This document shows positions 1 through 64,000 of a stretch of 64,000 bases of DNA, in pieces. Source of the DNA: Solidesulfovibrio alcoholivorans DSM 5433 (GTDB lineage: Bacteria; Desulfobacterota; Desulfovibrionia; Desulfovibrionales; Desulfovibrionaceae); the NCBI RefSeq assembly GCF_000702665.1, contig NZ_JNJA01000007.1, positions 124,001-188,000 of the forward strand. Reading direction: 5' to 3'. Under the pieces are notes generated by a model. The model saw only the letters and a list, made by a program, of their open reading frames with translations, made no database searches and was not told the DNA's origin. The position numbers were made by a program, and so were the translations under genes. Each line of letters starts with the position of its first letter. The first letter of the stretch is position 1.

Positions 1-4
1 CGCC

Positions 5-613
5 ATGCCCGGTTCCGATGCCCTGGCCTTTTTCGGCGGCGTCTGCGCCGCCATGTCCCACGAGCTCAAAAACGTCCTGGCCGTCATCAACGAACAGGCC
101 GGGCTGCTCGGCGACCTGTCCTGCATGGCCGCCCGGGGCATGCCGCTCGACCCCGACCGCCTCGCCGCCGTGGCCGCCTGCCTGCAAAAGCAGGTCTGCC
201 GCGGCGACGCCATCCTCACGGACGTGAGCCGCTTCGCCCATACCGCCGATCCCGCCCCCCGCCCCCTGCCCCTGGGCGAGGCCGCCTGCCTGGCCGTTTC
301 CCTCTGCCAGCGCCGCGCCGCCATGCGCCAGGTGGCCCTCAGCGCGACGCCCGGCAGCGACGCCCTGGCCCCGGGCGGCGCCTTCGCTCTCGTCCGCCTC
401 GTCGCACTGTGCCTGGAACGGGCCATGGACACCCCGGACGCGGCCAAGGCCGTCACCGCCGCAGCGTCGGACGCCCCGGACGGCCCGACGCTCACCATCT
501 CCGGCATGGCCGCCGACGCCGCCCTGGGCGACGACGACCCGCTGCGCGAACTCGCCGCCGCCCAGGGCGCGCGTTTGGACGTCGTCCCGGGAGGGCTGAC
601 GCTGACGTGGTGA
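5..613 (+). CDS. Histidine-kinase-like dimerisation-domain protein (start possibly outside window)
   Basis: The 202-aa product opens with a histidine-kinase H-box (SHELKN, about residues 19-24) in a helix typical of HisKA dimerisation domains, so His20 would be the phospho-acceptor. After a second helical stretch I see none of the N, G1 or G2 boxes of a HATPase domain. The protein is therefore either a truncated kinase or a histidine-containing adaptor that receives phosphate from another kinase. The ATG at position 5 is at the window edge, so the true start may lie upstream. It ends just before a GC-rich 3'-end repeat. HisKA membership is well supported by the motif; the role is inference. 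Confidence 0.6.
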   Translation: MPGSDALAFFGGVCAAMSHELKNVLAVINEQAGLLGDLSCMAARGMPLDPDRLAAVAACLQKQVCRGDAILTDVSRFAHTADPAPRPLPLGEAACLAVSLCQRRAAMRQVALSATPGSDALAPGGAFALVRLVALCLERAMDTPDAAKAVTAAASDAPDGPTLTISGMAADAALGDDDPLRELAAAQGARLDVVPGGLTLTW

Positions 614-654
614 CGAGAGGGTGAGGCGAGAGAGGGAGAGGGGAAAGGATAAGA

Positions 655-700
655 GATGCCTCCGGCGGCCAGGAGGGGGGCACCCCCTCCTGGACCTCCC
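655..700 (+). repeat. 3'-end GC-rich repeat, type A, copy 1
   Basis: Begins GATGCCTCCGGCGGCC and continues into an 11-bp hairpin (669-679 pairs with 683-693, loop GCA), ending GGACCTCCC. A purine-rich spacer (GAGAGGGAGAGG type) separates it from the stop codon at 613. The same arrangement recurs after gabD (17825-17868, reverse) and after the second livF (45097-45142). It may act as a terminator or mRNA 3' stabiliser, although no T-tract follows. Confidence 0.75.
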
Positions 701-750
701 GAAAAGGGCTGTTCTGTTGCGCGCGGGGATGGACACGCAAGGCAACGACC

Positions 751-779
751 TGATTAAATTTCCTGACTATAATTATAAC
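751..779 (+). promoter_or_regulatory. Candidate sigma-70 promoter for nhaB
   Basis: An AT-rich island in GC-rich DNA contains overlapping -10-like hexamers TATAAT (768-773) and TATAAC (774-779). TGATTA (751-756) lies 17 bp upstream of the second and is only a weak -35 match. Transcription from here would start near 786 and give a leader of about 180 nt covering the folded segment at 825-951. Confidence 0.4.
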
Positions 780-824
780 TGCAACAGCCTGTCGGCCTCG
801 AAAACCGCCACCGCGCCTTTCGGC

Positions 825-951
825 GGGGGCGCGACGAGTCCTGGCCGGCGCGCCCCCGGGTCTTGGCCTGCAACCTCGCTTACTTTATTGTAAGGCGATT
901 GCCGCAACGGCCCAAGACCCATCTCGCGCGGCGCGTTTCCGGCGTCGCGCC
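825..951 (+). promoter_or_regulatory. Structured RNA leader upstream of nhaB (candidate cation riboswitch)
   Basis: Four stems can be drawn in order. A perfect 9-bp hairpin pairs GGGGGCGCG (825-833) with CGCGCCCCC (849-857). A long-range stem pairs GGGTCTTGG (858-866) with CCAAGACCC (912-920), extended by two more pairs past a bulge. It encloses TCGCTTAC (876-883) pairing with GTAAGGCGA (890-898, one bulge). A last hairpin pairs GGCGCG (930-935) with CGCGCC (946-951) and ends just before the AAGGAG Shine-Dalgarno at 954-959. Placement before a Na+/H+ antiporter recalls the Na+ and Li+ riboswitch classes found upstream of antiporter genes, but I cannot assign it to a class by eye. Confidence 0.5.
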
Positions 952-968
952 CAAAGGAGCGCACCCCC

Positions 969-2579
969 ATGCCAAGGACCCTGCCCCGGGCGTTTCTCGC
1001 CAACCTGCTCGGCGCTTCGCCCGACTGGTACAAACTGACCATCGCCGCCTTTCTCGTCGCCAATCCGCTGCTGCTGACCCTGGCCGGCCCCTTCGTCACG
1101 GGCTGGGCGCTCATTGCCGAATTCATCTTCACCCTGGCCATGGCCCTGTCCTGCTATCCCCTGCCGGCCGGCGGCCTGCTCGCCCTGGAGGCGGTGCTGC
1201 TCGGCATGACCAGCCCCGAAACCCTCTATGCCGAGGCCGAGCACAACTTTCCGGTCATTTTGCTGCTGATCTTCATGGTCGCCGGCATCTATTTCATGAA
1301 GGACATGCTGCAATACACCTTCACGAAGATCCTCATGAAAGTGCGCTCCAAGATCGCGCTGTCCCTGCTCTTTTGCTTCGCCGGGGCGTTTTTGTCCGCC
1401 TTCCTCGACGCCCTGACCGTGACTGCGGTCATCATCGCCGTGGCCTACGGCTTTTACGAAGTCTACCACCGCTACGTCTCGTCCGGGAAATGCCGCCTGG
1501 GCGACGAAACCGCCCTCACGGACGACTGCCGCAAGGACCTCAAGGAATTCCGCGGATTCTTGCGCAACCTCATGATGCACGGCGCGGTGGGCACGGCCCT
1601 TGGCGGCGTGTGCACGCTGGTCGGCGAACCGCAGAACCTGCTCGTGGCCCACGAGATGGGCTGGCATTTCGGGGAATTCTTCCTCAAGGTCGCCCCGGTC
1701 TCCATGCCGGTCCTGGTCCTCGGGCTGCTCACGACCGTCGTGGTCGAACGCTTCGGGCTGTACGGCTACGGCCACGCCCTGCCCCCCGCCGTGCGCGAAG
1801 TGCTGGCCGCCAACGACGCCAAGCGCCAGGCCGAGATGACCAAGCGGACCAAGGCCGCGCTCATCGTCCAGGCCGTGGCCGCCGTCTACCTCGTCGTGGC
1901 CCTGGCCCTGCATCTGGCCGAGGTCGGCATCATCGGCCTCTCCATCATCATTTTGCTCACGGCCCTTTGCGGCAAGACCGAAGAGCACCAGATCGGCAAC
2001 GCCTTCACCGAGGCCCTGCCCTTCACCGCCCTGCTCGTGGTCTTTTTCGCCATCGTCGCCGTCATCCACGACCAGCACCTGTTCGCCCCCATCACCGGGT
2101 TCGTGCTCTCGCTTTCCGGCAAGGACCAGACCGCCGCCTATTACCTGGCCAACGGCCTGCTCTCAATGATCAGCGACAACGTGTTCGTCGCCACGGTCTA
2201 CATCACCGAAACCAAGGCCCATTTCGTGAAGCTCTTCGCGTCCATGCCGGATCTCGGCATGGACGGGGCCGACCTTCTGGCCAAGCTCACCGACGCCAAG
2301 CTCTCCCGGGCCGACGTCCTGGCCGGCCTGCCGGCCGCGGCCCTGCCCAAGGTCACCGAGGCCATGGCGCAGTTCGACCGCCTGGCCGTGGCCATCAACA
2401 CCGGCACCAACATCCCGAGCGTGGCCACGCCCAACGGCCAGGCCGCCTTCCTGTTCCTGCTGACCTCGGCGCTGGCCCCGCTGATCCGCCTGTCCTACGG
2501 CCAGATGGTACGTCTGGCCCTGCCCTACACCATCGTGATGTCCCTCACGGGACTGGCCGCCTGCTGGTTCTTGCTGTAG
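969..2579 (+). CDS. nhaB: Na+/H+ antiporter NhaB
   Basis: A 536-aa polytopic membrane protein of NhaB length (about 510-530 aa in Enterobacteria). It has a characteristic N-terminal segment (ASPDWYK followed by paired hydrophobic helices), the [19 protein letters not shown] helix, and a C-terminal [15 protein letters not shown] segment, all typical of the family. NhaB exchanges external H+ for internal Na+ (or Li+) in the inner membrane, controlling pH and sodium. The ATG follows AAGGAG by nine bases. It is the first gene after a structured leader, which suggests RNA-level control. The permease downstream is separated from it by a very stable hairpin. Family assignment is confident; ion stoichiometry is taken from the family. 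Confidence 0.9.
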
Positions 2580-2593
2580 GAGCCTTGCGCGGG

Positions 2594-2633
2594 CTTGCGG
2601 CCCCGCCGGGAATCGTCCCGGCGGGGCCGCAAG
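2594..2633 (+). terminator. 18-bp perfect hairpin between nhaB and the permease gene
   Basis: Arms 2594-2611 and 2616-2633 are perfect 18-base complements around the loop ATCG, and AGCCT/AGGCT flanks (2581-2585, 2636-2640) can extend the stem. No T-run follows, so it is either a non-canonical terminator of nhaB or a processing/stability element. The next gene's Shine-Dalgarno lies about 10 bases further on. Confidence 0.6.
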
Positions 2634-2657
2634 CGAGGCTTTGCAAGGAGGGACTCC

Positions 2658-3911
2658 ATGGCGGCGACTCCCCGGGAGGGAAGCGATTACCGGTTGCGGG
2701 CGCGGGAAATTCCCGTGGGCGCCCAAATGCTGTTCGTGGCCTTCGGCGCCCTGGTGCTGGTGCCGCTTTTAACGGGCCTCAACCCCAATGTGGCGCTTTT
2801 TTGCGCCGGCTGCGGCACCCTGCTCTACCAGCTGCTGACCAAGGGGCGCATCCCGATCTTCCTGGGCTCGTCCTTCGCCTTCATCGCGCCCATCATGTTC
2901 TGCGTCAAAACCTACGGCATCCCGGCCACGACCGGGGCGCTGGCCGCGGTCGGCGTGGTCTACGCCGCAGTGGCGCTCGTCATCCATCTGCGCGGACCGG
3001 CGTTTCTGACCAGGCTCCTGCCGACCATCGTCACCGGCCCGGTCATCATGGTCATCGGGCTCATCCTCGCCCCGGTCGGCGTGGCCATGGCCATGGGCAA
3101 GACCGGCGACGGCGCGGCCGCGCTCTTCCCCGAGCGGACCGCCATGCTCGTGTCCTTTTTCTCCCTGGCCGTGACCGTCACCGTGGCCATCTACGGCCGG
3201 GGCATGCTGCGCCTGGTGCCGATCCTGTGCGGCATCGGCGCGGGCTACCTGCTGAGCCTGTGCCTTGGCATGGTGGATTTCTCCGCCGTGGCCGCCGCGC
3301 CCTGGTTCGCCGTGCCCTCCTTCACCGCGCCCTCGTTTTCCTTAGACGCCATGGTCGTCATCGTGCCCGTGGCCATCGCGCCCATCATCGAGCATTTCGG
3401 CGGCATCCTGGCCATCGGCCAGGTGACGGGGCGCAACTACCTGGAAAACCCGGGCGTGGACCGCTCGCTCCTGGGCGACGGCGTGGCCACGGCGCTGGCG
3501 GGGTTTCTGGGCGGGCCGCCGCTGACCACCTACGCCGAGGTCACCGGGGCCGTGGCCCTGACCAAGATCTACAATCCCGCGCTCATGACCTGGGCGGCGC
3601 TCACCGCCCTGTGCCTGGCCTTTGTCGGCAAGCTCGGCGCGCTGCTCCAGAGCATCCCCACGCCGGTCATGGGCGGCATCATGCTGCTGCTCTTCGGCGC
3701 GATCATGGTCGTCGGGCTCAATTCCCTGGTGCTTGCGGGCGCGGACCTCATGGAGCCGCGCAACATGGTCATCGTGGCGCTCATCATCGTGTTCGGCATG
3801 GGGCGGATGACGTTCTCCCTGGGCGGCCTGCGCCTGGAAGGCATCGGCCTTGCCGGCGTGGCCGGCGTGCTGCTCAACCTGCTGCTGCCGCTGCCGCGCA
3901 AAAAGGAATAA
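2658..3911 (+). CDS. Uracil/xanthine permease (NCS2 family, UraA-like)
   Basis: The 417-aa product is an inner-membrane NCS2 transporter that imports a nucleobase, most likely uracil, with protons. Evidence includes the N-terminal VGAQMLFVAFGALVLVP helix, the LGSSFAFIAP signature, the IAPIIEHFGG segment carrying the conserved substrate-binding Glu, and the GGPPLTTYAEVTGAVALTK motif (NCS2: GGxPxTTYxENxG). The Asn of the usual ENxG is Val here. The length matches UraA/PyrP (about 430 aa). ATG 2658 is chosen because GGAGGG lies 8-13 bases upstream; an extension to 2595 would run through the hairpin. Uracil rather than xanthine is inferred from overall similarity. Confidence 0.87.
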   Translation: MAATPREGSDYRLRAREIPVGAQMLFVAFGALVLVPLLTGLNPNVALFCAGCGTLLYQLLTKGRIPIFLGSSFAFIAPIMFCVKTYGIPATTGALAAVGVVYAAVALVIHLRGPAFLTRLLPTIVTGPVIMVIGLILAPVGVAMAMGKTGDGAAALFPERTAMLVSFFSLAVTVTVAIYGRGMLRLVPILCGIGAGYLLSLCLGMVDFSAVAAAPWFAVPSFTAPSFSLDAMVVIVPVAIAPIIEHFGGILAIGQVTGRNYLENPGVDRSLLGDGVATALAGFLGGPPLTTYAEVTGAVALTKIYNPALMTWAALTALCLAFVGKLGALLQSIPTPVMGGIMLLLFGAIMVVGLNSLVLAGADLMEPRNMVIVALIIVFGMGRMTFSLGGLRLEGIGLAGVAGVLLNLLLPLPRKKE

Positions 3912-3925
3912 ACTGGCACGCAGGA

Positions 3926-3969
3926 TGCAAGAACATAGGGCAAGCGGAGGTTATCCCTATGTTCATGCA
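3926..3969 (+). promoter_or_regulatory. Hairpin occluding the start codon of the 33-aa peptide gene
   Basis: GAACATAGGG (3931-3940) is the exact complement of CCCTATGTTC (3955-3964). The pairing continues as TGCA/TGCA after a single A-A mismatch. The 14-nt loop carries the GGAGG Shine-Dalgarno (3946-3950), while the ATG (3959-3961) is paired inside the stem. This geometry would limit initiation unless the hairpin is opened. Confidence 0.6.
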
Positions 3970-4060
3970 AAAAATTCTCATTGTTTTCATGGTGGTTGCA
4001 TCCTGCTACGCCCTCTCCTGCCTGGCCGACATGGTTATCAAAACCAAACGGGCAGACTAA
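3959..4060 (+). CDS. 33-residue single-span membrane peptide
   Basis: A short reading frame with a good GGAGG at eight bases' spacing encodes a 33-aa peptide. It has a basic start (MFMQK), one hydrophobic segment of about 20 residues containing two cysteines, and a basic tail (KTKRAD). This looks like a small inner-membrane peptide or a cleaved signal-type peptide. It is not preceded by a promoter I can recognise and may be co-transcribed with the permease. I do not recognise a family. The paired start codon suggests translational control. It is too short for most gene callers, and its coding status is inferred from the ribosome-binding site and hydrophobic profile. Confidence 0.5.
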   Translation: MFMQKILIVFMVVASCYALSCLADMVIKTKRAD

Positions 4061-4087
4061 CGAAATAAAAAAGTTACCCTCCTCGCC

Positions 4088-4119
4088 GCGCCCGACCGGA
4101 AGGGACCCCGGCCGGGCGC
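4088..4119 (+). terminator. GC-rich hairpin downstream of the small peptide gene
   Basis: GCGCCCGACCGG (4088-4099) pairs with CCGGCCGGGCGC (4108-4119) with one mismatch. No T-tract follows. It could terminate the nhaB/permease/peptide transcript before the exopolysaccharide region. The remaining sequence up to 4247 shows no convincing gene. Confidence 0.4.
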
Positions 4120-4247
4120 GGGCCTACCCGCCCATCGAACAATCGCCCTTTCCCCTGTCCCCTTGCCTCAACGCAATATCCCGGATACGACTGGCTACAA
4201 TTATGGTATCCGCCAATGCAGTGCTTCGCCGACGTCGGGAGGGAGTC

Positions 4248-6416
4248 TTGTTTCGTCTGCCGTTTCTGACCGCACTGGCCATCGTCCTCAATTTCACCAC
4301 CCCGGCCGCAGCCTCAACCTTTTATGTCGATGCGGCTTCCGCGGGCGGCAATGGCTCTTCCTGGGCGACGGCTTGCAAGACTGTGACCCAGGGGCTCTCC
4401 GCAGCCGGCTCCGGCGATACCGTTGAAATCGCGGGCGGCACGTACAGCGGGGAAACCCTCACGGCCAGCGTCGCCGGCGTCACCGTGACCGGCAGCACCG
4501 CAAGCGGCAAGAACGGCACGGTCACCATCCGGGGCGTCGAAGGCCAGCCCGTGCTCACCGTCAGCGCGCAGACCACGTGGCGGCGCATTGTGTTCGACGG
4601 CACGGGAAACACGGACCAATACACGGTGGTCGTCAGCATCACCGGTGGCGCGCCGACCTTCGAGCAGTGCACCCTCGGCCCAGGCATGCAGCTGCTGTCC
4701 GTCGGTGCCGGCGGGGCGACCTTTTCCCGCTGCACCATCACCGGCGTACGCCGTGGTACGGAATACGGCCAAGCCATTTCCATCGCCTCAACCACATCCC
4801 CTGTGACATTCAACTACTGCCTGTTCTCGGACATGCAGTTCAACTACATCCAACCCCACACGGCCTCCCGGATCGATTTCAACAACTGCCTGCTGGCCGG
4901 CTTTTCCGGATATGTGCTTTACGCGGGATCGAGCGCCTCCGTCACGGACGGCGTGCATTTCAAAAACTGCTTGCTCATGGCCAACGGCTTCAACTCCCCC
5001 TCCCTCATCCAAAGCCTGTCGGCCGCCGCTCCCGTGACCCTGACCCACTGCCTGACCCAGCCCCGGTCCCCGGTGAACATCACGCAAAGCACCCAGCTCG
5101 GCAGCAACGTGACCGAGGACTCCCCCCTCGTCCCCGGCTCGCCCGGCCTCACCCACGGCCGCCGGCAGGCGCTTGTCAACCTCGGCATCGACGACGCCAT
5201 ACACCTTGACATGTGGAGCCAGATGTCGGCCGTGGCCAACGCCTACGGCATCCGCACCACGCTGGCCCTGAACGCGACGGAGGACATCGGCAGCACGGAC
5301 TGGGGCATCATGCAGGGGTTGGTCAACGCCGGGAACGAGGTGGCCGCCCACACCGCCCACCATGTCTATCTGCCCGAAAAAAACCTCTTGAACGTGACCG
5401 CCGAAAATGCCGACGCCACCCTGACCGTGACAAGCACCGACGCAGCCGCCCAAACCCTGACGCTGGCCGTGGGCGGTTCGACCGTCGCCTCCTTCGACCT
5501 CGCCGCCACGGGCTACGACACCATCGGCGGACTGAGCAGCGCCATCAACGCCCTGGACGGCTTTGCCGCCAGCGCGATCGCCATTTCCGGCACGAGCTAC
5601 ACCACCGCCCCGGTTCTTTCCCGGGACCTCAACGCCACAAGCGTGACCCTTACGCCGAACGTACAAGTGTCCCTGGCGCGAAACGACACGCAGTTTTTCG
5701 CCGACGAGATCACCGCGCCCAAGGATACCATCCAAAGCCAGCTCACCCAGCCGAACTCGAGCACCCCCTACGTCTGCAACAGCTTCGTCTACCCCTTCCT
5801 CGGCGCGGACAATGACACCATCGCCGCAACCGGCGCGGCCGGGTTCACCGCGGCGCGCGGCGGCTATTACGGCTCCTACGCCATGGGCGGCTTCTGGACG
5901 TCCAGCACGAGCCCGGGCGGCTACGACACGCTCAACATCTGGTCCATCGAGCCGGGGCAGGCCTTCGGCAAGGGCCTGGACGCCGCCACCCTGGCCCGGC
6001 GCGTCTCGGCCTTGCTGGAGTGGGCCAAATTCACCGGTGCGGCCATCTCCCTCTACAGCCATGGCGAAGACGAATACAGCCTGAGCGACTGGACGGCGCT
6101 GATCGACGTCCTGCGCGCCGACACCGAAGTGACCTTCGCCACGCTCCAGAACATCCGCGAATACGTGGCCACGAACGGCCAGCTTTCCTCCGGCGCCACC
6201 TACGTACGCACGGAGCCCTGGCCCGACGTGGCCGATTACACGCCGACGGCCGACTCGGCCCTGCTGCGGGCCGGTGCCGTCTACACCACGGCCATGACCG
6301 ACTTCGGCGGCCATACCGTGCCGGCAGGCACCATCCCGGCCGTGGGTCTGTACCAGTGGCCGGGCAATGCCGTCCCGACGCCGACCCCTGGGTTGCTGCT
6401 TCTGCTGCTTCATTAA
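4248..6416 (+). CDS. Secreted beta-helix / polysaccharide deacetylase-like protein with C-terminal poly-Leu tail
   Basis: A 722-aa exported protein. Residues 1-22 are a signal peptide ending PAAAS. Residues 23-310 look like a right-handed parallel beta-helix (opening STFYVDAASAGGNGSSWATA, then Thr/Val-rich repeats). Residues 310-660 form a NodB-type deacetylase-like domain with metal-site motifs IDDA (about 313) and HTAHH (about 367), plus a late LYSHGEDEY. An insertion of about 110 residues after HTAHH is also present in the deacetylase at 16549-17697. The chain ends VPTPTPGLLLLLLH, a tail shared in form with three other exported proteins here. I chose TTG 4248 because GGGAGGGAG precedes it; ATG 4203, in frame, has no ribosome-binding site. 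It probably acts on a matrix polysaccharide. Confidence 0.72.
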   Translation: MFRLPFLTALAIVLNFTTPAAASTFYVDAASAGGNGSSWATACKTVTQGLSAAGSGDTVEIAGGTYSGETLTASVAGVTVTGSTASGKNGTVTIRGVEGQPVLTVSAQTTWRRIVFDGTGNTDQYTVVVSITGGAPTFEQCTLGPGMQLLSVGAGGATFSRCTITGVRRGTEYGQAISIASTTSPVTFNYCLFSDMQFNYIQPHTASRIDFNNCLLAGFSGYVLYAGSSASVTDGVHFKNCLLMANGFNSPSLIQSLSAAAPVTLTHCLTQPRSPVNITQSTQLGSNVTEDSPLVPGSPGLTHGRRQALVNLGIDDAIHLDMWSQMSAVANAYGIRTTLALNATEDIGSTDWGIMQGLVNAGNEVAAHTAHHVYLPEKNLLNVTAENADATLTVTSTDAAAQTLTLAVGGSTVASFDLAATGYDTIGGLSSAINALDGFAASAIAISGTSYTTAPVLSRDLNATSVTLTPNVQVSLARNDTQFFADEITAPKDTIQSQLTQPNSSTPYVCNSFVYPFLGADNDTIAATGAAGFTAARGGYYGSYAMGGFWTSSTSPGGYDTLNIWSIEPGQAFGKGLDAATLARRVSALLEWAKFTGAAISLYSHGEDEYSLSDWTALIDVLRADTEVTFATLQNIREYVATNGQLSSGATYVRTEPWPDVADYTPTADSALLRAGAVYTTAMTDFGGHTVPAGTIPAVGLYQWPGNAVPTPTPGLLLLLLH

Positions 6417-6486
6417 GCGCCTCCCCTCTCTGCCCGGCTTCCTCTTTTTTCCCTGCCTCCTTGCTATTTCGGAGAATCACTCTCCC

Positions 6487-6501
6487 TGGCATCACCCTTG
6501 C
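6487..6501 (+). promoter_or_regulatory. Candidate sigma-54 promoter upstream of the exopolysaccharide operon
   Basis: TGGCATCACCCTTGC contains GG (6488-6489) and GC (6500-6501) separated by exactly 10 bases, matching the -24/-12 consensus with TTGC at -12. It lies about 285 bases before the PilZ-GT2 start. In the same gap (6417-6785) TTTCA-N5-TGAAA at 6690-6704 is a small dyad that could be an operator. I see no supported gene in this gap. Confidence 0.45.
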
Positions 6502-6785
6502 TTTCTCTCCCGTGGCCTCTTTTAAAACGATACCCGCTCCTGGACCCCAAGGGCAGGCCTACCATGTGTGCATCGGAAAGAGATAAACGATCTCAGAAAG
6601 ATGATTCCGGGTTGTTGCAACAGGTCACGACGATTCCCGAAAAGAAGCGCCGCCCCGTCCGCCCGATACGGCAACAAAAGCGGATCAGTTTTTCATAATG
6701 TGAAACAAAACGGCCGACACTCGGATGCGGGCGGCAGCCCCACAGGCCAGCCTGCGGCCGCAACCTCCAGGGAGCCACGACGATC

Positions 6786-8447
6786 ATGGAAGTCTTTCCC
6801 CGAGAAAAACCCGACCGCCGCTTCCTGCCGGACATCCCTTCCAAGGGAGCCACACGCCGCACCTATGACACCCGCTACTTTTCCGAAGGCAAGGCGGACG
6901 TCTATTCCGAAGACGGCAAGTACCGCGACTGCTCGGGCAACGTGGTCAACCTGTCCCAGGGCGGCATGTTGCTTTCGCCGGACAAGAAACTGCGCGTAGG
7001 ACAAAAGGCCATGCTGCGTTTCTTCCTGAACGCCGGCACCATGCCCGAAGGCTACGAATCCTACCTCAAGCTGCCCGCCACCGTCGTACGCGTGGATTCC
7101 GCCACAGGCCACGCGGCCTTCCAATTTGAACGGACCATCACCGAGAGCCTGCGCCGTCGGCGCTGGCGCTATTTCGAGGCGGCGGCCCTGCTCGGCATCA
7201 TGCTGGCGCTCATCGGCGTCTGGTTCATCAAAAAGGAAAGCATCTTCTACTTCTGGTTCGACGTGCCGGTCTTCCTCTACGGCCTGTGCGCCCTGTTCTA
7301 CCTGCTGTCGCGGTTCTTCTTCGCCGCCCTGTACCGGCCCTATCCGGCGGACGTGAACTTCACCCCGAGCGTGAGCATCATCGTTCCCTGCTTCAACGAA
7401 GAGAAATGGATCGAGCGCACCGTGCGCGGCTGCCTCAACCAGCACTATCCCGAGGAACTCCTGGAAGTGATCGTGGTGGACGACGGCAGCACCGACGGTT
7501 CCGTGGCCGCGCTCAAGGCCGTGCGGGACAAAGTCTATGACGAAGTGGGCGAACGGCTCATCATCCACGTCTTCCCCGAGAACCGGGGCAAACGCCACGC
7601 CATGGCCGCCGGGGCGCGCCGGGCCAAGGGCGACGTCATCGTGTTCGTGGATTCCGACAGCTTCCTCCAGCCCGATTCCGTGCTCCAGGTGGTGCAGCCG
7701 CTCAAGGACCAGCGCGTGGGCGCGGCCACGGGCCGGTGCGAGGTGGAAAACAAGTGGACCAACATGCTCACGCGCATGCAGGCCGTGCGCTACTTCGTGG
7801 GCTTTCGCATCTTCAAGGCGGCCGAGAGCATCTTCGACGTGGTGACCTGCCTCTCCGGCCCCCTGGCCTCCTACCGCCGCGACGTGCTCATGCGCTACCT
7901 CGACACCTGGGAACACCAGACCTACCTCGGCCAGCCCGCCACCTTCGGCGACGACCGCAGCCTCACCAACTACGTCCTCGGCAGCCATTACGCCGTGTAC
8001 CAGCACACGGCCGTGACCCACACCATCGTCCCCTCGACCTACAGCAAGTTCTTCAGCCAGCAGATGCGCTGGAAACGGTCCTGGCTGCGGGAGAGCCTGC
8101 GGGCCTGCCTTTTCATGTGGAAAAAAGAGCCCTTCATGGCCATCTCCTTCTACCTGGGCTTCCTGCTGCCGGTCCTGGCCCCGGTGGTGGTGCTGCGGGC
8201 CTTCGTCTTCATGCCGTGGGCCTATGGCATCTGGCCGGTCACGTACATCGCTGGCGTGTTTTTCATGAGCATGCTCATGTGCACGTCCTACCTCTTCCTC
8301 AAACGCTCAAATCTCTGGTTCTACGGCGTGCCCTTCTGCTTCTTCTACCTGTTCGTCCTGTTGTGGCAGATCGTCTGGGCCGTGTTGACATTCTGGAAGT
8401 CTTCATGGGGCACCAGGCCCTCGCACTTTGATTCCGAAGCGCATTAG
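6786..8447 (+). CDS. PilZ domain-fused family 2 glycosyltransferase (exopolysaccharide synthase)
   Basis: A 553-aa membrane synthase. Residues about 23-120 form a PilZ c-di-GMP-binding domain (an Arg-rich start, RRTYDTR, and NLSQGG matching the D/NxSxxG motif). Two membrane spans follow (about 133-185). The GT-A catalytic domain (about 200-430) has DDGSTDGS, the DSD metal motif, a GDD acceptor-base motif and QQMRW (QxxRW), the hallmarks of processive GT2 enzymes such as PgaC, Alg8 and hyaluronan synthase. Further spans close the channel. It presumably polymerises and translocates a sugar polymer from UDP-sugars under c-di-GMP control, combining regulator and synthase in one chain. It heads a tight operon reaching 17697. 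The polymer identity is not determinable. Confidence 0.88.
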   Translation: MEVFPREKPDRRFLPDIPSKGATRRTYDTRYFSEGKADVYSEDGKYRDCSGNVVNLSQGGMLLSPDKKLRVGQKAMLRFFLNAGTMPEGYESYLKLPATVVRVDSATGHAAFQFERTITESLRRRRWRYFEAAALLGIMLALIGVWFIKKESIFYFWFDVPVFLYGLCALFYLLSRFFFAALYRPYPADVNFTPSVSIIVPCFNEEKWIERTVRGCLNQHYPEELLEVIVVDDGSTDGSVAALKAVRDKVYDEVGERLIIHVFPENRGKRHAMAAGARRAKGDVIVFVDSDSFLQPDSVLQVVQPLKDQRVGAATGRCEVENKWTNMLTRMQAVRYFVGFRIFKAAESIFDVVTCLSGPLASYRRDVLMRYLDTWEHQTYLGQPATFGDDRSLTNYVLGSHYAVYQHTAVTHTIVPSTYSKFFSQQMRWKRSWLRESLRACLFMWKKEPFMAISFYLGFLLPVLAPVVVLRAFVFMPWAYGIWPVTYIAGVFFMSMLMCTSYLFLKRSNLWFYGVPFCFFYLFVLLWQIVWAVLTFWKSSWGTRPSHFDSEAH

Positions 8448-8506
8448 ACAGGGCAACCGGCAGACAGGAACGCAGCTAACAAACCCCAAGCCCCAGGGGC
8501 GACGCC

Positions 8507-10477
8507 ATGAAAAAAACCATTCGCTACATCTTCCAATACGCCATCCTGGGCCTAGCGGCCTACCTGATCTATCAAACAGCCTTTACGCGCGGCACGCCGC
8601 CCGTCTTCGACCGGGCCAATTGGAGCCAGCGCGACGGTTTCGTGGCCCTGTCCGTGGGCGGCCTCACCGTCAGGGACGACGTGCCGGCGCTGATGACCAA
8701 GACCCGGCTGCGCGAGCACCTGCAGGCCCTGGCCAAGGCCGGCTACCGCACCATCACCTCCGATGACGTGCGCGCCTTCTACGACGAGGGCAAGCCCCTG
8801 CCGGAAAAGGCGCTCTACCTCATGTTCGAGGGTGGCCGCAAAGACTCCGTGCTCTTCAGCCAGCCCGCCCTTCAGGCAACCGGCTACCACGCCTCCCTCT
8901 ACCTCTACGGGGGCCACCTCAAGGGCTGGAACCGCTTCTTCGTCCGCGACAGCGAGGTCCGGAAAGTGGCGGAGAACCCCTTCTGGGACGTCAATTCCAT
9001 GGGCTACAATTGGAATCTCATCAACGTCACACCCCAGGGCGGCTACTCCCATTACCTGACCGCGCTCATCGACGGCCCGAACGGCAACCCCGTGGAAACC
9101 CAGGAACAGTTCGACGCCCGCGCTGCCGAGGATTTCCGCCTGGCCGCCAGCTCCATCAAGGAGGCCACAGGCATCGCCCCGGTGGGCTACCTGTTCACCC
9201 CGGCCAACACCCTGGGCGTGAGCATGCCGGAAGCCCTCGCCCGCCCGGTGGAACAAGACCTCGAAAAGCATTTCCCCATTGCCTTCACCCGGGTCGGCGA
9301 GAGCTACAACGACCGCGAAAAAAAACCCCGGGAGCTCACCCGGATGCAGATCGGCCCGGACTGGACCCCCGAACGCCTGCTCCTCGAGATCGAATCGCGC
9401 ATGCCCCGCTCGCGCTACCTCGACTTCGCCGATTCCGTGCGCCAGGGCCTGTGGCAGGTCACGACCGGCGGCATCGCCGCCGACGGAGCGCGCCTGATGC
9501 TGAGCCAGGCCGGTGGCAAGGCCCCCTTCGCCCGGCTGCGCGGCTCGGAAGGGTTCGAGAACTTCCTGTGCCAGGTCAAAGTCTACCCCACGGACGAAGG
9601 CGCGAGCCTCGTGTACCTGCGCTACCGCGACCCGGGTTCCTTCGTGCGCGTCCAGACCACCACGGACCGGGTGCTCGTCCAGGAAAAAAACGGCACCTCG
9701 CTCAACACCATCTTCCAGTACGTCCTGCCCCTGGATCACAAGGGCCCGGTGACGCTCGAGTGCTGCGTGAAGTCCAACCGCCTGCTGCTGCGTGTGGACG
9801 GCACGGTGGCGAGCACCTACCCCATCCCCCTGACAGCGGACACCAGCCGGGGCAGCTTCGCCCTTGGCTCGCTCGGCGAAAATATGCGTCAGCCGGCCCT
9901 GTTCGGGGACCTGCGCCTGACCGCCTTTCCGCCGCGCTGGGTCCAGACGGCGCGCGTGGCCAACGTGAACCTCGACGATTCCCTCACGCTCACGGCCATG
10001 GTGTTGCCGGCCGACACCCTGACCCGCGACCCGGTCGGCGACGCCGCCGCCATGGTGGCCGTGTCGTCCAAGGGCGTGAACGCCTATCTCGACATGACCG
10101 GCGCGGATGCGGCCCGGATCACGGAAACCGTGCGCTTCGTCAAGGACGCCCCGGCCTCCCTGGTCTTCGCCAAGCTGTTGCGCGGATTCGTGCTGTCCCT
10201 GGACGCCTTCCCCGAGCTGCGGGATCTTGCCGCGCTTCTGGACACGCTGCACGCCCAGGGCTTTTCCGCCGCCGTGCGCCTGACCGCCGCTGCGGCGGCC
10301 CGGCTGACCGCGAGCAACGTCGCCCTGGCGGCGGACTGGCTGCTCTTCGACGCGCCGCCGAGCGCGGAGGACGCCGAGGAAATGACCGCGCTCAAGAACC
10401 GGTTCGACAGGGCTCGCATGCTGTACCGCGAACCCGGCCCCGACGACGCCGCAATCTTCTATCAGGGAAAGAGGTAG
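8507..10477 (+). CDS. Membrane-anchored deacetylase-fold protein with degenerate active site
   Basis: A 656-aa protein with one N-terminal span (about 8-27) and a periplasmic remainder. The segment around residues 40-260 follows PgaB/PelA-type polysaccharide deacetylases: a HLQALAKAGYRTITSDDVRA start and a core strand. The usual TFDDG is replaced by LMFEGG (about 102-107), and no HxxxH metal motif is evident. Residues about 300-500 look like a beta-sandwich carbohydrate-binding module, and about 500-640 like a TIM-barrel remnant. The order resembles PgaB (deacetylase then glycosidase-like domain), so it may guide polymer through the periplasm rather than deacetylate it. It ends 7 bases before the TPR/barrel gene. 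The role is inferred from context and fold. Confidence 0.6.
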   Translation: MKKTIRYIFQYAILGLAAYLIYQTAFTRGTPPVFDRANWSQRDGFVALSVGGLTVRDDVPALMTKTRLREHLQALAKAGYRTITSDDVRAFYDEGKPLPEKALYLMFEGGRKDSVLFSQPALQATGYHASLYLYGGHLKGWNRFFVRDSEVRKVAENPFWDVNSMGYNWNLINVTPQGGYSHYLTALIDGPNGNPVETQEQFDARAAEDFRLAASSIKEATGIAPVGYLFTPANTLGVSMPEALARPVEQDLEKHFPIAFTRVGESYNDREKKPRELTRMQIGPDWTPERLLLEIESRMPRSRYLDFADSVRQGLWQVTTGGIAADGARLMLSQAGGKAPFARLRGSEGFENFLCQVKVYPTDEGASLVYLRYRDPGSFVRVQTTTDRVLVQEKNGTSLNTIFQYVLPLDHKGPVTLECCVKSNRLLLRVDGTVASTYPIPLTADTSRGSFALGSLGENMRQPALFGDLRLTAFPPRWVQTARVANVNLDDSLTLTAMVLPADTLTRDPVGDAAAMVAVSSKGVNAYLDMTGADAARITETVRFVKDAPASLVFAKLLRGFVLSLDAFPELRDLAALLDTLHAQGFSAAVRLTAAAAARLTASNVALAADWLLFDAPPSAEDAEEMTALKNRFDRARMLYREPGPDDAAIFYQGKR

Positions 10478-10484
10478 CCGCGCC

Positions 10485-13400
10485 ATGATCAAGAAACTTC
10501 TCCTGCTCGTGGCGCTCGTCCTGGTCGCCCCGTCCGCCTCCTTCGGAGCGGATGCCTCGGTGGTCACGCTCCTGCGCCAGTCCCAGCAGGCCGAGGCCCG
10601 GGGTCAAACCGACCAGGCCCTGGAGATGATCAACCAGGCCCTGAGCCAGGACCCGGCCTACCCTCCCCTGTGGCGGCAAAAGGCCAGCATCCAGATCACC
10701 GCCAAGGATTATGCCGGCGCCCTCGATACCCTGGCCGTGGTCCTCAAGGCCGAACCCGACGACCTCGAGACCAACGTGCTGGAAGTCAGGGCCCTGCTGA
10801 GCCTTGGCGACCAGGGCACGTCCCGGCTCGACCAGTACGTCTCCGGCATCAAGGAGGGCATGGCCGATTCCCTGATCGCGGATCTGCTGCCGCGCCATCA
10901 GGCCAAGGCCAACCTGGCGCGGTTCATGGCCGCGTGGAAACCCGCCTCGACCGAGGGCCAGACCGTGAAGCGTCTGGCCCTCGGCTACGCGCAAGACGAT
11001 GCCGGGGCCCTGCGCGAACTGGCCGACGCCCCGAGCCCGGCCTCGCAGAAAAACGCCTTCGCCGCGCTCCAGTTCTTCGCTGGCAAGGAAGCCCTGACCG
11101 GAAAGCGCCTGGAACTGGCCCAGAAGCTGCTCGACAAGGCCATGGCCAACGGCTACGACCCGGTGGCCGTGACCGGCGAACTCGGCTGGGTGCGCTACAA
11201 CCAGGGCCAGCCCACCGCCGCCGCCGACCTGTGGGAATCCAAATGGCGCGATGCCCCGGACGTGGGCCTCTGGGCCGGCTGGATCGCCGACGCCCGCCTC
11301 ACGGCCAAGGACTACTCCCGCGCCGCCGATTTTCTTGAAAAAACCCTGCAATTCTCCCCCAAGAACTCCCTCTATCAAGGCCAATACCTCTTTGCCCTGC
11401 GGGCATCCGGGCAAAACGACAAGGCGGACGCCTTCGAGGCAAGGCTGCGCGCCGATTCCGATCAGGACGGCCTGCACTTCGGCCTGGCCATGACCGCTTG
11501 GAGCCGGGGCGACGACGCCGGCGCGGCCGAGGAATTCCGCCAGATCAAGAATCGCCGTCCCTTCCGCGACCGCATCATCGAACTGGCCGACGCCATGGTC
11601 GGCAGCATCGGCGCCAAGGGCGATCCGACCAAGGCCATCGCCTCCATCGAAAACCTGATCGAGGGCCTCGACGTGCGCGGGAACATCCTGCGCGACATCG
11701 GCTGGCGGTTGTGGGCGGCCAAGCGCCCGGACATGGCCCTGTCCTTCTGGCGGCAGTCCCTCAAGGAAGGACTGCCCGCCGGCGATCCGCTGGTGGCCCG
11801 CGTGGTGCCGCTTCTGATCGAGACCGGCCGCACCGGCGAGGCCATGACGCTGCTTAAGGCCAACGCGCCCGAGGTCACGCCCCTGGGGCTGGCCTGGAGC
11901 CTTGCCGTGGCCAACCGCTGGGACCTCGTGGGCAAGGTGCTGCCCGCCGTCCCGGCCGGCCCCTACCCGGATCTGTTCGGGGCCATGGCCGCCCTGCAAG
12001 GCGGGCAGCCCCAGGTCGCCCTGGACAAGATGCGCGTCGTGTCCACCCTGCCGGCCGGCGGTTTCGGCCAAGTGGCGGTGGTCGGCTTTTCCCCGGAAGG
12101 CCAGGTCGTGCGCGGTTCGCTGTCCCCGGCACTGGCCGACGAGGTCTACCTGCGCATCGCCCGCACCCTGGTCGAATACCAGATGGCGCAGGGCTTTTTC
12201 TTCCTGACGCCGCCTGCCTGGGCCGCCGGGGTTTCGCCCCGGGCCATGGCCCCGGTCTGGGCCCAAGCGGGCCGGGTATTGTGGACTTCCGGTCAGTACG
12301 ACCAGGCGGCCGTGTTCCTGGAAAACGCCCTGGCCGCCGATCCCGGCCAGACCCAGGCCATGCTCTATCTGGCCCTTTACGCCAAGCGCCAGGGCGACAA
12401 CGCCAAGGCGCAAGGCCTGCTCGACCGGGCCCTGGCCAAGGCCACGCCCTTCGACCGCAGCTACGCCCTGGGCGAATTCGCCCTGCTCGACGGCAATGCC
12501 CAAACCGCCCTGACCCATTTCCAGGAAGCCGTGTCCCTGGCCCCGAACGACACCGCCCTGCGCCTTCGCGTGATCGGGCTGCTCGCGGCCGCTCGCCGCT
12601 ACGACGAAGCCCGCCGGATGGCCGGCTGGTTCGACGCCATGGTCGCCAAGGGCGACCGTGCCGTCTTCAGCGCGGCGGCCGCCGCCAAGCTCGAGCTTGG
12701 CGACGCCAAGGGGGCCGAAGCCCTGTACCGAACCCTGCTCGCCACCCGGCCCGCTTCCTTGGACTACCTTTCGGGCCTGGGCCTCGCATTGAACCGCCAG
12801 AGCCGCTACGCCGAGACTGTGGCCGCCCTGTCCCGCACCTACGCCGACACGGCCTCGCCCTTGCTCGGCGGCGTGCTGTGCGAGGCGCTGCTCTCCCTTG
12901 GCGAATACCAGGAAGCCCTGAACCAGGCCGAAATCGGGCTGGCCAAGCACCCCGAGAACAAGGAACTGCTGCGTCAGGCCGCCGAGGCAACCGAGTTCGC
13001 CAAGGACCCGGCCCTGTGCGAGGCCTATGCCAGGCGCTACCTGGAACTCGACCCCGACTCGTCCATCGTGCAGAACATGTTCGCCCAGGCCCTGCTCGAC
13101 CAGAAAAAGTACGACGAGGCCCAGGCCCATTACACGGCCCTGCTTAAGAACAACCCGGCCTACCTCCCGGCTGTGCGCGGCAACTTCAACATCTACCAAT
13201 ACACCGGCAAGGCGGCCAAGGCCTACAAGGCGGCCCAGGAACTCATGAAACTGGCCCCGGACAACGCCACGCTGCGTCTGCAGTACGCCGTGGCCGCCGC
13301 CGCGGACCAGGACTTCCGCCCCGCCTACCCGGCGCTGCACACCATCCGGGACTTCGGCCCGGGCAGCCCGGTGTTGTGCCTGTATTACGCCGACGTGCGC

Positions 13401-15344
13401 GACGCCGAAACGCCCGGCAAGGTGCGCCTGTCGCAGATGGCCGACCACCTGCGGGCCATCGCCGCCGCCGGCGGCAGCTTCCTTGGTGCGGACGACCTGG
13501 CCAACCGGCCGGCCGGCGACGCCGCCCTGCAAAAACGCGACACCAACCTCGCGCCCCAGGTCTTCCTCATCGTGGACCGCACCGACGCGGCCGTGCTCAA
13601 GAAGATCGACGCGCTGCTGGCCGAGGTCGGAGGCAAGGCCATGCTGGTCGTCGGCGGCGAATCACTGACCGCCGGCACGCCCTATCTGCCGGATCTGGCC
13701 ATGGTCCGCGCCCTGGCCGGCAACGGCCGCTGGTCCCTGGCCCTGACCGACCACAACCCGCCCCGCGCGGACGGCCAGACGCCCGGCGCCCTGAACCTGT
13801 GGAACACCTGCGGCGCACAGGCCTGTCCGCCCGACGAAACGCCGGGTTCGCGGCTGGCCGCACGGCTGCATGACCTGGACCCCCAGGGCGTGATCTTCGG
13901 CGACGCCCGCCCGGTCTTCTTCTACCCCGGCGGCGACGCGCCCCAGGACATCCTGGGCGCAACCGACGCCGGCCGGGAAGCCTACCGGAAACTTGTGGCG
14001 GACACCTTCCCCATGGCCTTCGAACTCAACAGCGAAGGCTACTGGACCCCGTTGTCCGATCCCCACCGCATCGCGGCCAAGGCCGTGGCCCCGTCCCTGG
14101 ACACGGCCGGGCTCACCCGCTACCTGGAGCAGGTCAACCCCATGCGCCAGGTCTCCCTGGAACTGGCCAAGGTCTACTCCTGGCAGGAACAGCTCGGACA
14201 GGCGGAGAACTATTTCAAGGAAGCCGACGAGCTCAAGGCCAATCCTGCCGACCTGACCTACCACAAGGCCGTCAACGCCTACTACATGTACGACGACCCC
14301 GTGGCCGTGACCCGGGCCCAAAAGGCCGTGGCCGTCGATCCCGATGCCGAACGCACCCATATCCAGCTGGGCCGGGCCGAACTGCGCACCAGGCCCAAGG
14401 CAGAAGCCAGCATCAACACCTGGTGGGACAGCGACAACCGCCGCTACTGGTGGTACGGCCTGCGCGGCGAAGTCCACGTCCTCGACAGCCTCGTGGTTTT
14501 CGCCAAGGGCGGCCGGGTGGAATGGTCCATCGACAGCTACCAGCGGCGCGGCTACATGCTGCGGGCCGTCTCCAACACCATTGCGAACGGCTACCTGAGC
14601 GCCTCCGACGTCTACAACGTGCTCAATTCCCGCCGCACCCAGTACCTGGACGGCGAAGACCTCGTGGTCGGGGCGCGCTGGTTCTTCCATCCGGAGTTCT
14701 GGCTGGAAGCGCAAGGCCAGCTGACCAACACCGACGGCGGCCCCAGCACCTGGCTCAACGGTCAGGCCACCCTGCACGGTCCGTTCGCGCCCAAGGGCGT
14801 GCCCATCGACGGCACCTGGGACGTCCAGGCCGCCCACGAGCGCATCGACACCGTGGAGGCCATCTCGGAACAGATCATGGCCAACCGGTTGAGCCTTTTT
14901 ACCCACAACCGGATTTTCAACTACTACGACCTGTTCCTGAACCTGCACGGCATCTCGCGCAGCGACGGCAACAACTCCGGATTCGTCGACGGCCGCCTCC
15001 TGGCGCGGCTGTTCGAATACCCGCTGTTTTCCGTGGGCTACGCCTTCCAGTTCGCCAACAGCGACCGCAATCCGACCCAGTACTGGGCGCCCCTGGACCT
15101 GGCTACCCACCTGGCCTACGCCACCGTCGGCTACGCCCCGACGCGCTGGTTCAACATCAACGGCAGCGTGGGCTACGGCCCCTCGCGCGACCGCAGCAAC
15201 GACTGGCGCAACATCTGGCGCGTCAACGCAGGCATGGACATCACCCTCAAAGAGCGGTTAAAGTTCTCGGTGAAGTACTCCTATTTCAGTTCCCCCACCT
15301 ACAACCTCAACGAAGCATGGGCAGGCATAAACTACACGTTCTAG
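10485..15344 (+). CDS. TPR / outer-membrane beta-barrel exopolysaccharide export protein (PgaA-like)
   Basis: A 1619-aa protein with a signal peptide (about 1-22). A very long TPR superhelix (about 24-970) is followed by a deacetylase-like segment (about 995-1190) lacking a clear metal triad. More TPRs follow (about 1210-1305), then a C-terminal beta-barrel (about 1311-1619) with alternating aromatic strands and a terminal Phe (INYTF), the usual outer-membrane barrel signature. TPR plus barrel is the architecture of PgaA, the PNAG exporter, but this protein is about twice as long and has a deacetylase-like insert. It would carry the polymer across the periplasm and out through the outer membrane. 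It overlaps the next gene by 28 bases. Confidence 0.8.
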   Translation: MIKKLLLLVALVLVAPSASFGADASVVTLLRQSQQAEARGQTDQALEMINQALSQDPAYPPLWRQKASIQITAKDYAGALDTLAVVLKAEPDDLETNVLEVRALLSLGDQGTSRLDQYVSGIKEGMADSLIADLLPRHQAKANLARFMAAWKPASTEGQTVKRLALGYAQDDAGALRELADAPSPASQKNAFAALQFFAGKEALTGKRLELAQKLLDKAMANGYDPVAVTGELGWVRYNQGQPTAAADLWESKWRDAPDVGLWAGWIADARLTAKDYSRAADFLEKTLQFSPKNSLYQGQYLFALRASGQNDKADAFEARLRADSDQDGLHFGLAMTAWSRGDDAGAAEEFRQIKNRRPFRDRIIELADAMVGSIGAKGDPTKAIASIENLIEGLDVRGNILRDIGWRLWAAKRPDMALSFWRQSLKEGLPAGDPLVARVVPLLIETGRTGEAMTLLKANAPEVTPLGLAWSLAVANRWDLVGKVLPAVPAGPYPDLFGAMAALQGGQPQVALDKMRVVSTLPAGGFGQVAVVGFSPEGQVVRGSLSPALADEVYLRIARTLVEYQMAQGFFFLTPPAWAAGVSPRAMAPVWAQAGRVLWTSGQYDQAAVFLENALAADPGQTQAMLYLALYAKRQGDNAKAQGLLDRALAKATPFDRSYALGEFALLDGNAQTALTHFQEAVSLAPNDTALRLRVIGLLAAARRYDEARRMAGWFDAMVAKGDRAVFSAAAAAKLELGDAKGAEALYRTLLATRPASLDYLSGLGLALNRQSRYAETVAALSRTYADTASPLLGGVLCEALLSLGEYQEALNQAEIGLAKHPENKELLRQAAEATEFAKDPALCEAYARRYLELDPDSSIVQNMFAQALLDQKKYDEAQAHYTALLKNNPAYLPAVRGNFNIYQYTGKAAKAYKAAQELMKLAPDNATLRLQYAVAAAADQDFRPAYPALHTIRDFGPGSPVLCLYYADVRDAETPGKVRLSQMADHLRAIAAAGGSFLGADDLANRPAGDAALQKRDTNLAPQVFLIVDRTDAAVLKKIDALLAEVGGKAMLVVGGESLTAGTPYLPDLAMVRALAGNGRWSLALTDHNPPRADGQTPGALNLWNTCGAQACPPDETPGSRLAARLHDLDPQGVIFGDARPVFFYPGGDAPQDILGATDAGREAYRKLVADTFPMAFELNSEGYWTPLSDPHRIAAKAVAPSLDTAGLTRYLEQVNPMRQVSLELAKVYSWQEQLGQAENYFKEADELKANPADLTYHKAVNAYYMYDDPVAVTRAQKAVAVDPDAERTHIQLGRAELRTRPKAEASINTWWDSDNRRYWWYGLRGEVHVLDSLVVFAKGGRVEWSIDSYQRRGYMLRAVSNTIANGYLSASDVYNVLNSRRTQYLDGEDLVVGARWFFHPEFWLEAQGQLTNTDGGPSTWLNGQATLHGPFAPKGVPIDGTWDVQAAHERIDTVEAISEQIMANRLSLFTHNRIFNYYDLFLNLHGISRSDGNNSGFVDGRLLARLFEYPLFSVGYAFQFANSDRNPTQYWAPLDLATHLAYATVGYAPTRWFNINGSVGYGPSRDRSNDWRNIWRVNAGMDITLKERLKFSVKYSYFSSPTYNLNEAWAGINYTF

Positions 15345-16381
15345 GCAGACCACGGGCCGTCCGCCAGGGGATTACCCTCCTGGCGGCGGCCCTTGCGTGC
15401 GCGTTCGTGCTTCTGTCTTTTTTCCCGGCGCGGGCCTGGGCCCTCACCGCCTGGATCGCCGACTGGGATCTCGCCCGGGGGCTGGCCGAGTTCCGGTCCC
15501 ATCCGGGCCTTTTTGATTCCATCCGGGTCTTTTCCGCCAATTTCGACGAAAAGGACCGGCCGTCCCTGGCCCCGGACTGGGCCAGAATCCTCGGCCGGGA
15601 CGCCTCGGGCGTGTTCGGGGCCACGCCCGTCTTCCTGACCGTGGTCAACGACGTGGTCGCGGCCTCGGGCAAGGGCCTGAAACTCAAGGACCCGCCCCTG
15701 GTGTCGCGCCTGACGGCCACGCCCGAAGCCCGGGCCCGGCATATCGACGCCCTGGTGGAGCTGGCCAAGCGCCATCATTTCCAAGGCATCGAAATCGATT
15801 ATGAAAATGTGGCCGAAGCGGATTGGCCCAATTTCCTGACTTTCGTGGCCGCGCTGCAGGCGCGCACCGCATCCGAGGGATTGGCCCTGGCCGTGTTGCT
15901 CCAGCCCCAGCGCCGCTACCTGGCCACGCCCCTGCCGCCCGGGCCGCAGTATGTGCTCATGGGCTACAACCTGTTCGGCTTCCATTCGGGCCCCGGCCCC
16001 AAGGCCACGCCGGAGTTCCTGGCGGCCCAGGCCGCGGCGTTGCGCGCCATCGGGGCGCTCGGTGCCACCACGCTGGCCCTGGCCACGGGCGGCTTCGACT
16101 GGACCGGCTCGCAAAAGGCCAGCCAGTTGACGGAATCCGAGGCCCGGACCCTGCTCGCCAAGACCCGCGCCACGCCCACGCGCTCGCCCGGCAACGGCTA
16201 TCTTGTGAGCCACTACCGCGACGACGCCGGCAAGGACCACGAGGTCTGGCACGCCGACGGACAGACGATGGACTTGTTGTGGCAGGCCGCGCAGGCGGCG
16301 GGATTCAGCAAGCTCGCCATCTGGCGGCTCGGCGGCAACTCGCCATCCCTCTTCACCTTCTTGTCCGGGCTCAAACGCTAG
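15317..16381 (+). CDS. Secreted GH18-like glycoside hydrolase
   Basis: A 354-aa product with an N-terminal hydrophobic export segment (about 18-40, ending PARAWA) and a TIM-barrel of the GH18/YaaH type. The core strand reads QGIEIDYEN (about 156-164), matching DGxxxDxE with the catalytic Glu present and the first Asp changed to Gln. LMGYNLFGFH and AIWRLGG are the late barrel strands expected in this fold. It probably cleaves or trims an N-acetylhexosamine polymer in the periplasm, the role played by the C-terminal hydrolase domain of PgaB or by PelA. The ATG at 15317 overlaps the upstream gene, implying translational coupling, with only a weak ribosome-binding site. Confidence 0.7.
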   Translation: MGRHKLHVLGRPRAVRQGITLLAAALACAFVLLSFFPARAWALTAWIADWDLARGLAEFRSHPGLFDSIRVFSANFDEKDRPSLAPDWARILGRDASGVFGATPVFLTVVNDVVAASGKGLKLKDPPLVSRLTATPEARARHIDALVELAKRHHFQGIEIDYENVAEADWPNFLTFVAALQARTASEGLALAVLLQPQRRYLATPLPPGPQYVLMGYNLFGFHSGPGPKATPEFLAAQAAALRAIGALGATTLALATGGFDWTGSQKASQLTESEARTLLAKTRATPTRSPGNGYLVSHYRDDAGKDHEVWHADGQTMDLLWQAAQAAGFSKLAIWRLGGNSPSLFTFLSGLKR

Positions 16382-16548
16382 CGCCGGCATTGTCTTCCCG
16401 CATGGCGTTGCTATCTTAAGGAAACGTCGCGTGCGCACGGTCACGCTTTCAAAGACGAAAGCGACCCGAATGGGACCGTCATGCGCCGGATGTAAAGGCG
16501 AAATGAACCCTCGGCACTTCCCGGGGGCTGACCATGAGAGGAAATATG

Positions 16549-17697
16549 ATGCGCATCCGTTCCTTCGCAATCCTGAGCCGCTTCGCGCTGGCCTGCCTGC
16601 TCCTGGCGGCATCGGCCGCCCCTGCGCCGGCGCAAGGCCTCTCCGCCGCGACCAAGGGCGTGCCCCTGCCCGGCAAAGGTCCGCGAGCCTACCTCGCCGT
16701 TATCATAGACGATCTCGCCAACCTGCAGCTGTGGTCGCAGCTGGCCGACGACGCCGACGCCTACGGCATCAAGACCACCCTGGCGCTCAACACGGCCAAG
16801 GCCACCCCCGCCGACTACGCGCTCATGTCCCGGCACATCGCCGCCGGCCACGAAGTGGCCAACCACACCCGCGACCACGTGCCCGTGGCCCCGGGGGCGG
16901 CCATCCGCCTGCGCTACGCCAACCCGGCGGCAAAGTCCGCCTACGCCGCCGTGGATGAGGAAAAGCAGACCCTGAAAATCTTCGTCAACCAGAACCCCGA
17001 ACCCGTGGCGAGCCTCGACCTGTCCGAAGAAGGGCGCACCCCGAGCCTCAAGCAGCTCGTGGACGCCCTGAACGACGTGCGCGGCGTGACCGCGGAACTC
17101 GGCGACCCCTACAACGCCAATCTCCGGTCGCGCTACCTGGCCACCGACGCCAAGACGGACATCTTCTTCAAAAACGGCTTCGCGCCGCTGTTCATGGACA
17201 CGGCCAAGAGCTCCCGCTACGAGATGGCCGGAGCGCTCGAGGACATCAAGGCCGGCATGCCCGACCATCCGGCCACGTCCATGATCTATCCGTTCCTGGT
17301 GAACGATTCCGTCACGCGCGCCGTCACCGTCGATCTCGGCATGACCTGCGGCCGTGTGGGCACGGCCGGCACTGCCGCCCTGGGATCGCCCGACGGCTAC
17401 GACCTCTACCGGATTTACGCGGTGAAACCCCGCGACGCCTTCGGCACGGACGTCGCCAGCCCGGACTTCGCCGCGAAGGTCGCGGCGTTCCTCAAGAAGA
17501 TCAAGGAAGTCGGCGGCGTGCTCAGCCTGTATTCCCACGGGCCGGACGAGTTCACCAACGAACAGTGGAAAGTGCTGCTGCCGATGCTGGCCAAGGACAA
17601 GGAGGTGGCCTACGTCACCCTGCACGGCCTGGAAGAGGCGGTAAAAAAGCTCGCCGTGCCGCGCGACGGCAAATACTACCTGCCCCAGGGCAAGTAG
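16549..17697 (+). CDS. Secreted polysaccharide deacetylase-like protein
   Basis: The 382-aa product has a signal peptide (cleavage near PAPAQG). Its NodB-like domain keeps the metal ligands: IIDD (about 51-54) and HTRDH (about 105-109), with a late LYSHGPDEF (about 326) where the catalytic-base strand is expected. Between these sits an insertion of about 110 residues shared with the protein at 4248-6416, and the phrase AYGIKTTLALN matches AYGIRTTLALN there, so the two are paralogues. It likely removes acetyl groups from the exopolysaccharide. ATG 16549 or 16546 is supported by GAGAGG at 16536-16541. It closes the operon before a strong terminator. It lacks the poly-Leu tail of its paralogue. 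Confidence 0.73.
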   Translation: MRIRSFAILSRFALACLLLAASAAPAPAQGLSAATKGVPLPGKGPRAYLAVIIDDLANLQLWSQLADDADAYGIKTTLALNTAKATPADYALMSRHIAAGHEVANHTRDHVPVAPGAAIRLRYANPAAKSAYAAVDEEKQTLKIFVNQNPEPVASLDLSEEGRTPSLKQLVDALNDVRGVTAELGDPYNANLRSRYLATDAKTDIFFKNGFAPLFMDTAKSSRYEMAGALEDIKAGMPDHPATSMIYPFLVNDSVTRAVTVDLGMTCGRVGTAGTAALGSPDGYDLYRIYAVKPRDAFGTDVASPDFAAKVAAFLKKIKEVGGVLSLYSHGPDEFTNEQWKVLLPMLAKDKEVAYVTLHGLEEAVKKLAVPRDGKYYLPQGK

Positions 17698-17741
17698 CCG
17701 AACGCATCGCGCCAGATCGCGCCAAGTCGCCACAAATCAAG

Positions 17742-17783
17742 AACCGCGCCCGGAGCCTTATGGCAGGCCCCGGGCGCGGTTTT
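17742..17783 (+). terminator. Intrinsic terminator of the exopolysaccharide operon
   Basis: AACCGCGCCCGG (17742-17753) pairs perfectly with CCGGGCGCGGTT (17770-17781) and runs into TTTT. This is a good rho-independent terminator, 45 bases after the last gene of the operon. Confidence 0.85.
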
Positions 17784-17824
17784 CGTTGCGCGGCCCAGGT
17801 TTCGTGGGCGCGTCCCCCCTTCCC

Positions 17825-17868
17825 GGGAGGTCCAGGAGGGGCCGTCGCCCCTCCTGGCCGCCGGAGGC
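17825..17868 (-). repeat. 3'-end GC-rich repeat, type A, copy 2
   Basis: Read on the minus strand it is GCCTCCGGCGGCC, then an AGGAGGGG/CCCCTCCT hairpin, then GGACCTCCC. It sits 22 bases past the gabD stop in that gene's sense orientation, after a purine-rich spacer (GGGGGAGAGAG), exactly like copy 1. Confidence 0.75.
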
Positions 17869-17890
17869 CTCTCTCCCCCGGCATTGCGCA

Positions 17891-19345
17891 TCAGCCGATC
17901 TGGGAGCAGATGTATTTGATCTCCAGGTACTCTTCCATGCCGTACTTGGAGCCTTCGCGGCCGATGCCGGACTGCTTGACGCCGCCGAACGGCGCGACTT
18001 CGTTGGAAACAAGGCCCGTGTTGTGGCCGATGAGGCCGTATTCCAGGGCCTCGGCCACGCGCCAGGCGCGGCGGACGTTCTCGGTGTAGAAGTAGGCGGC
18101 CAAGCCGTACTCGGTGTCATTGGCCGCGGCGACCACTTCCTCTTCCGTGTCGAAGCGGAAGATCGGGGCCAGAGGGCCGAAGGTCTCTTCCTTGGCCACG
18201 CGCATGGCCTGCGTCACGCCGGAGAGGATGGTGGGCTCGAAAAACGAACCGCCCAGGGCATGGCGCTTGCCGCCGAGCAGGAGCTTCGCGCCCTTGCCCA
18301 GGGCGTCGGCGATGTGGCTTTCCACCTTTTCCACGGCCTTGGCGTCTATCATCGGGCCGATCAGCACGCCGGGCGCGTCGCCGCGCCCGATGGGCATCTG
18401 CGCCACGGCCTCGGCGAGGCGGGCGGCGAAGGCGTCGTGGATGCCGGACTGCACGTAGAGGCGGTTGGCGCAGACGCACGTCTGGCCGGCGTTGCGGTAC
18501 TTCGAGGCGATGGCCCCGGCGACGGCGGCGTCGAGGTCGGCGTCGTCGAAGACAATAAACGGCGCGTTGCCGCCGAGTTCGAGCGAAATGCGCTTGATGG
18601 TCGGCGCGCACTGGGCCATGAGCTGGCGGCCGACCTCGGTCGAGCCGGTAAACGAGAGCTTGCGCACGGTGTCGCTCGCCGTCAGCACCGCGCCGATCTC
18701 CCGCGACTTGCCGGTGACAACCTGGAACACGCCGGCCGGCACGCCCGCCTCCACGGCCAGTTCCCCGAGGGCCAGGGCGGTAAACGGCGTCTGGGCGGCC
18801 GGGCGCACGATCATGGCGCAGCCGGCGGCCAGCGCCGGGCCGGCCTTGCGCGTGATCATCGCCGCCGGAAAGTTCCAGGGCGTGATCGCCGCGCACACAC
18901 CCACGGGCTGCTTGATGACGAGGAGGCGCTTGTCGGCCGTGGGCGCGGGAATCACATCGCCGTAGACGCGCCGCGCTTCTTCGGAAAACCACTTGAGAAA
19001 CGACGCGGCGTAGAGGATCTCGCCCTTGGCCTCGGCCAGGGGTTTGCCTTGCTCGGTGGTGAGGATGCGCGCCAGGTCGTCGGCGCTGGCCACGACCAGA
19101 TCGTACCATTTTTCAAGGATCTTGGCCCGCTCGGACGCGGCCCTGGCCGCCCAGGGCCTGTAGGCCGCATGCGCCGCCGCGATGGCCGCTTCGATCTCCT
19201 GCCCGGACAGCTGGGGCACGCGCCCGACCGGGCTGCCGTCCGCGGGATTGTGCACGGCCATGGTCTCGCCGCTTGCCGCGATCGCCCATGCGCCGCCGAC
19301 GAGGCAGGCTTCGCGGAAGAGCTTGGGATTGGAAAGCTGCAACAT
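17891..19345 (-). CDS. gabD: NAD(P)-dependent succinate-semialdehyde dehydrogenase
   Basis: A 484-aa aldehyde dehydrogenase that oxidises succinate semialdehyde to succinate, the second step of GABA breakdown. The cofactor segment ITPWNFPAAMITRK, the general-base motif LELGGNAPF (Glu) and the nucleophile motif NAGQTCVCANR (Cys) are all present. The length equals E. coli GabD (482 aa). The cofactor-site KPA motif reads RPA, a variant found in some members. It is transcribed divergently from the sigma-54 activator, and the partner aminotransferase lies beyond that activator, so the three form a GABA-type module. ATTCCCG-N2-CGGGAAT at 19374-19389, upstream of its start, is a candidate operator. 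A related semialdehyde could be the real substrate. Confidence 0.87.
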   Translation of the reverse strand: MLQLSNPKLFREACLVGGAWAIAASGETMAVHNPADGSPVGRVPQLSGQEIEAAIAAAHAAYRPWAARAASERAKILEKWYDLVVASADDLARILTTEQGKPLAEAKGEILYAASFLKWFSEEARRVYGDVIPAPTADKRLLVIKQPVGVCAAITPWNFPAAMITRKAGPALAAGCAMIVRPAAQTPFTALALGELAVEAGVPAGVFQVVTGKSREIGAVLTASDTVRKLSFTGSTEVGRQLMAQCAPTIKRISLELGGNAPFIVFDDADLDAAVAGAIASKYRNAGQTCVCANRLYVQSGIHDAFAARLAEAVAQMPIGRGDAPGVLIGPMIDAKAVEKVESHIADALGKGAKLLLGGKRHALGGSFFEPTILSGVTQAMRVAKEETFGPLAPIFRFDTEEEVVAAANDTEYGLAAYFYTENVRRAWRVAEALEYGLIGHNTGLVSNEVAPFGGVKQSGIGREGSKYGMEEYLEIKYICSQIG

Positions 19346-19373
19346 GATTTCCCCCTGTGCTGGCGTTGACGAA

Positions 19374-19389
19374 ATTCCCGACCGGGAAT
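19374..19389. promoter_or_regulatory. Palindromic candidate operator in the gabD/activator divergent region
   Basis: ATTCCCG and CGGGAAT flank a 2-bp centre, 29-44 bp upstream of the gabD start codon. The rest of the 19346-19676 gap has an AT-rich patch (19411-19458) that could hold a promoter in either direction but no gene I can support. Confidence 0.35.
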
Positions 19390-19676
19390 GCCTTGCGCTG
19401 CGGGCGCGCCGTCACCGTCGTAATAAATTTTTTAAAAACAGTGCGTTACAAATATACGCAACAGGTTGGAGACGGCGCGCAACAGGCCCGGGGCCCATTG
19501 GGTCCAGGCCTATAAGCCCGGACGCGTCCCCTGCGCAAGGTCCGCGACGGCTTTCCGGCTCGGCGGGGAAAGGCTTCGCCAGACGCGCGCGGTTGCCTCC
19601 GACCGGGCTTCCATGCCACTTTGCGGCGAAGGGAACGGACCCCGGTCCGCTCCCTGGAATTTTTTGCGGAGCCCCC

Positions 19677-21377
19677 ATGCCAGCCCCCTTCAGCGACGCC
19701 GACATCCTGCGCGCACTTCCCGCGCCCATCCTGGCCGTGGACGCCGACGGCCGGGTCGTCGCGGCCAACGAAGCGGCCGTTGCCCTTTTCGGCGAACAGG
19801 CGGCCGCGCCCGGAGCCGCGCTGCCCCTTGCGCGCCCCGCGCTCTGGCAGGCCGTGTCGGCCATCCTCGCGACAGGCAGGCCCGGCAACATCCGCCTGAG
19901 CGAGGGCGGCCGGGCGCTCGGAGCCCGGGTCACGCCCATCGTGCGCGAAGGGCGCACGGTCGGGGCGACGCTGCTGTGCGCCCAGGGCGGCGAAGGCTGC
20001 GGCGAACTCGTGGGCGCGCGGCTGCGCACGATCCTCGATTCCGTGTCCGACGGCATCTGGATCTGTTCGGGCGAGGGCGTGATCCTGGAGATCAACGCCG
20101 CCTCGGAGCGGCTCAACTCCATCGAGGCCGCGGACTACGTGGGCAAGGACGTGGCCTGCATCGTGGCCGACGGCATGGTGGACCGCTCGGCCACCCTGGA
20201 GGTGCTGGCCACGAAGAAGCAGGCCAGCATGATCCAGCACATCACGCGCACGGGCAAGCAACTGCTGGTCACGGCCTCGCCCGTGCCCGACCCGGGCGGC
20301 GGCATCGCCATGGTCGTGGTCAACGAACGCGACGTGACCGAGCTCAACAACCTGCGCGAGGGCCTGCAACACGCCCGCAAGGTGGAGGAGCGCTACCGCA
20401 GCGAGCTGGCCGAACTGTCGCTTTTCGAACTGTCGCAAAAGGACATCGTGGCGCAAAGCCCGCAGATGCAGCGCACGCTGCGCACGCTGCTGAAGCTTGC
20501 GCAGATGGACGTCTCGCGCATCCTGCTGCTCGGCGAATCCGGCACGGGCAAGGGCCTGCTCGCCAAGTTCCTGCATCAGGTGAGCCCACGCGTGGAAAAG
20601 CCCTTCATCCAGATCAACTGTCCGGCCGTGCCGGAAAACCTCTTCGAGGCGGAACTGTTCGGCTACGAGAAGGGGGCGTTCACCGGCGCGCGGGAGAGCG
20701 GCAAGGCAGGCCTGATCGAGCTGGCCATGGGCGGCACGCTCTTCCTCGACGAGGTGGGCGACATCCCGCTCGCGGCCCAGGCCAAGCTGCTCAAGTACCT
20801 CGACGACCACGAGCTGCGCCGCCTGGGCGCGAGCATGTCCCGGCAGGTGGAATGCCGCGTGGTCGCGGCCACCAACTGCGACATGGAAGATCTGGTGGAG
20901 CGGCGGCTTTTCCGCAAGGACCTCTACTACCGGCTCAACACGTTTCTCGTGCGCATCCTGCCGCTGCGCGAGCGCCGCGACGACATCTTCGGCCTGGCCG
21001 AATTCTACCTGGCCCAGCAGAACGCCCGCCACGGCAAGGCCAAGCGGCTTTCCCCCCGGGCCATGCGCCTGCTCGAGGCCCACGACTTTCCGGGCAACGT
21101 GCGGGAACTCGTAAGCCTGATCCAGAAGGCCTTCGTCATGAGCGAGGACGACGACCTGACCGACGCCCTGGAGGAGGCCCTGGCCGGGGATACGGGCGGC
21201 GAGGCGTCCGGCGGCGCGCCGCGCACCCTGGCCGAATCCACGGACCAGGCCAACCAGCGCCGGCTGCGCGAGGCCATGGCCGCCTGCCGCACCACGCGGG
21301 AGATGGCTGCCTATCTTGGCGTGAGTCAGGCGACCGTGGTACGCAAGCTCAAACGGTATGCCCTGACCCGGGATTGA
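19677..21377 (+). CDS. Sigma-54-dependent PAS/AAA+/Fis-type transcriptional activator
   Basis: A 566-aa enhancer-binding protein. Residues about 5-100 and 115-235 are PAS-like sensory domains. The central AAA+ domain (about 255-480) has Walker A GESGTGKG (about 285), the sigma-54 contact loop GAFTGA (about 335) and Walker B LFLDEVGD (about 355). A short C-terminal helix-turn-helix (about 530-566, TTREMAAYLGVSQATVVRK) resembles TyrR/PrdR-type regulators. No receiver domain is present, so a small molecule rather than phosphorylation probably controls it. It likely activates the -24/-12 promoter before the aminotransferase and transporter genes, binding the TGAWTC-N6-GAATCA dyads, the first of which overlaps its own stop codon. 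ATG 19677 follows GGAG. Confidence 0.87.
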   Translation: MPAPFSDADILRALPAPILAVDADGRVVAANEAAVALFGEQAAAPGAALPLARPALWQAVSAILATGRPGNIRLSEGGRALGARVTPIVREGRTVGATLLCAQGGEGCGELVGARLRTILDSVSDGIWICSGEGVILEINAASERLNSIEAADYVGKDVACIVADGMVDRSATLEVLATKKQASMIQHITRTGKQLLVTASPVPDPGGGIAMVVVNERDVTELNNLREGLQHARKVEERYRSELAELSLFELSQKDIVAQSPQMQRTLRTLLKLAQMDVSRILLLGESGTGKGLLAKFLHQVSPRVEKPFIQINCPAVPENLFEAELFGYEKGAFTGARESGKAGLIELAMGGTLFLDEVGDIPLAAQAKLLKYLDDHELRRLGASMSRQVECRVVAATNCDMEDLVERRLFRKDLYYRLNTFLVRILPLRERRDDIFGLAEFYLAQQNARHGKAKRLSPRAMRLLEAHDFPGNVRELVSLIQKAFVMSEDDDLTDALEEALAGDTGGEASGGAPRTLAESTDQANQRRLREAMAACRTTREMAAYLGVSQATVVRKLKRYALTRD

Positions 21378-21392
21378 TTCACTTCTGAATCA
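21375..21392. promoter_or_regulatory. Activator-binding dyad 1
   Basis: TGATTC-N6-GAATCA, overlapping the stop codon of the sigma-54 activator gene. It has the same sequence arms and spacing as the dyad at 21617 and is presumed to be an upstream activating site. Confidence 0.6.
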
Positions 21393-21558
21393 GCATTTCC
21401 CCGTCGCCGCGTCCGCGACGGGTCCGCTTTCCCCCTCCCTGCTGCGGGCGCATTGCGCCAACTCCCTTTGCTCCTTCCCTGTTTCCGATTTGTCCCGGTT
21501 TTTTTGTGCGTGCGGCGGTCCCTGCCGTGCCGGGTCGAGTCCGGAGGCGTGCTGTTGC

Positions 21559-21576
21559 TGAATCGAAAAAGAATCA
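21559..21576. promoter_or_regulatory. Activator-binding dyad 2 (one arm imperfect)
   Basis: TGAATC-N6-GAATCA, identical in spacing to the other two dyads with one base changed in the left arm. Confidence 0.5.
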
Positions 21577-21616
21577 GTGCCAGCACTCTTTCGTTATTGA
21601 TTTTTTACAAATTTGC

Positions 21617-21634
21617 TGATTCTGTTCTGAATCA
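21617..21634. promoter_or_regulatory. Activator-binding dyad 3
   Basis: TGATTC-N6-GAATCA, about 72 bp before the -24 element, the usual position for an enhancer-binding protein site. With dyads 1 and 2 it makes a three-site array. Confidence 0.65.
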
Positions 21635-21705
21635 GGGCACGCGCCAAAAGGCGCAAAGGAATTTTCAACATACTAAAATAACAGGACATTAATTCATATC
21701 GCTCC

Positions 21706-21720
21706 TGGCGTGGTTTTTGC
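21706..21720 (+). promoter_or_regulatory. Sigma-54 (-24/-12) promoter
   Basis: TGGCGTGGTTTTTGC has GG (21707-21708) and GC (21719-21720) exactly 10 bases apart and TTGC at -12. Transcription would begin near 21732, about 67 nt before the GTG start of the aminotransferase gene. Confidence 0.75.
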
Positions 21721-21798
21721 TGCGAAGTCAAGCTGACGTTTCGGTTGCCATATTTCCAGGGCGTATTCGCCCTCAACCGCCAACTTCGAGGAAGCTCC

Positions 21799-23124
21799 GT
21801 GAACACCACTGACAAGGCGAGCCAACTGCAAGCGCTGCGTGAACGCTATGTTCCCAAGGGCCATCCCAACGCCACGCCCTTTTTCGTCGAATCCGCCCAG
21901 GGCGCCTTGCTGCGGGACGTCGCCGGCCGCGAATTCATCGATTTCGTCGGCGGCATCGGCGTGCTCAACGTCGGCCACTGCCACCCGCGCGTCGTGGCCG
22001 CCATCAAGGACCAGGCCGACAAGTACCTCCACACCTGCTCCATGATCACGATGTACGAGCCTTACGTGGAACTGGCCAAACGCGTGTGCGAGGCCGCCGC
22101 CGGCCCCACGCCGAAAAAGGCGCTTTTCGTCAACAGCGGTTCCGAAGCCGTGGAGAACACGGTCAAGATCGCCCGCTGCCACACCGGCCGCGCCGGCGTC
22201 GTGTCCATGAAGAACTCCTTCCACGGCCGCACGCTCCTGGCCATGACGCTCACCAGCAAGGTCAAGCCCTACAAGTTCGCGTTCGGCCCCATGGCCCCGG
22301 AAGTCTACCAGTACCCCTACTACGCCTACTGTTACCGCTGCCCCCTGGGGCTCTCCTACCCGGACTGCGGCGCGGCCTGCGCGGACAAGATGCGCGAATT
22401 CTTCATCGGTACCGCCGCCGCCGAACAGATCGCCTGCATCGTGGCCGAGCCCGTCCAGGGCGAAGGCGGCTTCGTCGTGCCGCCGGTGGAATTTTTCACC
22501 AAGCTCAAGGCCATCTGCGAGGAGTTCGGCATCGTCTTCGTCGCCGACGAGGTCCAATCCGGCTTCGGCCGCACCTCGAAGATGTTCGCCATGGAGCACT
22601 TCGGCATCGAGCCCGACCTCATGAGCGTGGCCAAGAGCATGGGCGGCGGCCTGCCGCTGGCCGGCGTCATCGGCAAGGCCGACATCATGGATTCCGTCCA
22701 CGTCGGCGGCATCGGCGGCACCTACGGCGGCAACCCCCTGGCCTGCCGCGCCGGCATCGCCGTCATGGACGCCTTCGAGCAGGACGGCCTCCTCGACGCG
22801 GCCGTGCGCCTGGGCGACACCCTCCAATCCCGTTTCGCGGCCTGGAAGGACGCATTCCCGCTGATCGGCGACGCGCGCGGCCTCGGGGCCATGCGCGCCC
22901 TGGAATTCGTCTCCGACCGCACGACCAAGGCCCCCTGCCCCGAAGCGGCCAAGGGCGTGGTCAAGTACTGCCAGGACCACGGCCTGCTCGTGCTCTCCTG
23001 CGGCAACTTCGGCAACTGCATCCGCGTGCTCATGCCGCTGGTCACGACCGACGAGCAGCTTTCGCGCGGCCTGGACATCATGGAACAAGGCATTCGCGAG
23101 GTTTCCAAAAGCCTCGGCAAATAG
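21799..23124 (+). CDS. gabT: Class III PLP aminotransferase, 4-aminobutyrate-type
   Basis: A 441-aa subgroup-III aminotransferase, expected to move the amino group of an omega-amino acid such as GABA to 2-oxoglutarate. Visible features are NSGSEAVENTVKIAR (phosphate cup), FHGRT, the DEVQSGFGRT metal/PLP Asp motif, and the Schiff-base lysine in SVAKSMGGGLPL (about residue 278). Residues around 170-190 carry an unusual cysteine-rich loop (YCYRCPLG, DCGAAC). GTG 21799 is chosen because GAGGAAG lies just upstream and the sigma-54 start site precedes it. It leads an operon with a Liv-type importer. Substrate is inferred from pairing with a succinate-semialdehyde dehydrogenase; beta-alanine or taurine-type substrates are alternatives. 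Confidence 0.8.
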   Translation: MNTTDKASQLQALRERYVPKGHPNATPFFVESAQGALLRDVAGREFIDFVGGIGVLNVGHCHPRVVAAIKDQADKYLHTCSMITMYEPYVELAKRVCEAAAGPTPKKALFVNSGSEAVENTVKIARCHTGRAGVVSMKNSFHGRTLLAMTLTSKVKPYKFAFGPMAPEVYQYPYYAYCYRCPLGLSYPDCGAACADKMREFFIGTAAAEQIACIVAEPVQGEGGFVVPPVEFFTKLKAICEEFGIVFVADEVQSGFGRTSKMFAMEHFGIEPDLMSVAKSMGGGLPLAGVIGKADIMDSVHVGGIGGTYGGNPLACRAGIAVMDAFEQDGLLDAAVRLGDTLQSRFAAWKDAFPLIGDARGLGAMRALEFVSDRTTKAPCPEAAKGVVKYCQDHGLLVLSCGNFGNCIRVLMPLVTTDEQLSRGLDIMEQGIREVSKSLGK

Positions 23125-23167
23125 GCGTTGGCCCGACCGACAGCAACCGTCAACCAAGGGGAAAGCC

Positions 23168-24415
23168 ATGAAAACGCATGACAAGGGATCGCTGCTGACG
23201 TGCTGCCTGGCCGCGGCGCTGGGCCTGGTCCTCGCCGCCTCGCCGGCCCTGGCCGCCGACAAGGCGGTCAAGATCGGCAACGTCGAGCCGCTCTCCGGCC
23301 CGTCGGCCTCGGTCGGCGTCCAGGGCAAGCAGGCCCGGGAAATGGCCGTGGAGGAGATCAACGCCGCCGGCGGCATCAAGTCCCTCGGCGGGGCCAAGCT
23401 CGAGCTGATCTACGCCGACAGCAAGTCCGACCCCACCGTCGGCGTGACCGAGACCGAACGGCTCATCAACACCGAAAAGGTCAACCTCATGACCGGTTGC
23501 TGGAACTCCGCCGTGACCTACCCGGCGACGCAAGTGGCCGAGCGCTACGGCATCCCCTTCGTGGTGCCGGTCGCCGTGCGCGACACCATCACCGAGCGCG
23601 GCTTCAAGAACATCTTCCGCGTGGCCGCCAAGGACTCCTGGTGGGTGCGCGACCAGTTCCGCTTCCTCAAGGACATGCAGGAGGAAACCGGCACCAAGCT
23701 CAAGACCATCGCCTTTGTCTTCGAAAATGGCGACTGGGGCACGGGCTTTGCCGAGAAATGGCGTGAACTGGCGAAAAAGGACGGCTACGAGGTCGTTCTC
23801 GACGAGCCTTATCCCAGCACCGCCACGGACCTGACCCCGGTCGTGACCAAGCTCAAATCCGCCAACCCCGACATCGTCATGCTCGTCTCCAACGCCGCCG
23901 ACGCCATCCTTTTGACCAACACCATGGCCGAAATGCAGGTCAAGCCGAAAGTCGTGCTGGCCAGCGGCGGCGGCCACGCCGATCCCAAGTTCCTGGAGAA
24001 CACCGGCGACACCGCCTACGGCATCTTCGACGAGGTCGAGTGGAACACCGACGTCAACAAGCCCGGCGCCAAGGAAACCAACGCCAAGTTCAAGAAAAAG
24101 TACGGCTACGACCTGACCGGCGAATCCGTGGACGCCTACGCCTCCATGTACGTCATCGCCGACGCCCTGGAGCGCGCCGGCTCCACCGACCCGGCCAAGG
24201 TCCGCGAAGCCCTGGCTTCGACCAAGCTGAGCACCGGCCCGGCCATGATCGTCTCCTACGACGGCGTGGAATTCGACAAGGACGGCCAGAACAAGAACGC
24301 CGGCATCGTCATCGTGCAGGTGGCCAAGATCGACGGCAAGCCCCAGCGCGTGACCGTGTGGCCCAAGTCCGCCCGCCGCGCCGGCTACACCCCGGTCTTT
24401 CCGGCCAACAAGTAA
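23168..24415 (+). CDS. Liv-type ABC transporter substrate-binding protein (GABA-linked operon)
   Basis: A 415-aa periplasmic binding protein of the type I (LivJ/amide-urea) fold with a signal peptide ending PALAA. The N-terminal strand KIGNVEPLSGPSASVGVQGK, the GGIKSLGGAKLELIYADSKSD segment and the VKPKVVLASGGG-type hinge region are typical. It captures the substrate for the membrane partners encoded downstream. Its place directly after the aminotransferase gene suggests an omega-amino acid or related zwitterion rather than leucine. A 13-bp hairpin follows the stop codon, probably raising the level of this protein's mRNA relative to the permease genes. Confidence 0.85.
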   Translation: MKTHDKGSLLTCCLAAALGLVLAASPALAADKAVKIGNVEPLSGPSASVGVQGKQAREMAVEEINAAGGIKSLGGAKLELIYADSKSDPTVGVTETERLINTEKVNLMTGCWNSAVTYPATQVAERYGIPFVVPVAVRDTITERGFKNIFRVAAKDSWWVRDQFRFLKDMQEETGTKLKTIAFVFENGDWGTGFAEKWRELAKKDGYEVVLDEPYPSTATDLTPVVTKLKSANPDIVMLVSNAADAILLTNTMAEMQVKPKVVLASGGGHADPKFLENTGDTAYGIFDEVEWNTDVNKPGAKETNAKFKKKYGYDLTGESVDAYASMYVIADALERAGSTDPAKVREALASTKLSTGPAMIVSYDGVEFDKDGQNKNAGIVIVQVAKIDGKPQRVTVWPKSARRAGYTPVFPANK

Positions 24416-24436
24416 CCCGAACGCTTCCCCATAAAC

Positions 24437-24467
24437 GCCCCGGGCGGCCTGGCTGGCCGCCCGGGGC
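24437..24467 (+). repeat. Intercistronic hairpin after the binding-protein gene
   Basis: GCCCCGGGCGGCC (24437-24449) pairs perfectly with GGCCGCCCGGGGC (24455-24467) around TGGCT. There is no T-run. It sits between the binding-protein and first permease genes; the second Liv operon has one at the same place. Confidence 0.65.
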
Positions 24468-24488
24468 AAACGTCCTGGAGTTGGCCTC

Positions 24489-25373
24489 ATGACCGCGGTG
24501 ATTCAGGCGACACTCAACGGCATCATGATGGGCTCCATGTACGGGCTGACCGCCTTGGGCCTCACCCTGATCTTCGGGGTGATGAAGGTGATCAACTTCG
24601 CGCACGGCTCCCTGCTCATGGTCGGCATGTTCAGCGCCTACTGGCTGATCAAATTGACGGGCATCCACCCGTATTTGGCCCTTCTGATCGTTCCCCCCGT
24701 CCTCTATGTCTTCGGCTACTATCTCCAGGATGTGGTGATCAAACCCGTGTTCAAGGCCGAACGGCAGACCCGCGAGCCGGCGACGGTCATCATCGTGACC
24801 ACCGGCGTCTGGTACGTCCTCGACAACCTCTCGCTCATGCTCTTCGGCGCCGAGTACCGCACCGTGCGCACGGCCATCTCCAACAAGTCCATGGCGCTTG
24901 GCCCGTACATCCTTTCCATCCCCAAATTTTCCGGCTTCGTGATCGCCGTGCTGGCCACGATCGGGCTGGCCCTTTTCATGCGCAAGACCAAGATCGGCAT
25001 GGCACTGCGGGCCACGGCCCTGGACCGCGAGGCCGCCAACCTCATGGGCATCGACCAGTACAAGGTCTACAATATCGCCTTCGGCCTCGGCACCGCCATC
25101 GCCGGCATCGCCGGCTGCGTGCTGATTCCCTTTTACTATGTCTACCCGTCCGTGGGCGTGGTCTTCGACATCCGGGCGTTCATCATCGTGGTGCTCGGGG
25201 GCCTCGGCAGCATTCCCGGCGCGCTCCTCGGCGGTCTGGTCATCGGCCTGATCGAATCCGTCTTTTCGCAGTTCATGGCCTCGACCTGGACCGAAGCCAT
25301 CATCTACGCAATTTTCCTCATCATCTTGTTCGTGAAACCCTCGGGTTTTTTCGGCAACAAACAGGACTGGTAG
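24489..25373 (+). CDS. Liv-type ABC transporter permease (LivH-like)
   Basis: A 294-aa inner-membrane permease with about eight spans. The opening NGIMMGSMYGLTALGLTLIFGVMKVINFAHG and the GGLGSIPGALLGGLVIGL loop (the EAA-like ATPase contact of this family) identify LivH. It pairs with the LivM-like protein to form the channel of the importer. The ATG has GGAG at 24477-24480. Gene order binding protein-H-M-G-F is the standard operon order. Confidence 0.88.
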   Translation: MTAVIQATLNGIMMGSMYGLTALGLTLIFGVMKVINFAHGSLLMVGMFSAYWLIKLTGIHPYLALLIVPPVLYVFGYYLQDVVIKPVFKAERQTREPATVIIVTTGVWYVLDNLSLMLFGAEYRTVRTAISNKSMALGPYILSIPKFSGFVIAVLATIGLALFMRKTKIGMALRATALDREAANLMGIDQYKVYNIAFGLGTAIAGIAGCVLIPFYYVYPSVGVVFDIRAFIIVVLGGLGSIPGALLGGLVIGLIESVFSQFMASTWTEAIIYAIFLIILFVKPSGFFGNKQDW

Positions 25374-25384
25374 GAGGCGCAACC

Positions 25385-26401
25385 GTGAGCCGAAAACAAC
25401 TCGACACCTCGCTGCTCGGCCTGGCCGCCCTGATCGCCTTCGGGCTGCCCCTGGTGGTGACATCCCCCACCTACCTGCAAATCCTCATCCTGCTCTTTTT
25501 CTACGCCTACCTGACCACCTCGTGGAACCTGGTCGGCGGCTTCGCCGGCGTGCTGCCGCTCGGGCACTCGGTTTTCGTCGGCATCGGGGCCTACACCTCG
25601 ACCATCCTCACCCTCCAGTACGGCGTCTCGCCCTGGATCGGCATGCTGGTCGGCGGGCTGCTCGCCGCCCTGGTCGGCGTCATCATCGGGCTGCCCACAT
25701 TCCGCCTGCGCGGGGCCTACTTCTGCCTGTGCACCATCGCCTTCGCCGAAGGCATCCGGGTCATGGTGGAAAACATCGACTCCCTCGGGCCGCTTAAGAT
25801 CAACGGCCCCCGCGGCCTGCTCATTCCACTCAAGGAGCCCTCGTTCTGGCACTACCAGTTCATGTCCAAGCTGCCGTACTACTACATCATCCTGACGCTG
25901 CTGATCCTTGTGCTGGCGCTGACCTGGTTCATCTCCCGCTCCAAGATCGGCTACTACCTGGCCGCCGGCGGCGAGGAGCCCGAGGCCGCGACGGCGCTCG
26001 GCGTCAACGTCGCCAACTGCAAGCTGCTGGCCATGGCCCTGTCCTGCTTCTTCACGGCGCTGGCCGGCACGTTCTACGCCCAACTCATGCTCTACTTCTA
26101 TCCCAAGGGCCTCATGGGCCTCGACCTCTCCTTCGAGATCGCGTTCATCGCGCTGATCGGCGGCCGGGGCACCATCGCCGGCCCGGTCATCGGCGCGCTG
26201 GTGCTGCGGCCGCTTAACGAGTTCACACGCATCTACCTCAGCGACATGTTGCCCGGCCTGCATCTCGTCATCTTCGGCCTCATCCTCATCATGGTCATGC
26301 TCTACAAGCCGCAGGGGCTCACCGCCCCCCTGGCCGCGGCCTACGACAAGCTGGCCCGCAAGATCACGCGCGAGCCAAACGCCAAGGGAGCCGCCGCATG
26401 A
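25385..26401 (+). CDS. Liv-type ABC transporter permease (LivM-like)
   Basis: A 338-aa inner-membrane permease. TTSWNLVGGFAGVLPLGHSVFVGIGAY near the N-terminus and the GGRGTIAGPVIGALVL ATPase-contact loop are diagnostic of LivM. It starts at GTG 25385 with GGAGG just upstream, 11 bases after the previous stop, and its last bases overlap the start of the next gene (ATGA), indicating translational coupling. It forms the transmembrane channel with the LivH-like partner. Confidence 0.88.
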   Translation: MSRKQLDTSLLGLAALIAFGLPLVVTSPTYLQILILLFFYAYLTTSWNLVGGFAGVLPLGHSVFVGIGAYTSTILTLQYGVSPWIGMLVGGLLAALVGVIIGLPTFRLRGAYFCLCTIAFAEGIRVMVENIDSLGPLKINGPRGLLIPLKEPSFWHYQFMSKLPYYYIILTLLILVLALTWFISRSKIGYYLAAGGEEPEAATALGVNVANCKLLAMALSCFFTALAGTFYAQLMLYFYPKGLMGLDLSFEIAFIALIGGRGTIAGPVIGALVLRPLNEFTRIYLSDMLPGLHLVIFGLILIMVMLYKPQGLTAPLAAAYDKLARKITREPNAKGAAA

Positions 26402-27129
26402 GCGCCAACATCCTCGAAATCACGGCCCTGACCAAGCACTTCGGGGGCCTCACCGCCGTCAGCGCCCTGGACCTGCACATCGCCAAGGGCGAGATCATGG
26501 CGCTTATCGGCCCCAACGGCGCGGGCAAGTCCACGGTGTTCAACCTCGTGGCCGGCGTCTACCCGCCCTCCGACGGCGTCATCCGCTTCAAGGGCGAGGT
26601 GATAAACGGCCGCAAGCCCTGGAACCTGTGCAAGCTGGGCCTGGCCCGCACCTTCCAGATCGTCAAGCCCTTCGCCAGCAAGACCGTCCTTTATAATGTC
26701 ATGGTCGGCGCGTTCCTCCACACCAATTCCACCGTCAAGGCACGGGAGCGGGCCGAAGAGGTCATGGCCGTGCTCGGCCTGGACGGCCTGCGCGATCGCC
26801 TGGCCGGCAGCCTCACCATCGCCGACCGCAAGCGCCTGGAGATCGGCAAGGCCCTGGCCACCGGCCCCGAACTGCTGCTCCTCGACGAAGTCATGGCCGG
26901 CCTGCGCCCCACGGAAGTGGACGACATGATCACCGTCATCAAGGGCCTGCGCGACCGCGGCGTCACGGTCTTCGTCATCGAGCACATCATGCGCGCGGTC
27001 ATGGCCCTGTCCGACCGCGTGGCGGTCATCCACTTCGGCCAGAAGATCGCCGAGGGCACGCCCGAGGCCGTGACCAAGGACGAAAACGTCATCAAGGCCT
27101 ACCTTGGGGGGGACTATGACGCTGCTTAG
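26398..27129 (+). CDS. Liv-type ABC transporter ATPase (LivG-like)
   Basis: A 243-aa ATPase. Walker A GPNGAGKST, Walker B LLLDEVMAGL and the switch His region (VIEHIMRAVM) are present. The signature region reads LTIADRKRLEIGKAL rather than the usual LSGGQ, a difference common in LivG proteins (LPYGxQR); here it is further altered. It starts in ATGA overlap with the permease gene and overlaps the next ATPase gene by 14 bases. It energises import with the LivF-like subunit. Confidence 0.87.
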   Translation: MSANILEITALTKHFGGLTAVSALDLHIAKGEIMALIGPNGAGKSTVFNLVAGVYPPSDGVIRFKGEVINGRKPWNLCKLGLARTFQIVKPFASKTVLYNVMVGAFLHTNSTVKARERAEEVMAVLGLDGLRDRLAGSLTIADRKRLEIGKALATGPELLLLDEVMAGLRPTEVDDMITVIKGLRDRGVTVFVIEHIMRAVMALSDRVAVIHFGQKIAEGTPEAVTKDENVIKAYLGGDYDAA

Positions 27130-27826
27130 CGTGGAACACATCGACGTGGCCTACGGCGACGTCCAGGTCATCAACGACTTGTCGCTGACCGTGGAGGAAG
27201 GCGAGGTCGTGAGCATCATCGGCGGCAACGGCGCGGGCAAGTCCACCCTGCTCAAGACCATCTCCGGGCTCATGGCCCCGAGCGCGGGCGCCATCTTCTT
27301 CAGGGGCGAGCCCATCCACAACCTGCCGCCCGAGCGCATCGTCGAGCGCGGCATCGTGCATGTGCCCGAGGGCCGGCGGCTCTTTTCGCTCATGACCGTG
27401 GCCGAGAACCTCCTGATCGGCGCGTACACGCCCCGGGCCCACAAGGAGCGGGGCAACACCCTGCGCCAGGTCCATGCGCTCCTGCCGCGCCTGCTCGAGC
27501 GCGAAGGCCAGATGGCCATGACGCTTTCCGGCGGCGAGCAGCAAATGGTGGCCATCGGCCGGGGACTCATGGCGCTGCCCGGCCTGCTCATGCTCGACGA
27601 GCCGTCGCTCGGGCTCGCGCCGATCCTGGTCAAATCCATTTTCGATACCCTGCGCAAGATCGCCGACACCGGCACCACGGTGCTTCTGGTCGAACAGGAC
27701 GTGAACCATTCCCTGCGCCTGTCCGACCGGGGCTACGTGCTGGAGCACGGCCGCGTGGCCCTGGCCGGCGAAGCGGCGCAGCTGCTCGAAAACCCGCACA
27801 TCAAGTCGGCCTACCTCGGCATCTGA
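27116..27826 (+). CDS. Liv-type ABC transporter ATPase (LivF-like)
   Basis: A 236-aa ATPase. Walker A GGNGAGKST, the LivF-typical segment GIVHVPEGRRLFSLMTVAENL, signature LSGGEQQMVAIGRGLM, Walker B LLMLDEPSLGLAP and switch LLVEQDVNH are all intact, making this the catalytically canonical partner of the LivG-like subunit. ATG 27116 is preferred, with a GGGGGGG purine tract upstream; an alternative TTG at 27104 adds four residues. It ends the transporter part of the operon. Confidence 0.87.
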   Translation: MTLLSVEHIDVAYGDVQVINDLSLTVEEGEVVSIIGGNGAGKSTLLKTISGLMAPSAGAIFFRGEPIHNLPPERIVERGIVHVPEGRRLFSLMTVAENLLIGAYTPRAHKERGNTLRQVHALLPRLLEREGQMAMTLSGGEQQMVAIGRGLMALPGLLMLDEPSLGLAPILVKSIFDTLRKIADTGTTVLLVEQDVNHSLRLSDRGYVLEHGRVALAGEAAQLLENPHIKSAYLGI

Positions 27827-27847
27827 GGCCGAAAGCCGGCACCCCAT

Positions 27848-27878
27848 GGCGGACCGCGCGGATGCGGCCCGGTCCGCC
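27848..27878 (+). terminator. Hairpin after the first Liv operon
   Basis: GGCGGACCG (27848-27856) pairs with CGGTCCGCC (27870-27878). No T-run follows. It may partly separate the transporter operon from the CBS-protein gene 26 bases further on. Confidence 0.4.
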
Positions 27879-27904
27879 CCACCTTTAGCGCAAGGAGCCA
27901 CAGC

Positions 27905-28561
27905 ATGCTCGTCGGGGATTGGATGTCGCGAAACGTCGTCACCGCGACCGAGGACATGTCCATGATCAAGGCCGGCCGGATGCTGCGCGAACGCAAGATC
28001 CGCCGCCTGCCCGTGGTGGACAGGGAAGGCAGGCTCGTCGGCATCGTGTCCGAGCGCGACCTCAAGGCAGCCTCGCCCTCGGGGGCGACCACGCTCGACA
28101 TGTACGAGATGACCTACCTGCTCTCGGAGATGAAGCTCAAAGGCATCATGACCAAGTCCCCGCGCAGCATCCGCCCGGGCGACACCGTGGAGCGGGCGGC
28201 GCTCGTCATGCGCGACCTCAAGATCGGCAGCCTGCCCGTGGTGGATGCGGACAACAAGGTGGTCGGCATCATCACGGACACGGACATCTTCCGCCTGTTC
28301 GTCTCCATCACCGGCATCGACCAGGACGGCATCCAGATCGGCCTGCGCCTGGGCACGAGCGAAGGGAGCCTCAAACCCGTGCTCGACGCCCTGCGCGGCC
28401 ACGAGGCCCGCATCATCAGCATCCTCTCGTCCTACGACCGCACGGACGCCACGCGCCGCGACGTCTCCATCCGCATCCAGGGCCTGCCCGAGACACGGGA
28501 ACGCGAACTGCGCGCGGTGCTGGAAAAGACCTGCCAGGTGCTTTCCTGGACGCGCGACTAG
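27905..28561 (+). CDS. Tandem CBS domain protein with C-terminal ACT-like domain
   Basis: The 218-aa cytoplasmic protein has two CBS motifs (MSRNVVTATEDMSMIKA at about 7 and MTKSPRSIRPGDTVERA at about 82), each with the RLPVVDxEGRLVGIVSERDL or SLPVVDADNKVVGIITDTD pattern. A C-terminal region of about 70 residues has an ACT-like alternation. The CBS pair normally binds an adenosyl ligand such as AMP, ATP or SAM; the ACT-like part may bind an amino acid, similar to AcuB-type proteins. It follows the Liv operon and could report energy state, but no partner is evident. A strong terminator follows. Confidence 0.82.
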   Translation: MLVGDWMSRNVVTATEDMSMIKAGRMLRERKIRRLPVVDREGRLVGIVSERDLKAASPSGATTLDMYEMTYLLSEMKLKGIMTKSPRSIRPGDTVERAALVMRDLKIGSLPVVDADNKVVGIITDTDIFRLFVSITGIDQDGIQIGLRLGTSEGSLKPVLDALRGHEARIISILSSYDRTDATRRDVSIRIQGLPETRERELRAVLEKTCQVLSWTRD

Positions 28562-28592
28562 AACGCATACCAATCCACTCTCATGAAGCAAC

Positions 28593-28625
28593 GGGGCCGG
28601 TCGCATGACCGGCCCCGCTTCTTTT
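28593..28625 (+). terminator. Intrinsic terminator after the CBS-protein gene
   Basis: GGGGCCGGTC (28593-28602) pairs with GACCGGCCCC (28607-28616) around GCAT, followed by GCTTCTTTT. Confidence 0.85.
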
Positions 28626-28721
28626 ACGCCGCTATGAAGCGGAATCACCACTCGGGCAATTGATTTCCTCTCTCGCCCACCTTATGTTGCAGCACCAAGC
28701 CGCCACACAAGGAGATCTGGT

Positions 28722-29744
28722 ATGCAAGCGCTGTTCCATGCTATAATGGCGACAATCACCATCATATTGACACTGACATCTTCACATGCCCACGCCGACA
28801 CGATACCATACAACAGCGACTACAATGCGATAAAAGAACAGCTCTCGACACCGCAAGCCGCTGCCGCATACATGGCCGCCTACTTTACCTACGATACGAA
28901 TCGCCCTGGATACATGCCCTATTCTCCGGCCACGTTGAACACCTTGAAAACAGGTGATTGCAAGGATTATGCGACATTTTTCGCTTCCATCCTGGTCTCG
29001 CACGGCTATGCGATCAAGAAGTACGCGTTCCGTTACAACACTTCAAACAACTACGGGCATATCGTCACCCTCTTTACGGATACGGACGGCAAGCAATACG
29101 TCGCGAGCAACCACGGAAATGCGCAGGAAATCTTCGGCCCGGTCACGAGCCTCGATGAGGCGGGGAGCTTCCTCCTGGCGGGCGGCGTCCTTCCTTCCGG
29201 CTCCGTCGCGGACGACTGGCTGGAATACCCGCCGGAATTCACCGGCTACCTGCAACACTCGAACGGCTTTCTCTACAATGCCGACTACCAGACGGCCAAA
29301 AGCCAGCTCCAGTATTTCCAGCACCCGGCCAGCTACATGACGGCGTTTTTCACGGCGCAAACGCACCCCGGGGCCAATGCCTACGCTCCGGCGGAACTCA
29401 ACAGCCGCAAGACCGGCGACGCCAAGGACTTTGCCGTGTTCAACGCCCAAAACGTCTATGGCTCCTCGATCCACTCGTTCCGATGCAACCAGCGCACCAA
29501 CGCCGGCCACGTCATTTCCTCGAACACGTACAATTCGAAATACTACGTGCAAAGCAACCAGTACTTTTTCGGTCCCCTCGACGCGCTTACGGACGTCATC
29601 CCCCTGCTCAAGGAAAACGGGCACATCCCCGCCGACTGCACGGCCGACAACTGGCAATCGTATTCGAGCACCTATACCGGGCCCTTTCCCGTCGCTACGG
29701 TCCCTTCGCCCCCGGCTGCCTCGCTGTTGCTGCTCGAGCAATAG
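28722..29744 (+). CDS. Exported protein with tandem transglutaminase-like repeats and C-terminal poly-Leu tail
   Basis: A 340-aa exported protein with a signal peptide ending SHAHA. Two homologous halves follow. The first has TGDCKDYATFF (Cys about 87) and YGHIV, matching the Cys-His pair of transglutaminase-like cysteine peptidases. The second has TGDAKDFAVF, with the Cys changed to Ala, and AGHVI. Thus one half keeps its nucleophile and the other looks catalytically dead. The C-terminus is TVPSPPAASLLLLEQ, matching the Pro-rich plus poly-Leu tail of three other exported proteins in this window. The first 250 bases are richer in A+T than the surroundings. A good GGAG precedes the ATG. Cross-linking, amidase or peptidase activity cannot be separated from sequence alone. 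Confidence 0.68.
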   Translation: MQALFHAIMATITIILTLTSSHAHADTIPYNSDYNAIKEQLSTPQAAAAYMAAYFTYDTNRPGYMPYSPATLNTLKTGDCKDYATFFASILVSHGYAIKKYAFRYNTSNNYGHIVTLFTDTDGKQYVASNHGNAQEIFGPVTSLDEAGSFLLAGGVLPSGSVADDWLEYPPEFTGYLQHSNGFLYNADYQTAKSQLQYFQHPASYMTAFFTAQTHPGANAYAPAELNSRKTGDAKDFAVFNAQNVYGSSIHSFRCNQRTNAGHVISSNTYNSKYYVQSNQYFFGPLDALTDVIPLLKENGHIPADCTADNWQSYSSTYTGPFPVATVPSPPAASLLLLEQ

Positions 29745-29765
29745 CCACACCGGGTCGCGGCCCGG

Positions 29766-30185
29766 TCAGCTGCCGTGGCGGATGTTGTACACGCCGCGGC
29801 CCTCGGCCACGTGTTCGTCCGGACTGCCGTCGGACCACAGCACGACCTGGGCGTTGCCCACGCGGTTGCCGAGCAGGCGCACGGTCGCCTCGGCGTAAAG
29901 GTCGTGGGCCGTGGCCGGGCGCAGGTAGTCCACGCGCAGGTCGATGGTGGCGATGCGGTCGTTGAGCTCGCAGCGGGTCCAGACGGCGAAGCCGGCGCAG
30001 ACGTCGGCCAGGGTGGAGATGACGCCGCCGTGAATCGCCGGGCGGCGCGCATCGCCGATCAGGTCCTCGCGAAAGGGGATGAAAAGCCGCACACGCCCCT
30101 CTTCCACCGCCGCCACGCGGATGCCGAGCATCTTCTGGAAGGGCAACCCGTTCTCGATCAGATCAGCCAACACCTTGAAATCCAT
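29766..30185 (-). CDS. PaaI-type hotdog-fold thioesterase
   Basis: The 139-aa protein has the hotdog fold of PaaI/YiiD-type acyl-CoA thioesterases. The segment IHGGVISTLADVCAGFAVW is the family signature (HGGxxxxLxD) and holds the catalytic Asp in the long helix. A DLRVDYLRPA strand and an EATVRLLGNRVGNAQVVL strand complete the fold. It probably hydrolyses an aromatic or medium-chain acyl-CoA. ATG 30185 is supported by GGAGGG a few bases upstream. It is convergent with the transglutaminase-like gene and monocistronic. The substrate is unknown. Confidence 0.82.
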   Translation of the reverse strand: MDFKVLADLIENGLPFQKMLGIRVAAVEEGRVRLFIPFREDLIGDARRPAIHGGVISTLADVCAGFAVWTRCELNDRIATIDLRVDYLRPATAHDLYAEATVRLLGNRVGNAQVVLWSDGSPDEHVAEGRGVYNIRHGS

Positions 30186-30299
30186 GTTTTCCCTCCGCGC
30201 CTTGTCGTGTCCCGTGTTCCCGTCGGGACCGGTGGCCGGGCATAGCGGCGACATGCCCTTTTGTCCAACCCCGCCTGAGCCGGATGCGGCCGTTGCGCA

Positions 30300-30346
30300 C
30301 ATCGCTGCCGCCGGAAACGGTTCCGGCGGCAGCGATGCGTTTTTTT
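30300..30346 (+). terminator. Perfect intrinsic terminator without an obvious upstream gene
   Basis: Arms 30300-30316 and 30321-30337 are perfect 17-base complements around ACGG, followed by CGTTTTTTT. It terminates rightward transcription, but the nearest rightward gene ended at 29744, and the gene just before it runs leftward. The rest of the 30186-30617 gap becomes AT-rich after 30360 and likely holds the promoter of the next gene; no other gene is seen. Confidence 0.75.
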
Positions 30347-30617
30347 CGAGGCAGGACGGCGCACGCATGTAAAACACTTGCAATGCCCAGCGAAAATGCG
30401 TAATTTTTATTCTTGGAAATATGTTTTCCCGTTGGCGCAAGCATTGTCCTACAAAAACGAAATGCATCCGCGTGCAACGCAATTGCGCATCAGCTCCAAC
30501 CTATCGACAATATTACGATAAATATATAATTGCAGCCGAATAAATACACACATCCTCTTGCGGTGCATGAGCATCCTTTAAATTTTTAAAACCACAATTC
30601 CGGGCAGGATGTGCCGC

Positions 30618-32177
30618 ATGAGAATAAAAACATTGAATATTCTTTCTTCCATCGTATTCGCTCTCTCCATCATGTGCATACCTCTCCCGGCAAAAGCACA
30701 GACGCCGTTCGTCTTCGACCTGCCCTGGGACCACAGTGCCGCGAAAACGTACATCCAATTTCTCGGCGTCGGCGCGATCACCATCGGCTATTACTACGAC
30801 AGCAGCGGCGCACAACAAACAATCTCCTCCAACACGCCCTATTGCTTGGCGAACCTGATCAGCCCCACCCCCATCGCCACGAGCGTTCCCACCGGCAAGC
30901 CGGCGATCATGATCACCAACGCGCCAGCCGCGCGCCTCTACATCAACTACGGCACAAGCGGCCTCACCATTCCCAACGCCAGCTACACGCCGGACGCGGC
31001 CGGCGCCTTCGTCGACGGCTCACCCACCGACCCGAACTACACCGCCCGGTATCAATATACCGAAATCACGGCTTCCTCGGGCACGCAGACATGGCTTGAC
31101 CTAAGCTACATCGACTTCGTCTCCATTCCGCTGACCATCGCGGTGAAAAACGGCCCGACCCTCGCCAACAACCCGCAGACCACCTCGGTGACGGCCAGGG
31201 TCCTGGCCCTGGCGGCGGCGGGATCGAGCAGCCCGACCAACGCCAACGTCATCCCCGCGGGCAGCCTGCCCTCGGGCACGAACGCCTGGAACGCCTCCTT
31301 CGCCCGGGTGCTCGGCACGAACCTCGCGGCCAAGGCCGGCTTCACCTATTACCACGACTGGTCGGCCTACCTCGCCGGCCTGGCCACGACGAGCACCACG
31401 GCTACCCTGGACGACTGCTTCGTGGGCGTCGGCGCAAGCGACGACCCCCTCCAGCAGCAGCAAACCTACAGTTATACCGCGGACTTCCTGAGCACCTGCG
31501 ACAACCCCTCGGACACCTCGTCCGGATGCGTCAGCCTGACGGCAAACAGCGGCTCCGGATACGCGGGAGCGGTGAACTTCTGCGTCGGCAACGGCAACAC
31601 GGGAACAGGCGTCGGCGACAGCAATAAAGTCTGGATCATGTATTCCGATCTGCAAAGCAACACCGTGGGTGTCTATTCCAACAACACCCCGTATTATTAC
31701 CAGATCGGCTCCGGAGCCGTCGTCCACGAAACCGCCATCGTCAACGATTATTTCGGACGGGTCGTGGGCGACATTCTTGGCGGCCTGAGCTTCGGCGTCT
31801 TCGGCAGCACCACCCAGTATGTCAAGACCGGCAGCGGTGACCCCATTCCGGCCCAGGCCATCGGCCAGATCCCAAGCCTCTATTGGTGGGCCGGCAAAAA
31901 TGCGACGTATGCCACCCCGCCCGCGCAGTCGATCCTCGGCCAGGGCTACATCTTCGGCAAGCTCCAGACGAACGGCAACAACTACGACGATTACGCCGCC
32001 AGCTTCAGCACCCTGACCACCGGCTACGGCATTCCCTTCGGGGACCGACTGGGCCTCAATACGATAGAAATGAATTACCCGCTGCTGACCGGCGAATACG
32101 TCCTGATCACCATCGGGCCGGACACGCCGCCGCCGCCGACCGCACCGGTGGACCTGCTGCTGCTCGGAAACAATTGA
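30618..32177 (+). CDS. Exported GH64 / thaumatin-like protein with C-terminal poly-Leu tail
   Basis: The 519-aa product has a signal peptide ending PAKAQ. Its body matches the GH64 beta-1,3-glucanase/thaumatin-like superfamily. ARLYINYGTSGL, then YTEITASSG with WLDLSYIDFVSIPL about 17 residues later, correspond to the Glu and Asp catalytic pair of laminaripentaose-producing enzymes. GYGIPFGDR near the end matches the family's late YxFPYDD motif. It may bind or cleave beta-glucan outside the cell. The C-terminus is PPPPTAPVDLLLLGNN, the tail type shared with three other exported proteins here. ATG 30618 is chosen for AGGA eight bases upstream; ATG 30609 is an alternative. Confidence 0.68.
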   Translation: MRIKTLNILSSIVFALSIMCIPLPAKAQTPFVFDLPWDHSAAKTYIQFLGVGAITIGYYYDSSGAQQTISSNTPYCLANLISPTPIATSVPTGKPAIMITNAPAARLYINYGTSGLTIPNASYTPDAAGAFVDGSPTDPNYTARYQYTEITASSGTQTWLDLSYIDFVSIPLTIAVKNGPTLANNPQTTSVTARVLALAAAGSSSPTNANVIPAGSLPSGTNAWNASFARVLGTNLAAKAGFTYYHDWSAYLAGLATTSTTATLDDCFVGVGASDDPLQQQQTYSYTADFLSTCDNPSDTSSGCVSLTANSGSGYAGAVNFCVGNGNTGTGVGDSNKVWIMYSDLQSNTVGVYSNNTPYYYQIGSGAVVHETAIVNDYFGRVVGDILGGLSFGVFGSTTQYVKTGSGDPIPAQAIGQIPSLYWWAGKNATYATPPAQSILGQGYIFGKLQTNGNNYDDYAASFSTLTTGYGIPFGDRLGLNTIEMNYPLLTGEYVLITIGPDTPPPPTAPVDLLLLGNN

Positions 32178-32191
32178 CCCTAAGGGGTTAC

Positions 32192-32223
32192 GCGGGGCGG
32201 GGCGCGGTCTTGCCCCGCCCCGC
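32192..32223 (+). terminator. GC hairpin after the GH64-like gene
   Basis: GCGGGGCGGGGC (32192-32203) pairs perfectly with GCCCCGCCCCGC (32212-32223). A C-run rather than a T-run follows, so termination is only probable. Confidence 0.55.
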
Positions 32224-32340
32224 CCCCCGGCGCTATGGGGATTCCAACGGGCGCGGCCCTTGACTGCGGGGAGCTTCCTCCCGGCCTTTCAGACGTGGCC
32301 AAAGGCGCCGCACGAAGCCTGCGCCCGCAAGGAGTCCGCC

Positions 32341-32511
32341 ATGTCCCAGGATCGCTACATCTGCCTGCGCTGCGGCTATACCTACGACCCCAAACGCGGC
32401 GATGCCAAGGCCGGCATCAGCCCCGGCACGCCCGGCGACAAGCTGCCCGGGGACTGGCACTGCCCGGCTTGCGGGGCCGCGCAGCGCGATTTCGCCAAAC
32501 GAGACGACTAG
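32341..32511 (+). CDS. Rubredoxin
   Basis: A 56-aa one-iron electron carrier. The two iron-binding knuckles CLRCG (about residues 8-12) and CPACG (about 41-45), the YDPKRGD loop and PGDWHCPAC are typical of Clostridium/Desulfovibrio rubredoxins. It may shuttle electrons to oxygen- or superoxide-detoxifying enzymes, but no partner is encoded next to it. ATG 32341 follows AAGGAG by 7-8 bases. It is the clearest anaerobe marker in the window. Confidence 0.92.
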   Translation: MSQDRYICLRCGYTYDPKRGDAKAGISPGTPGDKLPGDWHCPACGAAQRDFAKRDD

Positions 32512-32707
32512 GCGCGCGTATGCCAACAAGCAGGCCGACGTGCCCGTCATGCAGCTTTCCATGCAGCCGGGCACGACGGCGCGGGAGCACCTTGCCATAG
32601 GCAGCGCCAGCCTCGTCCACGACTCGTTTTGCCTGGGCGTGCTTTCCATGGCGGCGTTTGTGTGGGAGGATTAAGGGGAGTCGCAAAGCAGACAGGAGGC
32701 GACCGCC

Positions 32708-33784
32708 ATGCCGGGCAAGGACATCCGCGACCGCGCGCGCGGCGCGCTCATGGGCGCGCTGATCGGCGACGCGCTGGGGCTCGGGCCGCACTGGTACTAC
32801 GACCTGGACGCGCTGCGCCGGGACTACGGCGACTGGATCAGCGGCTACACCGACCCGCAACCGGGCCGCTACCACGACGGCTGCAAGGCCGGCCAGCTTT
32901 CCCAGGCCGGATTCATCCTCACGCTCACCATGCGCTCCCTGGTCGCGCGGGGCGGCTACGACCGGCAGGATTTCTGCCGCCGCCTGGACGAGGACCTGTT
33001 TCCGCTGCTTGACGGCACACCCGTCAGCGGCCCGGGCCACTACACCAGCCAGTCCATCCGCGAGGCCTGGCGGCGGCGCGTCGAGCAGCACCTCTCCTTT
33101 GAAGAAACCGGCGGCCCGGCCGACACCACCGAGGCCATCGAACGCGCCCTGGCCATTGCCGTGCGCTACGCGAAATCGCCCGCCGCGATCGCCGCGCATG
33201 TGGTCGACAACACCGTGATCACCCAGTCCGACCCGCTCGTCGTGTCCATGAGCACGGCCTACTGCGTCGTGCTCGGCATGCTTGTGGTCGGGCACAAACT
33301 GGACGCGGCCCTGTCGGATACGCTCATGCACTTGGTCCATACGGGCGAGCTGCCCTTTCACGCGGTGACCCAGGACAACCTGCAACCGCCCCGCCCGGGC
33401 GATCCCGACCCGCCCCGCGCCGGACGCTTCGCTTCGCCGGACGCACTGCTCTCCCCTTCGTTCATGGCACGCGCGGCGGCCGATCCGGACATCCGCATCG
33501 AGCCGGCCTGGAAGGTTTCGCTGGTCTACGGCATGCCCTGCGCCATCTACCACCAGCTCCCGGCGGCCTATTACCTGGCCGCGCGATTCGCCGACGACTT
33601 CGAGGCGGCGGTGCTCCATGCCGTCAACGGCGGCGGCCAGAACCAGGCGCGCACGATCCTGACCGGCGCGCTGGTCGGCGCGCAGACCGGGCTTTCGGGC
33701 ATCCCGCAACGGTTCGTGGACGGACTCGAGGAGAAAAAGGAACTGCTGGAGCTGGCCGGGGCGCTCGCCGCCACGCTCGAATGA
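32708..33784 (+). CDS. ADP-ribosylglycohydrolase-fold protein lacking the usual metal ligands
   Basis: A 358-aa all-helical protein of the ADP-ribosylglycohydrolase (DraG/ARH) superfamily. It begins DRARGALMGALIGDALGLG, the classic N-terminal helix, and ends with a GALVGAQTGLSGIPQRFVDGL helix in the family position. Active members bind two Mg2+ through a TDDT motif near the N-terminus and GGDxDT near the C-terminus. Here the first position reads GCKAGQLSQAG and the second NGGGQNQART, so the Asp ligands are missing from both. It is therefore probably not a conventional hydrolase. Neighbours (rubredoxin upstream, convergent endonuclease gene) give no clear hint of function. Confidence 0.75.
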   Translation: MPGKDIRDRARGALMGALIGDALGLGPHWYYDLDALRRDYGDWISGYTDPQPGRYHDGCKAGQLSQAGFILTLTMRSLVARGGYDRQDFCRRLDEDLFPLLDGTPVSGPGHYTSQSIREAWRRRVEQHLSFEETGGPADTTEAIERALAIAVRYAKSPAAIAAHVVDNTVITQSDPLVVSMSTAYCVVLGMLVVGHKLDAALSDTLMHLVHTGELPFHAVTQDNLQPPRPGDPDPPRAGRFASPDALLSPSFMARAAADPDIRIEPAWKVSLVYGMPCAIYHQLPAAYYLAARFADDFEAAVLHAVNGGGQNQARTILTGALVGAQTGLSGIPQRFVDGLEEKKELLELAGALAATLE

Positions 33785-33800
33785 GCGCGGGGCCGCGCGC

Positions 33801-34616
33801 TTACAGGTCTTCGTAGTAGTTTTTGAGCAACAGGGCGTCGTGCTCGAGCTGCGGGTCTTCGCAGATGACGCAGCCTTTGACGCCATGTTCGCGCAGGGCC
33901 GTGAGGCAGGCCTTGTAATTAAAATCGCTTTCGAGAAGCGGCAGGTGGTGCTTTTCGCCCTTGGGGCCGTAGGCGATGCCGCTTAGGTGGATGTGCATGT
34001 CGTCAAGCGCCTGCGGCCCGAGCTCCCGGGCGATGGCGTCCAGGATGCGCGAAAAATCGGCCTGTGTCCGCAGCCCGCCGTTGTCCCGGGCGTGCAGGTG
34101 GGAGAAATCGATGCACGGCTTGCAGGTGTCGATTTCCTTGCACAGGCGCAGGAGCTCGGCAAGGTCGCCGAACTGCGTGCCCTTGCCCGTGGTCTCCAGG
34201 CGGTAATCGACGCCCAGGCGCGGCAGGGCGCGCAGGTTGTCGGCGATGACGCGGTAGGCCTCTTCCTTGGGATTACCGAGATAAAACCCCGGATGAAAGA
34301 CCACACTGCGCCCGCCGACGCTGGCGAGCGCCTCCGCGGCCTTGACGATGCGCGCGCGGGACTCGTCGCGCTTTTGCGGCTCCGCGGCGTTGAGGTTGAT
34401 GTAGTACGAGGCGTGGGCGGAGAGATAGAAGTCGTTTTCCGCCTTGGCGCGCGCGATGGCGTCGCGGTTCTTGGCCGTGACATTGACGGAACGCACGAAG
34501 GGCAGCTCCATGGCGTCGAGGCCGAGCCCCCGCAAATAGGCGATGCCCGAGGCGTAATCGAACTTCCGGCCGTCGCCCTTGGGCAGGCCGGAGATGCCGA
34601 AGAGGAGCTTGTCCAA
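33801..34616 (-). CDS. Endonuclease IV-like / xylose isomerase-type TIM-barrel protein
   Basis: A 271-aa TIM-barrel protein of the AP endonuclease family 2. Visible strand ends with metal-ligand residues in the endonuclease IV order are SAHASYYIN, FHPGFYLG, LETTGKG (Glu), CIDFSHLHARDNG, MHIHLSG, GEKHHL and ICEDP (Glu). This pattern fits a trinuclear-zinc phosphodiesterase acting on abasic DNA, as in archaeal-type Nfo homologues, though sugar epimerases share the fold. It starts at TTG 34616, the only possible start because the purT stop codon is in frame five codons upstream. It follows purT by 12 bases as a two-gene operon. Confidence 0.72.
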   Translation of the reverse strand: MDKLLFGISGLPKGDGRKFDYASGIAYLRGLGLDAMELPFVRSVNVTAKNRDAIARAKAENDFYLSAHASYYINLNAAEPQKRDESRARIVKAAEALASVGGRSVVFHPGFYLGNPKEEAYRVIADNLRALPRLGVDYRLETTGKGTQFGDLAELLRLCKEIDTCKPCIDFSHLHARDNGGLRTQADFSRILDAIARELGPQALDDMHIHLSGIAYGPKGEKHHLPLLESDFNYKACLTALREHGVKGCVICEDPQLEHDALLLKNYYEDL

Positions 34617-34628
34617 CCGTCGGCCCGC

Positions 34629-35810
34629 TTAGAGTTCCACGCGCACGAAGGAGGCGGCGCGGATGGCCTTTTCCTTTGCCTCTTCCACGTCGCGGCCGAG
34701 GGCCAGGGCCACGCCCATGCGCCGGGTGCCGTGCACCTCGGGCTTGCCGAAAAGGCGCAGGGCCGTGTCCGGCTCGGCCAGGGCCTGCGGGTCGATCACG
34801 TAGCGCGGGGCGGTCGAATCGCCCTCGGCCAGGACAACCCGGGAGGCCGCCGGGCCGTAGCTGCGGATGGCCGGCACGGGCAGGCCCAGGATGGCGCGCA
34901 CGTGCAGGGCGAATTCGGACAGGTCCTGGGAAATGAGCGTCACCATGCCCGTGTCGTGGGGCCGGGGCGAGACTTCGGAGAAAAGCACCGTGTCGCCCTT
35001 GACGAAAAGCTCCACGCCGAAGATGCCGCGCCCGCCGAGGGCCGCGGTCACGGTCCCGGCCATCTCCTGCGCCTTGGCCAGGGCGGCCTCGCTCATGGGA
35101 TGGGGCTGCCAGGATTCGCGGTAGTCGCCCTTTTCCTGGCGGTGGCCGATGGGCGCGCAGTATGTCGTCCCCCCGGCGTGGCGAACGGTCAAGAGCGTAA
35201 TCTCGTAGTCGAAGGCGACGAACCCCTCGACGATGACCCGCCCGGCCCCGGCGCGGCCGGCGCTTTGGGCGTAGTCCCAGGACGCGGCGGCCGATGCGGC
35301 GTCGCGGGCCACGCTCTGGCCCTTGCCCGAAGAGGACATGACCGGCTTGACCACGCAGGGGAAGCCGATCGCCTCGCAGGCGGCCAGGAATTCCTCTTTG
35401 CTGTCGGCGAAGCGGTAGGGCGAGGTGGCGAGTCCGAGCTCCTCGGCGGCCAGGCGGCGGATGCCTTCGCGGTTCATGGTCAGGCGCGCGGCCCGGGCCG
35501 TGGGGATGACCGTGACGCCCTTGGCCTCCAGGGCAAGGAGCTCGTCCGTGGCGATGGCCTCGATTTCCGGCACCACGAAATCGGGCTTTTCTTCCTTGAT
35601 GATGCGGCGCAGGGCCGCGGCGTCGAGCATGCTCACGACATGGCAGCGGTGGGCGACCTGCATGGCCGGCGCATTGGGGTAGCGGTCCACGGCCACGACC
35701 TCGACGCCCAGGCGCTGGGCTTCGATGGCCACTTCCTTGCCGAGCTCGCCCGAGCCAAGCAGCAAAATTTTGGTAGCGGAGGCGGTCAGCGGCGTGCCGA
35801 GGGTGGTCAT
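34629..35810 (-). CDS. purT: Formate-dependent phosphoribosylglycinamide formyltransferase
   Basis: A 393-aa ATP-grasp enzyme (E. coli PurT 392 aa) that makes formyl-GAR from GAR, formate and ATP in purine synthesis, avoiding folate. [22 protein letters not shown] is the N-terminal Rossmann-like GAR site. [15 protein letters not shown] is the ATP-grasp loop, [28 protein letters not shown] carries the Mg2+ ligands, and [10 protein letters not shown] the C-terminal motif. ATG 35810 is preceded by AAGGAG. Use of formate suits an anaerobe with formate metabolism. It is co-transcribed with the endonuclease-like gene. Confidence 0.93.
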
Positions 35811-35891
35811 GGCGTTCTCCTTGCGGGGCAATGTCGTGCGGCCCCGGAACCTACAGCCAACGGCCCACCGAAACAAGAGCCTGCCCCATCT

Positions 35892-35942
35892 CCCCCCATC
35901 AAGGGGGGCCGGGGGGGATTATCCCCCCCGGCCGCCGGAGGC
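35892..35942 (-). repeat. 3'-end GC-rich repeat, type B, copy 1
   Basis: Read leftward: GCCTCCGGCGGCC, then a GGGGGGGATAATCCCCCCC hairpin and a second CCCCCC/GGGGGG hairpin. It lies about 30 bases past the LysE gene's stop in that gene's sense, after a purine-rich spacer, as for type A. Type B differs from type A in the hairpin sequence but shares the 13-bp head. Confidence 0.72.
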
Positions 35943-35973
35943 ACTCCCCTCTCTTCCTCTCCTCACTCCCCCT

Positions 35974-36612
35974 TCACGAATTGTCCGCAAACGCCAGACG
36001 CACGCCGAGCAGGATGAAAAGCGCGCCCACGCCCTTGGTGCAAAGCGCGCGCGCCCGCACAGCGCGGCCGACGCCGGCGGCCATGCGCGCTGCGCCCCAG
36101 GCGTAGAGCATGTTGCAGGCCGTGCCCGTGCACGTGAGAATGAGTCCGAGGCAGACGAAGGCCCAGGCCTTGTCCGGCGACGCCTGGTCGATAAACTGCG
36201 GCACGAAGGCCAGAAAGAACAACGCGACCTTGGGGTTGAGCGCGTTGGTGAAAAAGCCCTGCACGTAGATGCCCCGCCCGCTGGCGGCGGCCGTGCGGGG
36301 AGCGCTTGCGGTTGCGTCTTTTTTCCTGAATGATAGTATCATGGCCAACCCGGAATAGACGAGGTAGGCCGCGCCCACGAGCTTGACCACGGTGAAGGCC
36401 GTGGCCGACGCCGCGAGCAGGGCGGTCAGGCCGATGGCCGCGGCCGCGATGTGCACGAAGCAGCCCGTGCCGATGCCGAGCGCCGCGACGACGCCGCCGC
36501 GCGCGCCGTGCCCGGCGCTGCGGCTGACCACGTAGAGCACGTCCGGCCCGGGGGCCAGGTTAAACAGGATGCCCGAGAACACGAAAAGGGTCAGGTCGTG
36601 GATGCCGAACAT
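35974..36612 (-). CDS. LysE/RhtB-family amino acid exporter
   Basis: A 212-aa inner-membrane exporter with about six spans. FNLAPGPDVLYVVSRSAGHGARGGVVAALGIGTG is the family signature near the N-terminus (GPxxxxxxxxxxxxGxxxGxxxxxG), and FTNALNPKVALFFLAFVPQF is the second conserved loop. It probably exports homoserine, threonine or another amino acid to prevent accumulation. ATG 36612 has GGAGA nearby upstream. It is monocistronic. The substrate cannot be read from sequence. Confidence 0.87.
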   Translation of the reverse strand: MFGIHDLTLFVFSGILFNLAPGPDVLYVVSRSAGHGARGGVVAALGIGTGCFVHIAAAAIGLTALLAASATAFTVVKLVGAAYLVYSGLAMILSFRKKDATASAPRTAAASGRGIYVQGFFTNALNPKVALFFLAFVPQFIDQASPDKAWAFVCLGLILTCTGTACNMLYAWGAARMAAGVGRAVRARALCTKGVGALFILLGVRLAFADNS

Positions 36613-36773
36613 ACGGGAGATCTCCGCGTTTGTTGTGGATTTGACGCGCGGCGCGGCATGCGTTTCCCGCCCGTATCGTATTTTCGCAATACATCCACCT
36701 GCATTCAGACGCAAATATATTGGAAACGTAACTCCTGACTGCCAATCAGAAAAAAGGGAGAAAGCCGCACGTG

Positions 36774-39197
36774 CTAGTTCGCCAGCAATAATTGAACAGA
36801 AGGTTGGATGTCTGACCCGATAGAGTCGAGTAAATCTTTTTGGAGTAAATTAAATACGGGCTCATAGCGCAGGGGGTTTATGTTTGCCGTATCGCCCAAG
36901 GATAATCTGTGAAGGCAGGTGTACATTGTTCCTGCGTAGGATTTGAAATATGTAGATGAATTGAAGGCTGTGTCACTTGTTGTCTCAGAGTCTAGCACAA
37001 AGCTTGCTGAGACATATTTGTCCCAAACGCCTTTATCGCCCTTGTAGCAACCGTTTGCTATTTTTTCATGGTCATAATCAACAAATAATCTATATGGCAA
37101 TTTGTAAGGGTGTTCTGATCCTGTCGATATTATGTACTGAGTTTCGTTTGAAGAGTTGGATAATATTTTTATCGAAGGATTGACATGGCTCAATAGGCCC
37201 ACGTTGGTAAAATCAAAAGTATAGCTTGGCATAAAAAAATACTTGAATAAATAATCGTCGTCGAAACTGCAAAAGTAAGCACTTCCTGTCGGTTCCGCAC
37301 CTCCGCTTAAATATCCCATTTCGGAAATCGATGCATTTGAAACATCGAAGACTCCATTTCCTATCGAGTCAGGTATGTTGTTGTGAATGTTGTGCATTCC
37401 TGCAACATAAAGGATATATTTGTTTGAATATTTTAAATAGTTTTTGGAGAATTTGACATTAAGCCATCGGAGCCAAGGATTTTTCGTATGGTGCTTATCA
37501 ATTTCACTCGCCCCAACCAAATTGAGCAGCCTCTCCCAATATTCTGCATCAAAGTCTTTGGTGTTGATGTATGTCCACCGCCTACTCGTGTTGTTTTCGT
37601 CTATATCCTGGTCCGTATCAAATTTGTCGACATTGTCCCAATTCAAATCCGCAGCACCTTGGGTCCCAAGATCTTTCACCAGCCTAGAGAGGCCTTCGTC
37701 ATCCGAAGCGGGACTCCCATGATGCGGAGTATCCAATGTAATGAGTTTCCTATAATTATTAAAACCCTGCTCTTCAATCAAATCCCGTGCAAGTAGGCCA
37801 CCCATAGAGTGGGCGAGGAATATAAGTTTGCTCGACGATAAGCCATAAGATAGGTCTTCGTTTGCTTTAGATGTGTTTATAAGCAGGTTTTTCAACACTA
37901 AAGCATTGAAACAAATATGTTTATAAGTCGGATAATGATATAAATATATATGGAATTTATCATACAACTTCGAACTCGATAGATAGAAATCCAAAAAATG
38001 CTGCCAATAATTGAGCTCTGAGTTTTCCCATAACAGTAATGCAGACTGCTGGCGATCTTTCAATCCTGTATTGTCGCCTTGCCATCCATGAATTAACAAA
38101 ATAGGAATTCGATGTTTGGTATAGCTATGTATTTTTGTTGCATATTCAGTTTGTTGCCATTGGGAATTGATATTTTTATTAATTATTCTGTCAAAATCAA
38201 TGATGCGATGTGTAGTGGCAGTGCCTACCTGTAGGCGTAATCTGTCAAGGTAATTGTTGATGTTTCCTAAATATTCTTGGTTTTCAAAATAATTGTACAT
38301 GTTGTTCCGAATATTATTTGAATCAATCTTCGTATCATTAAGTGTTGCGGATGAAACAATAGACTCAGGAGCCAGTGCTTGAATTTGATCGTAGGCAGCA
38401 TTGACCCCTGCCAGTTTGTTATCGCCGTCAATAAAAGTCGCAAAAAAAACAGAAATCTCCTTATTAAGATACGCATCAGTAAGAGGAAACTCAAATCTTG
38501 AGATTTGGGTTCCTCCGGAATAGGAGCCGGAATCGATGCGTTCAGTTCCGACGTAGACATCGTATGAGAGCTGTTTGTCAAACTCTGTATTCTCTTTAAA
38601 ATTTACAACCATCTTTTTGCCGTCATAATCTATACCGCTTGTGTTCAGGTTCACAGACAGCAAAAGTGGATCCGCCCCATTTTCCCACTCGCAAATATAG
38701 TATAGCTCTCTCGCGCAGGGCAGGTCATTCCATTGTCCAGATTTTGTAAAATAGGCCTGCAGGCAGTCTTCGTTATTCCCCTGGTAGCTATTCGGTTCTC
38801 CTGGATACCAATTGGTGTAACTCCATGATTCGCCAGTTAGCCATTGCCATGTTCCTTCATTCTCTGCATCAGAAGCGCCTATCCATATGTTGTCTGACAA
38901 GGTAGAAAGATTGTTTATTAAGAAATTATTCTCACTATCCGATGTTATTGTCGCAAGATGCCCGCCTTGTGACTCGCAATCTGTTTTGGCATCTGTCCAT
39001 GTTTTTACTGTTGTGAATATCTTGTATTGGTGTCCATTCTCTTCATTTAATATAACACTGTCGGCAAAGCATGGCGAGCTAAGAGTGGTGATAAAATAGA
39101 GTGCAAAACATGCACAATTTTTAATCCACGGCAGATTCAAGGCATTATTTGTATGGAAAATTTTGTTTCCGTATTCGTGACGCAAAACTTTTCTCAT
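36774..39197 (-). CDS. Exported C-type lectin / lipase fusion with C-terminal poly-Leu tail
   Basis: An 807-aa exported protein with an N-terminal export segment ending SPCFA. Residues about 50-175 are a C-type lectin domain with WIGASDAENEGTWQWLTGE, the calcium/sugar motif EPN and WND, and the framework cysteines; EPN often indicates mannose/GlcNAc-type ligands. A linker follows. Residues about 380-640 form an alpha/beta-hydrolase with oxyanion segment LIHGWQGDN, nucleophile AHSMGG (the AxSxG form of Bacillus lipases) and LDTPHHGSP. The C-terminus DIQPSVQLLLAN resembles the Leu tails of three other exported proteins. The gene is markedly AT-rich with A/T-ending codons against GC-rich neighbours, suggesting transfer. 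ATG 39197 is chosen because GGAG lies six bases upstream. Confidence 0.72.
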   Translation of the reverse strand: MRKVLRHEYGNKIFHTNNALNLPWIKNCACFALYFITTLSSPCFADSVILNEENGHQYKIFTTVKTWTDAKTDCESQGGHLATITSDSENNFLINNLSTLSDNIWIGASDAENEGTWQWLTGESWSYTNWYPGEPNSYQGNNEDCLQAYFTKSGQWNDLPCARELYYICEWENGADPLLLSVNLNTSGIDYDGKKMVVNFKENTEFDKQLSYDVYVGTERIDSGSYSGGTQISRFEFPLTDAYLNKEISVFFATFIDGDNKLAGVNAAYDQIQALAPESIVSSATLNDTKIDSNNIRNNMYNYFENQEYLGNINNYLDRLRLQVGTATTHRIIDFDRIINKNINSQWQQTEYATKIHSYTKHRIPILLIHGWQGDNTGLKDRQQSALLLWENSELNYWQHFLDFYLSSSKLYDKFHIYLYHYPTYKHICFNALVLKNLLINTSKANEDLSYGLSSSKLIFLAHSMGGLLARDLIEEQGFNNYRKLITLDTPHHGSPASDDEGLSRLVKDLGTQGAADLNWDNVDKFDTDQDIDENNTSRRWTYINTKDFDAEYWERLLNLVGASEIDKHHTKNPWLRWLNVKFSKNYLKYSNKYILYVAGMHNIHNNIPDSIGNGVFDVSNASISEMGYLSGGAEPTGSAYFCSFDDDYLFKYFFMPSYTFDFTNVGLLSHVNPSIKILSNSSNETQYIISTGSEHPYKLPYRLFVDYDHEKIANGCYKGDKGVWDKYVSASFVLDSETTSDTAFNSSTYFKSYAGTMYTCLHRLSLGDTANINPLRYEPVFNLLQKDLLDSIGSDIQPSVQLLLAN

Positions 39198-39448
39198 AGC
39201 CATCTCCATTTTGTATCGAATCAACGGAAATCGCATGCCAAACATGCGCCACCCTGTCAATATTGAAAATGGCCGTCCCTCAATAACTGCAAGGATGGCA
39301 CCGAATGCACGACCTTGATAAATACGTCTGTTTCCCGAGCATGACCCGTGAGAAAGCCGCAATACCCCGCCGTTCGCGGTCGGGCAGCGCCTGACCCGCC
39401 TCGTTAATGGGACAAAATGGTAAAGCATCGAGGCGCATTGCCGCCCCT

Positions 39449-39487
39449 GCCGCTTCGGCCGGGCGCTGGGGTCCCGGCCGAAGCGGC
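39449..39487. repeat. 15-bp palindrome before the IclR gene
   Basis: Arms 39449-39463 and 39473-39487 are perfect complements around a 9-base loop. It lies in the 39198-39528 divergent gap. It could be an operator or hairpin; no T-run follows. Confidence 0.45.
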
Positions 39488-39528
39488 GCAACGCGAAAGA
39501 TGGCAATCCGGCTTTGACAGGATGACGA

Positions 39529-40380
39529 TTGCGCGGTATCAGCCTCCATCTGGACCCGCTGTTCCGCCAGGCGGAACGGACGTTGCAAAAATCAGTCCCC
39601 CAGGATGGCTTTGTGGACAAAAAAGGCAAAATCTCGGACCCTCTCGCCCGCGGACTTGCCATCCTGGAACTGCTCGGCGTCGAGGACACCGGCTACACCC
39701 TCAAGGAAATCGCCGCCCGGGTCGGCATGAGCAAGACCTCGGCCCACCGCTACGGCAGCATGCTGTGCGACCAGGGCTACCTGGCCCGCGACCCGCGCTC
39801 GGGGCTCTACCGCCTGGGCGTGCGCACGCTGTCCTTGGCTCTGGCCATCATCGAACACAACGACCTCGTGCGCCTGGTGCAACCGCTGGTGGACGAGGCG
39901 GCCGCGCGCCACGGCGTGCATATCGACGTGGGCATCCTGGCCAACGACGCCATCTACCTGATCTACCGCCGCGATTCGCCGGACACCCGGGCCTACCGCT
40001 CCTTCAGCTATTCCTCGGCCCTGCATTATCTGGCGGCCGGCAAGGCGGCCATGGCGTTTCTCGAGCCCGAGGCCCTGCGCGAACTCGTCGGCCGCCTCGA
40101 CCTTGTGGCCCAGACCGCACGCACCATCACCGACCCCGAGGCGCTGCTTGCCGACCTGGAACAGGTGCGACGGCAGGGGTTCTCCCGCAACAACGAGGAA
40201 TCGCTGCCCGGGCTCATCGCCATCGGCGCGCCGCTTTTTTCGTTGCGCACAAACGCCGTCATCGGGGCCATCAGCTTCGATTCGGCCACCGCGACCTATT
40301 CCATGCAGGAGTTCGAAGACCGTTTCGCGGGCTATCTCGTGGAGCTGGCCAAGAAATTGTCGGCCGTGGTTTCGCTGTGA
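39529..40380 (+). CDS. IclR-family transcriptional regulator
   Basis: A 283-aa regulator. Residues about 36-100 form the winged helix (DPLARGLAILELLG, TLKEIAARVGMSKTSAHRYGSML). Residues about 115-283 are the IclR effector domain (AAGKAAMAFLEP, NEESLPGLIAIGAPLFS, VIGAISF). IclR proteins sense small carboxylates or aromatics. It sits 42 bases before the second Liv operon in the same direction, so it probably regulates that operon and itself. The TTG 39529 start has AGGA about six bases upstream; TTG 39583 is a shorter alternative matching the usual family length of 250-270 aa. Confidence 0.85.
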   Translation: MRGISLHLDPLFRQAERTLQKSVPQDGFVDKKGKISDPLARGLAILELLGVEDTGYTLKEIAARVGMSKTSAHRYGSMLCDQGYLARDPRSGLYRLGVRTLSLALAIIEHNDLVRLVQPLVDEAAARHGVHIDVGILANDAIYLIYRRDSPDTRAYRSFSYSSALHYLAAGKAAMAFLEPEALRELVGRLDLVAQTARTITDPEALLADLEQVRRQGFSRNNEESLPGLIAIGAPLFSLRTNAVIGAISFDSATATYSMQEFEDRFAGYLVELAKKLSAVVSL

Positions 40381-40422
40381 GCGATCCGGCGAGGGGAACA
40401 ACACCAACGTGGAGGGACTGTC

Positions 40423-41556
40423 ATGCGTAAACTGCTTTTCATCTGCCTGGCCCTGGTACTGGGCCTGGCCAACGTGGCCTACTGCGCCGACGACACCGTC
40501 AAAATAGGCGTGTTCCTGCCGCTGACCGGCCAGAACGCCTTCGGCGGCCAGCTCGAGCTCGAAGGCGTGCAGATGGCCCACAAGGAGAACCCCACCATCC
40601 TCGGCAAGAAGATCGAGCTGTTCGTGGTGGACAACAAGTCCGACAAGGTCGAGGCCGCCAACGCGGTGCAGCGCCTGATCGAGAAGGAAAAAGTCCAGGC
40701 CATCATCGGCACCTACGGCTCCTCCCTGGCCATGGCCGGCGGCGAGGTTTCGGAAAAGGCCCACATTCCCCAGGTCGGCACCAGCTGCACCAACCCGCTG
40801 GTCACCCAGGGCAAGAAATACATCTTCCGCGTCTGCTTCATCGACCCCTACCAGGGCGCCGGCGCGGCCACCTACGCCTACAAGACCCTGGGCCTCAAGA
40901 AGGCCGCCATGCTCGTGGACGTCGCCAGCGACTACTCCGTGGGCCTGGCCAAGTACTTCGAGCGCTCCTTCACCAAGCTCGGCGGCAAGATGGTCGGCAC
41001 CCTCAACTACCAGTCCGGCGACCAGGACTTCACCGCCCAGCTGACCAAGATCATTTCCGAGAAGCCCGACGTCCTTTTTATCCCCTCCTACTTCGCCGAG
41101 GGCGCCATCATCATGAAGCAGGCCGCGGAACTCGGCGCGACCTTCAAGATCATGGGCGGCGACGCCATGGACAACCCCAAGATCACCGACATCGGCGGCA
41201 AGGCGGTCGAGGGCTTCACCCACACCACCTTCCCCTATGACCCGTCCATGAAGAACATGAGCGCCATGGCCAAGAAGTTCACCGACGGCTGGCGCACCAT
41301 GTACCCGGGCAAGGAGCCCAACGTGAACTCCGCCCTGGGCTACGACGCCTACATGATCATCCTCGACGCCATCAAGCGCGCCGGCAAGGCCGATCCCGAA
41401 GCCATCACCAAGGCCCTGGCCGAGACCAAGGCCTTCGAGGGCGTCACCGGCAAGACCGCTATCAACGCCACCCACGACGCCGAAAAGCCCGTGGGCCTGG
41501 TCGTGATCAAGGACGGCAAGAAGCTCTACGAGGGCGAGATCGTCCCGGAACTCTAA
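40423..41556 (+). CDS. Liv-type ABC transporter substrate-binding protein (second operon)
   Basis: A 377-aa periplasmic binding protein with a signal peptide ending ANVAYCA. It has the type I fold: KIGVFLPLTGQNAFGGQ, ELFVVDNKSDKVEAANAVQRLI, GTYGSSLAMAGG and GTSCTNPLVTQGKKYIFR segments are typical of LivJ-like proteins. It differs clearly from the binding protein at 23168, so the two operons import different ligands. Downstream asparaginase and threonine ammonia-lyase genes hint at amino acids or amides, but that is inference. A hairpin follows the gene, as in the first operon. Confidence 0.87.
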   Translation: MRKLLFICLALVLGLANVAYCADDTVKIGVFLPLTGQNAFGGQLELEGVQMAHKENPTILGKKIELFVVDNKSDKVEAANAVQRLIEKEKVQAIIGTYGSSLAMAGGEVSEKAHIPQVGTSCTNPLVTQGKKYIFRVCFIDPYQGAGAATYAYKTLGLKKAAMLVDVASDYSVGLAKYFERSFTKLGGKMVGTLNYQSGDQDFTAQLTKIISEKPDVLFIPSYFAEGAIIMKQAAELGATFKIMGGDAMDNPKITDIGGKAVEGFTHTTFPYDPSMKNMSAMAKKFTDGWRTMYPGKEPNVNSALGYDAYMIILDAIKRAGKADPEAITKALAETKAFEGVTGKTAINATHDAEKPVGLVVIKDGKKLYEGEIVPEL

Positions 41557-41575
41557 ACCGTTCGCCAAGCCCCGC

Positions 41576-41605
41576 CGCGCGGCCGGATTTTCGCCCGGCC
41601 GCGCG
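41576..41605 (+). repeat. Intercistronic hairpin after the second binding-protein gene
   Basis: CGCGCGGCCGG (41576-41586) pairs perfectly with CCGGCCGCGCG (41595-41605). It is unrelated in sequence to the hairpin at 24437 but occupies the same position in the gene order. Confidence 0.65.
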
Positions 41606-41655
41606 ACGCGCAAGGGGCGGCGCTCCCGGATGCCAACCCGCGACAAGGACTTCCC

Positions 41656-42549
41656 ATGAACCTGGCCACCTTTATCCAGAATATCCTAAACAGCCTCACG
41701 CTCGGCAGCCTCTATGCCCTGGTGGCCATCGGCTACACCATGGTCTACGGCATCCTGCGCCTGATCAACTTCGCGCACAGCGAAATTTTCATGCTCGGGG
41801 CCTACTTCGTCTTCTGGGGCATCACCCTCGTCCACCTGCCCTGGCCCGTGGCCATGGTGCTCGCCATCCTCGTCACCGCAAGCCTCGGCGTGCTGGTGGA
41901 CCAGGTGGCCTACAGGCCCCTGCGCGACGCCCCGCGCATCTCGGCGCTGATCAGTTCCATCGGCGTCTCCTTTTTCCTGCAAAACGTGGCCATCGTCTTT
42001 TTCCAGGCCATCCCCCGCGAGGTCTACCGGCCGCAGTGGCTGGAAGACCCCATCCTCTTCCACGGGGTGCGCGTGCTGCCGCTGACGCTCTTCGTGCCCC
42101 TGCTCTCCCTCGTCCTCATGCTGCTGCTCATCTACATCGTCTACCGCACCAAGACCGGGCTTGGCATGCGGGCCATCAGCAAGGACATCGAGACGAGCTA
42201 CCTGATGGGCGTGCCCGTCAACCGCGTCATCGCCATCACCTTCGGCATCGGCTCGGCCCTGGCCGCGGCCAGCGGCATCATGTGGGCGCTGCGCTATCCG
42301 CAGCTCCAGCCCATCATGGGCACCATCCCCGGCTTCAAGGCCTTCATCGCCGCCGTGTTCGGCGGCATCGGCTCCATCCAGGGCGCGGTCATCGGCGGCC
42401 TCACCCTGGGGTTCATCGAAATCATGACCGTGGCCTTCTTCCCGGATCTGGCCGGTTATCGGGACGCCTTCGCCTTCGTGCTGCTCATCCTCGTCCTGAT
42501 GGTCAAACCGACCGGACTGCTCGGCGAAAGACCGGAGGATAAAGTCTGA
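41656..42549 (+). CDS. Liv-type ABC transporter permease (LivH-like, second operon)
   Basis: A 297-aa polytopic permease. NSLTLGSLYALVAIGYTMVYGILRLINFAHSE at the N-terminus and AVFGGIGSIQGAVIGGLTLG, the ATPase-contact loop, identify LivH. It ends in TGATG overlap with the LivM-like gene, so the two channel halves are translationally coupled. It is more similar to classical LivH than the paralogue at 24489. Confidence 0.9.
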   Translation: MNLATFIQNILNSLTLGSLYALVAIGYTMVYGILRLINFAHSEIFMLGAYFVFWGITLVHLPWPVAMVLAILVTASLGVLVDQVAYRPLRDAPRISALISSIGVSFFLQNVAIVFFQAIPREVYRPQWLEDPILFHGVRVLPLTLFVPLLSLVLMLLLIYIVYRTKTGLGMRAISKDIETSYLMGVPVNRVIAITFGIGSALAAASGIMWALRYPQLQPIMGTIPGFKAFIAAVFGGIGSIQGAVIGGLTLGFIEIMTVAFFPDLAGYRDAFAFVLLILVLMVKPTGLLGERPEDKV

Positions 42550-43585
42550 TGCGACGCGGCCGCACCATCCTGCTCAACGTCCTGGCCATCGGGGTCCTCG
42601 GCCTGCTGCTCTCCCTCGCCGAGGCCTATTGCAACGGCTATCAGACCCAGATCCTGAACCTGATCGCCATCAACATCATCCTGGCCCTGTCCCTGAACCT
42701 CATCTACGGCTTCACCGGGCTCTTCAGCCTGGGCCACGCCGGGTTCATGGCCATCGGGGCCTACGTCTGCTCCATCCTCATCATGACGCCGGACCAGAAG
42801 GACATGCTTTTCCTGCTCCAGCCAGCCTACGACTGGGTGGAAAACGCCCAGGCCCCGTTTTTCGCGGCCGTGCTGGCCGGCGGCGCGGTGGCGGCGATCT
42901 TCGGGGCCATCGTCGGCATTCCGCTCCTGCGCCTGGGCGACGACTACCTCGGCATCGCCACCCTGGGGTTCGCCGAGATCATCCGGGTCGTTGCCAACAA
43001 CATCCCGCGCCTGACCAACGGGGCGCTCGGGTTCAAGGGCATCCCGGCCTACGCCGACCTGTGGTGGAACTTCGGCTGGGCCCTCGTCACCCTCTACGTC
43101 ATCGTGCGCCTGCTCCAGAGCAACACCGGCAATGTCCTCAAGGCCATCCGCGACAACGAGATCGCGGCCAAGGCCATGGGCGTCAACGTGTTCCGCTACA
43201 AGCTGCTCTCCTTCACCGTGGGCTCGTTTTTCGCGGGCATCGGCGGCGCGCTGCTGGCAAGCCTGCTCACGACCATCGACCCCAAGATGTTCCTGTTCAC
43301 GCTGACCTTCAACGTGCTCATGATCGTGGTCGCCGGGGGCCTTGGCTCGCTCACCGGCTCGGTGCTGGCCGGAATCGGCATCACCGTGCTGCTCGAATGG
43401 CTGCGCGTCGTGGAAAACCCGGTGGACCTCCTGGGCTTTTCCCTGCCGGGCATCCCGGGCATGCGCATGGTGGTCTTTTCCCTGGCGCTCATCGTCATCA
43501 TCCTCTTTCGCCGCGAAGGGCTCATGGGCATGCGCGAGCTGACCTGGCGCTCCCTGGCCGGCGTCTTTTCCCGGGAGAAGGCCTG

Positions 43586-43586
<1 letters not shown>
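42549..43586 (+). CDS. Liv-type ABC transporter permease (LivM-like, second operon)
   Basis: The 345-aa permease has the LivM marks ILALSLNLIYGFTGLFSLGHAGFMAIGAY and DNEIAAKAMGVNVFRYKLLSF, with a GGLGSLTGSVLAGIGI loop for ATPase contact. Both ends overlap neighbouring genes by one base (TGATG), showing a tightly coupled operon. It forms the channel together with the LivH-like subunit. Confidence 0.9.
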
Positions 43587-45074
<1,488 letters not shown>

Positions 45075-45096
45075 GAGAGGGGAGAGAGAAGAGGAA

Positions 45097-45142
45097 GATG
45101 CCTCCGGCGGCCAGGAGGGGATGATCCCCTCCTGGACCTCCC
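45097..45142 (+). repeat. 3'-end GC-rich repeat, type A, copy 3
   Basis: GATGCCTCCGGCGGCC, then an AGGAGGGG/CCCCTCCT hairpin around ATGAT, then GGACCTCCC, 23 bases past the livF-like stop, after a GAGAGGGGAGAGAG spacer. Confidence 0.75.
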
Positions 45143-45320
45143 CGACGGGGGATCGGCAAGCGGGTGGAGGTTTGGTCGTTGGCGTGCGTCGGGCATGTGT
45201 TCGCGGAATTTCGGGCAACCCGCAGGCCGCAAAGCCGGCCAGCACGTTGCCCGAAATTCCGCGAACACGGGCGCCAGCGGCGAAGCGCCGCATTTGAAGA
45301 AAAATACTTTTCCAAGGAAT

Positions 45321-45372
45321 CCCCCCGTCAAGGGGGGCCGGGGGGGATCACCCCCCCGGCCGCCGGAGGCAT
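45321..45372 (-). repeat. 3'-end GC-rich repeat, type B, copy 2 (supplies a ribosome-binding site)
   Basis: Inverted relative to copy 3 of type A. Its conserved head, read rightward as GGCCGCCGGAGGC, places GGAGG (45365-45369) ten bases before the ATG of the asparaginase gene. No leftward gene ends here, unlike every other copy in the window. Confidence 0.7.
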
Positions 45373-45379
45373 CTTCCCT

Positions 45380-45865
45380 ATGCAATTAGCGATATTCACC
45401 ATGGGCGGGACCATCGACAAGGTCTACTTCGACGATTTGTCCGACTACACCGTGGGCGAGGCGCAGGTCCGTCCGATCCTGGACGGGGCCAACGTGGACA
45501 TGGAGTACGAGATCCTCGAGGTGACGCGCAAGGACAGCCTGTACGTCACCGACGAGGAGCGCAAAGCGCTGCACGACCGCATCGTCGCCGATCCCAGGCG
45601 GCATGTGCTGGTCACCCACGGCACGGACACCATGACCGAGACGGCCAAGGTTCTCGCCGATATCCCGGACAAGGTCATCGTCCTGACCGGGGCCATGGCC
45701 CCGGCCCGTTTCGCCGCCACGGACGCGGTCTTCAACGTGGGCTGCGCCGTGGGCGCGGTCCAGTGCCTGCCGCCCGGGGTCTACATCGCCATGAACGGCC
45801 GGGTGTTTCCGGCCGGGACCGTGCGCAAGAACCGTGAAAAAGGCCGTTTCGAGCCCCTGTCCTGA
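45380..45865 (+). CDS. Single-domain asparaginase-like protein
   Basis: The 161-aa protein corresponds to the N-terminal domain of L-asparaginase (full enzymes about 330 aa). It has both catalytic threonine motifs, MGGTIDK (about 8-14) and HGTDTM (about 77-82), and a conserved Lys/Ala strand VIVLTGAMAPARF. Small one-domain asparaginase relatives exist in proteobacteria, so it need not be a fragment; the reading frame ends cleanly 22 bases before the next gene. It may deamidate asparagine or another amide. Its only plausible ribosome-binding site lies inside the adjoining repeat. Co-transcription with threonine ammonia-lyase is likely. Confidence 0.77.
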   Translation: MQLAIFTMGGTIDKVYFDDLSDYTVGEAQVRPILDGANVDMEYEILEVTRKDSLYVTDEERKALHDRIVADPRRHVLVTHGTDTMTETAKVLADIPDKVIVLTGAMAPARFAATDAVFNVGCAVGAVQCLPPGVYIAMNGRVFPAGTVRKNREKGRFEPLS

Positions 45866-45887
45866 TTATTCCCCAAGAGGCATGTCC

Positions 45888-47087
45888 ATGATCGAAATCG
45901 AAGATGTCCGTGCCGCCGCCGCGCGGCTGGCGCCCCGCCTGCGCCTTACGCCGTTTCTGCAATCCCACGTGCTTTCCGAGATGACCGGCGCGCAGGTCAT
46001 GGTCAAGTTCGAGAACCACCAGTTCACGGCCTCGTTCAAGGAACGCGGCGCGCTCAACAAGCTGCTGACCTTAAGCGACGCGCAGCGCGCCCGGGGCGTA
46101 TGCGCCATGTCCGCCGGCAACCATGCCCAGGGCGTGGCCTACCACGCCAAGCTGCTCGGCGTGCCGGCCACCATCGTCATGCCGGCGGGCACGCCCACGG
46201 TGAAGGTGGAGCACACCCGGGCCCACGGGGCCACGGTGGTCCTGGCCGGGGAGACCCTGGCCGAGGCCAACGCCGAAGCCCTGCGCATCACCGAGGAACG
46301 CGGGCTGGTCTTCATCCACCCCTTCGACGACCCCGACGTCATGGCCGGCCAGGGCACGGTGGCCCTGGAGATGCTCGACGCCGTGCCGGACCTCGACGCC
46401 ATCGTCGTGCCCATCGGCGGCGGCGGGCTCATTTCCGGCGTGGCCACGGCAGCCAAGGGCGTAAGCCCCGGCATCGAGGTCGTGGGCGTCCAGGCGGCCT
46501 GCTACCCGTCCATGCTCTGCGCGCTGCGCGACGAGCCGCTCCAGGGCGGCGGCAACACCATCGCCGAGGGCATCGCGGTCAAATACCCCGGCAAGCTCAC
46601 CACCGAAGTGATCCGCGCCCGTGTGGACGAGGTGCTGCTCGTCGAGGAACCCCAGCTCGAAGCGGCCGTGGCCCTGTACCTGTTCGTGGAAAAGACCGTG
46701 GCCGAGGGGGCCGGAGCCGCGCCCCTGGCCGCGCTGCTCGCCCGGCCCGGGAAATTCCGGGGCCGCAAGGTCGGGCTCATCTTAAGCGGCGGCAACATCG
46801 ACCCGCGCCTCCTCGCCCAGGTCATCACCCGCCAGCTCATCCGCGAGGGCCGCATCGTCACCCTGCGCATTCCGCTCAACGACCGCCCGGGCGGCCTGGC
46901 CAAGGTGACGGCGGTGCTGCGCGATTTCGGGGCCAACATCATCGAGATCCAGCACCACCGCACGCTGCTCGCCCTGCCGGCCAAGGAGGCCAGCATCGAA
47001 ATCACCTTCGAGACCCGCGAGCGCGAGCACGCCCACACCATCGTGGACGCCCTGCGCGCCGCCGGCTTCCTGCCGGTCATCGTCTAA
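45888..47087 (+). CDS. Threonine ammonia-lyase (PLP-dependent, with C-terminal ACT domain)
   Basis: A 399-aa PLP enzyme that deaminates threonine (or serine) to 2-oxobutyrate (pyruvate) and ammonia. It has the Schiff-base lysine in FTASFKERGA (about 52), SAGNHAQGVAYHAKLLG, the glycine loop VPIGGGGLISG and SGGNIDPRLL. The last 75 residues form one ACT domain (IPLNDRPGGLAKVTAVLRDFGANIIEI). The length fits the catabolic/single-ACT type rather than the 500-aa biosynthetic IlvA. ATG 45888 is favoured for AAGAGG at seven bases; ATG 45882 is an alternative. It lies in an amino-acid uptake and breakdown region. Confidence 0.88.
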   Translation: MIEIEDVRAAAARLAPRLRLTPFLQSHVLSEMTGAQVMVKFENHQFTASFKERGALNKLLTLSDAQRARGVCAMSAGNHAQGVAYHAKLLGVPATIVMPAGTPTVKVEHTRAHGATVVLAGETLAEANAEALRITEERGLVFIHPFDDPDVMAGQGTVALEMLDAVPDLDAIVVPIGGGGLISGVATAAKGVSPGIEVVGVQAACYPSMLCALRDEPLQGGGNTIAEGIAVKYPGKLTTEVIRARVDEVLLVEEPQLEAAVALYLFVEKTVAEGAGAAPLAALLARPGKFRGRKVGLILSGGNIDPRLLAQVITRQLIREGRIVTLRIPLNDRPGGLAKVTAVLRDFGANIIEIQHHRTLLALPAKEASIEITFETREREHAHTIVDALRAAGFLPVIV

Positions 47088-47111
47088 ACGGCCCCGCAGA
47101 ATGTTCGTCCG

Positions 47112-47156
47112 ACGGCGGCATCGGCGCACTTGCGCCTGTGCCGCCGTTCGTTTTTT
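47112..47156 (+). terminator. Intrinsic terminator after threonine ammonia-lyase
   Basis: ACGGCGGCA (47112-47120) pairs with TGCCGCCGT (47139-47147), with an inner GGCGC/GCGCC stem, followed by TCGTTTTTT. Confidence 0.85.
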
Positions 47157-47277
47157 CCGAACGCCCCGTTCGAAGCAATTCGTTTGTTATTGCGGCATAA
47201 ATCGCGCTAGGGTCGCTGCAAGACGGCAACGGCGGCGCATACCGTTTCGCGTCGCCAAACACCCTGCGAGGCACGCC

Positions 47278-47658
47278 ATGAACGAACGTCTTGCAACACT
47301 CTCCCGCGAGCGCAAAATCGCCCACAAACGCCTGCTCGACCTGCATTCGCCCGTGTACGCGGCCTTTTGCGACATGGAACGCGCCGCCTACGGCGACGGG
47401 GCCCTGGCCAAGATGGAAAAGGAACTCATCGCCGTGGGCATTTCCGTGGTCATCGACTGTCATTCCTGCATGCAGTGGCACATCGAGCAGGCGGCCGCGT
47501 CCGGGGCCGGCGTGCGCCAGGTGCTCGAGGCGGTGGAGGTCGGCATCGAGATGGGCGGCGGCCCGGCCACGGTTTCGGCCCGGTTCGCCCTGGAGGTCAT
47601 GGAAGACGTCTTCGGCGCGGACGCCCTGCGCGAGGCGGGCCGGGAGGCCGGCGCGTGA
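47278..47658 (+). CDS. AhpD-like carboxymuconolactone decarboxylase family protein
   Basis: The 126-aa helical protein carries DCHSCMQWHI, the CxxCxxxH redox motif of AhpD-type alkylhydroperoxidases within the CMD family, followed by the AAASGAGVRQVLEAVEVGIEMGGGPA helix pair. It probably acts as a small disulfide-linked peroxidase or redox partner. ATG 47278 follows GAGG by six bases. It is separated from the previous gene by a terminator and stands alone. Confidence 0.83.
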   Translation: MNERLATLSRERKIAHKRLLDLHSPVYAAFCDMERAAYGDGALAKMEKELIAVGISVVIDCHSCMQWHIEQAAASGAGVRQVLEAVEVGIEMGGGPATVSARFALEVMEDVFGADALREAGREAGA

Positions 47659-47785
47659 GGCAGGGTGGCAGGTCGAAAATGCCGCAGAAAGGGCCAGTGA
47701 CCGACATTTTGTAATACACGTGAGAGTAGATCGTGCAGCCAAAAACACTATCAGCCTGGAATTGAAGATGAAATAATTACAACTG

Positions 47786-47862
47786 TCCGGTTGTCTCCCC
47801 TTTTCGGCCCGGCGTATCCTTACGGCTTGTGCGCCGTAGCCGCAATTGTGGGGACAACCGGA
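47786..47862 (+). promoter_or_regulatory. Structured leader upstream of the metal-chelate ABC operon
   Basis: TCCGGTTGTC (47786-47795) pairs with GACAACCGGA (47853-47862), extended by C/G pairs past a bulge. It encloses a TACGGC/GCCGTA hairpin (47821-47826 with 47833-47838). It ends about 70 bases before the binding-protein ATG. I see no B12 box or other recognisable riboswitch core. The remainder of 47659-47930 holds only AT-rich candidate promoter sequence near 47760-47785. Confidence 0.45.
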
Positions 47863-47930
47863 CCGCCTGGCCCGGCCTGCGACGGACGGCGCGGAATTGT
47901 GAAACGCCCTACGCCAGAAGGAGACCGGTC

Positions 47931-48992
47931 ATGCGCTTTCGTTTCCTCACCCGTTCCACGCTGCTCCCGGCCCTTGTACTGGCCCTGGCCTGCTGCGCCT
48001 TCGGGCAGGCGCTGGCGGCGACGTTCACGGACGCCTCCGGCGCGACCGTCGCCGTGCCCGATGCGCCCAGACGCGTGTACGCCCTGTCCCCGCCGGATGC
48101 GCTCCTCGTCTTCGCCATCGATCCCTGCCGGCTGGTCGGCTGGAATATGCCCCAGACGCCCGTGGCCAAGCAGTGGTATCCGCCGTGCGCCCGCGACCTG
48201 CCGGTCCTCGGCGGCTTTTTCGGCCAGGGCATGACGCCCAACAAGGAAGCCCTGCTCAAGGCCGCGCCGGACCTCGTCATAAGCGGCACCATGGCCAAGT
48301 CCAACAAGGAGTTCGACAGCTTCTTCACCAGCCTCGGCATTCCGGTCGTGCACATCGAAAGCGGCACCGTGGCCGACTATCCCAAGGCCCTGCGCCAGCT
48401 CGGAACGCTCCTTGGCGACAAGGAACGCGGCGAGAAGCTCGCCGCGTATGCCGGCGAAACCCTGGAGGCGATCCGCAAGGGCGTGGCCTCCATCCCCGAG
48501 GCCAAGCGCGTGCGCGTCTACTACGCCGAAGGCGAGGACGGGCTTGCCACCGACGGCCAGGGTTCGTTCCACACGCAGGTGCTGGAGATGGCCGGCGGCG
48601 TCAACGTGCACAAGACCCCGCAAACCCAGCGCTACGGCATGGACAAGGTCACCATGGAAACGGTGATCGGCTACGCGCCGCAAGTGATCCTGGCGCAAAC
48701 GCCCAAAGTCCGCGCCGCCATCCTCGCCTCACCCACCTGGAAGGTGGTGCCCGCGGTGCGTGACGGCAGGGTGCTCGGCCTGCCCGACACGCCCGTCAAC
48801 TGGTTCGACCGGCCGCCGTCGTTCATGCGCCTGCTCGCGCTCAAGTGGATGGCCCACGCCCTGTACCCGGACGTTTTTCCCTACGACATGGCCAGGGAGA
48901 CGCAGGCCTTCTTCAAGCTCTTCTGGAACAAGGACCTGGACGAGGCGCAGGCGCGCGCCCTGCTGTCACCGGCCGGGGCCGCCAAGCCATGA
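47931..48992 (+). CDS. Metal-chelate-type ABC transporter substrate-binding protein
   Basis: A 353-aa periplasmic protein with a signal peptide ending QALAA and the helical-backbone type III fold of BtuF/FepB-like binding proteins. TFTDASGATVAVPDAPRRV is the standard first strand, and AAPDLVISGTM and APQVILAQTP follow. It would bind an iron-, cobalamin- or molybdate-type complex and hand it to the permease. The C-terminal helices (FMRLLALKWMAHALYPDVF) resemble the end of the radical SAM fusion encoded in the same operon. The ATG follows AAGGAG. Its stop overlaps the permease start (ATGA). The ligand is unknown. Confidence 0.84.
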   Translation: MRFRFLTRSTLLPALVLALACCAFGQALAATFTDASGATVAVPDAPRRVYALSPPDALLVFAIDPCRLVGWNMPQTPVAKQWYPPCARDLPVLGGFFGQGMTPNKEALLKAAPDLVISGTMAKSNKEFDSFFTSLGIPVVHIESGTVADYPKALRQLGTLLGDKERGEKLAAYAGETLEAIRKGVASIPEAKRVRVYYAEGEDGLATDGQGSFHTQVLEMAGGVNVHKTPQTQRYGMDKVTMETVIGYAPQVILAQTPKVRAAILASPTWKVVPAVRDGRVLGLPDTPVNWFDRPPSFMRLLALKWMAHALYPDVFPYDMARETQAFFKLFWNKDLDEAQARALLSPAGAAKP

Positions 48993-50038
48993 CCCCGGAC
49001 CGGGACGTTACCGCGCAGGCCGCGTCCGGGACGCTCGCCGCGCCCTGGACGCTGGCCGTCCTGCTCGCCGCCGCGGCCGTCTGGTCGCTGACGGTCGGCA
49101 ACTACCCCATCTCGCTTGCCGACCAAGGGAAGTATCTCCTGCATGCGCTGGGCCTCGCGTCGCAGCCGGCCACGGAACAGACGAAGCTCGTCGCCGTGGT
49201 GCTCGGCGACATCCGCGCGCCGAGGCTCTTTGCCGCCGTGCTGATCGGCGCGGCCCTGTCCACCTCGGGCGCGGCCTACCAGTCCATGTTCGTCAACCCG
49301 CTCGTGTCGCCGGGGCTGCTCGGGGTGTTGGCCGGAGCGTCCTTCGGCGCGGCGTGCGGCATGCTCGCCGACCTCCCCTGGTCGGCCGTGCAGGGCTGCG
49401 CCTTTGCCGGGGGCATCCTCGCCGTGGGCCTGGCGCTCGGACTGGCACGCCTCAGTCGCGGCGACCGGCTGCTGCTGCTCGTCCTCGGCGGCGTCATCAG
49501 CACCGCGCTTTTCACGGCGCTGCTTTCCGCCGTCAAATACGTGGCCGACCCCACCAACCAGCTCCCGGCCATCACCTACTGGCTCATGGGCGGGCTGTCG
49601 CGGGCGGACAAGAATACGGTCATGCAGGCGACGCCGCTTTTCGCGTGCGGCATGGCCGGGCTGTTTCTTTTTTCCCGCCAGCTCGACCTGCTGAGCCTTG
49701 GCGACGAGCAGGCGCGCAGCCTGGGGCTTTCCGCCGGCAAGGTGCGGCTGTGGCTCATCGCCCTGTCCACGGTCTTAAGCGCCGCCACGGTCTCCATCGC
49801 CGGGCTGGTCGGCTGGGTGGGGCTCATCATCCCCCATGCCGGGCGGCTGCTGGTCGGGCCGTCCAACCGGCGGCTTCTGCCCACGGCCGCCCTGCTCGGC
49901 GGGCTGTACCTGCTGCTCGTGGACGACGTATCCCGGCTGGCGTTCGGCGTGGAGATTCCGCTCGGCATCCTCACGGCCCTGGCCGGCATCCCCTTTTTCC
50001 CGCTGGTGTTGCGCAATGCCCGCAAATCCTGGGGCTGA
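48989..50038 (+). CDS. FecCD-family ABC transporter permease
   Basis: A 349-aa inner-membrane permease of the FecCD/BtuC family with about ten spans. IRAPRLFAAVLIGAALSTSGAAYQSMFVNPLVSPGLLGV, GLVGWVGLIIPHAGR (ATPase contact) and EIPLGILTALAGIPFFPLVL are the family signatures. It forms the homodimeric channel for the substrate delivered by the binding protein. The gene overlaps its upstream neighbour and is followed one base later by the ATPase gene. Confidence 0.9.
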   Translation: MTPDRDVTAQAASGTLAAPWTLAVLLAAAAVWSLTVGNYPISLADQGKYLLHALGLASQPATEQTKLVAVVLGDIRAPRLFAAVLIGAALSTSGAAYQSMFVNPLVSPGLLGVLAGASFGAACGMLADLPWSAVQGCAFAGGILAVGLALGLARLSRGDRLLLLVLGGVISTALFTALLSAVKYVADPTNQLPAITYWLMGGLSRADKNTVMQATPLFACGMAGLFLFSRQLDLLSLGDEQARSLGLSAGKVRLWLIALSTVLSAATVSIAGLVGWVGLIIPHAGRLLVGPSNRRLLPTAALLGGLYLLLVDDVSRLAFGVEIPLGILTALAGIPFFPLVLRNARKSWG

Positions 50039-50039
50039 C

Positions 50040-50846
50040 ATGCCCGTCTTCACGGCGGAGAAGCTGGCCTTCGCCTACAACGGCGCACCGGTGCTGCGCG
50101 GGGTCTCGTTTGCGGTGGGCGCGGGGGAGCTCGTCTGCCTGCTCGGACCCAACGGCTGCGGCAAGACCACGCTTTTAAAGCTCCTGCTCGGCCTGCTGCC
50201 GCCAACGGCGGGGCGGGCGACGGTCGGCGGCCGGCCGGCCCACGCCCTGCCGCCCCGGGAACTGGCCGCGGCCGTGGCCTACGTGCCGCAGGCGCACCAG
50301 GCCGCCTTCGCCTACACCGCGCTCGACATCGTGCTCATGGGCCGCGCCGCCAGATCGTTGTGCTTCGGCCCGCCGCGCGCCGCGGACAGGGACATCGCCA
50401 TGGACGCCCTGCGCCGCTTTTCCATCGACCACCTCGCGGGCAAGCCCGTCACGCAATTGAGCGGTGGCCAGCGCCAGCTGACCCTGCTCGCCCGCGCCCT
50501 GGCCCAGGGCGCGCGGGCGCTGGTGCTCGACGAGCCCGTCACCGGCCTCGACTTCGGCCACCAGGCGAAGTTCCTCGAAATCCTGCGCGAACTGTGCGCC
50601 GAGGGCTACACCTGCGTCATGACCACGCACTTCCCGGACCATGCCCTGTGGGTAGCCGACCGTGTGCTCATGCTGCGCGGGGGCCGCATCGTGGCCGACG
50701 GCGCGCCCGAGGCGGTGGTCACGGGCGAGCTGCTCGGCCGCCTCTACGGCGTGGACATATCCGTTTTCCCCATTGCCGCGTCCCTGCGGGTCTGCGTCCC
50801 GGACCGGATCAGCCGGTTGTGCCGGGACGCGGCCGGGGGCGCATAA
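50040..50846 (+). CDS. FepC/BtuD-type ABC transporter ATPase
   Basis: A 268-aa ATPase with Walker A GPNGCGKTT, the AAAVAYVPQAHQAAFAYTALDIVLMGR segment typical of chelate importers, signature LSGGQRQLTLLARAL, Walker B LVLDEPVTGLDFG and switch His MTTHFPDHAL. It powers the importer. The stop is followed directly by AAGGAG and the radical SAM gene, so the four genes form one operon. Confidence 0.9.
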   Translation: MPVFTAEKLAFAYNGAPVLRGVSFAVGAGELVCLLGPNGCGKTTLLKLLLGLLPPTAGRATVGGRPAHALPPRELAAAVAYVPQAHQAAFAYTALDIVLMGRAARSLCFGPPRAADRDIAMDALRRFSIDHLAGKPVTQLSGGQRQLTLLARALAQGARALVLDEPVTGLDFGHQAKFLEILRELCAEGYTCVMTTHFPDHALWVADRVLMLRGGRIVADGAPEAVVTGELLGRLYGVDISVFPIAASLRVCVPDRISRLCRDAAGGA

Positions 50847-50856
50847 GGAGCCTCCC

Positions 50857-52650
50857 ATGCAGTGTCCCGTCTGCGCGCGCGGCTGCGTGCTCGCGCCCGG
50901 CAAAAGCGGCGCCTGCGGCCGCTACGTCCTTAAGGACGATGCGCTTGTCGAGCGCTATCCCGACCGCTACCTGATCGCCAGCCCCATCTCCGTGGAGACG
51001 ATTCCGCTTTTGCATTTCCATCCCGGCGCGCCGTTTTTCCAGATCAGCACGGTGGGCTGCAATTTCGACTGCCCGGGCTGCATCGCCACGGTCACGGCGC
51101 GGGAGATGCGCCCCGACAGCCCGGCGCTCATGCGGCTCACGCCGGAAGCCGTCGTGGACAGGGCCGTCGCAAAGGACTGCCGGGGCATCGCCTTTCTCAT
51201 GAACGACCCCCTGGCCTCCTATTACACGTTCCTGCGCGTGGCCCGCGTCGCCAAGGCGCGGGGGCTCATGGTCGCCTGCGCCACCAACGCCTACTTCACC
51301 GAGGCCTCCCTTGCGCCGCTGCTCACGCTGCTCGACGCCGTCAACATCGGCGTCAAGGGCGCGGGCCCGGACGGCATCCGCGCCTGCGGCGGCGGCGATC
51401 CGCAGGTGGTCCTCGGCAACATCCGCGCGCTCGTGGCCGCGGGCGTGCACGTGGAGGTCGCCTGCATGGACCGCCTGGACAACCGCGACGACACGCGGCT
51501 GCTCGCGCGCACCCTGGCGGCGATTTCCCCGGCCATGCCGCTCCAGCTCATGCGCTACGTGCCCATCGAAACGGCCGACCCGGCCCTCGAGCCGGCCATC
51601 GCCGACACCGAGGCTTTTGCGCGGGAGCTGCGGCGCACCCTGCCCCACACCTTCGTCTTCAACACCCCGGGCACACGCGGCCTGGACACGCTCTGCCCGG
51701 ACTGCGGCGCGCCTGTCGTCGCCCGCGACTTCTACGGCCCCATGGGCGCGCGGCTGCTTTCGCTGGCCCCGGGCGTTCCGGACGACGCCGTGCGCTGTGG
51801 CCGCTGCGGCAGGGACGCGGCCATCGCCGGCCCGGTTTCGCCGCCGGCCATGCGCGAAGGGGCGTTCCAGGGCGGCTACCCGTTCACGCGGGGCCTTGAG
51901 ATCGTGGAATCCATGTGCCTGGCCATGGGCGTGCGCGAGCAGGCGGAGGTCGTGCGCGCCTTCGAGCATCTGCTCGGCGAGGGCATGCTCACGCGCCTGC
52001 ACCACGACATCCAACATATCGACGGCTATTTCGGGCTGATCCGCCATTTCGGCAAGGCGCTCGGCCGCGAGGCCCAGGCGGCGCGGCTGACGGACTACCT
52101 GACGGCCATGATCGAGCCCGTCCGGCAAGGCGTAACCGGTGTCGCGCATCGCCCCCGGGCCTACTACGCCATGGGCAAGCCGCTTTTCGCCATCATGGGC
52201 TCGCGCTTCGAAAACCACCTCGTGGGCGTGGCCGGCGGGGAGAGCTGCAACACGACGCTCGACCTCAAGGGCCGGCCTGGGCGCAGCATCACCCCGGAGA
52301 CCTTGGAAAAGCTCGATCCCGAGGTCATGTTCATCTCCTCGTTTCTCTCCAATACCCCGGAGGCCTTTCTCGCGGACTGCCGCGCCCTGGGCATCGACGT
52401 CGCGGCGGTGCGCGACGGGCGCGTCTTCACATCCCCCGTGCCGGCAAGCGACTTCGGCGCGCCCAAGTGGGTGCTCGGACTACGCTTCTTAGCCAACAAG
52501 CTGCACCCGGACCGGTTCGCTTTCGACATCGAGGCGGATGCGGCCGCGTATCACCAACAGTTTTTCGGCGTGGCGTATCCCCTGGCCACGGTCAACCGCT
52601 CCTTTGCCAAGCCGAGCCGTCTGTGGCGGTTCGACGCGGCCCGGGCATAG
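50857..52650 (+). CDS. Radical SAM protein fused to a periplasmic-binding-protein-like domain
   Basis: A 597-aa cytoplasmic protein with no signal peptide. It opens with a Cys-rich knuckle (CPVCARGCVL, then GACGRY) like PflA/AmmeMemoRadiSam-type enzymes. The radical SAM cluster motif CNFDCPGC (CxxxCxxC) follows at about residue 69. Residues about 280-325 hold two CxxC pairs (LCPDCG, RCGRCG), a probable metal-binding insert. From about 430 to 590 the sequence turns into a helical-backbone binding-protein fold (FAIMGSRFENHLVG, KLDPEVMFISSF, VLGLRFLANKLHPDRF) related to the binding protein encoded three genes upstream. I infer that it binds the imported metal complex inside the cell and modifies or uses it by radical chemistry. 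A terminator follows. Confidence 0.78.
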   Translation: MQCPVCARGCVLAPGKSGACGRYVLKDDALVERYPDRYLIASPISVETIPLLHFHPGAPFFQISTVGCNFDCPGCIATVTAREMRPDSPALMRLTPEAVVDRAVAKDCRGIAFLMNDPLASYYTFLRVARVAKARGLMVACATNAYFTEASLAPLLTLLDAVNIGVKGAGPDGIRACGGGDPQVVLGNIRALVAAGVHVEVACMDRLDNRDDTRLLARTLAAISPAMPLQLMRYVPIETADPALEPAIADTEAFARELRRTLPHTFVFNTPGTRGLDTLCPDCGAPVVARDFYGPMGARLLSLAPGVPDDAVRCGRCGRDAAIAGPVSPPAMREGAFQGGYPFTRGLEIVESMCLAMGVREQAEVVRAFEHLLGEGMLTRLHHDIQHIDGYFGLIRHFGKALGREAQAARLTDYLTAMIEPVRQGVTGVAHRPRAYYAMGKPLFAIMGSRFENHLVGVAGGESCNTTLDLKGRPGRSITPETLEKLDPEVMFISSFLSNTPEAFLADCRALGIDVAAVRDGRVFTSPVPASDFGAPKWVLGLRFLANKLHPDRFAFDIEADAAAYHQQFFGVAYPLATVNRSFAKPSRLWRFDAARA

Positions 52651-52667
52651 TCTTCAACGCCTCCAAA

Positions 52668-52700
52668 ACAAAGCCCCCGTCAAAAGGCGGGGGCTTTGTC
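52668..52700. terminator. Bidirectional hairpin terminator between the radical SAM and SGNH genes
   Basis: ACAAAGCCCCCG (52668-52679) pairs with CGGGGGCTTTGT (52688-52699). The A/T-rich outer pairs suit termination from both sides of this convergent pair. Confidence 0.75.
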
Positions 52701-52730
52701 CTGCATCGGGCAGGCCGTTTCGACGCGGCC

Positions 52731-53381
52731 TCAGTTGGTCGTTTGCGGCTGGCCGGACTGCCCGGCGAGGCCGGCCAGGATTTCCGGCCGCATGATCTCC
52801 TCGTTGGGCATGGACACGTATTTTTCGATCAGCGCCTGCCAGAGCTTGTAGCCGTCCGGCCGCAGATGCACGCCGTCGGTGGTCAGGGCCGCGTTGAGCG
52901 CGCCGTCCACCGTGAAGTGGCTGTAGAGGTCGACGTAGACGCAGCCCGGAATCTCGGCGCAAAGCGTCCGCAACCCGGCGTTGAGGTCGCGGATCTTGTC
53001 GTTGGACAGGTCCGGCCGGTTGACCACCGGCAGCACGCTTTGCACGAAGATCACGGTCTTGGGCGAGCCCTGGTGGATGCGCCGCAGGATTTCCCGGTAT
53101 CGGGAAAGGATGCTGGCGTTGGGGCTCCAGATCTCGTTGATCCCCTCCAGAATGAAAATCTTCTCCGGCTTCATGCCGACCACAGGGGTCAGGGTCTTGA
53201 GGATCTTGGCCGTGGTGTTGCTCACCACGCCCTTGTTGACCACCTCGGGAAAGCCCCCCACGTACTTCCAGCCCGCCGTCTGGCTGCCGCCCAGAAAAAC
53301 CGTCTTGGCCAGCGCCTCGGTCGCCCCCAAAAAAAGAAGCGCCGCCGAAACGACGCCAACCCGAAACCATCCGGAAACCAT
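52731..53381 (-). CDS. Exported SGNH/GDSL-type hydrolase
   Basis: The 216-aa product has a signal peptide ending ALAKT and an SGNH hydrolase body. Block I is LGGSQTAG (about 31-37), with Gly replacing the usual Asp of GDS but the nucleophilic Ser kept. Block III is EGINEIW, with the Asn. Block V is TDGVHLRPDGY, with Asp and His of the triad. It probably removes ester groups (acetyl or acyl) from a polysaccharide or lipid in the periplasm. ATG 53381 has AGGGGAG just upstream. It stands alone, convergent with the radical SAM operon. Confidence 0.8.
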   Translation of the reverse strand: MVSGWFRVGVVSAALLFLGATEALAKTVFLGGSQTAGWKYVGGFPEVVNKGVVSNTTAKILKTLTPVVGMKPEKIFILEGINEIWSPNASILSRYREILRRIHQGSPKTVIFVQSVLPVVNRPDLSNDKIRDLNAGLRTLCAEIPGCVYVDLYSHFTVDGALNAALTTDGVHLRPDGYKLWQALIEKYVSMPNEEIMRPEILAGLAGQSGQPQTTN

Positions 53382-53627
53382 TTCTCCCCTCTCCTTGCAC
53401 ATACAAATCCGGCCCCGCGCCTCCCGCGAGTACGGATCGCGGAATAGCACGGCCCGAATCGATTGAAAAGACTCCACGCCCGGAGTAGGGTTTCCCCAAA
53501 GGCTGTGGCGGGGGCCTCACGAAGCCGTCGGCGAGGACGCCAAGCGTCGTTTTGACGCATCGCAACCCCCAATCCGCAACCCGGGCGGCCGCCTCGCGCG
53601 GCCAGGGCCCCGTTGCCGCGAGTCCGT

Positions 53628-54461
53628 ATGAGCGCGCAAGACAAAACGTCCCTCAAGCTGCTTGAAGAGGCCATGGCCCAGCGGGCGCGCTGTTTCCTTT
53701 CCCTGCCCGTATCCGTCACCGGCGTGCGCGAACTGGACTGCGCCATGCTGGAATCCTCCACGCGGGGCCTGCTGCTGGAAAGCCAGGGCAAGGCCGCCTG
53801 TGGCCCACACTGGACGGGGCTCGACGTCACGGGCTATTTCCGGGTGATACTGCGCCGCAGCGGCATCGACGAAACCTTCTACACCTTCGACAGCCGCATC
53901 AAGGCGGCGGCCAACGGGCGCACGGGCATCGCCCGGCTGCTGCTCGAGGAGCCCGCCGCGCTGGTCTTCGGGCAGCGCCGCAAGAGCCTGCGCGTGGAGC
54001 CGGACATCGAGCGCATCGCGGCGGCGTTTCTCTGGCGCTACGACAAAAAGGAGGGCTTCGTCCTGGACTGCCCGGCGCTTAAGCGCGTCGATTTCCAGGG
54101 CGGACTGGCGCGCATCGCCGACATCTCGGCCGGGGGCATGCGCCTGACCGTGCGCGGGGCGCTCGTGCGCGAGCGCAGCCTGGAACTGCCCCAGGGCCAA
54201 CGGGTGGTGGTGCATCTGCAACTGCGCGAACCGCGCGAACCCGGGGAGCACGAGTTCTGGATCGTGGCCCGCGTGCGCCACGCGGCCCGGGACTGCCTGT
54301 GCGGGGATGCGATCTACGGCCTCGAATTTCTCGCCAGTGGCAGCCTCGACGCCAAGGCCGGCAAGATCCGCTGGCAACCCGTGCAGGAGCACATGATCGG
54401 CGGGCTCGCGGACATCTTCCACCACTGGGACCTGGACAAGCGGCGGCAGAAAGTGGACTGA
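53628..54461 (+). CDS. PilZ domain (YcgR-like) c-di-GMP-binding protein
   Basis: The 277-aa cytoplasmic protein has an N-terminal YcgR-N-like beta domain (about 1-125) and a C-terminal PilZ domain (about 130-250). The c-di-GMP motifs are RKSLRVEP (RxxxR) and DISAGGMRL (DxSxxG). Proteins of this layout couple c-di-GMP to flagella, pili or polysaccharide machines. Together with the PilZ-GT2 synthase it shows that c-di-GMP signalling is active in this organism. The start is uncertain: ATG 53628 has a weak ribosome-binding site, and TTG 53613 adds five residues. Confidence 0.83.
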   Translation: MSAQDKTSLKLLEEAMAQRARCFLSLPVSVTGVRELDCAMLESSTRGLLLESQGKAACGPHWTGLDVTGYFRVILRRSGIDETFYTFDSRIKAAANGRTGIARLLLEEPAALVFGQRRKSLRVEPDIERIAAAFLWRYDKKEGFVLDCPALKRVDFQGGLARIADISAGGMRLTVRGALVRERSLELPQGQRVVVHLQLREPREPGEHEFWIVARVRHAARDCLCGDAIYGLEFLASGSLDAKAGKIRWQPVQEHMIGGLADIFHHWDLDKRRQKVD

Positions 54462-54468
54462 GCCGGCT

Positions 54469-55416
54469 CTACCCCGCGGCGGCCCCGGCGCGCAGTTCCC
54501 GCAGCGTCATGCCGCTGGCCGCCACGCGCCACAGCCCAAGCGCCGTCACGGGCAGGTACTGCAACAGGTGCATGGCCAGGGCCACGGCAAAGGCCCGGTC
54601 CCGATCCACGCCGAACCACCCGAGCGCGAGCACCATGGACGCCTCGTACACGCCCATGCCCCCGGGCGCGCCCGGCACGGCGAAGCCAAGCGTGGCCACG
54701 GCGAAAACCGTCAGCACCATGGGCCAGCTCCAGGGCAGCCCGGCCATGAAACAAAGCCCCAGGGCATAGAGGGCGAGATAGGCCGACCAGGCGGCCAGGG
54801 TCCAAAGCCCCAGCGCGCAAAGGAATCGCGGGCGCAGGCTGGCCTGCAACAGCCCCAGCATCTCGGCCGCGAACAACCGCAGCCGCGCGAACGGCACGAG
54901 GCGCAGCAGCGCATGGGCCGCACCCGGGCGCACGCGAAGCAGCCCCAGAAAGCACCACACCCCGCCGACGAGGGCCAGCAGCGGATAGAGCACGAGCCCC
55001 TGACCCAGAAGCGCCGCCACGGCGACGCCGAGGACCAGCAGGGCATTGAGGTCGAAAAACCGTTCCCAGAACACGGCCTCGAACGCCTTGCCGAGCGATG
55101 CCCCGCTTTCCCGGCGCAAATACAAGGCCTTGGCCATCTCGCCCAGGCGCGCCGGCAGCACGTTGTTGAGCGCGAGCCCGATCAGGCAGGCCCAAAGCCC
55201 GGTCAGGGGCCGGATGCTCCCGGACATGAGAAAACGCAGCCGCAGCCCCGGCACGATGGTCATGGCCGGGACCCCGAGCAGGTAGAGCGCCACGGGCACA
55301 GGGCGAAAAGCGGCCAGGGCGCGGCCCAGGCCGGCCAGATCCACGCCCCACAAGGCGTAGGTCATGCAGCCCCCCACCAGCAGCAGGCGCAGGGCCAGGG
55401 AAAAATGCTTGTTCAT
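54469..55416 (-). CDS. Lysylphosphatidylglycerol synthase/UPF0104-type membrane protein
   Basis: A 315-aa polytopic protein with about eight spans. LNNVLPARLGEMAKALYLRR is the family's conserved (P)xRxGE motif, and VPGAPGGMGVYEASM matches the late PGGxGxxE motif. Members without the C-terminal synthetase domain act as flippases or transport helpers for lipid-linked sugars or phospholipids. No glycosyltransferase is adjacent, so the lipid is unknown. ATG 55416 has GGAG four bases upstream. It is convergent with the PilZ gene, with only seven bases between them. Confidence 0.83.
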   Translation of the reverse strand: MNKHFSLALRLLLVGGCMTYALWGVDLAGLGRALAAFRPVPVALYLLGVPAMTIVPGLRLRFLMSGSIRPLTGLWACLIGLALNNVLPARLGEMAKALYLRRESGASLGKAFEAVFWERFFDLNALLVLGVAVAALLGQGLVLYPLLALVGGVWCFLGLLRVRPGAAHALLRLVPFARLRLFAAEMLGLLQASLRPRFLCALGLWTLAAWSAYLALYALGLCFMAGLPWSWPMVLTVFAVATLGFAVPGAPGGMGVYEASMVLALGWFGVDRDRAFAVALAMHLLQYLPVTALGLWRVAASGMTLRELRAGAAAG

Positions 55417-55488
55417 CGTCTCCGCCAAGGAAAAAGGCCATGGGAACGTCTTCCCATGGCCTTTTTCCCGGTGCGAATCAAGCGCGGC

Positions 55489-55776
55489 TCATTTCTTGGG
55501 CAAGGAGGCGTAGTAGGCGGCGAGGTCGGCGATATTTTCCGGGGACTGCTTCTGCATGATGGCGACCATGGCCTTGTTCTCGCCCTTGCCATCCTTGAAG
55601 GCCTGCATCTTGGCCGTGAGCGTCGCGGCGTCCACGCCGTTGAGGTCGCCCTTGCTCTTATGGCAGGCGCAACCCTTGGCCAGGGCCTCTCCCTTGGCCG
55701 CGTCGCCGGCCGCTCCGGCGGCCACGGCCACGGCACAGAAAACCAGCGCGAAAAAAACCGTTCCGATACGTTTCAT
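55489..55776 (-). CDS. Small class I cytochrome c-like protein with a CXCH motif
   Basis: A 95-aa periplasmic protein with a signal peptide (about 1-22). Its overall pattern matches small class I cytochromes c (c553 type): GEALAKGC...CH near the N-terminus, a methionine-rich middle (KMQAFKDGKGENKAMVAIM) for the axial Met, and NIADLAAYYASL as the C-terminal helix. The heme-binding site reads C-A-C-H, one residue shorter than CxxCH. The codons are TGC GCC TGC CAT, so a single GCC codon may have been lost from a GCC repeat. Standard attachment would need both cysteines spaced by two residues. Either an atypical single-bond heme or a non-heme protein is possible. Confidence 0.75.
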   Translation of the reverse strand: MKRIGTVFFALVFCAVAVAAGAAGDAAKGEALAKGCACHKSKGDLNGVDAATLTAKMQAFKDGKGENKAMVAIMQKQSPENIADLAAYYASLPKK

Positions 55777-55975
55777 GGCATCTCCTTGGCGTCTCCAGCG
55801 GTGCATCCCGTCGCCCCACGGCGGCGAAGCCAGGGAACATGCATATCCCACGGGGAAAAAAATGCAATCCTCTCCATCGGGTTCTCTTGCGTTTCAGAAA
55901 TTTTTGTTGCAATTCACCCTGCCCAAGGTAACCTCTCCAGTCGAGGACATCCGTTTTCGCAAAAGGAATACCGCA

Positions 55976-56779
55976 ATGTCGTCCCGCCCCCTTCTGGCCG
56001 TCGCCGCCGCCCTGCTGCTGTTCGCCTGCGCTCCCGCTTCCTCGGACAAGGCCCTGCGCGAGACCCTGCGGGAACATCCCGACATGGTTCTCGACGCCCT
56101 GAGCCAACGCAAGCCCGAACTCTTCGCACTGGTGGTGCAGGGACAACAGGAAGGCCAGGACGCCGCACGGGAAGCCAAACAGGCCGAGGAGCTCAAAAAG
56201 CCCCTGACCCCGGCCGTGGACCCGGCCCGGGCGTTGCGCGGTCCGGCCGACGCGGACACCCTGGTCGTGGTCTACTCCGACTTCCTGTGCCCCTACTGCG
56301 CCCAGGGAGCCAAGACGCTCAAGGAATTCATGGCCCGCCACCCGGATTCCGTGAAGGTGCTTTTCAAGCACTACGCCACGGACGACCTGTCCCGGCAGGC
56401 GGCGCTGGTCTACGAGGCCCTGGCCGCCCAGGACCCGCAGCTCGCCTTCGCCTTCCACGACGCGGCTTTCGAGGCCCAGCGCGAGATCGAACAGGCCGGC
56501 GAGCCGGCGCTGTACGCGCTGGCCATCAAGCTCGGGGCCAATGTGCCGCGGCTCAAGAAGGACCTCAAGAACCCGGCCCTGGCCAAGCGCATCGACGACG
56601 ACGTGGCCGAGGCCCGCTCCTTCGGCATCGAGGGGACGCCGACGTTCGTCATAAACGGCGTGTCCGTGCGCGGCGCGGCCCCGCTCGGAGAGTTCGAGGA
56701 CGTCCTGCGCCAGGTGGCCAGGAACAGCGGCGGCCAGGAAGCGCCCTGCGACACCTGCAACAAAAAGAAGAAACCCTAG
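55976..56779 (+). CDS. DsbA-family thioredoxin-like lipoprotein
   Basis: The 267-aa product has a lipoprotein signal (LLLFAC, Cys 18), an N-terminal helical part, then a thioredoxin-fold domain. The active site is DFLCPYC (about 103-109), the cis-Pro is in EGTPTFVING, and the inserted helical domain is of DsbA/BdbD type. It is anchored in the cell envelope and likely oxidises or isomerises disulfides, or serves c-type cytochrome maturation. A second cysteine pair (CDTC) lies near the C-terminus, which could relay electrons. ATG 55976 follows AAAAGGA. It is divergent from the cytochrome gene. Confidence 0.85.
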   Translation: MSSRPLLAVAAALLLFACAPASSDKALRETLREHPDMVLDALSQRKPELFALVVQGQQEGQDAAREAKQAEELKKPLTPAVDPARALRGPADADTLVVVYSDFLCPYCAQGAKTLKEFMARHPDSVKVLFKHYATDDLSRQAALVYEALAAQDPQLAFAFHDAAFEAQREIEQAGEPALYALAIKLGANVPRLKKDLKNPALAKRIDDDVAEARSFGIEGTPTFVINGVSVRGAAPLGEFEDVLRQVARNSGGQEAPCDTCNKKKKP

Positions 56780-56817
56780 GGCCAAGGCCCCTTCCGACGC
56801 CGAGGTCGAACACCGCC

Positions 56818-57369
56818 ATGCCCACCATCCTGCGCATTCTGGCCCTTGGGGCGTTTTTCGCCATGGCCCCCGTTCTCTGCCTGCCCCCCCCGGCCGTGGC
56901 CGACGAACCCAGCCGGCCGGCCAGCCAGGAGATCGACGAGGCCACTCTCGTGGCCATGATGGACGACGTCATCAAGTATTACGACGAGACGCGGCCGTCG
57001 GAAGGCCGTATCCTCGAACTGCTGCCGGCCTACGAAAAAAACAAGGACAGCCAGGAATACAAGAAACTGCGCTTCCTCTTCGACACGCACCAGAAGGTCA
57101 CGACCAGCCTCAACAACCTGATCGACGTCCTCTACATCTCGCTCAAGCACGGCAACTACGACGACGAGGAACTCAACAACTACCTCTACAACCGCTGCAA
57201 GAACATCATCACTTTCTTAAACAACATGGTCTACTTCCTGACCGCCCGCAACCAGGAAATGGAGTTGTCCCCGTCCGTGGACGTGCAGCGTCTCTACGAA
57301 AGCTACCTGGTGCGCCTGACCACCCTGCTCTACGAGCTCAACAAGCTCCTGGCCCATTTCCACAAATAG
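56818..57369 (+). CDS. Exported helical protein of unknown function
   Basis: The 183-aa product has a signal peptide (cleavage near AVADE). The mature part is predicted to be almost entirely helical, rich in Tyr, Leu, Asn and charged residues (for example YKKLRFLFDTHQKV, NNLIDVLYISLKHG, RLYESYLVRLTTLLYEL). I do not recognise a family. It lies 38 bases after the DsbA-like gene and before a terminator, so the two are probably co-transcribed. A single Cys in the mature part makes it a conceivable DsbA-like client, which is speculation. The ribosome-binding site is weak (GAGG about 15 bases upstream). Confidence 0.65.
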   Translation: MPTILRILALGAFFAMAPVLCLPPPAVADEPSRPASQEIDEATLVAMMDDVIKYYDETRPSEGRILELLPAYEKNKDSQEYKKLRFLFDTHQKVTTSLNNLIDVLYISLKHGNYDDEELNNYLYNRCKNIITFLNNMVYFLTARNQEMELSPSVDVQRLYESYLVRLTTLLYELNKLLAHFHK

Positions 57370-57382
57370 GCCGCCCGCCTGC

Positions 57383-57425
57383 GCCTGAAGGCGGCGTCTT
57401 GACAGCCGCCGGAGGCTTTTTATTT
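57383..57425 (+). terminator. Intrinsic terminator after the helical-protein gene
   Basis: GCCT and GGCGGC (57383-57395) pair with GCCGCC and AGGC (57405-57416), followed by TTTTTATTT. Confidence 0.8.
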
Positions 57426-57474
57426 CTGGGGAAGCGCCCGGCGCACAAGGAAGCGCGGCGCGGGAGGCGGAACC

Positions 57475-57741
57475 ATGGCCAACGGCTGGGCCGGCGACGG
57501 CGCGGTGCAGGATCAGATCGCCCATTCCATCGCGGACGAGGTGTCGCGCATCCGCAGCCTGCTGCCGCAGGGCGAGGGCTGCGACACGTGTGAGGCGTGC
57601 GGCGAGACAATTCCCCTGGCGCGGCGCAAGGCGCTGCCCGGCGTGCGCCTGTGCGTGGCCTGCCAGCAGGAACGCGACAAGGAACAGACCGCCGCTTCCC
57701 CCTACAACCGCCGGGGCAACAAGGACAGCCAGCTGCGCTGA
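57475..57741 (+). CDS. DksA/TraR-type C4 zinc-finger protein
   Basis: An 88-aa cytoplasmic protein of the small DksA/TraR group. Its four-cysteine zinc finger is formed by CEACGE (about 40-45) and CVACQ (about 61-65), with the RRKALPGVRLC segment between them typical of the family. A short helix precedes the finger. Such proteins enter the RNA polymerase secondary channel and tune transcription; members this short resemble TraR or YbiI rather than full DksA (about 150 aa). ATG 57475 is preceded by GGGAGG. It is convergent with the SPOR-domain gene. Confidence 0.85.
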   Translation: MANGWAGDGAVQDQIAHSIADEVSRIRSLLPQGEGCDTCEACGETIPLARRKALPGVRLCVACQQERDKEQTAASPYNRRGNKDSQLR

Positions 57742-57825
57742 TGCCGCGCGCCTGGATCTTCCTCTCCTTCAGGAAAAGGAACGCGTGAGCGCCGGCTTCG
57801 CAGCCGCGGCGCGAGGGCTGCTGCG

Positions 57826-59076
57826 TCAATGGCAGCGCAGGCCAGCGGCCACGCCCGGCGCGACCTCGAACAGAAGTGGCGAAACGCCGGCAGCCGCGCG
57901 CACCTCGTTTCGGGCCGCAAGCGCGGCCCGGCGCTCGCCGTAACGTCCGGCCAGCACCCGATACCGCTTCGTCTTCCCCTGCCCTTCCTCGACCAGGCAG
58001 GCCGGAATGCCCCTGCCGCGCAGCTTCGCGGCCTGCCCCTGCGCATTGGCGGCATCGGCGAAAAGCCCGGTCTGCAAGGCCACGAACCCCTTGGGCGCAT
58101 CCTTGCCCTTCCCCTTTCCCGCCGGCTCCTTGGCTGCTACAGCGGCAGGCTTTGGCGTGGCAGGGACAGGCGAGCCGGCCTTTGGCACAGGCGACGCGAC
58201 CGTCTTCCCGGCCGCGGATGTCTTTTGGGGTGCCTCCGACGGCGCAGCCGAGGCCGGAGCCTTTTGCGCGATCGCCGGCGCTTGCGGCGTTGCCGCCTGA
58301 TCGGGCGCGGCAGCGCGTGGCGCCAACGCCTTTGCCGACGCCGGGGGGGGCGGCGGCGCGACAGGTGCGGGCATTGCTTCCGGCGCAGCTTCGGGCGCGG
58401 GTTCCGTCTGCGCCTGCTCCCCTGCGTCTGAAGTCGCGGCGGCAGTGACGTCGGGCGTCGCGGCGGCTGTCGGGGCAAGTTCGGGGGCGGCCTGTTGCGG
58501 CTGTGCGGCCGCCGCGACGCCTATGGCTGCGCGCACGGCGAACGGCGCCGCGTCGGTATCGGCGCCCGTAGCGGCGGGCTCCGGCATGACGAAGGTTTGC
58601 GACGCAACGGGCGCATCGCCGTCGAAAAGCTCGAGCTGCCACGCTCCGGGCGCGGCCGCGCCGGGCGGGAAAAAGGCATAGGTCACGGCGGCGGGCTCGC
58701 CGCGGCGCGCGGGGACGAACCAGCGATCGACAACCGGCGCGCCGTCCGTCCCGGACGGGCGCGTGAGCCGCGCCTCGAGGAACAGGGGCGCGCCGCCGGC
58801 CTTGCCCGGTGGTACGAAGCGACAGCCGAGGCCCTTGTCCGCAGGGGAAAGGCTCTCTCCCGGGCGCAGGGCCTTGTCTCCGGGCCATGGCTCCCCAGGT
58901 CCCGGCGCGACGGACAGGCCGCCGCAGAGCGCAAACCCGGCGTCGCCCCGCTGCGGTGCGGCCGGGACGGGCAACGGCGGGGAAGCCTGCGCGGCGGGAA
59001 GCGTGCGGGGCAGGGCCAGGGCGGCCAGGATCAGGCAGGCCGCCAGGGCGCGGCAGGCGTGAGTGCGTACGGGCAT
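57826..59076 (-). CDS. SPOR domain-containing exported protein
   Basis: A 416-aa protein with an N-terminal export segment (LAACLILAALALP, cleavage near PAAQA). A globular beta-rich region follows (about 40-145, with WFVPARRG and PGAWQLELFDG). A long Ala/Pro-rich low-complexity linker (about 150-330) leads to a C-terminal SPOR domain (about 335-410, FVALQTGLFADAANAQGQAA and RYRVLAGRYGERRAA). SPOR domains bind denuded peptidoglycan at division sites, so the linker may span the periplasm. ATG 59076 is chosen; an upstream TTG at 59100 would overlap the TPR gene. It is last in a leftward signalling operon. Confidence 0.82.
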   Translation of the reverse strand: MPVRTHACRALAACLILAALALPRTLPAAQASPPLPVPAAPQRGDAGFALCGGLSVAPGPGEPWPGDKALRPGESLSPADKGLGCRFVPPGKAGGAPLFLEARLTRPSGTDGAPVVDRWFVPARRGEPAAVTYAFFPPGAAAPGAWQLELFDGDAPVASQTFVMPEPAATGADTDAAPFAVRAAIGVAAAAQPQQAAPELAPTAAATPDVTAAATSDAGEQAQTEPAPEAAPEAMPAPVAPPPPPASAKALAPRAAAPDQAATPQAPAIAQKAPASAAPSEAPQKTSAAGKTVASPVPKAGSPVPATPKPAAVAAKEPAGKGKGKDAPKGFVALQTGLFADAANAQGQAAKLRGRGIPACLVEEGQGKTKRYRVLAGRYGERRAALAARNEVRAAAGVSPLLFEVAPGVAAGLRCH

Positions 59077-59089
59077 GGCAAAGGCGGCG

Positions 59090-60457
59090 TCACTCGGCAA
59101 GGTGCTCGAGCAGCCGTCTGGCCGCTTCGTAGCCGGGCTCGATTTCCAGGGAAATGTTCAGGAACTTTCGCGCTTCGCCCAGATTGCGGCAGCGGTGGTA
59201 GGCCGTCGCGATGTTGTAGCCCACGGACGGGGCCTGCCGGGCGAGATTGGGGTCCACGGCCAGGGCCTTCTCGAAATGGTCCAGGGCGATGTCGTACTGC
59301 CTGCCTTCGGCGTGGGCCACGCCGATGTTGTAAAGCAGGCCGGCGTCGCCCGGAGCGATCTCCAGGGCCTTGCGGTAGTTGTCCACGGCCTGCTGCCACA
59401 GGCCCTGGCGGCGCAGCAGGATGCCCCGGTCGTTGAACATCCACAGGTCGGCCTTGCCGAGCGCCCCGCCCTTGGCTTCGATGGCCTCGGTGACGAAGCG
59501 CAGGGCCATGTCCTGGTCCTTGTCGCCGATGGCCCGGGCGATCTCCATGAGCGAATCGCTGACCATGTCCGAGGCGACCCGTGTGACCACGCGCCGGGCC
59601 TCCTCGAAATACGTCTTCGCCTTGTCCGTGTCGCCGCTGGCGAGGTACATGCCGCCGATCTCCACCTTGCGCTCGAAATTGAGCGGCGAAAGCGTGTCCA
59701 GGCGGCTTAAGTAGGCCAGGCGCTTGTCGCTCTCCCCGGATTCGCGGCAGAGGTCCACGAGCTTTTTGAGCGGCTCGATAAAGAGCTTCTCCGCCTTTGC
59801 CGCGGCCAGGTAGTGCTTTTCCGCGGCGGCGTAATCGCCGCGCTTGAGCGATGCGTCGCCCATGAGCAGATGGCACTTGAGGCTGTCGGGCTTGATCTCG
59901 AAGGCCTTGGCCGTGATCCGCTCGGCCTGGTCCAGGTCGCCGGCGGCGATGAGCTCCGCCGCCCGGTCGAGCAGGACGCCAAGCTGGTTGTTGGGCTTGA
60001 TGGCGAAGGCGATCTTTTCGATGAGGGCGTTGGCCGAAATGGGCTTGGTGATGATGCTGTCGGCCCCGATCTCGTGGGTGAGGACGAGCTCGTCGCGGGA
60101 CATCTCGGTGCTGACCACGATGATGCGCACCCGGTCGCCATAGAAGGTCTTAAGCACCTTGACGGGCTTGATGCAGGCGGCCTTGCGGATGCGCCGCTCG
60201 ACGAAAAGCACAAGTGGCGCGGGCGCGCGCCCCACCGCCTTGTTGACGAACGCCACCAGCGCGTCGTAGCCGGCGGTTTCGCGAAAGGCGGTCTTGACGT
60301 CGATACGCAGCCCGCCCAGGGTGAACTTCACCATGCGGGCGAAGCTCTCGTCGTCCGTGGCCGCCGCGGCCATGCCGCCCTCGGTGAAATAATCGAGGAC
60401 GATGCGCTCGTATTTCTTGGCCGTCTGCTCGGCCCGGACTCGCATGATATTCGACAT
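59090..60457 (-). CDS. Pseudo-receiver / tetratricopeptide repeat protein
   Basis: A 455-aa cytoplasmic protein. Residues about 30-160 have the layout of a response-regulator receiver (late strand RIIVVSTEMS, then ADSIITKPIS with the conserved Lys). The phospho-acceptor strand reads APLVLFVERR, lacking the Asp, so phosphorylation in the usual way is unlikely. About seven TPR motifs follow to the C-terminus (for example WQQAVDNYRKALEIAPGDAGLLYNIG and YDIALDHFEKALAVDP), a protein-protein scaffold. It lies 17 bases after the REC/HD-GYP-like gene, in one operon with a histidine kinase. ATG 60457 is chosen; GTG 60478 would overlap the upstream gene. Confidence 0.78.
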   Translation of the reverse strand: MSNIMRVRAEQTAKKYERIVLDYFTEGGMAAAATDDESFARMVKFTLGGLRIDVKTAFRETAGYDALVAFVNKAVGRAPAPLVLFVERRIRKAACIKPVKVLKTFYGDRVRIIVVSTEMSRDELVLTHEIGADSIITKPISANALIEKIAFAIKPNNQLGVLLDRAAELIAAGDLDQAERITAKAFEIKPDSLKCHLLMGDASLKRGDYAAAEKHYLAAAKAEKLFIEPLKKLVDLCRESGESDKRLAYLSRLDTLSPLNFERKVEIGGMYLASGDTDKAKTYFEEARRVVTRVASDMVSDSLMEIARAIGDKDQDMALRFVTEAIEAKGGALGKADLWMFNDRGILLRRQGLWQQAVDNYRKALEIAPGDAGLLYNIGVAHAEGRQYDIALDHFEKALAVDPNLARQAPSVGYNIATAYHRCRNLGEARKFLNISLEIEPGYEAARRLLEHLAE

Positions 60458-60474
60458 GACCCCGTCCGCTCCCC

Positions 60475-61686
60475 TCACGCGCCGCCCGATGCGCCGCGCA
60501 CCCGGCGCAGCAGCGCCAAAAGCTCGGGATCGACGATGCCGAGCCCGGATTCCTCATTGGCCGGGGCCAGCACCCGAAGCGGCGCGGGGCAGCATACGCC
60601 GATCCCGCGCAGGCGCTCGACCAGGCCCGCATCCACGACCTGCCCGGCCACGGCCACTTTTTCACCCGTGCCAAGACAAATGTCCTCTTCCAGGATCATG
60701 CCCGCCGTCAAGCCTGACAACGGCGCTTCGGCGCGCCGGTAGCCCTCGCGGGAACCGGCCAGGAGACCGAGCAGTTCCAGCGCCTTGGGGTCGTACACCC
60801 CTTCCCGGGCCTGCATGGCCGCAAGGGCCTCGTCGCGGCCGACGCCCGACGTGAGCAGCCGGTCGTAGTCGAGGGCGACCTTGAGCAGGCGTGCGCCCAG
60901 AGGAATGGCCGCGCCGCGCGGGCCGTCGTCCTCTCCGGCGAAGGCGCGCTCCTGATGGCGGATGATGTCGGCCACCTCCCCGAGCTTGGGGATATTGGCG
61001 AGCAGATCGGCGCCGATGCCGGGATGGCGGGCGAAAAGCGCGGCCCTGTCCCCGTCCAGGCCACCGTCGGCGCGCAGGGCGGCGAACATGGACTCGGGCA
61101 TGACCACGGCCCCGAGCTGGGACAGCGTGACCGCAAGCTCGATGCGCCAGACATCCGGGGCGTCCAGGCAGCGGGCCATGTCCGTCACCAGCCGCCGGAC
61201 CCGGGCGGCGCGGCCCATGGCTTCGGCGTTTTGCAGGGCGAGCAGGTCCGTGAGCAGCTTGATGATGCCGCGAAGCGCCCCCTTGAGAAAATCCCTTTCC
61301 CCCGTGGCCTGCTGGTAATGGGCGACGCCGGCGGCCAGGGCCTCCTGCATCGTCTCCTCGGCGCAGGGCTTGGCCAGGAAACGGAAGACCTGTCCGACGT
61401 TGATGGCCTCCATGGCCGTTCCCAGGTCGGCGTAGCCGGTGAGCAGGATGCGCGCGCTGTCGGGGCACACCCGGCGCAGGCGGTCGAAAAATTCCAGCCC
61501 GTCGAACCCCGGCATGCGCAGGTCCGAGACGACCACGGCATACGGGCCGCCTTCGGTCACCGCCTCCAGCGCGCGCATGGGCCCCACGGCAATGTCCACG
61601 GCGTACTTGCGCCGCAGCTTGCGCTTGAACGCCGCGGCCATTTCCGCGTCGTCATCGACGAACAAAATTTTGTGCTTCACGCCCAT
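60475..61686 (-). CDS. Response regulator with degenerate HD-GYP-like output domain
   Basis: A 403-aa protein. The receiver (1-125) is intact, with acidic pocket FVDDD (about 9-13), phospho-acceptor in VVSDLRMPGFDG (about 56) and FLAKP. The output region (about 150-330) follows the HD-GYP layout: HPGIGADLL, IIRHQER, IPLGARLLKVALDYDRL. The metal-binding HD is replaced (LSQLG where LxHDIGK is expected) and the GYP triad is missing (DDGPRGAAIP). It is thus unlikely to be a c-di-GMP phosphodiesterase and may bind a partner instead. It is encoded 33 bases after the kinase, its probable partner. Confidence 0.8.
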   Translation of the reverse strand: MGVKHKILFVDDDAEMAAAFKRKLRRKYAVDIAVGPMRALEAVTEGGPYAVVVSDLRMPGFDGLEFFDRLRRVCPDSARILLTGYADLGTAMEAINVGQVFRFLAKPCAEETMQEALAAGVAHYQQATGERDFLKGALRGIIKLLTDLLALQNAEAMGRAARVRRLVTDMARCLDAPDVWRIELAVTLSQLGAVVMPESMFAALRADGGLDGDRAALFARHPGIGADLLANIPKLGEVADIIRHQERAFAGEDDGPRGAAIPLGARLLKVALDYDRLLTSGVGRDEALAAMQAREGVYDPKALELLGLLAGSREGYRRAEAPLSGLTAGMILEEDICLGTGEKVAVAGQVVDAGLVERLRGIGVCCPAPLRVLAPANEESGLGIVDPELLALLRRVRGASGGA

Positions 61687-61719
61687 GCGCCCACATTCCT
61701 TGCTGCCGCGCCCTTCGCG

Positions 61720-63381
61720 TCATGGTTTACGTGCGCCGCCCTCCAGCGGAAAACGGATGAAAAACCGCGCCCCTTCCCCTGGCCTGCTTTGGAAATCGAT
61801 GGCTCCGCCATGGCGGACCATGATGGCGTTGCTGATGGCAAGGCCCTGTCCCGTCCCCTTTCCCGCCGGCTTGGTGGTGAAAAACGGGTCGAACACGCGT
61901 CCGGCATGGGCCGGATCGATGCCCGGCCCGTTGTCGGCCACGATCACCGTCACGGCATCCGGCTCGAGCGCGGTGTCGATGGCGATGCGGCCGCGTTTCC
62001 AGGGCTCCCGTTGCGCCTGCTCCTCGAGCGCCTGGGCGGCGTTGAGGACCACGTTGAGCAAAACCTGGGACACCTCGTGGGGTTGACCATAGACCAAAGG
62101 CAATTCCGGGGCGAGGTTTAATTCCACTTCCGCGGCCTGCTTCCAGGCGTTGCGGGTGATGGTCACGATGTCGCGCACCTGGGCGTTTATATCGAAAAAA
62201 AGCGCCTCGCCCGTGCCGGGATGGGACATCTGGCGCATGGCCGCCACGATCTCGGACACCTGCCGGATGCCCTTGCGGGTGTTGGCGATGGCCAGGGGCA
62301 CCTCCTGGCGCAGGTAGTCCATGTCCAGCTCTCCTTCCAGTTTCCGCACCCGGTCCAGGGCCTCGGCCAGTGCCCGCCTGTCCGGGCCGGGGTCCGACGC
62401 GCTGCCGGCGACGCGCGCGGCCGCGTCGGCGAGCGCCGCCTGGGCGGTCAGGAAGACAAGCAGTTCGCCGAACGCCTCGTCGAGAAACCCCGCATTGTAG
62501 CCTACGTACTGGATGGGGGTGTTGATCTCGTGGGCGATGCCCGTGGCGAGCTGGCCGATGGCCTGCATGCGCCGCTCGTGCAGGGCCTTGAGTTCCCGGG
62601 CCTTGATCTCCGAGAGGTTCTGGCCGAGCAGGAGCACCCCGGCCTCGCCCCGGGGCTCGGGAACGGGATTGACCGTGAGGCCGAGCAGCCGCTCGTCGCC
62701 GCCGGGAAGGCGGCAGCGCACCTCGTCCACGCGCACGGGCTGGAGGGTGCGGCGGCTTTGCGCCACGGCTTCGCGCACGCAATCCCCTTCGAAATCGAGG
62801 CCGACGTCGAAGAAATCCCGACCGGCCACCTGCGCGGAAACCAGGCCGAACACGGCCTCGGCGCTGGCGTTGAAGCGCCGGATGCGGTTGTCGCCGTCAA
62901 GGCTCACCAGGATGGACCGGATGGAGGAGAGCAGCATCTCGATGTCCTGGGTGACCATGGCCATCTCGCGCTCGAAAGCCTGCCGCCGGGTCATGTCGCG
63001 CACGATCTCGGCCAGGCCGATCAGGACGCCCGCCGCGTCGCGCAACGGATGGCAGACGATCTCCAGGCTCCCTTTGCCGCCGCCCAGGCCCGGCACGACG
63101 GCCACGCGGGAGGTCTTTTCGCCCGTGGCCAGGGCCTCGGCGGCGGGACAATCCGCGCAGATGCCTTCCGGGGCGTCCGGGCTTGCCTCGCACGGCTCCC
63201 CGACCGCGAAGGCCCTTGACGGGAAAAGCCCGCGCATGGCCGCATTGACCGCCAGGACGCGGCCCTTGGCATCCAGGAAACATACGCCGACGTCCACGGC
63301 TTCGAAGAAAACGCGGAAAAAAGGCGCCAGGGGATCGGGCGCGCAGGCGGGGGCCTTTTTTCGCGACCGTGCGCGGCTCAT
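61720..63381 (-). CDS. PAS-domain sensor histidine kinase
   Basis: A 553-aa cytoplasmic kinase without membrane spans. Two PAS domains (about 25-150, with a Cys pair in EGICADCPA, and 160-280) precede the HisKA domain with AIGQLATGIAHEINTPIQYV (phospho-His in AHEIN). The HATPase domain has an N-box NVVLNAAQAL, G1 VADNGPGID, an F-box VFDPFFTTK and G2 GTGQGLAIS. It is fully equipped for autophosphorylation and should signal to the response regulator encoded next. The ATG overlaps the upstream stop (ATGA). The cysteine-bearing PAS domain could sense redox or a metal cluster, which is inference. Confidence 0.88.
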   Translation of the reverse strand: MSRARSRKKAPACAPDPLAPFFRVFFEAVDVGVCFLDAKGRVLAVNAAMRGLFPSRAFAVGEPCEASPDAPEGICADCPAAEALATGEKTSRVAVVPGLGGGKGSLEIVCHPLRDAAGVLIGLAEIVRDMTRRQAFEREMAMVTQDIEMLLSSIRSILVSLDGDNRIRRFNASAEAVFGLVSAQVAGRDFFDVGLDFEGDCVREAVAQSRRTLQPVRVDEVRCRLPGGDERLLGLTVNPVPEPRGEAGVLLLGQNLSEIKARELKALHERRMQAIGQLATGIAHEINTPIQYVGYNAGFLDEAFGELLVFLTAQAALADAAARVAGSASDPGPDRRALAEALDRVRKLEGELDMDYLRQEVPLAIANTRKGIRQVSEIVAAMRQMSHPGTGEALFFDINAQVRDIVTITRNAWKQAAEVELNLAPELPLVYGQPHEVSQVLLNVVLNAAQALEEQAQREPWKRGRIAIDTALEPDAVTVIVADNGPGIDPAHAGRVFDPFFTTKPAGKGTGQGLAISNAIMVRHGGAIDFQSRPGEGARFFIRFPLEGGARKP

Positions 63382-64000
63382 CCGGCCCTCTCTTCGAGCC
63401 AGACGGCCAGGGCGGCATCGCCCGCAGGGGTGACGCCCCGCACGAAAAGGCAATCTCCGGCGGGGCGGTCAAACGCCCGTTTCCTGTCCACCCTGCCTTC
63501 GGCCAGGCACAGGGAGGCGTCGCGCAACATGTCGCCGCATTCCCGCAGCACCGTGTCGAAAACGCCGTCCATGCCGCGAGCCCCGGGGGCATCCCCCAGG
63601 CCTGCGGCAACCGCAACCGCAAGGGTGGACGAAAACCCGAGCGCCGCTTCCAGGGCGCGGCCGTCCGGAACCCGCCCCACGAGAAGCGCGCGTTGCGGAA
63701 ACCCGTCCCAGTCGAGGGGCGCGCCTATGCCCTGCGCCTCCAGGGGCTGGCCGGCAAAGCGCCGCACGGCTCCGGCCAGGGCGGCGAAAAGGGTCTCGGC
63801 CACCTTGTTGTCGGCGAAAAAGTCCTGGAGATAGCGCAGGGGGAGTGGGCCCTGCGCGCCCCGAGCGACATGGCGGCCCATGAGCTCCTGGTAGCGCTCC
63901 CGGCTGATGTGCCCGCGCAGGAGCAACGCCTCGCCGAGATAGGTGTGCTGGACCTTTTGCAGGAAAAGCAACGCGTCCAGGTCGCGCCGGGACAGGCAGC
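63378..64000 (-). CDS. Partial signalling protein, MshEN-like start with CheX-like domain
   Basis: The reading frame continues leftward from beyond the window edge, so the 5' end is missing. The visible part begins LSRRDLDALLFLQKVQ, then LGEALLLRGHISRERYQELM, a pattern like the N-terminal domain of type II secretion ATPases (MshEN-like, which can bind c-di-GMP). The following 130 residues (AETLFAALAGAVRRFAG, GLGDAPGARGMDGVF, LRECGDMLRDASLCL) resemble a CheX-type phosphatase fold, though I do not see its catalytic ExxN clearly. It overlaps the kinase gene and heads the visible operon. Both domain calls are tentative. Confidence 0.5.
   Translation of the reverse strand, partial: CLSRRDLDALLFLQKVQHTYLGEALLLRGHISRERYQELMGRHVARGAQGPLPLRYLQDFFADNKVAETLFAALAGAVRRFAGQPLEAQGIGAPLDWDGFPQRALLVGRVPDGRALEAALGFSSTLAVAVAAGLGDAPGARGMDGVFDTVLRECGDMLRDASLCLAEGRVDRKRAFDRPAGDCLFVRGVTPAGDAALAVWLEERAG

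Follow-up and report, generated by a model that had tools for sequence, protein, structure and literature searches.

Four exported proteins encoded in the window (the whole 64,000-nucleotide stretch of DNA analysed, positions 124001–188000 of contig C7 of genome G000) share a short C-terminal tail that behaves like a C-terminal address label not previously described. The tail comprises approximately 10–16 residues arranged as a linker that contains Pro, in many tails a polar or small residue, usually 3–6 Leu and 0–3 further residues, the last of which is mostly Gln or Asn. It probably functions as a tag of one kind or another, and our main reading, to which we assign a probability of roughly 0.43, is that it is a modular targeting tag by which proteins pass the outer membrane or are displayed at the surface, with the type II secretion system (T2SS) as the probable reader. 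The genes and tails are collected in Table 1, together with further tailed proteins of the same genome (5,128,906 bases in 65 contigs, with an estimated contamination of 7.78%).

Table 1. Tailed proteins of the window (P0001–P0004) and of other contigs of the same genome.
Feature	Position	Strand	Description	C-terminus	Homologues
P0001	4248..6416	+	exported, beta-helix + polysaccharide-deacetylase-like; start as in the initial annotation	VPTPTPGLLLLLLH	L166–L168, with tail
P0001 tail	6372..6413	+	14 codons, directly before the stop
P0002	28722..29744	+	exported, transglutaminase-like	VPSPPAASLLLLEQ	L045, L046
P0002 tail	29700..29741	+
P0003	30609..32177	+	exported, GH64-like	PPTAPVDLLLLGNN	L051, L056 tailed; L048, L049, L052 Cys-helix-Arg; L050, L053 without end signal
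P0003 tail	32133..32174	+
P0004	36774..39197	-	exported, AT-rich gene, C-type lectin + lipase-like; start as in the initial annotation	IQPSVQLLLAN	paralogue L002 and homologue L058, tailed
P0004 tail	36777..36809	-
Pectate-lyase-like (PF12708)	C2:8974			..FPAQAVFTLLLQ
CBM2 cellulose-binding protein (PF00553)	C2:19324			..LPPAPLLLLLSGQ
Lipase-like protein	C2:285420		1020 aa; LCAT, Lipase_2, PGAP1	..VLNLLLQ
75-residue ORF	C6:83992		no Pfam match	..VPGILFLLQ
404-residue protein	C6:139510		no Pfam match	..VLDLLLLSQ
P0004 paralogue	C48 (3.3-kb contig)		two Leu, outside the strict-motif count	..VAPAINILLQ

The initial annotation had described a shared Pro-rich and Leu-containing C-terminal tail on four unrelated bodies, each with a signal peptide, and on no other exported protein of the window. 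Translation returned the same C-termini on the same strands, and among the genes called within the 64-kb window the tail regex was matched by P0001–P0004 only. The Pfam assignments differ between the bodies, with a polysaccharide deacetylase barely above cut-off and a beta-helix below it in P0001, a transglutaminase-like assignment for P0002, GH64 for P0003 and a C-type lectin plus PGAP1-like lipase for P0004. Signal peptides were detected in P0001, P0002 and P0003 by a crude predictor, which missed that of P0004, where the longest ORF begins ~160 codons too early; here the signal peptide was read by eye from the sequence, and the paralogue on contig C48 scores one with the predictor. The claim of four signal peptides was thus borne out by prediction for three proteins and by eye for the fourth. 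Adjoining P0001 is a polysaccharide locus (6786–17697, plus strand) with genes for PilZ plus family-2 glycosyltransferase, a protein of 656 aa that Pfam does not match, a TPR protein of 1619 aa whose end looks barrel-like by eye, a GH18-like protein (below cut-off) and a deacetylase; in G133, G143 and G109, the P0001 and deacetylase homologues likewise lie ~10 kb from each other.

The frequency of the tail was determined in 2.04 Mb of the 5.13-Mb genome (~40%), comprising the window, C48, the whole of C6, the greater part of C9, C1, C2 and C3 to 420 kb, and 20 kb from the start of each of C4, C5, C7, C8 and C10–C20, with 1970 ORFs called. The strict motif was defined as a LIVMF run with at least three Leu, followed by 0–3 end residues, of which only the first could be Lys or Arg, and with a Pro at most 14 residues upstream. 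It was observed at the C-terminus of 8 of 373 exported proteins against 1 of 1597 others (Fisher p = 1.2e-5); these counts are approximate, as exported proteins were called by the crude predictor (a hydrophobic stretch after a basic residue, without a further helix), with P0004 assigned to this class by hand and with AT-rich genes added as gap-filling ORFs, by which false ORFs enter the other class. When only ORFs with a score above 10 or a length of at least 200 were considered, the proportions were 8/358 and 1/1418 (p = 1.9e-5), and without the four window proteins they were 4/369 and 1/1597 (p = 0.005). The lone match in the other class, the 404-residue protein, has a signal-peptide score that prints as 2.0, barely below the 2.0 cut-off. 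As an internal control, motif ends were found in 152 of 73,008 sequence windows inside exported tail-less proteins (0.21%) versus 2.1% of true ends. A lack of genome-wide enrichment among exported proteins had been named as evidence against a tag; enrichment was found in this ~40% sample. The strict motif was present in none of 390 calls (71 exported) in a small 400-kb sample of G121, of the same genus, and in two of 588 ORFs from 51 loci of named genomes, one of them the L214 homologue.

Not all nine tailed families are fold-unrelated, since P0004 and the C2:285420 protein share a PGAP1/lipase-like part, and contig C48 might represent contamination. The 75-residue ORF is the second of an adjacent ORF pair (C6:83102–84219) that is possibly one broken gene. 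Elsewhere in the genome, two 237-aa ORFs (C3:257811–258524 and C3:410797–411510) are apparently identical where compared.

A total of 25 tails was collected in these nine families, 10 from G000 and 15 from homologues in other genomes. The last residue was Gln in 17 tails, Asn in 4 and His, Glu, Asp or Pro in one each; this usual Gln/Asn end (21/25), like the occurrence of tails outside the window, extends the initial annotation. The end residue played no part in the motif definition, and Gln or Asn ended 9 of the 10 own tails versus 52 of 341 tail-less exported proteins (p = 7e-7), and all six own tails outside the window (p = 1.7e-5). Among the other proteins of the sample, 53 of 1365 carry such an end. 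Over the nine C-terminal residues of the 25 tails, the leucine codons were mixed (CTG 42, TTG 22, CTC 17, CTT 11, TTA 3, CTA 2), and a shared DNA repeat was rejected on this ground, as the initial annotation had argued. Stop-codon readthrough was also rejected: no common continuation was seen past the stops, and all three stop codons are used by the 25 tails. TAG terminates 6 of nine own tail genes, 537 of 1607 genes with sampled stops and 123 of 315 exported genes. A scan of nine tails against NCBIfam, with E up to 10, gave no match, and no such tail is described in the titles and abstract openings among the matches listed by searches of a mainly open-access literature, the best 10 of 2,819 in one case.

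Tailed homologues in other genomes exhibited 31–73% identity to the own proteins, with changed Leu codons and linkers. Those of P0001 (53–56% identity) end in NLLLLLQ in G133, LLLLLLQ in G143 and LMLLLLQ in G109; the G102 homologue, whose end precedes the linker, is tail-less, and so are shorter deacetylase relatives of a single domain, seen in ten loci that include the own genome. For P0002, the homologues end in ..PVSLLLLDN (G041) and in the weak variant ..PLQLLFEE (G088), and the P0004 homologue of G041 ends in ..GNALLLLD. Two P0003 homologues in G097 end in MLLLLSGNN and LDLLLLNQ, with a broken copy on a third contig, while those of G075 and G069, the latter apparently without a signal peptide, stop at the domain end, where the linker and tail of the tailed relatives begin. 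In the genus g8 (G074, G007, G093), the P0003 homologues carry ~150–200 extra residues followed by Ser-Gly-Cys or Gly-Gly-Cys, a helix and a basic end. These natural ends score 16.7 bits (L048) against the MYXO-CTERM cut-off of 20, with no match for L049 and L052, 10–15.8 bits in all three against the JDVT-CTERM cut-off of 27, and below cut-off in all three for the choice-of-anchor U domain; an identification of the g8 ends as MYXO-CTERM was withdrawn on the first of these results. The scan of named genomes for P0003 confirmed no relative. As a separate observation, all seven g8 C-type lectin homologues (L059–L063, L080, L081) end in PIP..xWLL, a helix and a basic end, PEP-CTERM-like by eye; the two that were scanned reached no PEP-CTERM cut-off.

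Among the pectate-lyase-like homologues, those of G133, G143 and G109 retain LLL and the Gln end, that of G097 ends in GLLLP, and weak partial homologues from other genera are tail-less. In the cellulose-binding family the tail is kept in G133, G031 and Desulfovibrio sp. DV (L214, 73% identity), and G007, G074 (ORFs cut in their loci) and L228 read ..PLR; a G109 homologue broken into pieces was left out of the count. Genes resembling the neighbours also occur around L214, and G000 therefore probably belongs to the Desulfovibrionaceae. L214 is the only tail carrier among the 51 named-genome loci of the family, and most of the rest run into other sequence or stop. Ten of them (L217–L223, L225, L246, L264), nine titled Bacteroidota and L225 titled Limnohabitans, resembled type IX secretion (T9SS) cargo by eye; of the four scanned, L217, L220 and L225 were above the cut-off of TIGR04183 (T9SS type A sorting domain) and L219 was below it. 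The T9SS model matched none of the four window proteins and none of the nine tails scanned.

Loss from homologues had been named as a second sign against a tag: the tail is kept in close homologues (same genus, g41 and g31) and absent in g8, G075, G069 and G102. It resembles a modular C-terminal tag because some homologues end at the domain or in other signals, a membrane helix and a basic end are missing from the tail, and exosortase is absent from the G000 genome. Its attachment beyond the domain end, its recurrence despite turnover of its own sequence, and the other or missing end signals of homologues give it the look of a targeting tag, and we infer that it is kept by selection. The tail is modular, is carried by diverse proteins and is kept in homologues, as expected of a C-terminal targeting tag in general. 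The recognition tag put forward in the initial annotation is supported in part, by the shared tail, the enrichment in exported proteins, the conservation in homologues and the lack of an NCBIfam match; for its reader, the T2SS is a candidate.

Several known signals share features with the tail. MYXO-CTERM/myxosortase signals are also C-terminal tags on exported proteins, and their carriers are described as thought to reach the surface via the T2SS (PMC11980579); however, they need an invariant Cys, a membrane helix and an Arg-rich end, and the tail has none of the three. The g8 homologues of P0003, rather than the tail, have a similar Cys-helix-Arg end below the model cut-off, and as a link to the T2SS this amounts to no more than a resemblance. 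In PEP-CTERM/exosortase signals, a Pro motif likewise precedes a hydrophobic stretch, and the carriers are reported as assorted exported proteins encoded mostly in single-gene operons (PMC1569441), but the tail lacks the helix and basic end, in keeping with the initial annotation, and exosortase is missing in 7 of 8 tail genomes. GlyGly-CTERM/rhombosortase is reported to tag the C-terminus of T2SS substrates, VesB among them (PMC6219818, PMC13393428), and has its own Gly/Ser motif, hydrophobic region and basic end, all absent from the tail. The T9SS sorting domain ends cellulose-binding-family homologues in other phyla, but its model spans 72 positions against ~15 residues. The signals of T2SS exoproteins may share their purpose with the tail; their known determinants are described as composite loops (PMC7949064), unlike the short linear tail, and one Ig-fold signal is reported to require the PDZ domain of GspC (PMC12369372).

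In G000, GspK, GspC and GspD of a T2SS were identified on contig C5 within 16 kb, and GspK lies at most ~17 kb from GspD in G000, G133, G143, G058 and G016. The GspD profile (TIGR02517) was above cut-off in 37 of the 148 genomes searched, most of which had no tail check. The top seven scores among the 148 (536–558 bits) all belong to tail-bearing genomes (G031, G000, G133, G109, G041, G143, G088), followed by G050 and G009 (533 bits), G016 (528) and G058 (512). GspD was above cut-off in 7 of the 8 tail-bearing genomes. The eighth, G097, with three tails and a 160-contig assembly, yielded no GspD above cut-off and no GspC, which may reflect an assembly gap, a recent loss or a true counter-example. 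Among genomes with tail-less homologues, G075, G069 and G102 have no GspD above cut-off, and g8 (G007, G074, G093) scored 402–415 bits, above cut-off. The association between tail and GspD was 7/8 versus 0/3 with g8 left out (p = 0.024), 7/8 versus 0/6 if g8 is taken to be without a T2SS of this type (p = 0.005) and 7/8 versus 3/6 with g8 counted as T2SS-positive (p = 0.24), p values that concern kin genomes and the first system tested, exosortase being the only other one searched. The g8 genomes were set apart as another T2SS type because of their lower GspD scores, no PF11356 GspC match in the three and the distant placement of G007 GspD in the GspD tree, which holds no other g8 sequence. 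In this tree (25 of 30 sequences, the five left out including G000, G109 and G143), four tail genomes fall into two clades, one with G058 and one with G009 and G050; their fork is weakly resolved, beside twelve other rows, and a T2SS type of their own is neither proven nor excluded.

The tailed proteins have the N-terminal signal peptide without another membrane helix that characterizes T2SS substrates (crude predictor; P0004 by eye), and a T2SS is encoded in G000 and was not found in tail-bearing G097. In the T2SS-bearing G058, G009, G050 and G016, no tail was seen among the few proteins checked (two weak beta-helix homologues in G016, one lipase each in G009 and G050, one deacetylase in G058). 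LLLQ followed by a stop was counted over 148 genomes, and three tail genomes (G000, G133, G143) have the highest counts in the genus. Nevertheless, the counts within the genus (G000 25, G133 28, G143 27, G109 13, G097 17; G025 8, G058 12, G080 14, G121 18) do not separate T2SS genomes, with G109 and G097 not distinct from G121 and G080; the reversed pattern exceeds them in all nine genomes (34–58). In g41, the counts of G041 (11) and G088 (13) are hardly above that of G069 (11).

Within the genus, GspC is present in G000, G058, G109, G133 and G143 and absent in G025, G080, G097 and G121; G041 yielded no GspC match and G088 one below cut-off. Its open frames span 194–231 aa in the six tail-bearing genomes with a match and 269–354 aa in most other above-cut-off matches, and are also short (172–212 aa) in G058, G009, G050 and G011. 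The GspC of this T2SS seems too short for a PDZ domain, and on the basis of this length the GspC PDZ was not favoured as tail reader; the periplasmic part of the secretin or the pseudopilus tip is therefore supposed in its place. In the proposed mechanism, the signal peptide would take the protein across the inner membrane, where it would fold. The free tail would then be recognised in the periplasm by an outer-membrane export machinery, most probably the T2SS of the lineage, which would carry the protein to the cell surface or out of the cell. A narrower proposition, which we hold to be unlikely, is that a T2SS whose GspC has no PDZ domain recognises its substrates by a short linear tail at the C-terminus.

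Alternatively, the tail could mark proteins for surface retention or processing by a T2SS-independent reader in the outer membrane or periplasm, the Leu run being anchored or clipped at the outer membrane. This is possible, if on the doubtful side: G097 carries tails without a detected T2SS and the g8 homologues end in anchor-like helix and Arg signals, but a search covering exosortase and T2SS parts found no candidate gene, and GspD occurs in 7 of 8 tail genomes. A truncated or degenerate PEP-CTERM/exosortase signal appears improbable. Exosortase (PF09721) is absent from G000, G097, G109, G133, G143, G041 and G088, although it is present in tail-bearing G031, and also in G080 and G121 of the same genus; the nine scanned tails lack a helix, a basic end and an NCBIfam match, and orthologues keep the tail, mostly with the Gln/Asn end. 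These points stand against the likeness of Pro-x-Pro plus Leu to the start of such signals, the PEP-CTERM-like ends seen by eye in the g8 lectin homologues (the two scanned being below every PEP-CTERM cut-off) and the polysaccharide synthesis locus beside P0001.

Hydrophobic C-termini are known substrates of periplasmic tail-specific proteases of the Prc/CtpA type, which would make the tail a turnover signal; since the tails end mostly in Gln/Asn and not in small apolar residues, we regard this as quite improbable. Leucine is common and strict matches number just 9 in 1970 calls, as chance or compositional Leu runs could produce, yet the enrichment, the Gln/Asn ends and above all the tails kept in homologues largely contradict such an origin, which is very improbable.

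Under the preferred reading of a targeting tag read by the T2SS, the tail bears on how this system selects its cargo, an open question: the signals apparently have no common linear sequence and are described as widely held to be structural (PMC7949064). If another machine reads the tail, it would still be a C-terminal tag, one that has neither the helix nor the charged end found in the CTERM signals compared. If the reading is true, a machine held to have no common linear signal would have one, and a short portable tail would make the question of cargo choice directly testable in one lineage.

Follow-up and report, generated by a model that had tools for sequence, protein, structure and literature searches.

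A radical SAM enzyme fused to a truncated binding-protein domain, its importer operon, and a probable link to molybdenum and tungsten in anaerobic bacteria

Introduction

Siderophore-like uptake is well known for iron. In oxygen-free, sulfide-rich habitats, molybdenum and tungsten are held in poorly available forms, and TunR is reportedly the subject of tungstate-regulon work in sulfate reducers. The closest described importer to the one reported here is MolBCA (HI1470-1472), the type II molybdate/tungstate importer of Haemophilus influenzae (MolA structures 3psa/3psh), which is of the same BtuCD class. To our knowledge, MolBCA is accompanied by neither a radical SAM enzyme nor a TonB receptor. 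A further relative, 4pag, is a solved solute-binding protein of Sulfurospirillum deleyianum that belongs to the family of our operon's binding protein and, unlike the domain described below, stands alone; the record titles seen for it name no ligand.

On the enzyme side, the closest NCBIfam model is that of the AmmeMemoRadiSam radical SAM proteins (TIGR04337), a 349-residue model without a binding-protein domain whose members are encoded in another operon. Its N-terminal region and core align with residues 1-295 of the 597-residue fusion protein, which carries such a domain, at 94.8 bits against a curated cutoff of 220 bits, a score that leaves the fusion outside that family. A third point of comparison is the set of genes under the Moco/Tuco riboswitch (RF01055, PMC2408646), the same riboswitch that heads Geobacter-type and Bacillota fusion operons. 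This RNA senses the molybdenum or tungsten cofactor, not the transported species; RF01055 copies without P3 are of the tungsten-cofactor type and those with P3 of the molybdenum type (PMC2408646). Neither radical SAM nor FmdE came up in a text search of that article, Regulski et al. 2008 (PMC2408646). In the open-licence literature that we searched, we found no paper on this fusion or its system.

Here, we describe an importer operon of Solidesulfovibrio alcoholivorans DSM 5433, located in a 64,000-nucleotide stretch of DNA (hereafter, the window), whose last gene encodes a radical SAM enzyme with a C-terminal binding-protein-type domain.

Results

The fusion gene starts with ATG behind an AAGGAG Shine-Dalgarno sequence, 10 bp past the ATPase stop codon (Table 1). 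The radical SAM model PF04055 matches residues 64-199 (E 9.6e-14, 52.3 bits against a cutoff of 29.5), and the C68-x3-C72-x2-C75 motif within this domain, which assigns the protein to the radical SAM superfamily by sequence, is invariant in 26 aligned orthologs, so that the site proposed by the first-pass annotation holds up. At the level of fold only, the modelled core resembles PFL activase (3cb8, VIA Z 19.2, 220 residues) and NifB (Z 16.6); no glycyl-radical partner or nif context was seen around the fusion. The proposed two-CxxC insert is likewise real, with C280/C283 invariant and C314/C317 kept in more than 90% of the ortholog alignment. The first-pass annotation had not listed a third cysteine set at the N-terminus (C3, C6, C10 and C20), all four of which are invariant in 26/26 orthologs and lie in the region covered by the TIGR04337 match. 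At the other end, the orthologs share the signature NRSFxKP (N580, S582, F583, K585 and P586 invariant), which was not found in standalone binding proteins in the profile alignment of fused against standalone domains. Hydrophobicity stays at or below 1.7 (KD, 12-residue window) at the N-terminus of all 26 fusion proteins, whereas 38 of 44 standalone binding proteins reach at least 2.0 on the same scale. The predicted lack of an export signal, already noted at first pass, sets the fusion protein apart from class III binding proteins, which are extracytoplasmic.

Table 1. Positions in the window of the importer operon, its flanking elements and the parts of the fusion protein
Feature	Position	Strand	Basis
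Promoter-like element ACTGTCCGGTTGTCTC...TATCCT (-35-like TTGTCT, 18-nt spacer, -10-like TATCCT)	47782..47820	+	function inferred
Periplasmic class III binding protein, 353 aa, N-terminal export signal, MolA/4pag-type	47931..48992	+	PF01497 E 2.5e-23
BtuC/FecCD-type permease, 349 aa, 4-bp overlap with binding-protein stop	48989..50038	+	ORF, translation
ABC ATPase, FecE/BtuD type	50040..50846	+	PF00005 E 2.9e-29
Radical SAM enzyme with C-terminal binding-protein-type domain, 597 aa	50857..52650	+	ORF, Pfam, alignment, AF2 model
N-terminal C3-x2-C6-x3-C10-x9-C20, candidate metal/cluster site	50863..50916	+	invariance; TIGR04337 match
Radical SAM core, residues 58-240; CxxxCxxC at residues 68-75 (51058-51081)	51028..51576	+	PF04055; structure match
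Two-CxxC module, C280/C283 and C314/C317	51694..51807	+	ortholog alignment
Cytoplasmic class III binding-protein-type domain, residues ~336-577, N-lobe truncated	51862..52587	+	hhalign; structure match
C-terminal signature NRSFxKP, residues 580-586	52594..52614	+	ortholog alignment
Strong inverted repeat AAAGCCCCCGTCAAAAGGCGGGGGCTTT, probable operon-end terminator	52668..52703	+	sequence; scan lists part on - strand

The fusion gene closes a run of four same-direction genes (binding protein, permease, ATPase, fusion) in which neighbours overlap or lie no more than 10 bp apart, and the genes at 47931-52650 read as a single four-gene importer operon. Importer genes recur beside the fusion at other loci, which bears out the importer context first recognised in the window. 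In phmmer searches, the operon's binding protein matches 4pag (2.7e-64) and MolA/HI1472 (3psa, 6.4e-14), and it may, like MolA, bind molybdate. The permease we take to be of the BtuC/FecCD type from its homology to neighbours in other loci. With a MolA-related binding protein, a BtuCD-class permease and an ATPase, the predicted importer is of the MolBCA type. It does not qualify as a BtuFCD B12 importer, the BtuF equivalog model NF002894 giving 52.2 bits against a cutoff of 234, and the ATPase falls under the cutoff of all NCBIfam heme, F420-0 and corrinoid ATPase models. The operon holds neither a TonB receptor gene nor a molybdenum gene. Just upstream, 47278-47658 (+) encodes a 126-aa carboxymuconolactone decarboxylase/AhpD-family protein that is probably a separate unit.

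The promoter-like element before the operon was not called by a consensus promoter scan. It is also found in loci L003 and L004 and before a second binding protein-methyltransferase pair of the window's genome, and the window operon is its sole site in that genome with 0 mismatches. We rejected the element as a regulon marker: it has 19 genome sites at up to two mismatches, against 6 for a control, and a site with one mismatch adjoins an integrase and no promoter of interest. A strong hairpin spans the operon promoter region (47785-47866, TCCGGTTGTCTCC ... GGGGACAACCGGA). The hairpin is not conserved in L003, though the promoter-like element is, and a conserved riboswitch is therefore unlikely; an Rfam search of the leader gave no match near the gathering score. 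At L004 (Desulfovibrio sp. DV), the binding-protein gene is cut to its first ~60-70 codons, comprising the signal peptide and N-terminus (7789-8001, +), and the fusion gene follows this remnant directly, the promoter-like element being shared and the importer genes between missing. This arrangement is either a natural deletion or an assembly error.

Three routes make the BtuF/TroA-type relation of the C-terminal domain firm: BLASTP against the operon's binding protein (26% over 262 aa, E 7e-18); profile-profile comparison with standalone binding proteins (hhalign, E 1.2e-28, 211 columns), in which the end motifs that the first-pass annotation had read as parallel do align; and structure matches of AF2 models, which reach pLDDT 89 and pTM 0.90 for the whole protein and pLDDT 87 for the domain by itself. 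The best structural match is the ABC binding protein 4hn9 (VIA Z 20.9, 215 residues), MolA matches at Z 17.8 over 222 residues, and the domain folded alone still has a class III binding protein as its best match (Z 20.6, 216 residues). With its long backbone helix and its matches to solved members, the modelled domain has the class III (TroA/BtuF, cluster A) fold anticipated at first pass, although its extent, originally given as residues 430-597, is corrected to ~336-577.

The domain is nevertheless predicted to lack one of the two complete lobes of this class. In the profile alignment, residues 1-129 of the standalone proteins, including the N-lobe β-strands, have no counterpart, and the AF2 model of the fusion protein contains helices only, with no strand, across residues 331-433. 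Since the first ~130 residues, most of the N-lobe, are missing, the fused domain retains the backbone helix, with helices 388-401 and 405-426 leading into the C-lobe, and the C-lobe itself; the Peripla_BP_2 model (PF01497) scores 16.7 at residues 389-526, under its cutoff of 27.5. The radical SAM barrel may occupy the position of the missing N-lobe. The idea of a binding-protein fold on each side of the membrane thus survives as regards the cytoplasmic domain and the importer operon, but the domain is N-truncated and not a full clamshell. In segments that align, the conserved residues differ (YYAEGxxGLxT...SxH in standalone proteins against YYAMGKPLF...RxEN in the fused domain), and a ligand shared with the importer's binding protein is therefore plausible at most.

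The fusion is conserved along its whole length. The 26 orthologs align end to end with a mean column identity of 59%. The radical core is invariant at 20% of its positions and the binding-protein-type domain at 16%, a value that implies strong constraint on the latter. Its invariant residues group in the motifs GGYPxTR, RxEN, GRPG and DFGxPxW. A first scan found the full-length fusion in 28 loci at 42-95% identity, and the anaerobes that carry it belong to at least five phyla (Thermodesulfobacteriota, Bacillota, Campylobacterota, Chlorobiota and Deferribacterota). The presence of dozens of full-length fusions in separate genomes rules out a sequencing joint of two genes. The distribution is patchy: 4/59 genomes of the window's family and 8/395 of its phylum, 5/127 of one Geobacter-type order, 5/299 Bacillota, and 9/56 of a Syntrophomonas-type order. 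One in-frame TAG occurs in the fusion gene at L047 (8640-11030, -), reflecting a pseudogene, an assembly error or read-through.

A quick tree (LG+G4) was built from 45 fused domains and 46 standalone proteins, with two outgroups from the same genome. It groups every fused domain in a single clade (SH-aLRT 100) and places the binding protein of the window operon elsewhere, in a clade made up of 40 standalone proteins (support 98). The fused domain, which the first-pass annotation had taken for a copy of the importer's binding protein, is therefore part of an old fusion and not such a copy, and a recent duplication of the operon's gene as its source is ruled out. In sequence terms, the architecture is old and widespread, and the supposed copy is a truncated domain belonging to a separate clade. 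A single fusion event that preceded the spread over five phyla is the simplest explanation.

Riboswitches of relatives link the system to molybdenum and tungsten. Among whole genomes, 21 bear RF01055 and contain 25 fusion genes. For 10 of these genes, a same-strand RF01055 copy lies no more than 6 kb upstream, where 0.166 such cases would be expected (P 3.7e-15, a value that treats kin genomes as independent, G732 and G929 being near-identical here). The distances are 0.9-5.5 kb, with recognised system genes in between in nearly all ten cases, which span the Geobacter-type order, the Syntrophomonas-type order and one other Bacillota genome. Rfam scans place RF01055 at the head of the fusion operons of L028, L049, L050, L051, L056, L057, L058 and L065, and it likewise occurs at those of G929 and G937. 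Two Moco-II RNAs lie upstream of the fusion gene in L006, and all three genomic RF01055 copies of G084 fall within 17 kb around its fusion gene. At L057, separate riboswitches head DUF364-ModA-ModB-WtpC and DUF364-BtuC-BtuD-BtuF-methyltransferase-fusion. By the P3 rule, the RNAs of L028, L050 and L051 are of the tungsten-cofactor type (no P3) and those of L057 and L065 of the molybdenum type (P3 present). More broadly, several Moco riboswitches at L028 (4038-16046) and L057 (14603-18630) head DUF364, TonB, ModABC and XdhC genes within 20 kb.

Neighbouring genes and binding-protein kinship point the same way. A Clostridium copy of the fusion adjoins ModA (above cutoff), ModB and a WtpC-like ATPase; Sulfurospirillum fusion loci have a ModE regulator nearby and carry 4pag-type binding proteins; and the profile of the operon-type binding-protein family matches 4pag at 1e-132 and, as its nearest functionally characterised relative, MolA at 1.3e-38. 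Overall, a molybdenum and/or tungsten role of the fusion system is a well-supported inference, and the imported metal complex suggested at first pass can very probably be narrowed to these metals from the riboswitches and Mod neighbours of relatives. RF01055 was not found in the window's own genome or in three searched fusion-bearing relatives of its family, and that genome also encodes classical ModA proteins; for the window copy, the link to these metals therefore runs through orthology and binding-protein kinship, from which it would serve the same metals as its riboswitch-bearing relatives. We rejected a cobalamin link, as the sole cobalamin riboswitch seen lies 3' of the fusion gene (L047). 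On contig 3 of the window's genome, two ModA pairs with identical scores and opposite orientation (~233-239 kb and 430-436 kb) are either an inverted duplication or an assembly artefact, the contamination of the assembly being listed as 7.78%.

Partners were counted by BLAST to reference neighbours within 8 kb of the fusion at 51 loci, and the counts are rough lower bounds, since many contigs end near the fusion gene. A class III binding protein is found at 32/51 loci, a BtuD ATPase at 26/51, a BtuC permease at 24/51, a TonB receptor at 14/51, DUF364 at 12/51 and FmdE at 7/51; one methyltransferase family lies beside the fusion at 32/51 loci, or 36/51 when a second family is included. Four loci (L002, L004, L062 and L063) have the fusion without an adjacent importer. 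The methyltransferase gene is not in the window operon and sits on another contig of the same genome, where a 207-aa protein, 73% identical to the methyltransferase inside the L003 operon, adjoins another class III binding protein that shares 61% identity with the window's (L035 7993-9768, -, contig 6). Because the promoter element ACTGTCNNGTTGYC is common to both places, the system of the window is apparently divided between two loci.

The same genome encodes a shorter paralog of the radical SAM enzyme, with 335 aa, 32% identity to the fusion and no binding-protein domain. Its cluster (L037 6407-14240, -, contig 1, ~666-674 kb) includes a TonB receptor, an ECF-type ATPase, a CbiQ-type T component, a probable S component, a methyltransferase of the same kind and a 380-aa protein that neither Pfam nor NCBIfam models match; the cluster is kept in a congener (L067 3967-11983). 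ECF-type importers use no binding protein of the class III kind. The domain-free paralog adjoins an ECF-type importer, and the fused domain therefore appears to go with binding-protein-dependent import; this single contrast, within one genus, suggests that it recognises what the importer's binding protein brings.

Discussion

Given the observed architecture and fold, the operon and its recurring partners, the conservation and single origin of the fusion, and the riboswitches of relatives, we tentatively favour the interpretation that the fusion protein works in the cytoplasm as the enzyme of a system by which anaerobic bacteria acquire molybdenum and tungsten, and that it tailors an imported ligand. 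In this proposal, shortage of the molybdenum or tungsten cofactor would derepress the operon, the usual sense of RF01055. An outer-membrane TonB receptor, where present, and the BtuCDF/MolBCA-type importer would bring in a molybdenum or tungsten species, probably a chelate and not only the bare oxyanion. The N-truncated domain, with its backbone helix and C-lobe, would bind the imported species, docking the complex or its organic ligand beside the radical SAM barrel. The barrel and the partner class I methyltransferase would then modify the ligand, breaking it down or tailoring it, and the metal would be freed for cofactor synthesis.

Most of the same evidence is explained by the main rival, a possible but less probable account in which the fusion enzyme and the methyltransferase, together with DUF364 and FmdE where present, make a secreted molybdenum/tungsten chelator and the TonB and BtuCDF components re-import the loaded complex, the fused domain holding a precursor or product. 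A radical SAM enzyme and a methyltransferase are a typical biosynthetic pair, and adjacency of the methyltransferase (36/51) is as strong as that of the importer. Furthermore, DUF364, proposed to act in chelator synthesis (PMC2954201), is among the neighbours, and induction under metal shortage fits equally. However, no exporter, NRPS or scaffold-building gene was recognised among the neighbours annotated, which are a part of all, the binding-protein fold is better suited to capturing a loaded complex, and the paralog adjoining the ECF importer lacks the domain.

A ligand of another kind, such as an iron siderophore, a corrinoid, heme or a nickel complex, with the riboswitches reflecting metabolic coupling, is improbable. 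It is true that this fold class also binds B12, heme, iron and nickel complexes and that the weak NCBIfam matches include BtuF and IsdE, but every B12 or heme model lies far under its cutoff, and the position of the only cobalamin riboswitch, the riboswitch association (P about 4e-15), the ModABC and ModE neighbours, and MolA as the nearest characterised binding protein all argue against it. Slightly less probable still is a sensor or regulator role, in which ligand occupancy of the domain would gate catalysis instead of delivering substrate: loss of the N-lobe sheet precludes a normal two-lobe trap and the conserved residues differ from those of the importer's binding protein, but conservation of the domain almost matches that of the catalytic core (16% vs 20% invariant), and the grouping of its invariant residues in the motifs GGYPxTR, RxEN, GRPG and DFGxPxW is what a substrate site would show.

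The system points to an undescribed way of obtaining molybdenum and tungsten which, if true, would be the counterpart for these metals of siderophore uptake; a dedicated chelate pathway of such a kind was not found in the open-licence literature. A more specific version, an anaerobic route for chelated molybdenum or tungsten in which a half-clamshell domain has its lost lobe replaced by the barrel and radical chemistry frees the metal, is speculative and on the whole unlikely. In any case, a conserved enzyme-importer set under molybdenum/tungsten-cofactor riboswitches offers concrete genes for the question of chelated forms of these metals, and suggests possible roles for DUF364 and FmdE, families still without a defined function. 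It would also represent the reuse of an extracytoplasmic binding-protein fold as a substrate or scaffold domain in a cytoplasmic radical enzyme. Four Geobacter-type loci (L050, L051, L053 and L054) carry a second, more diverged fusion subfamily (~36% identity) without GGYPxTR, and in two of them a Moco riboswitch lies shortly upstream.
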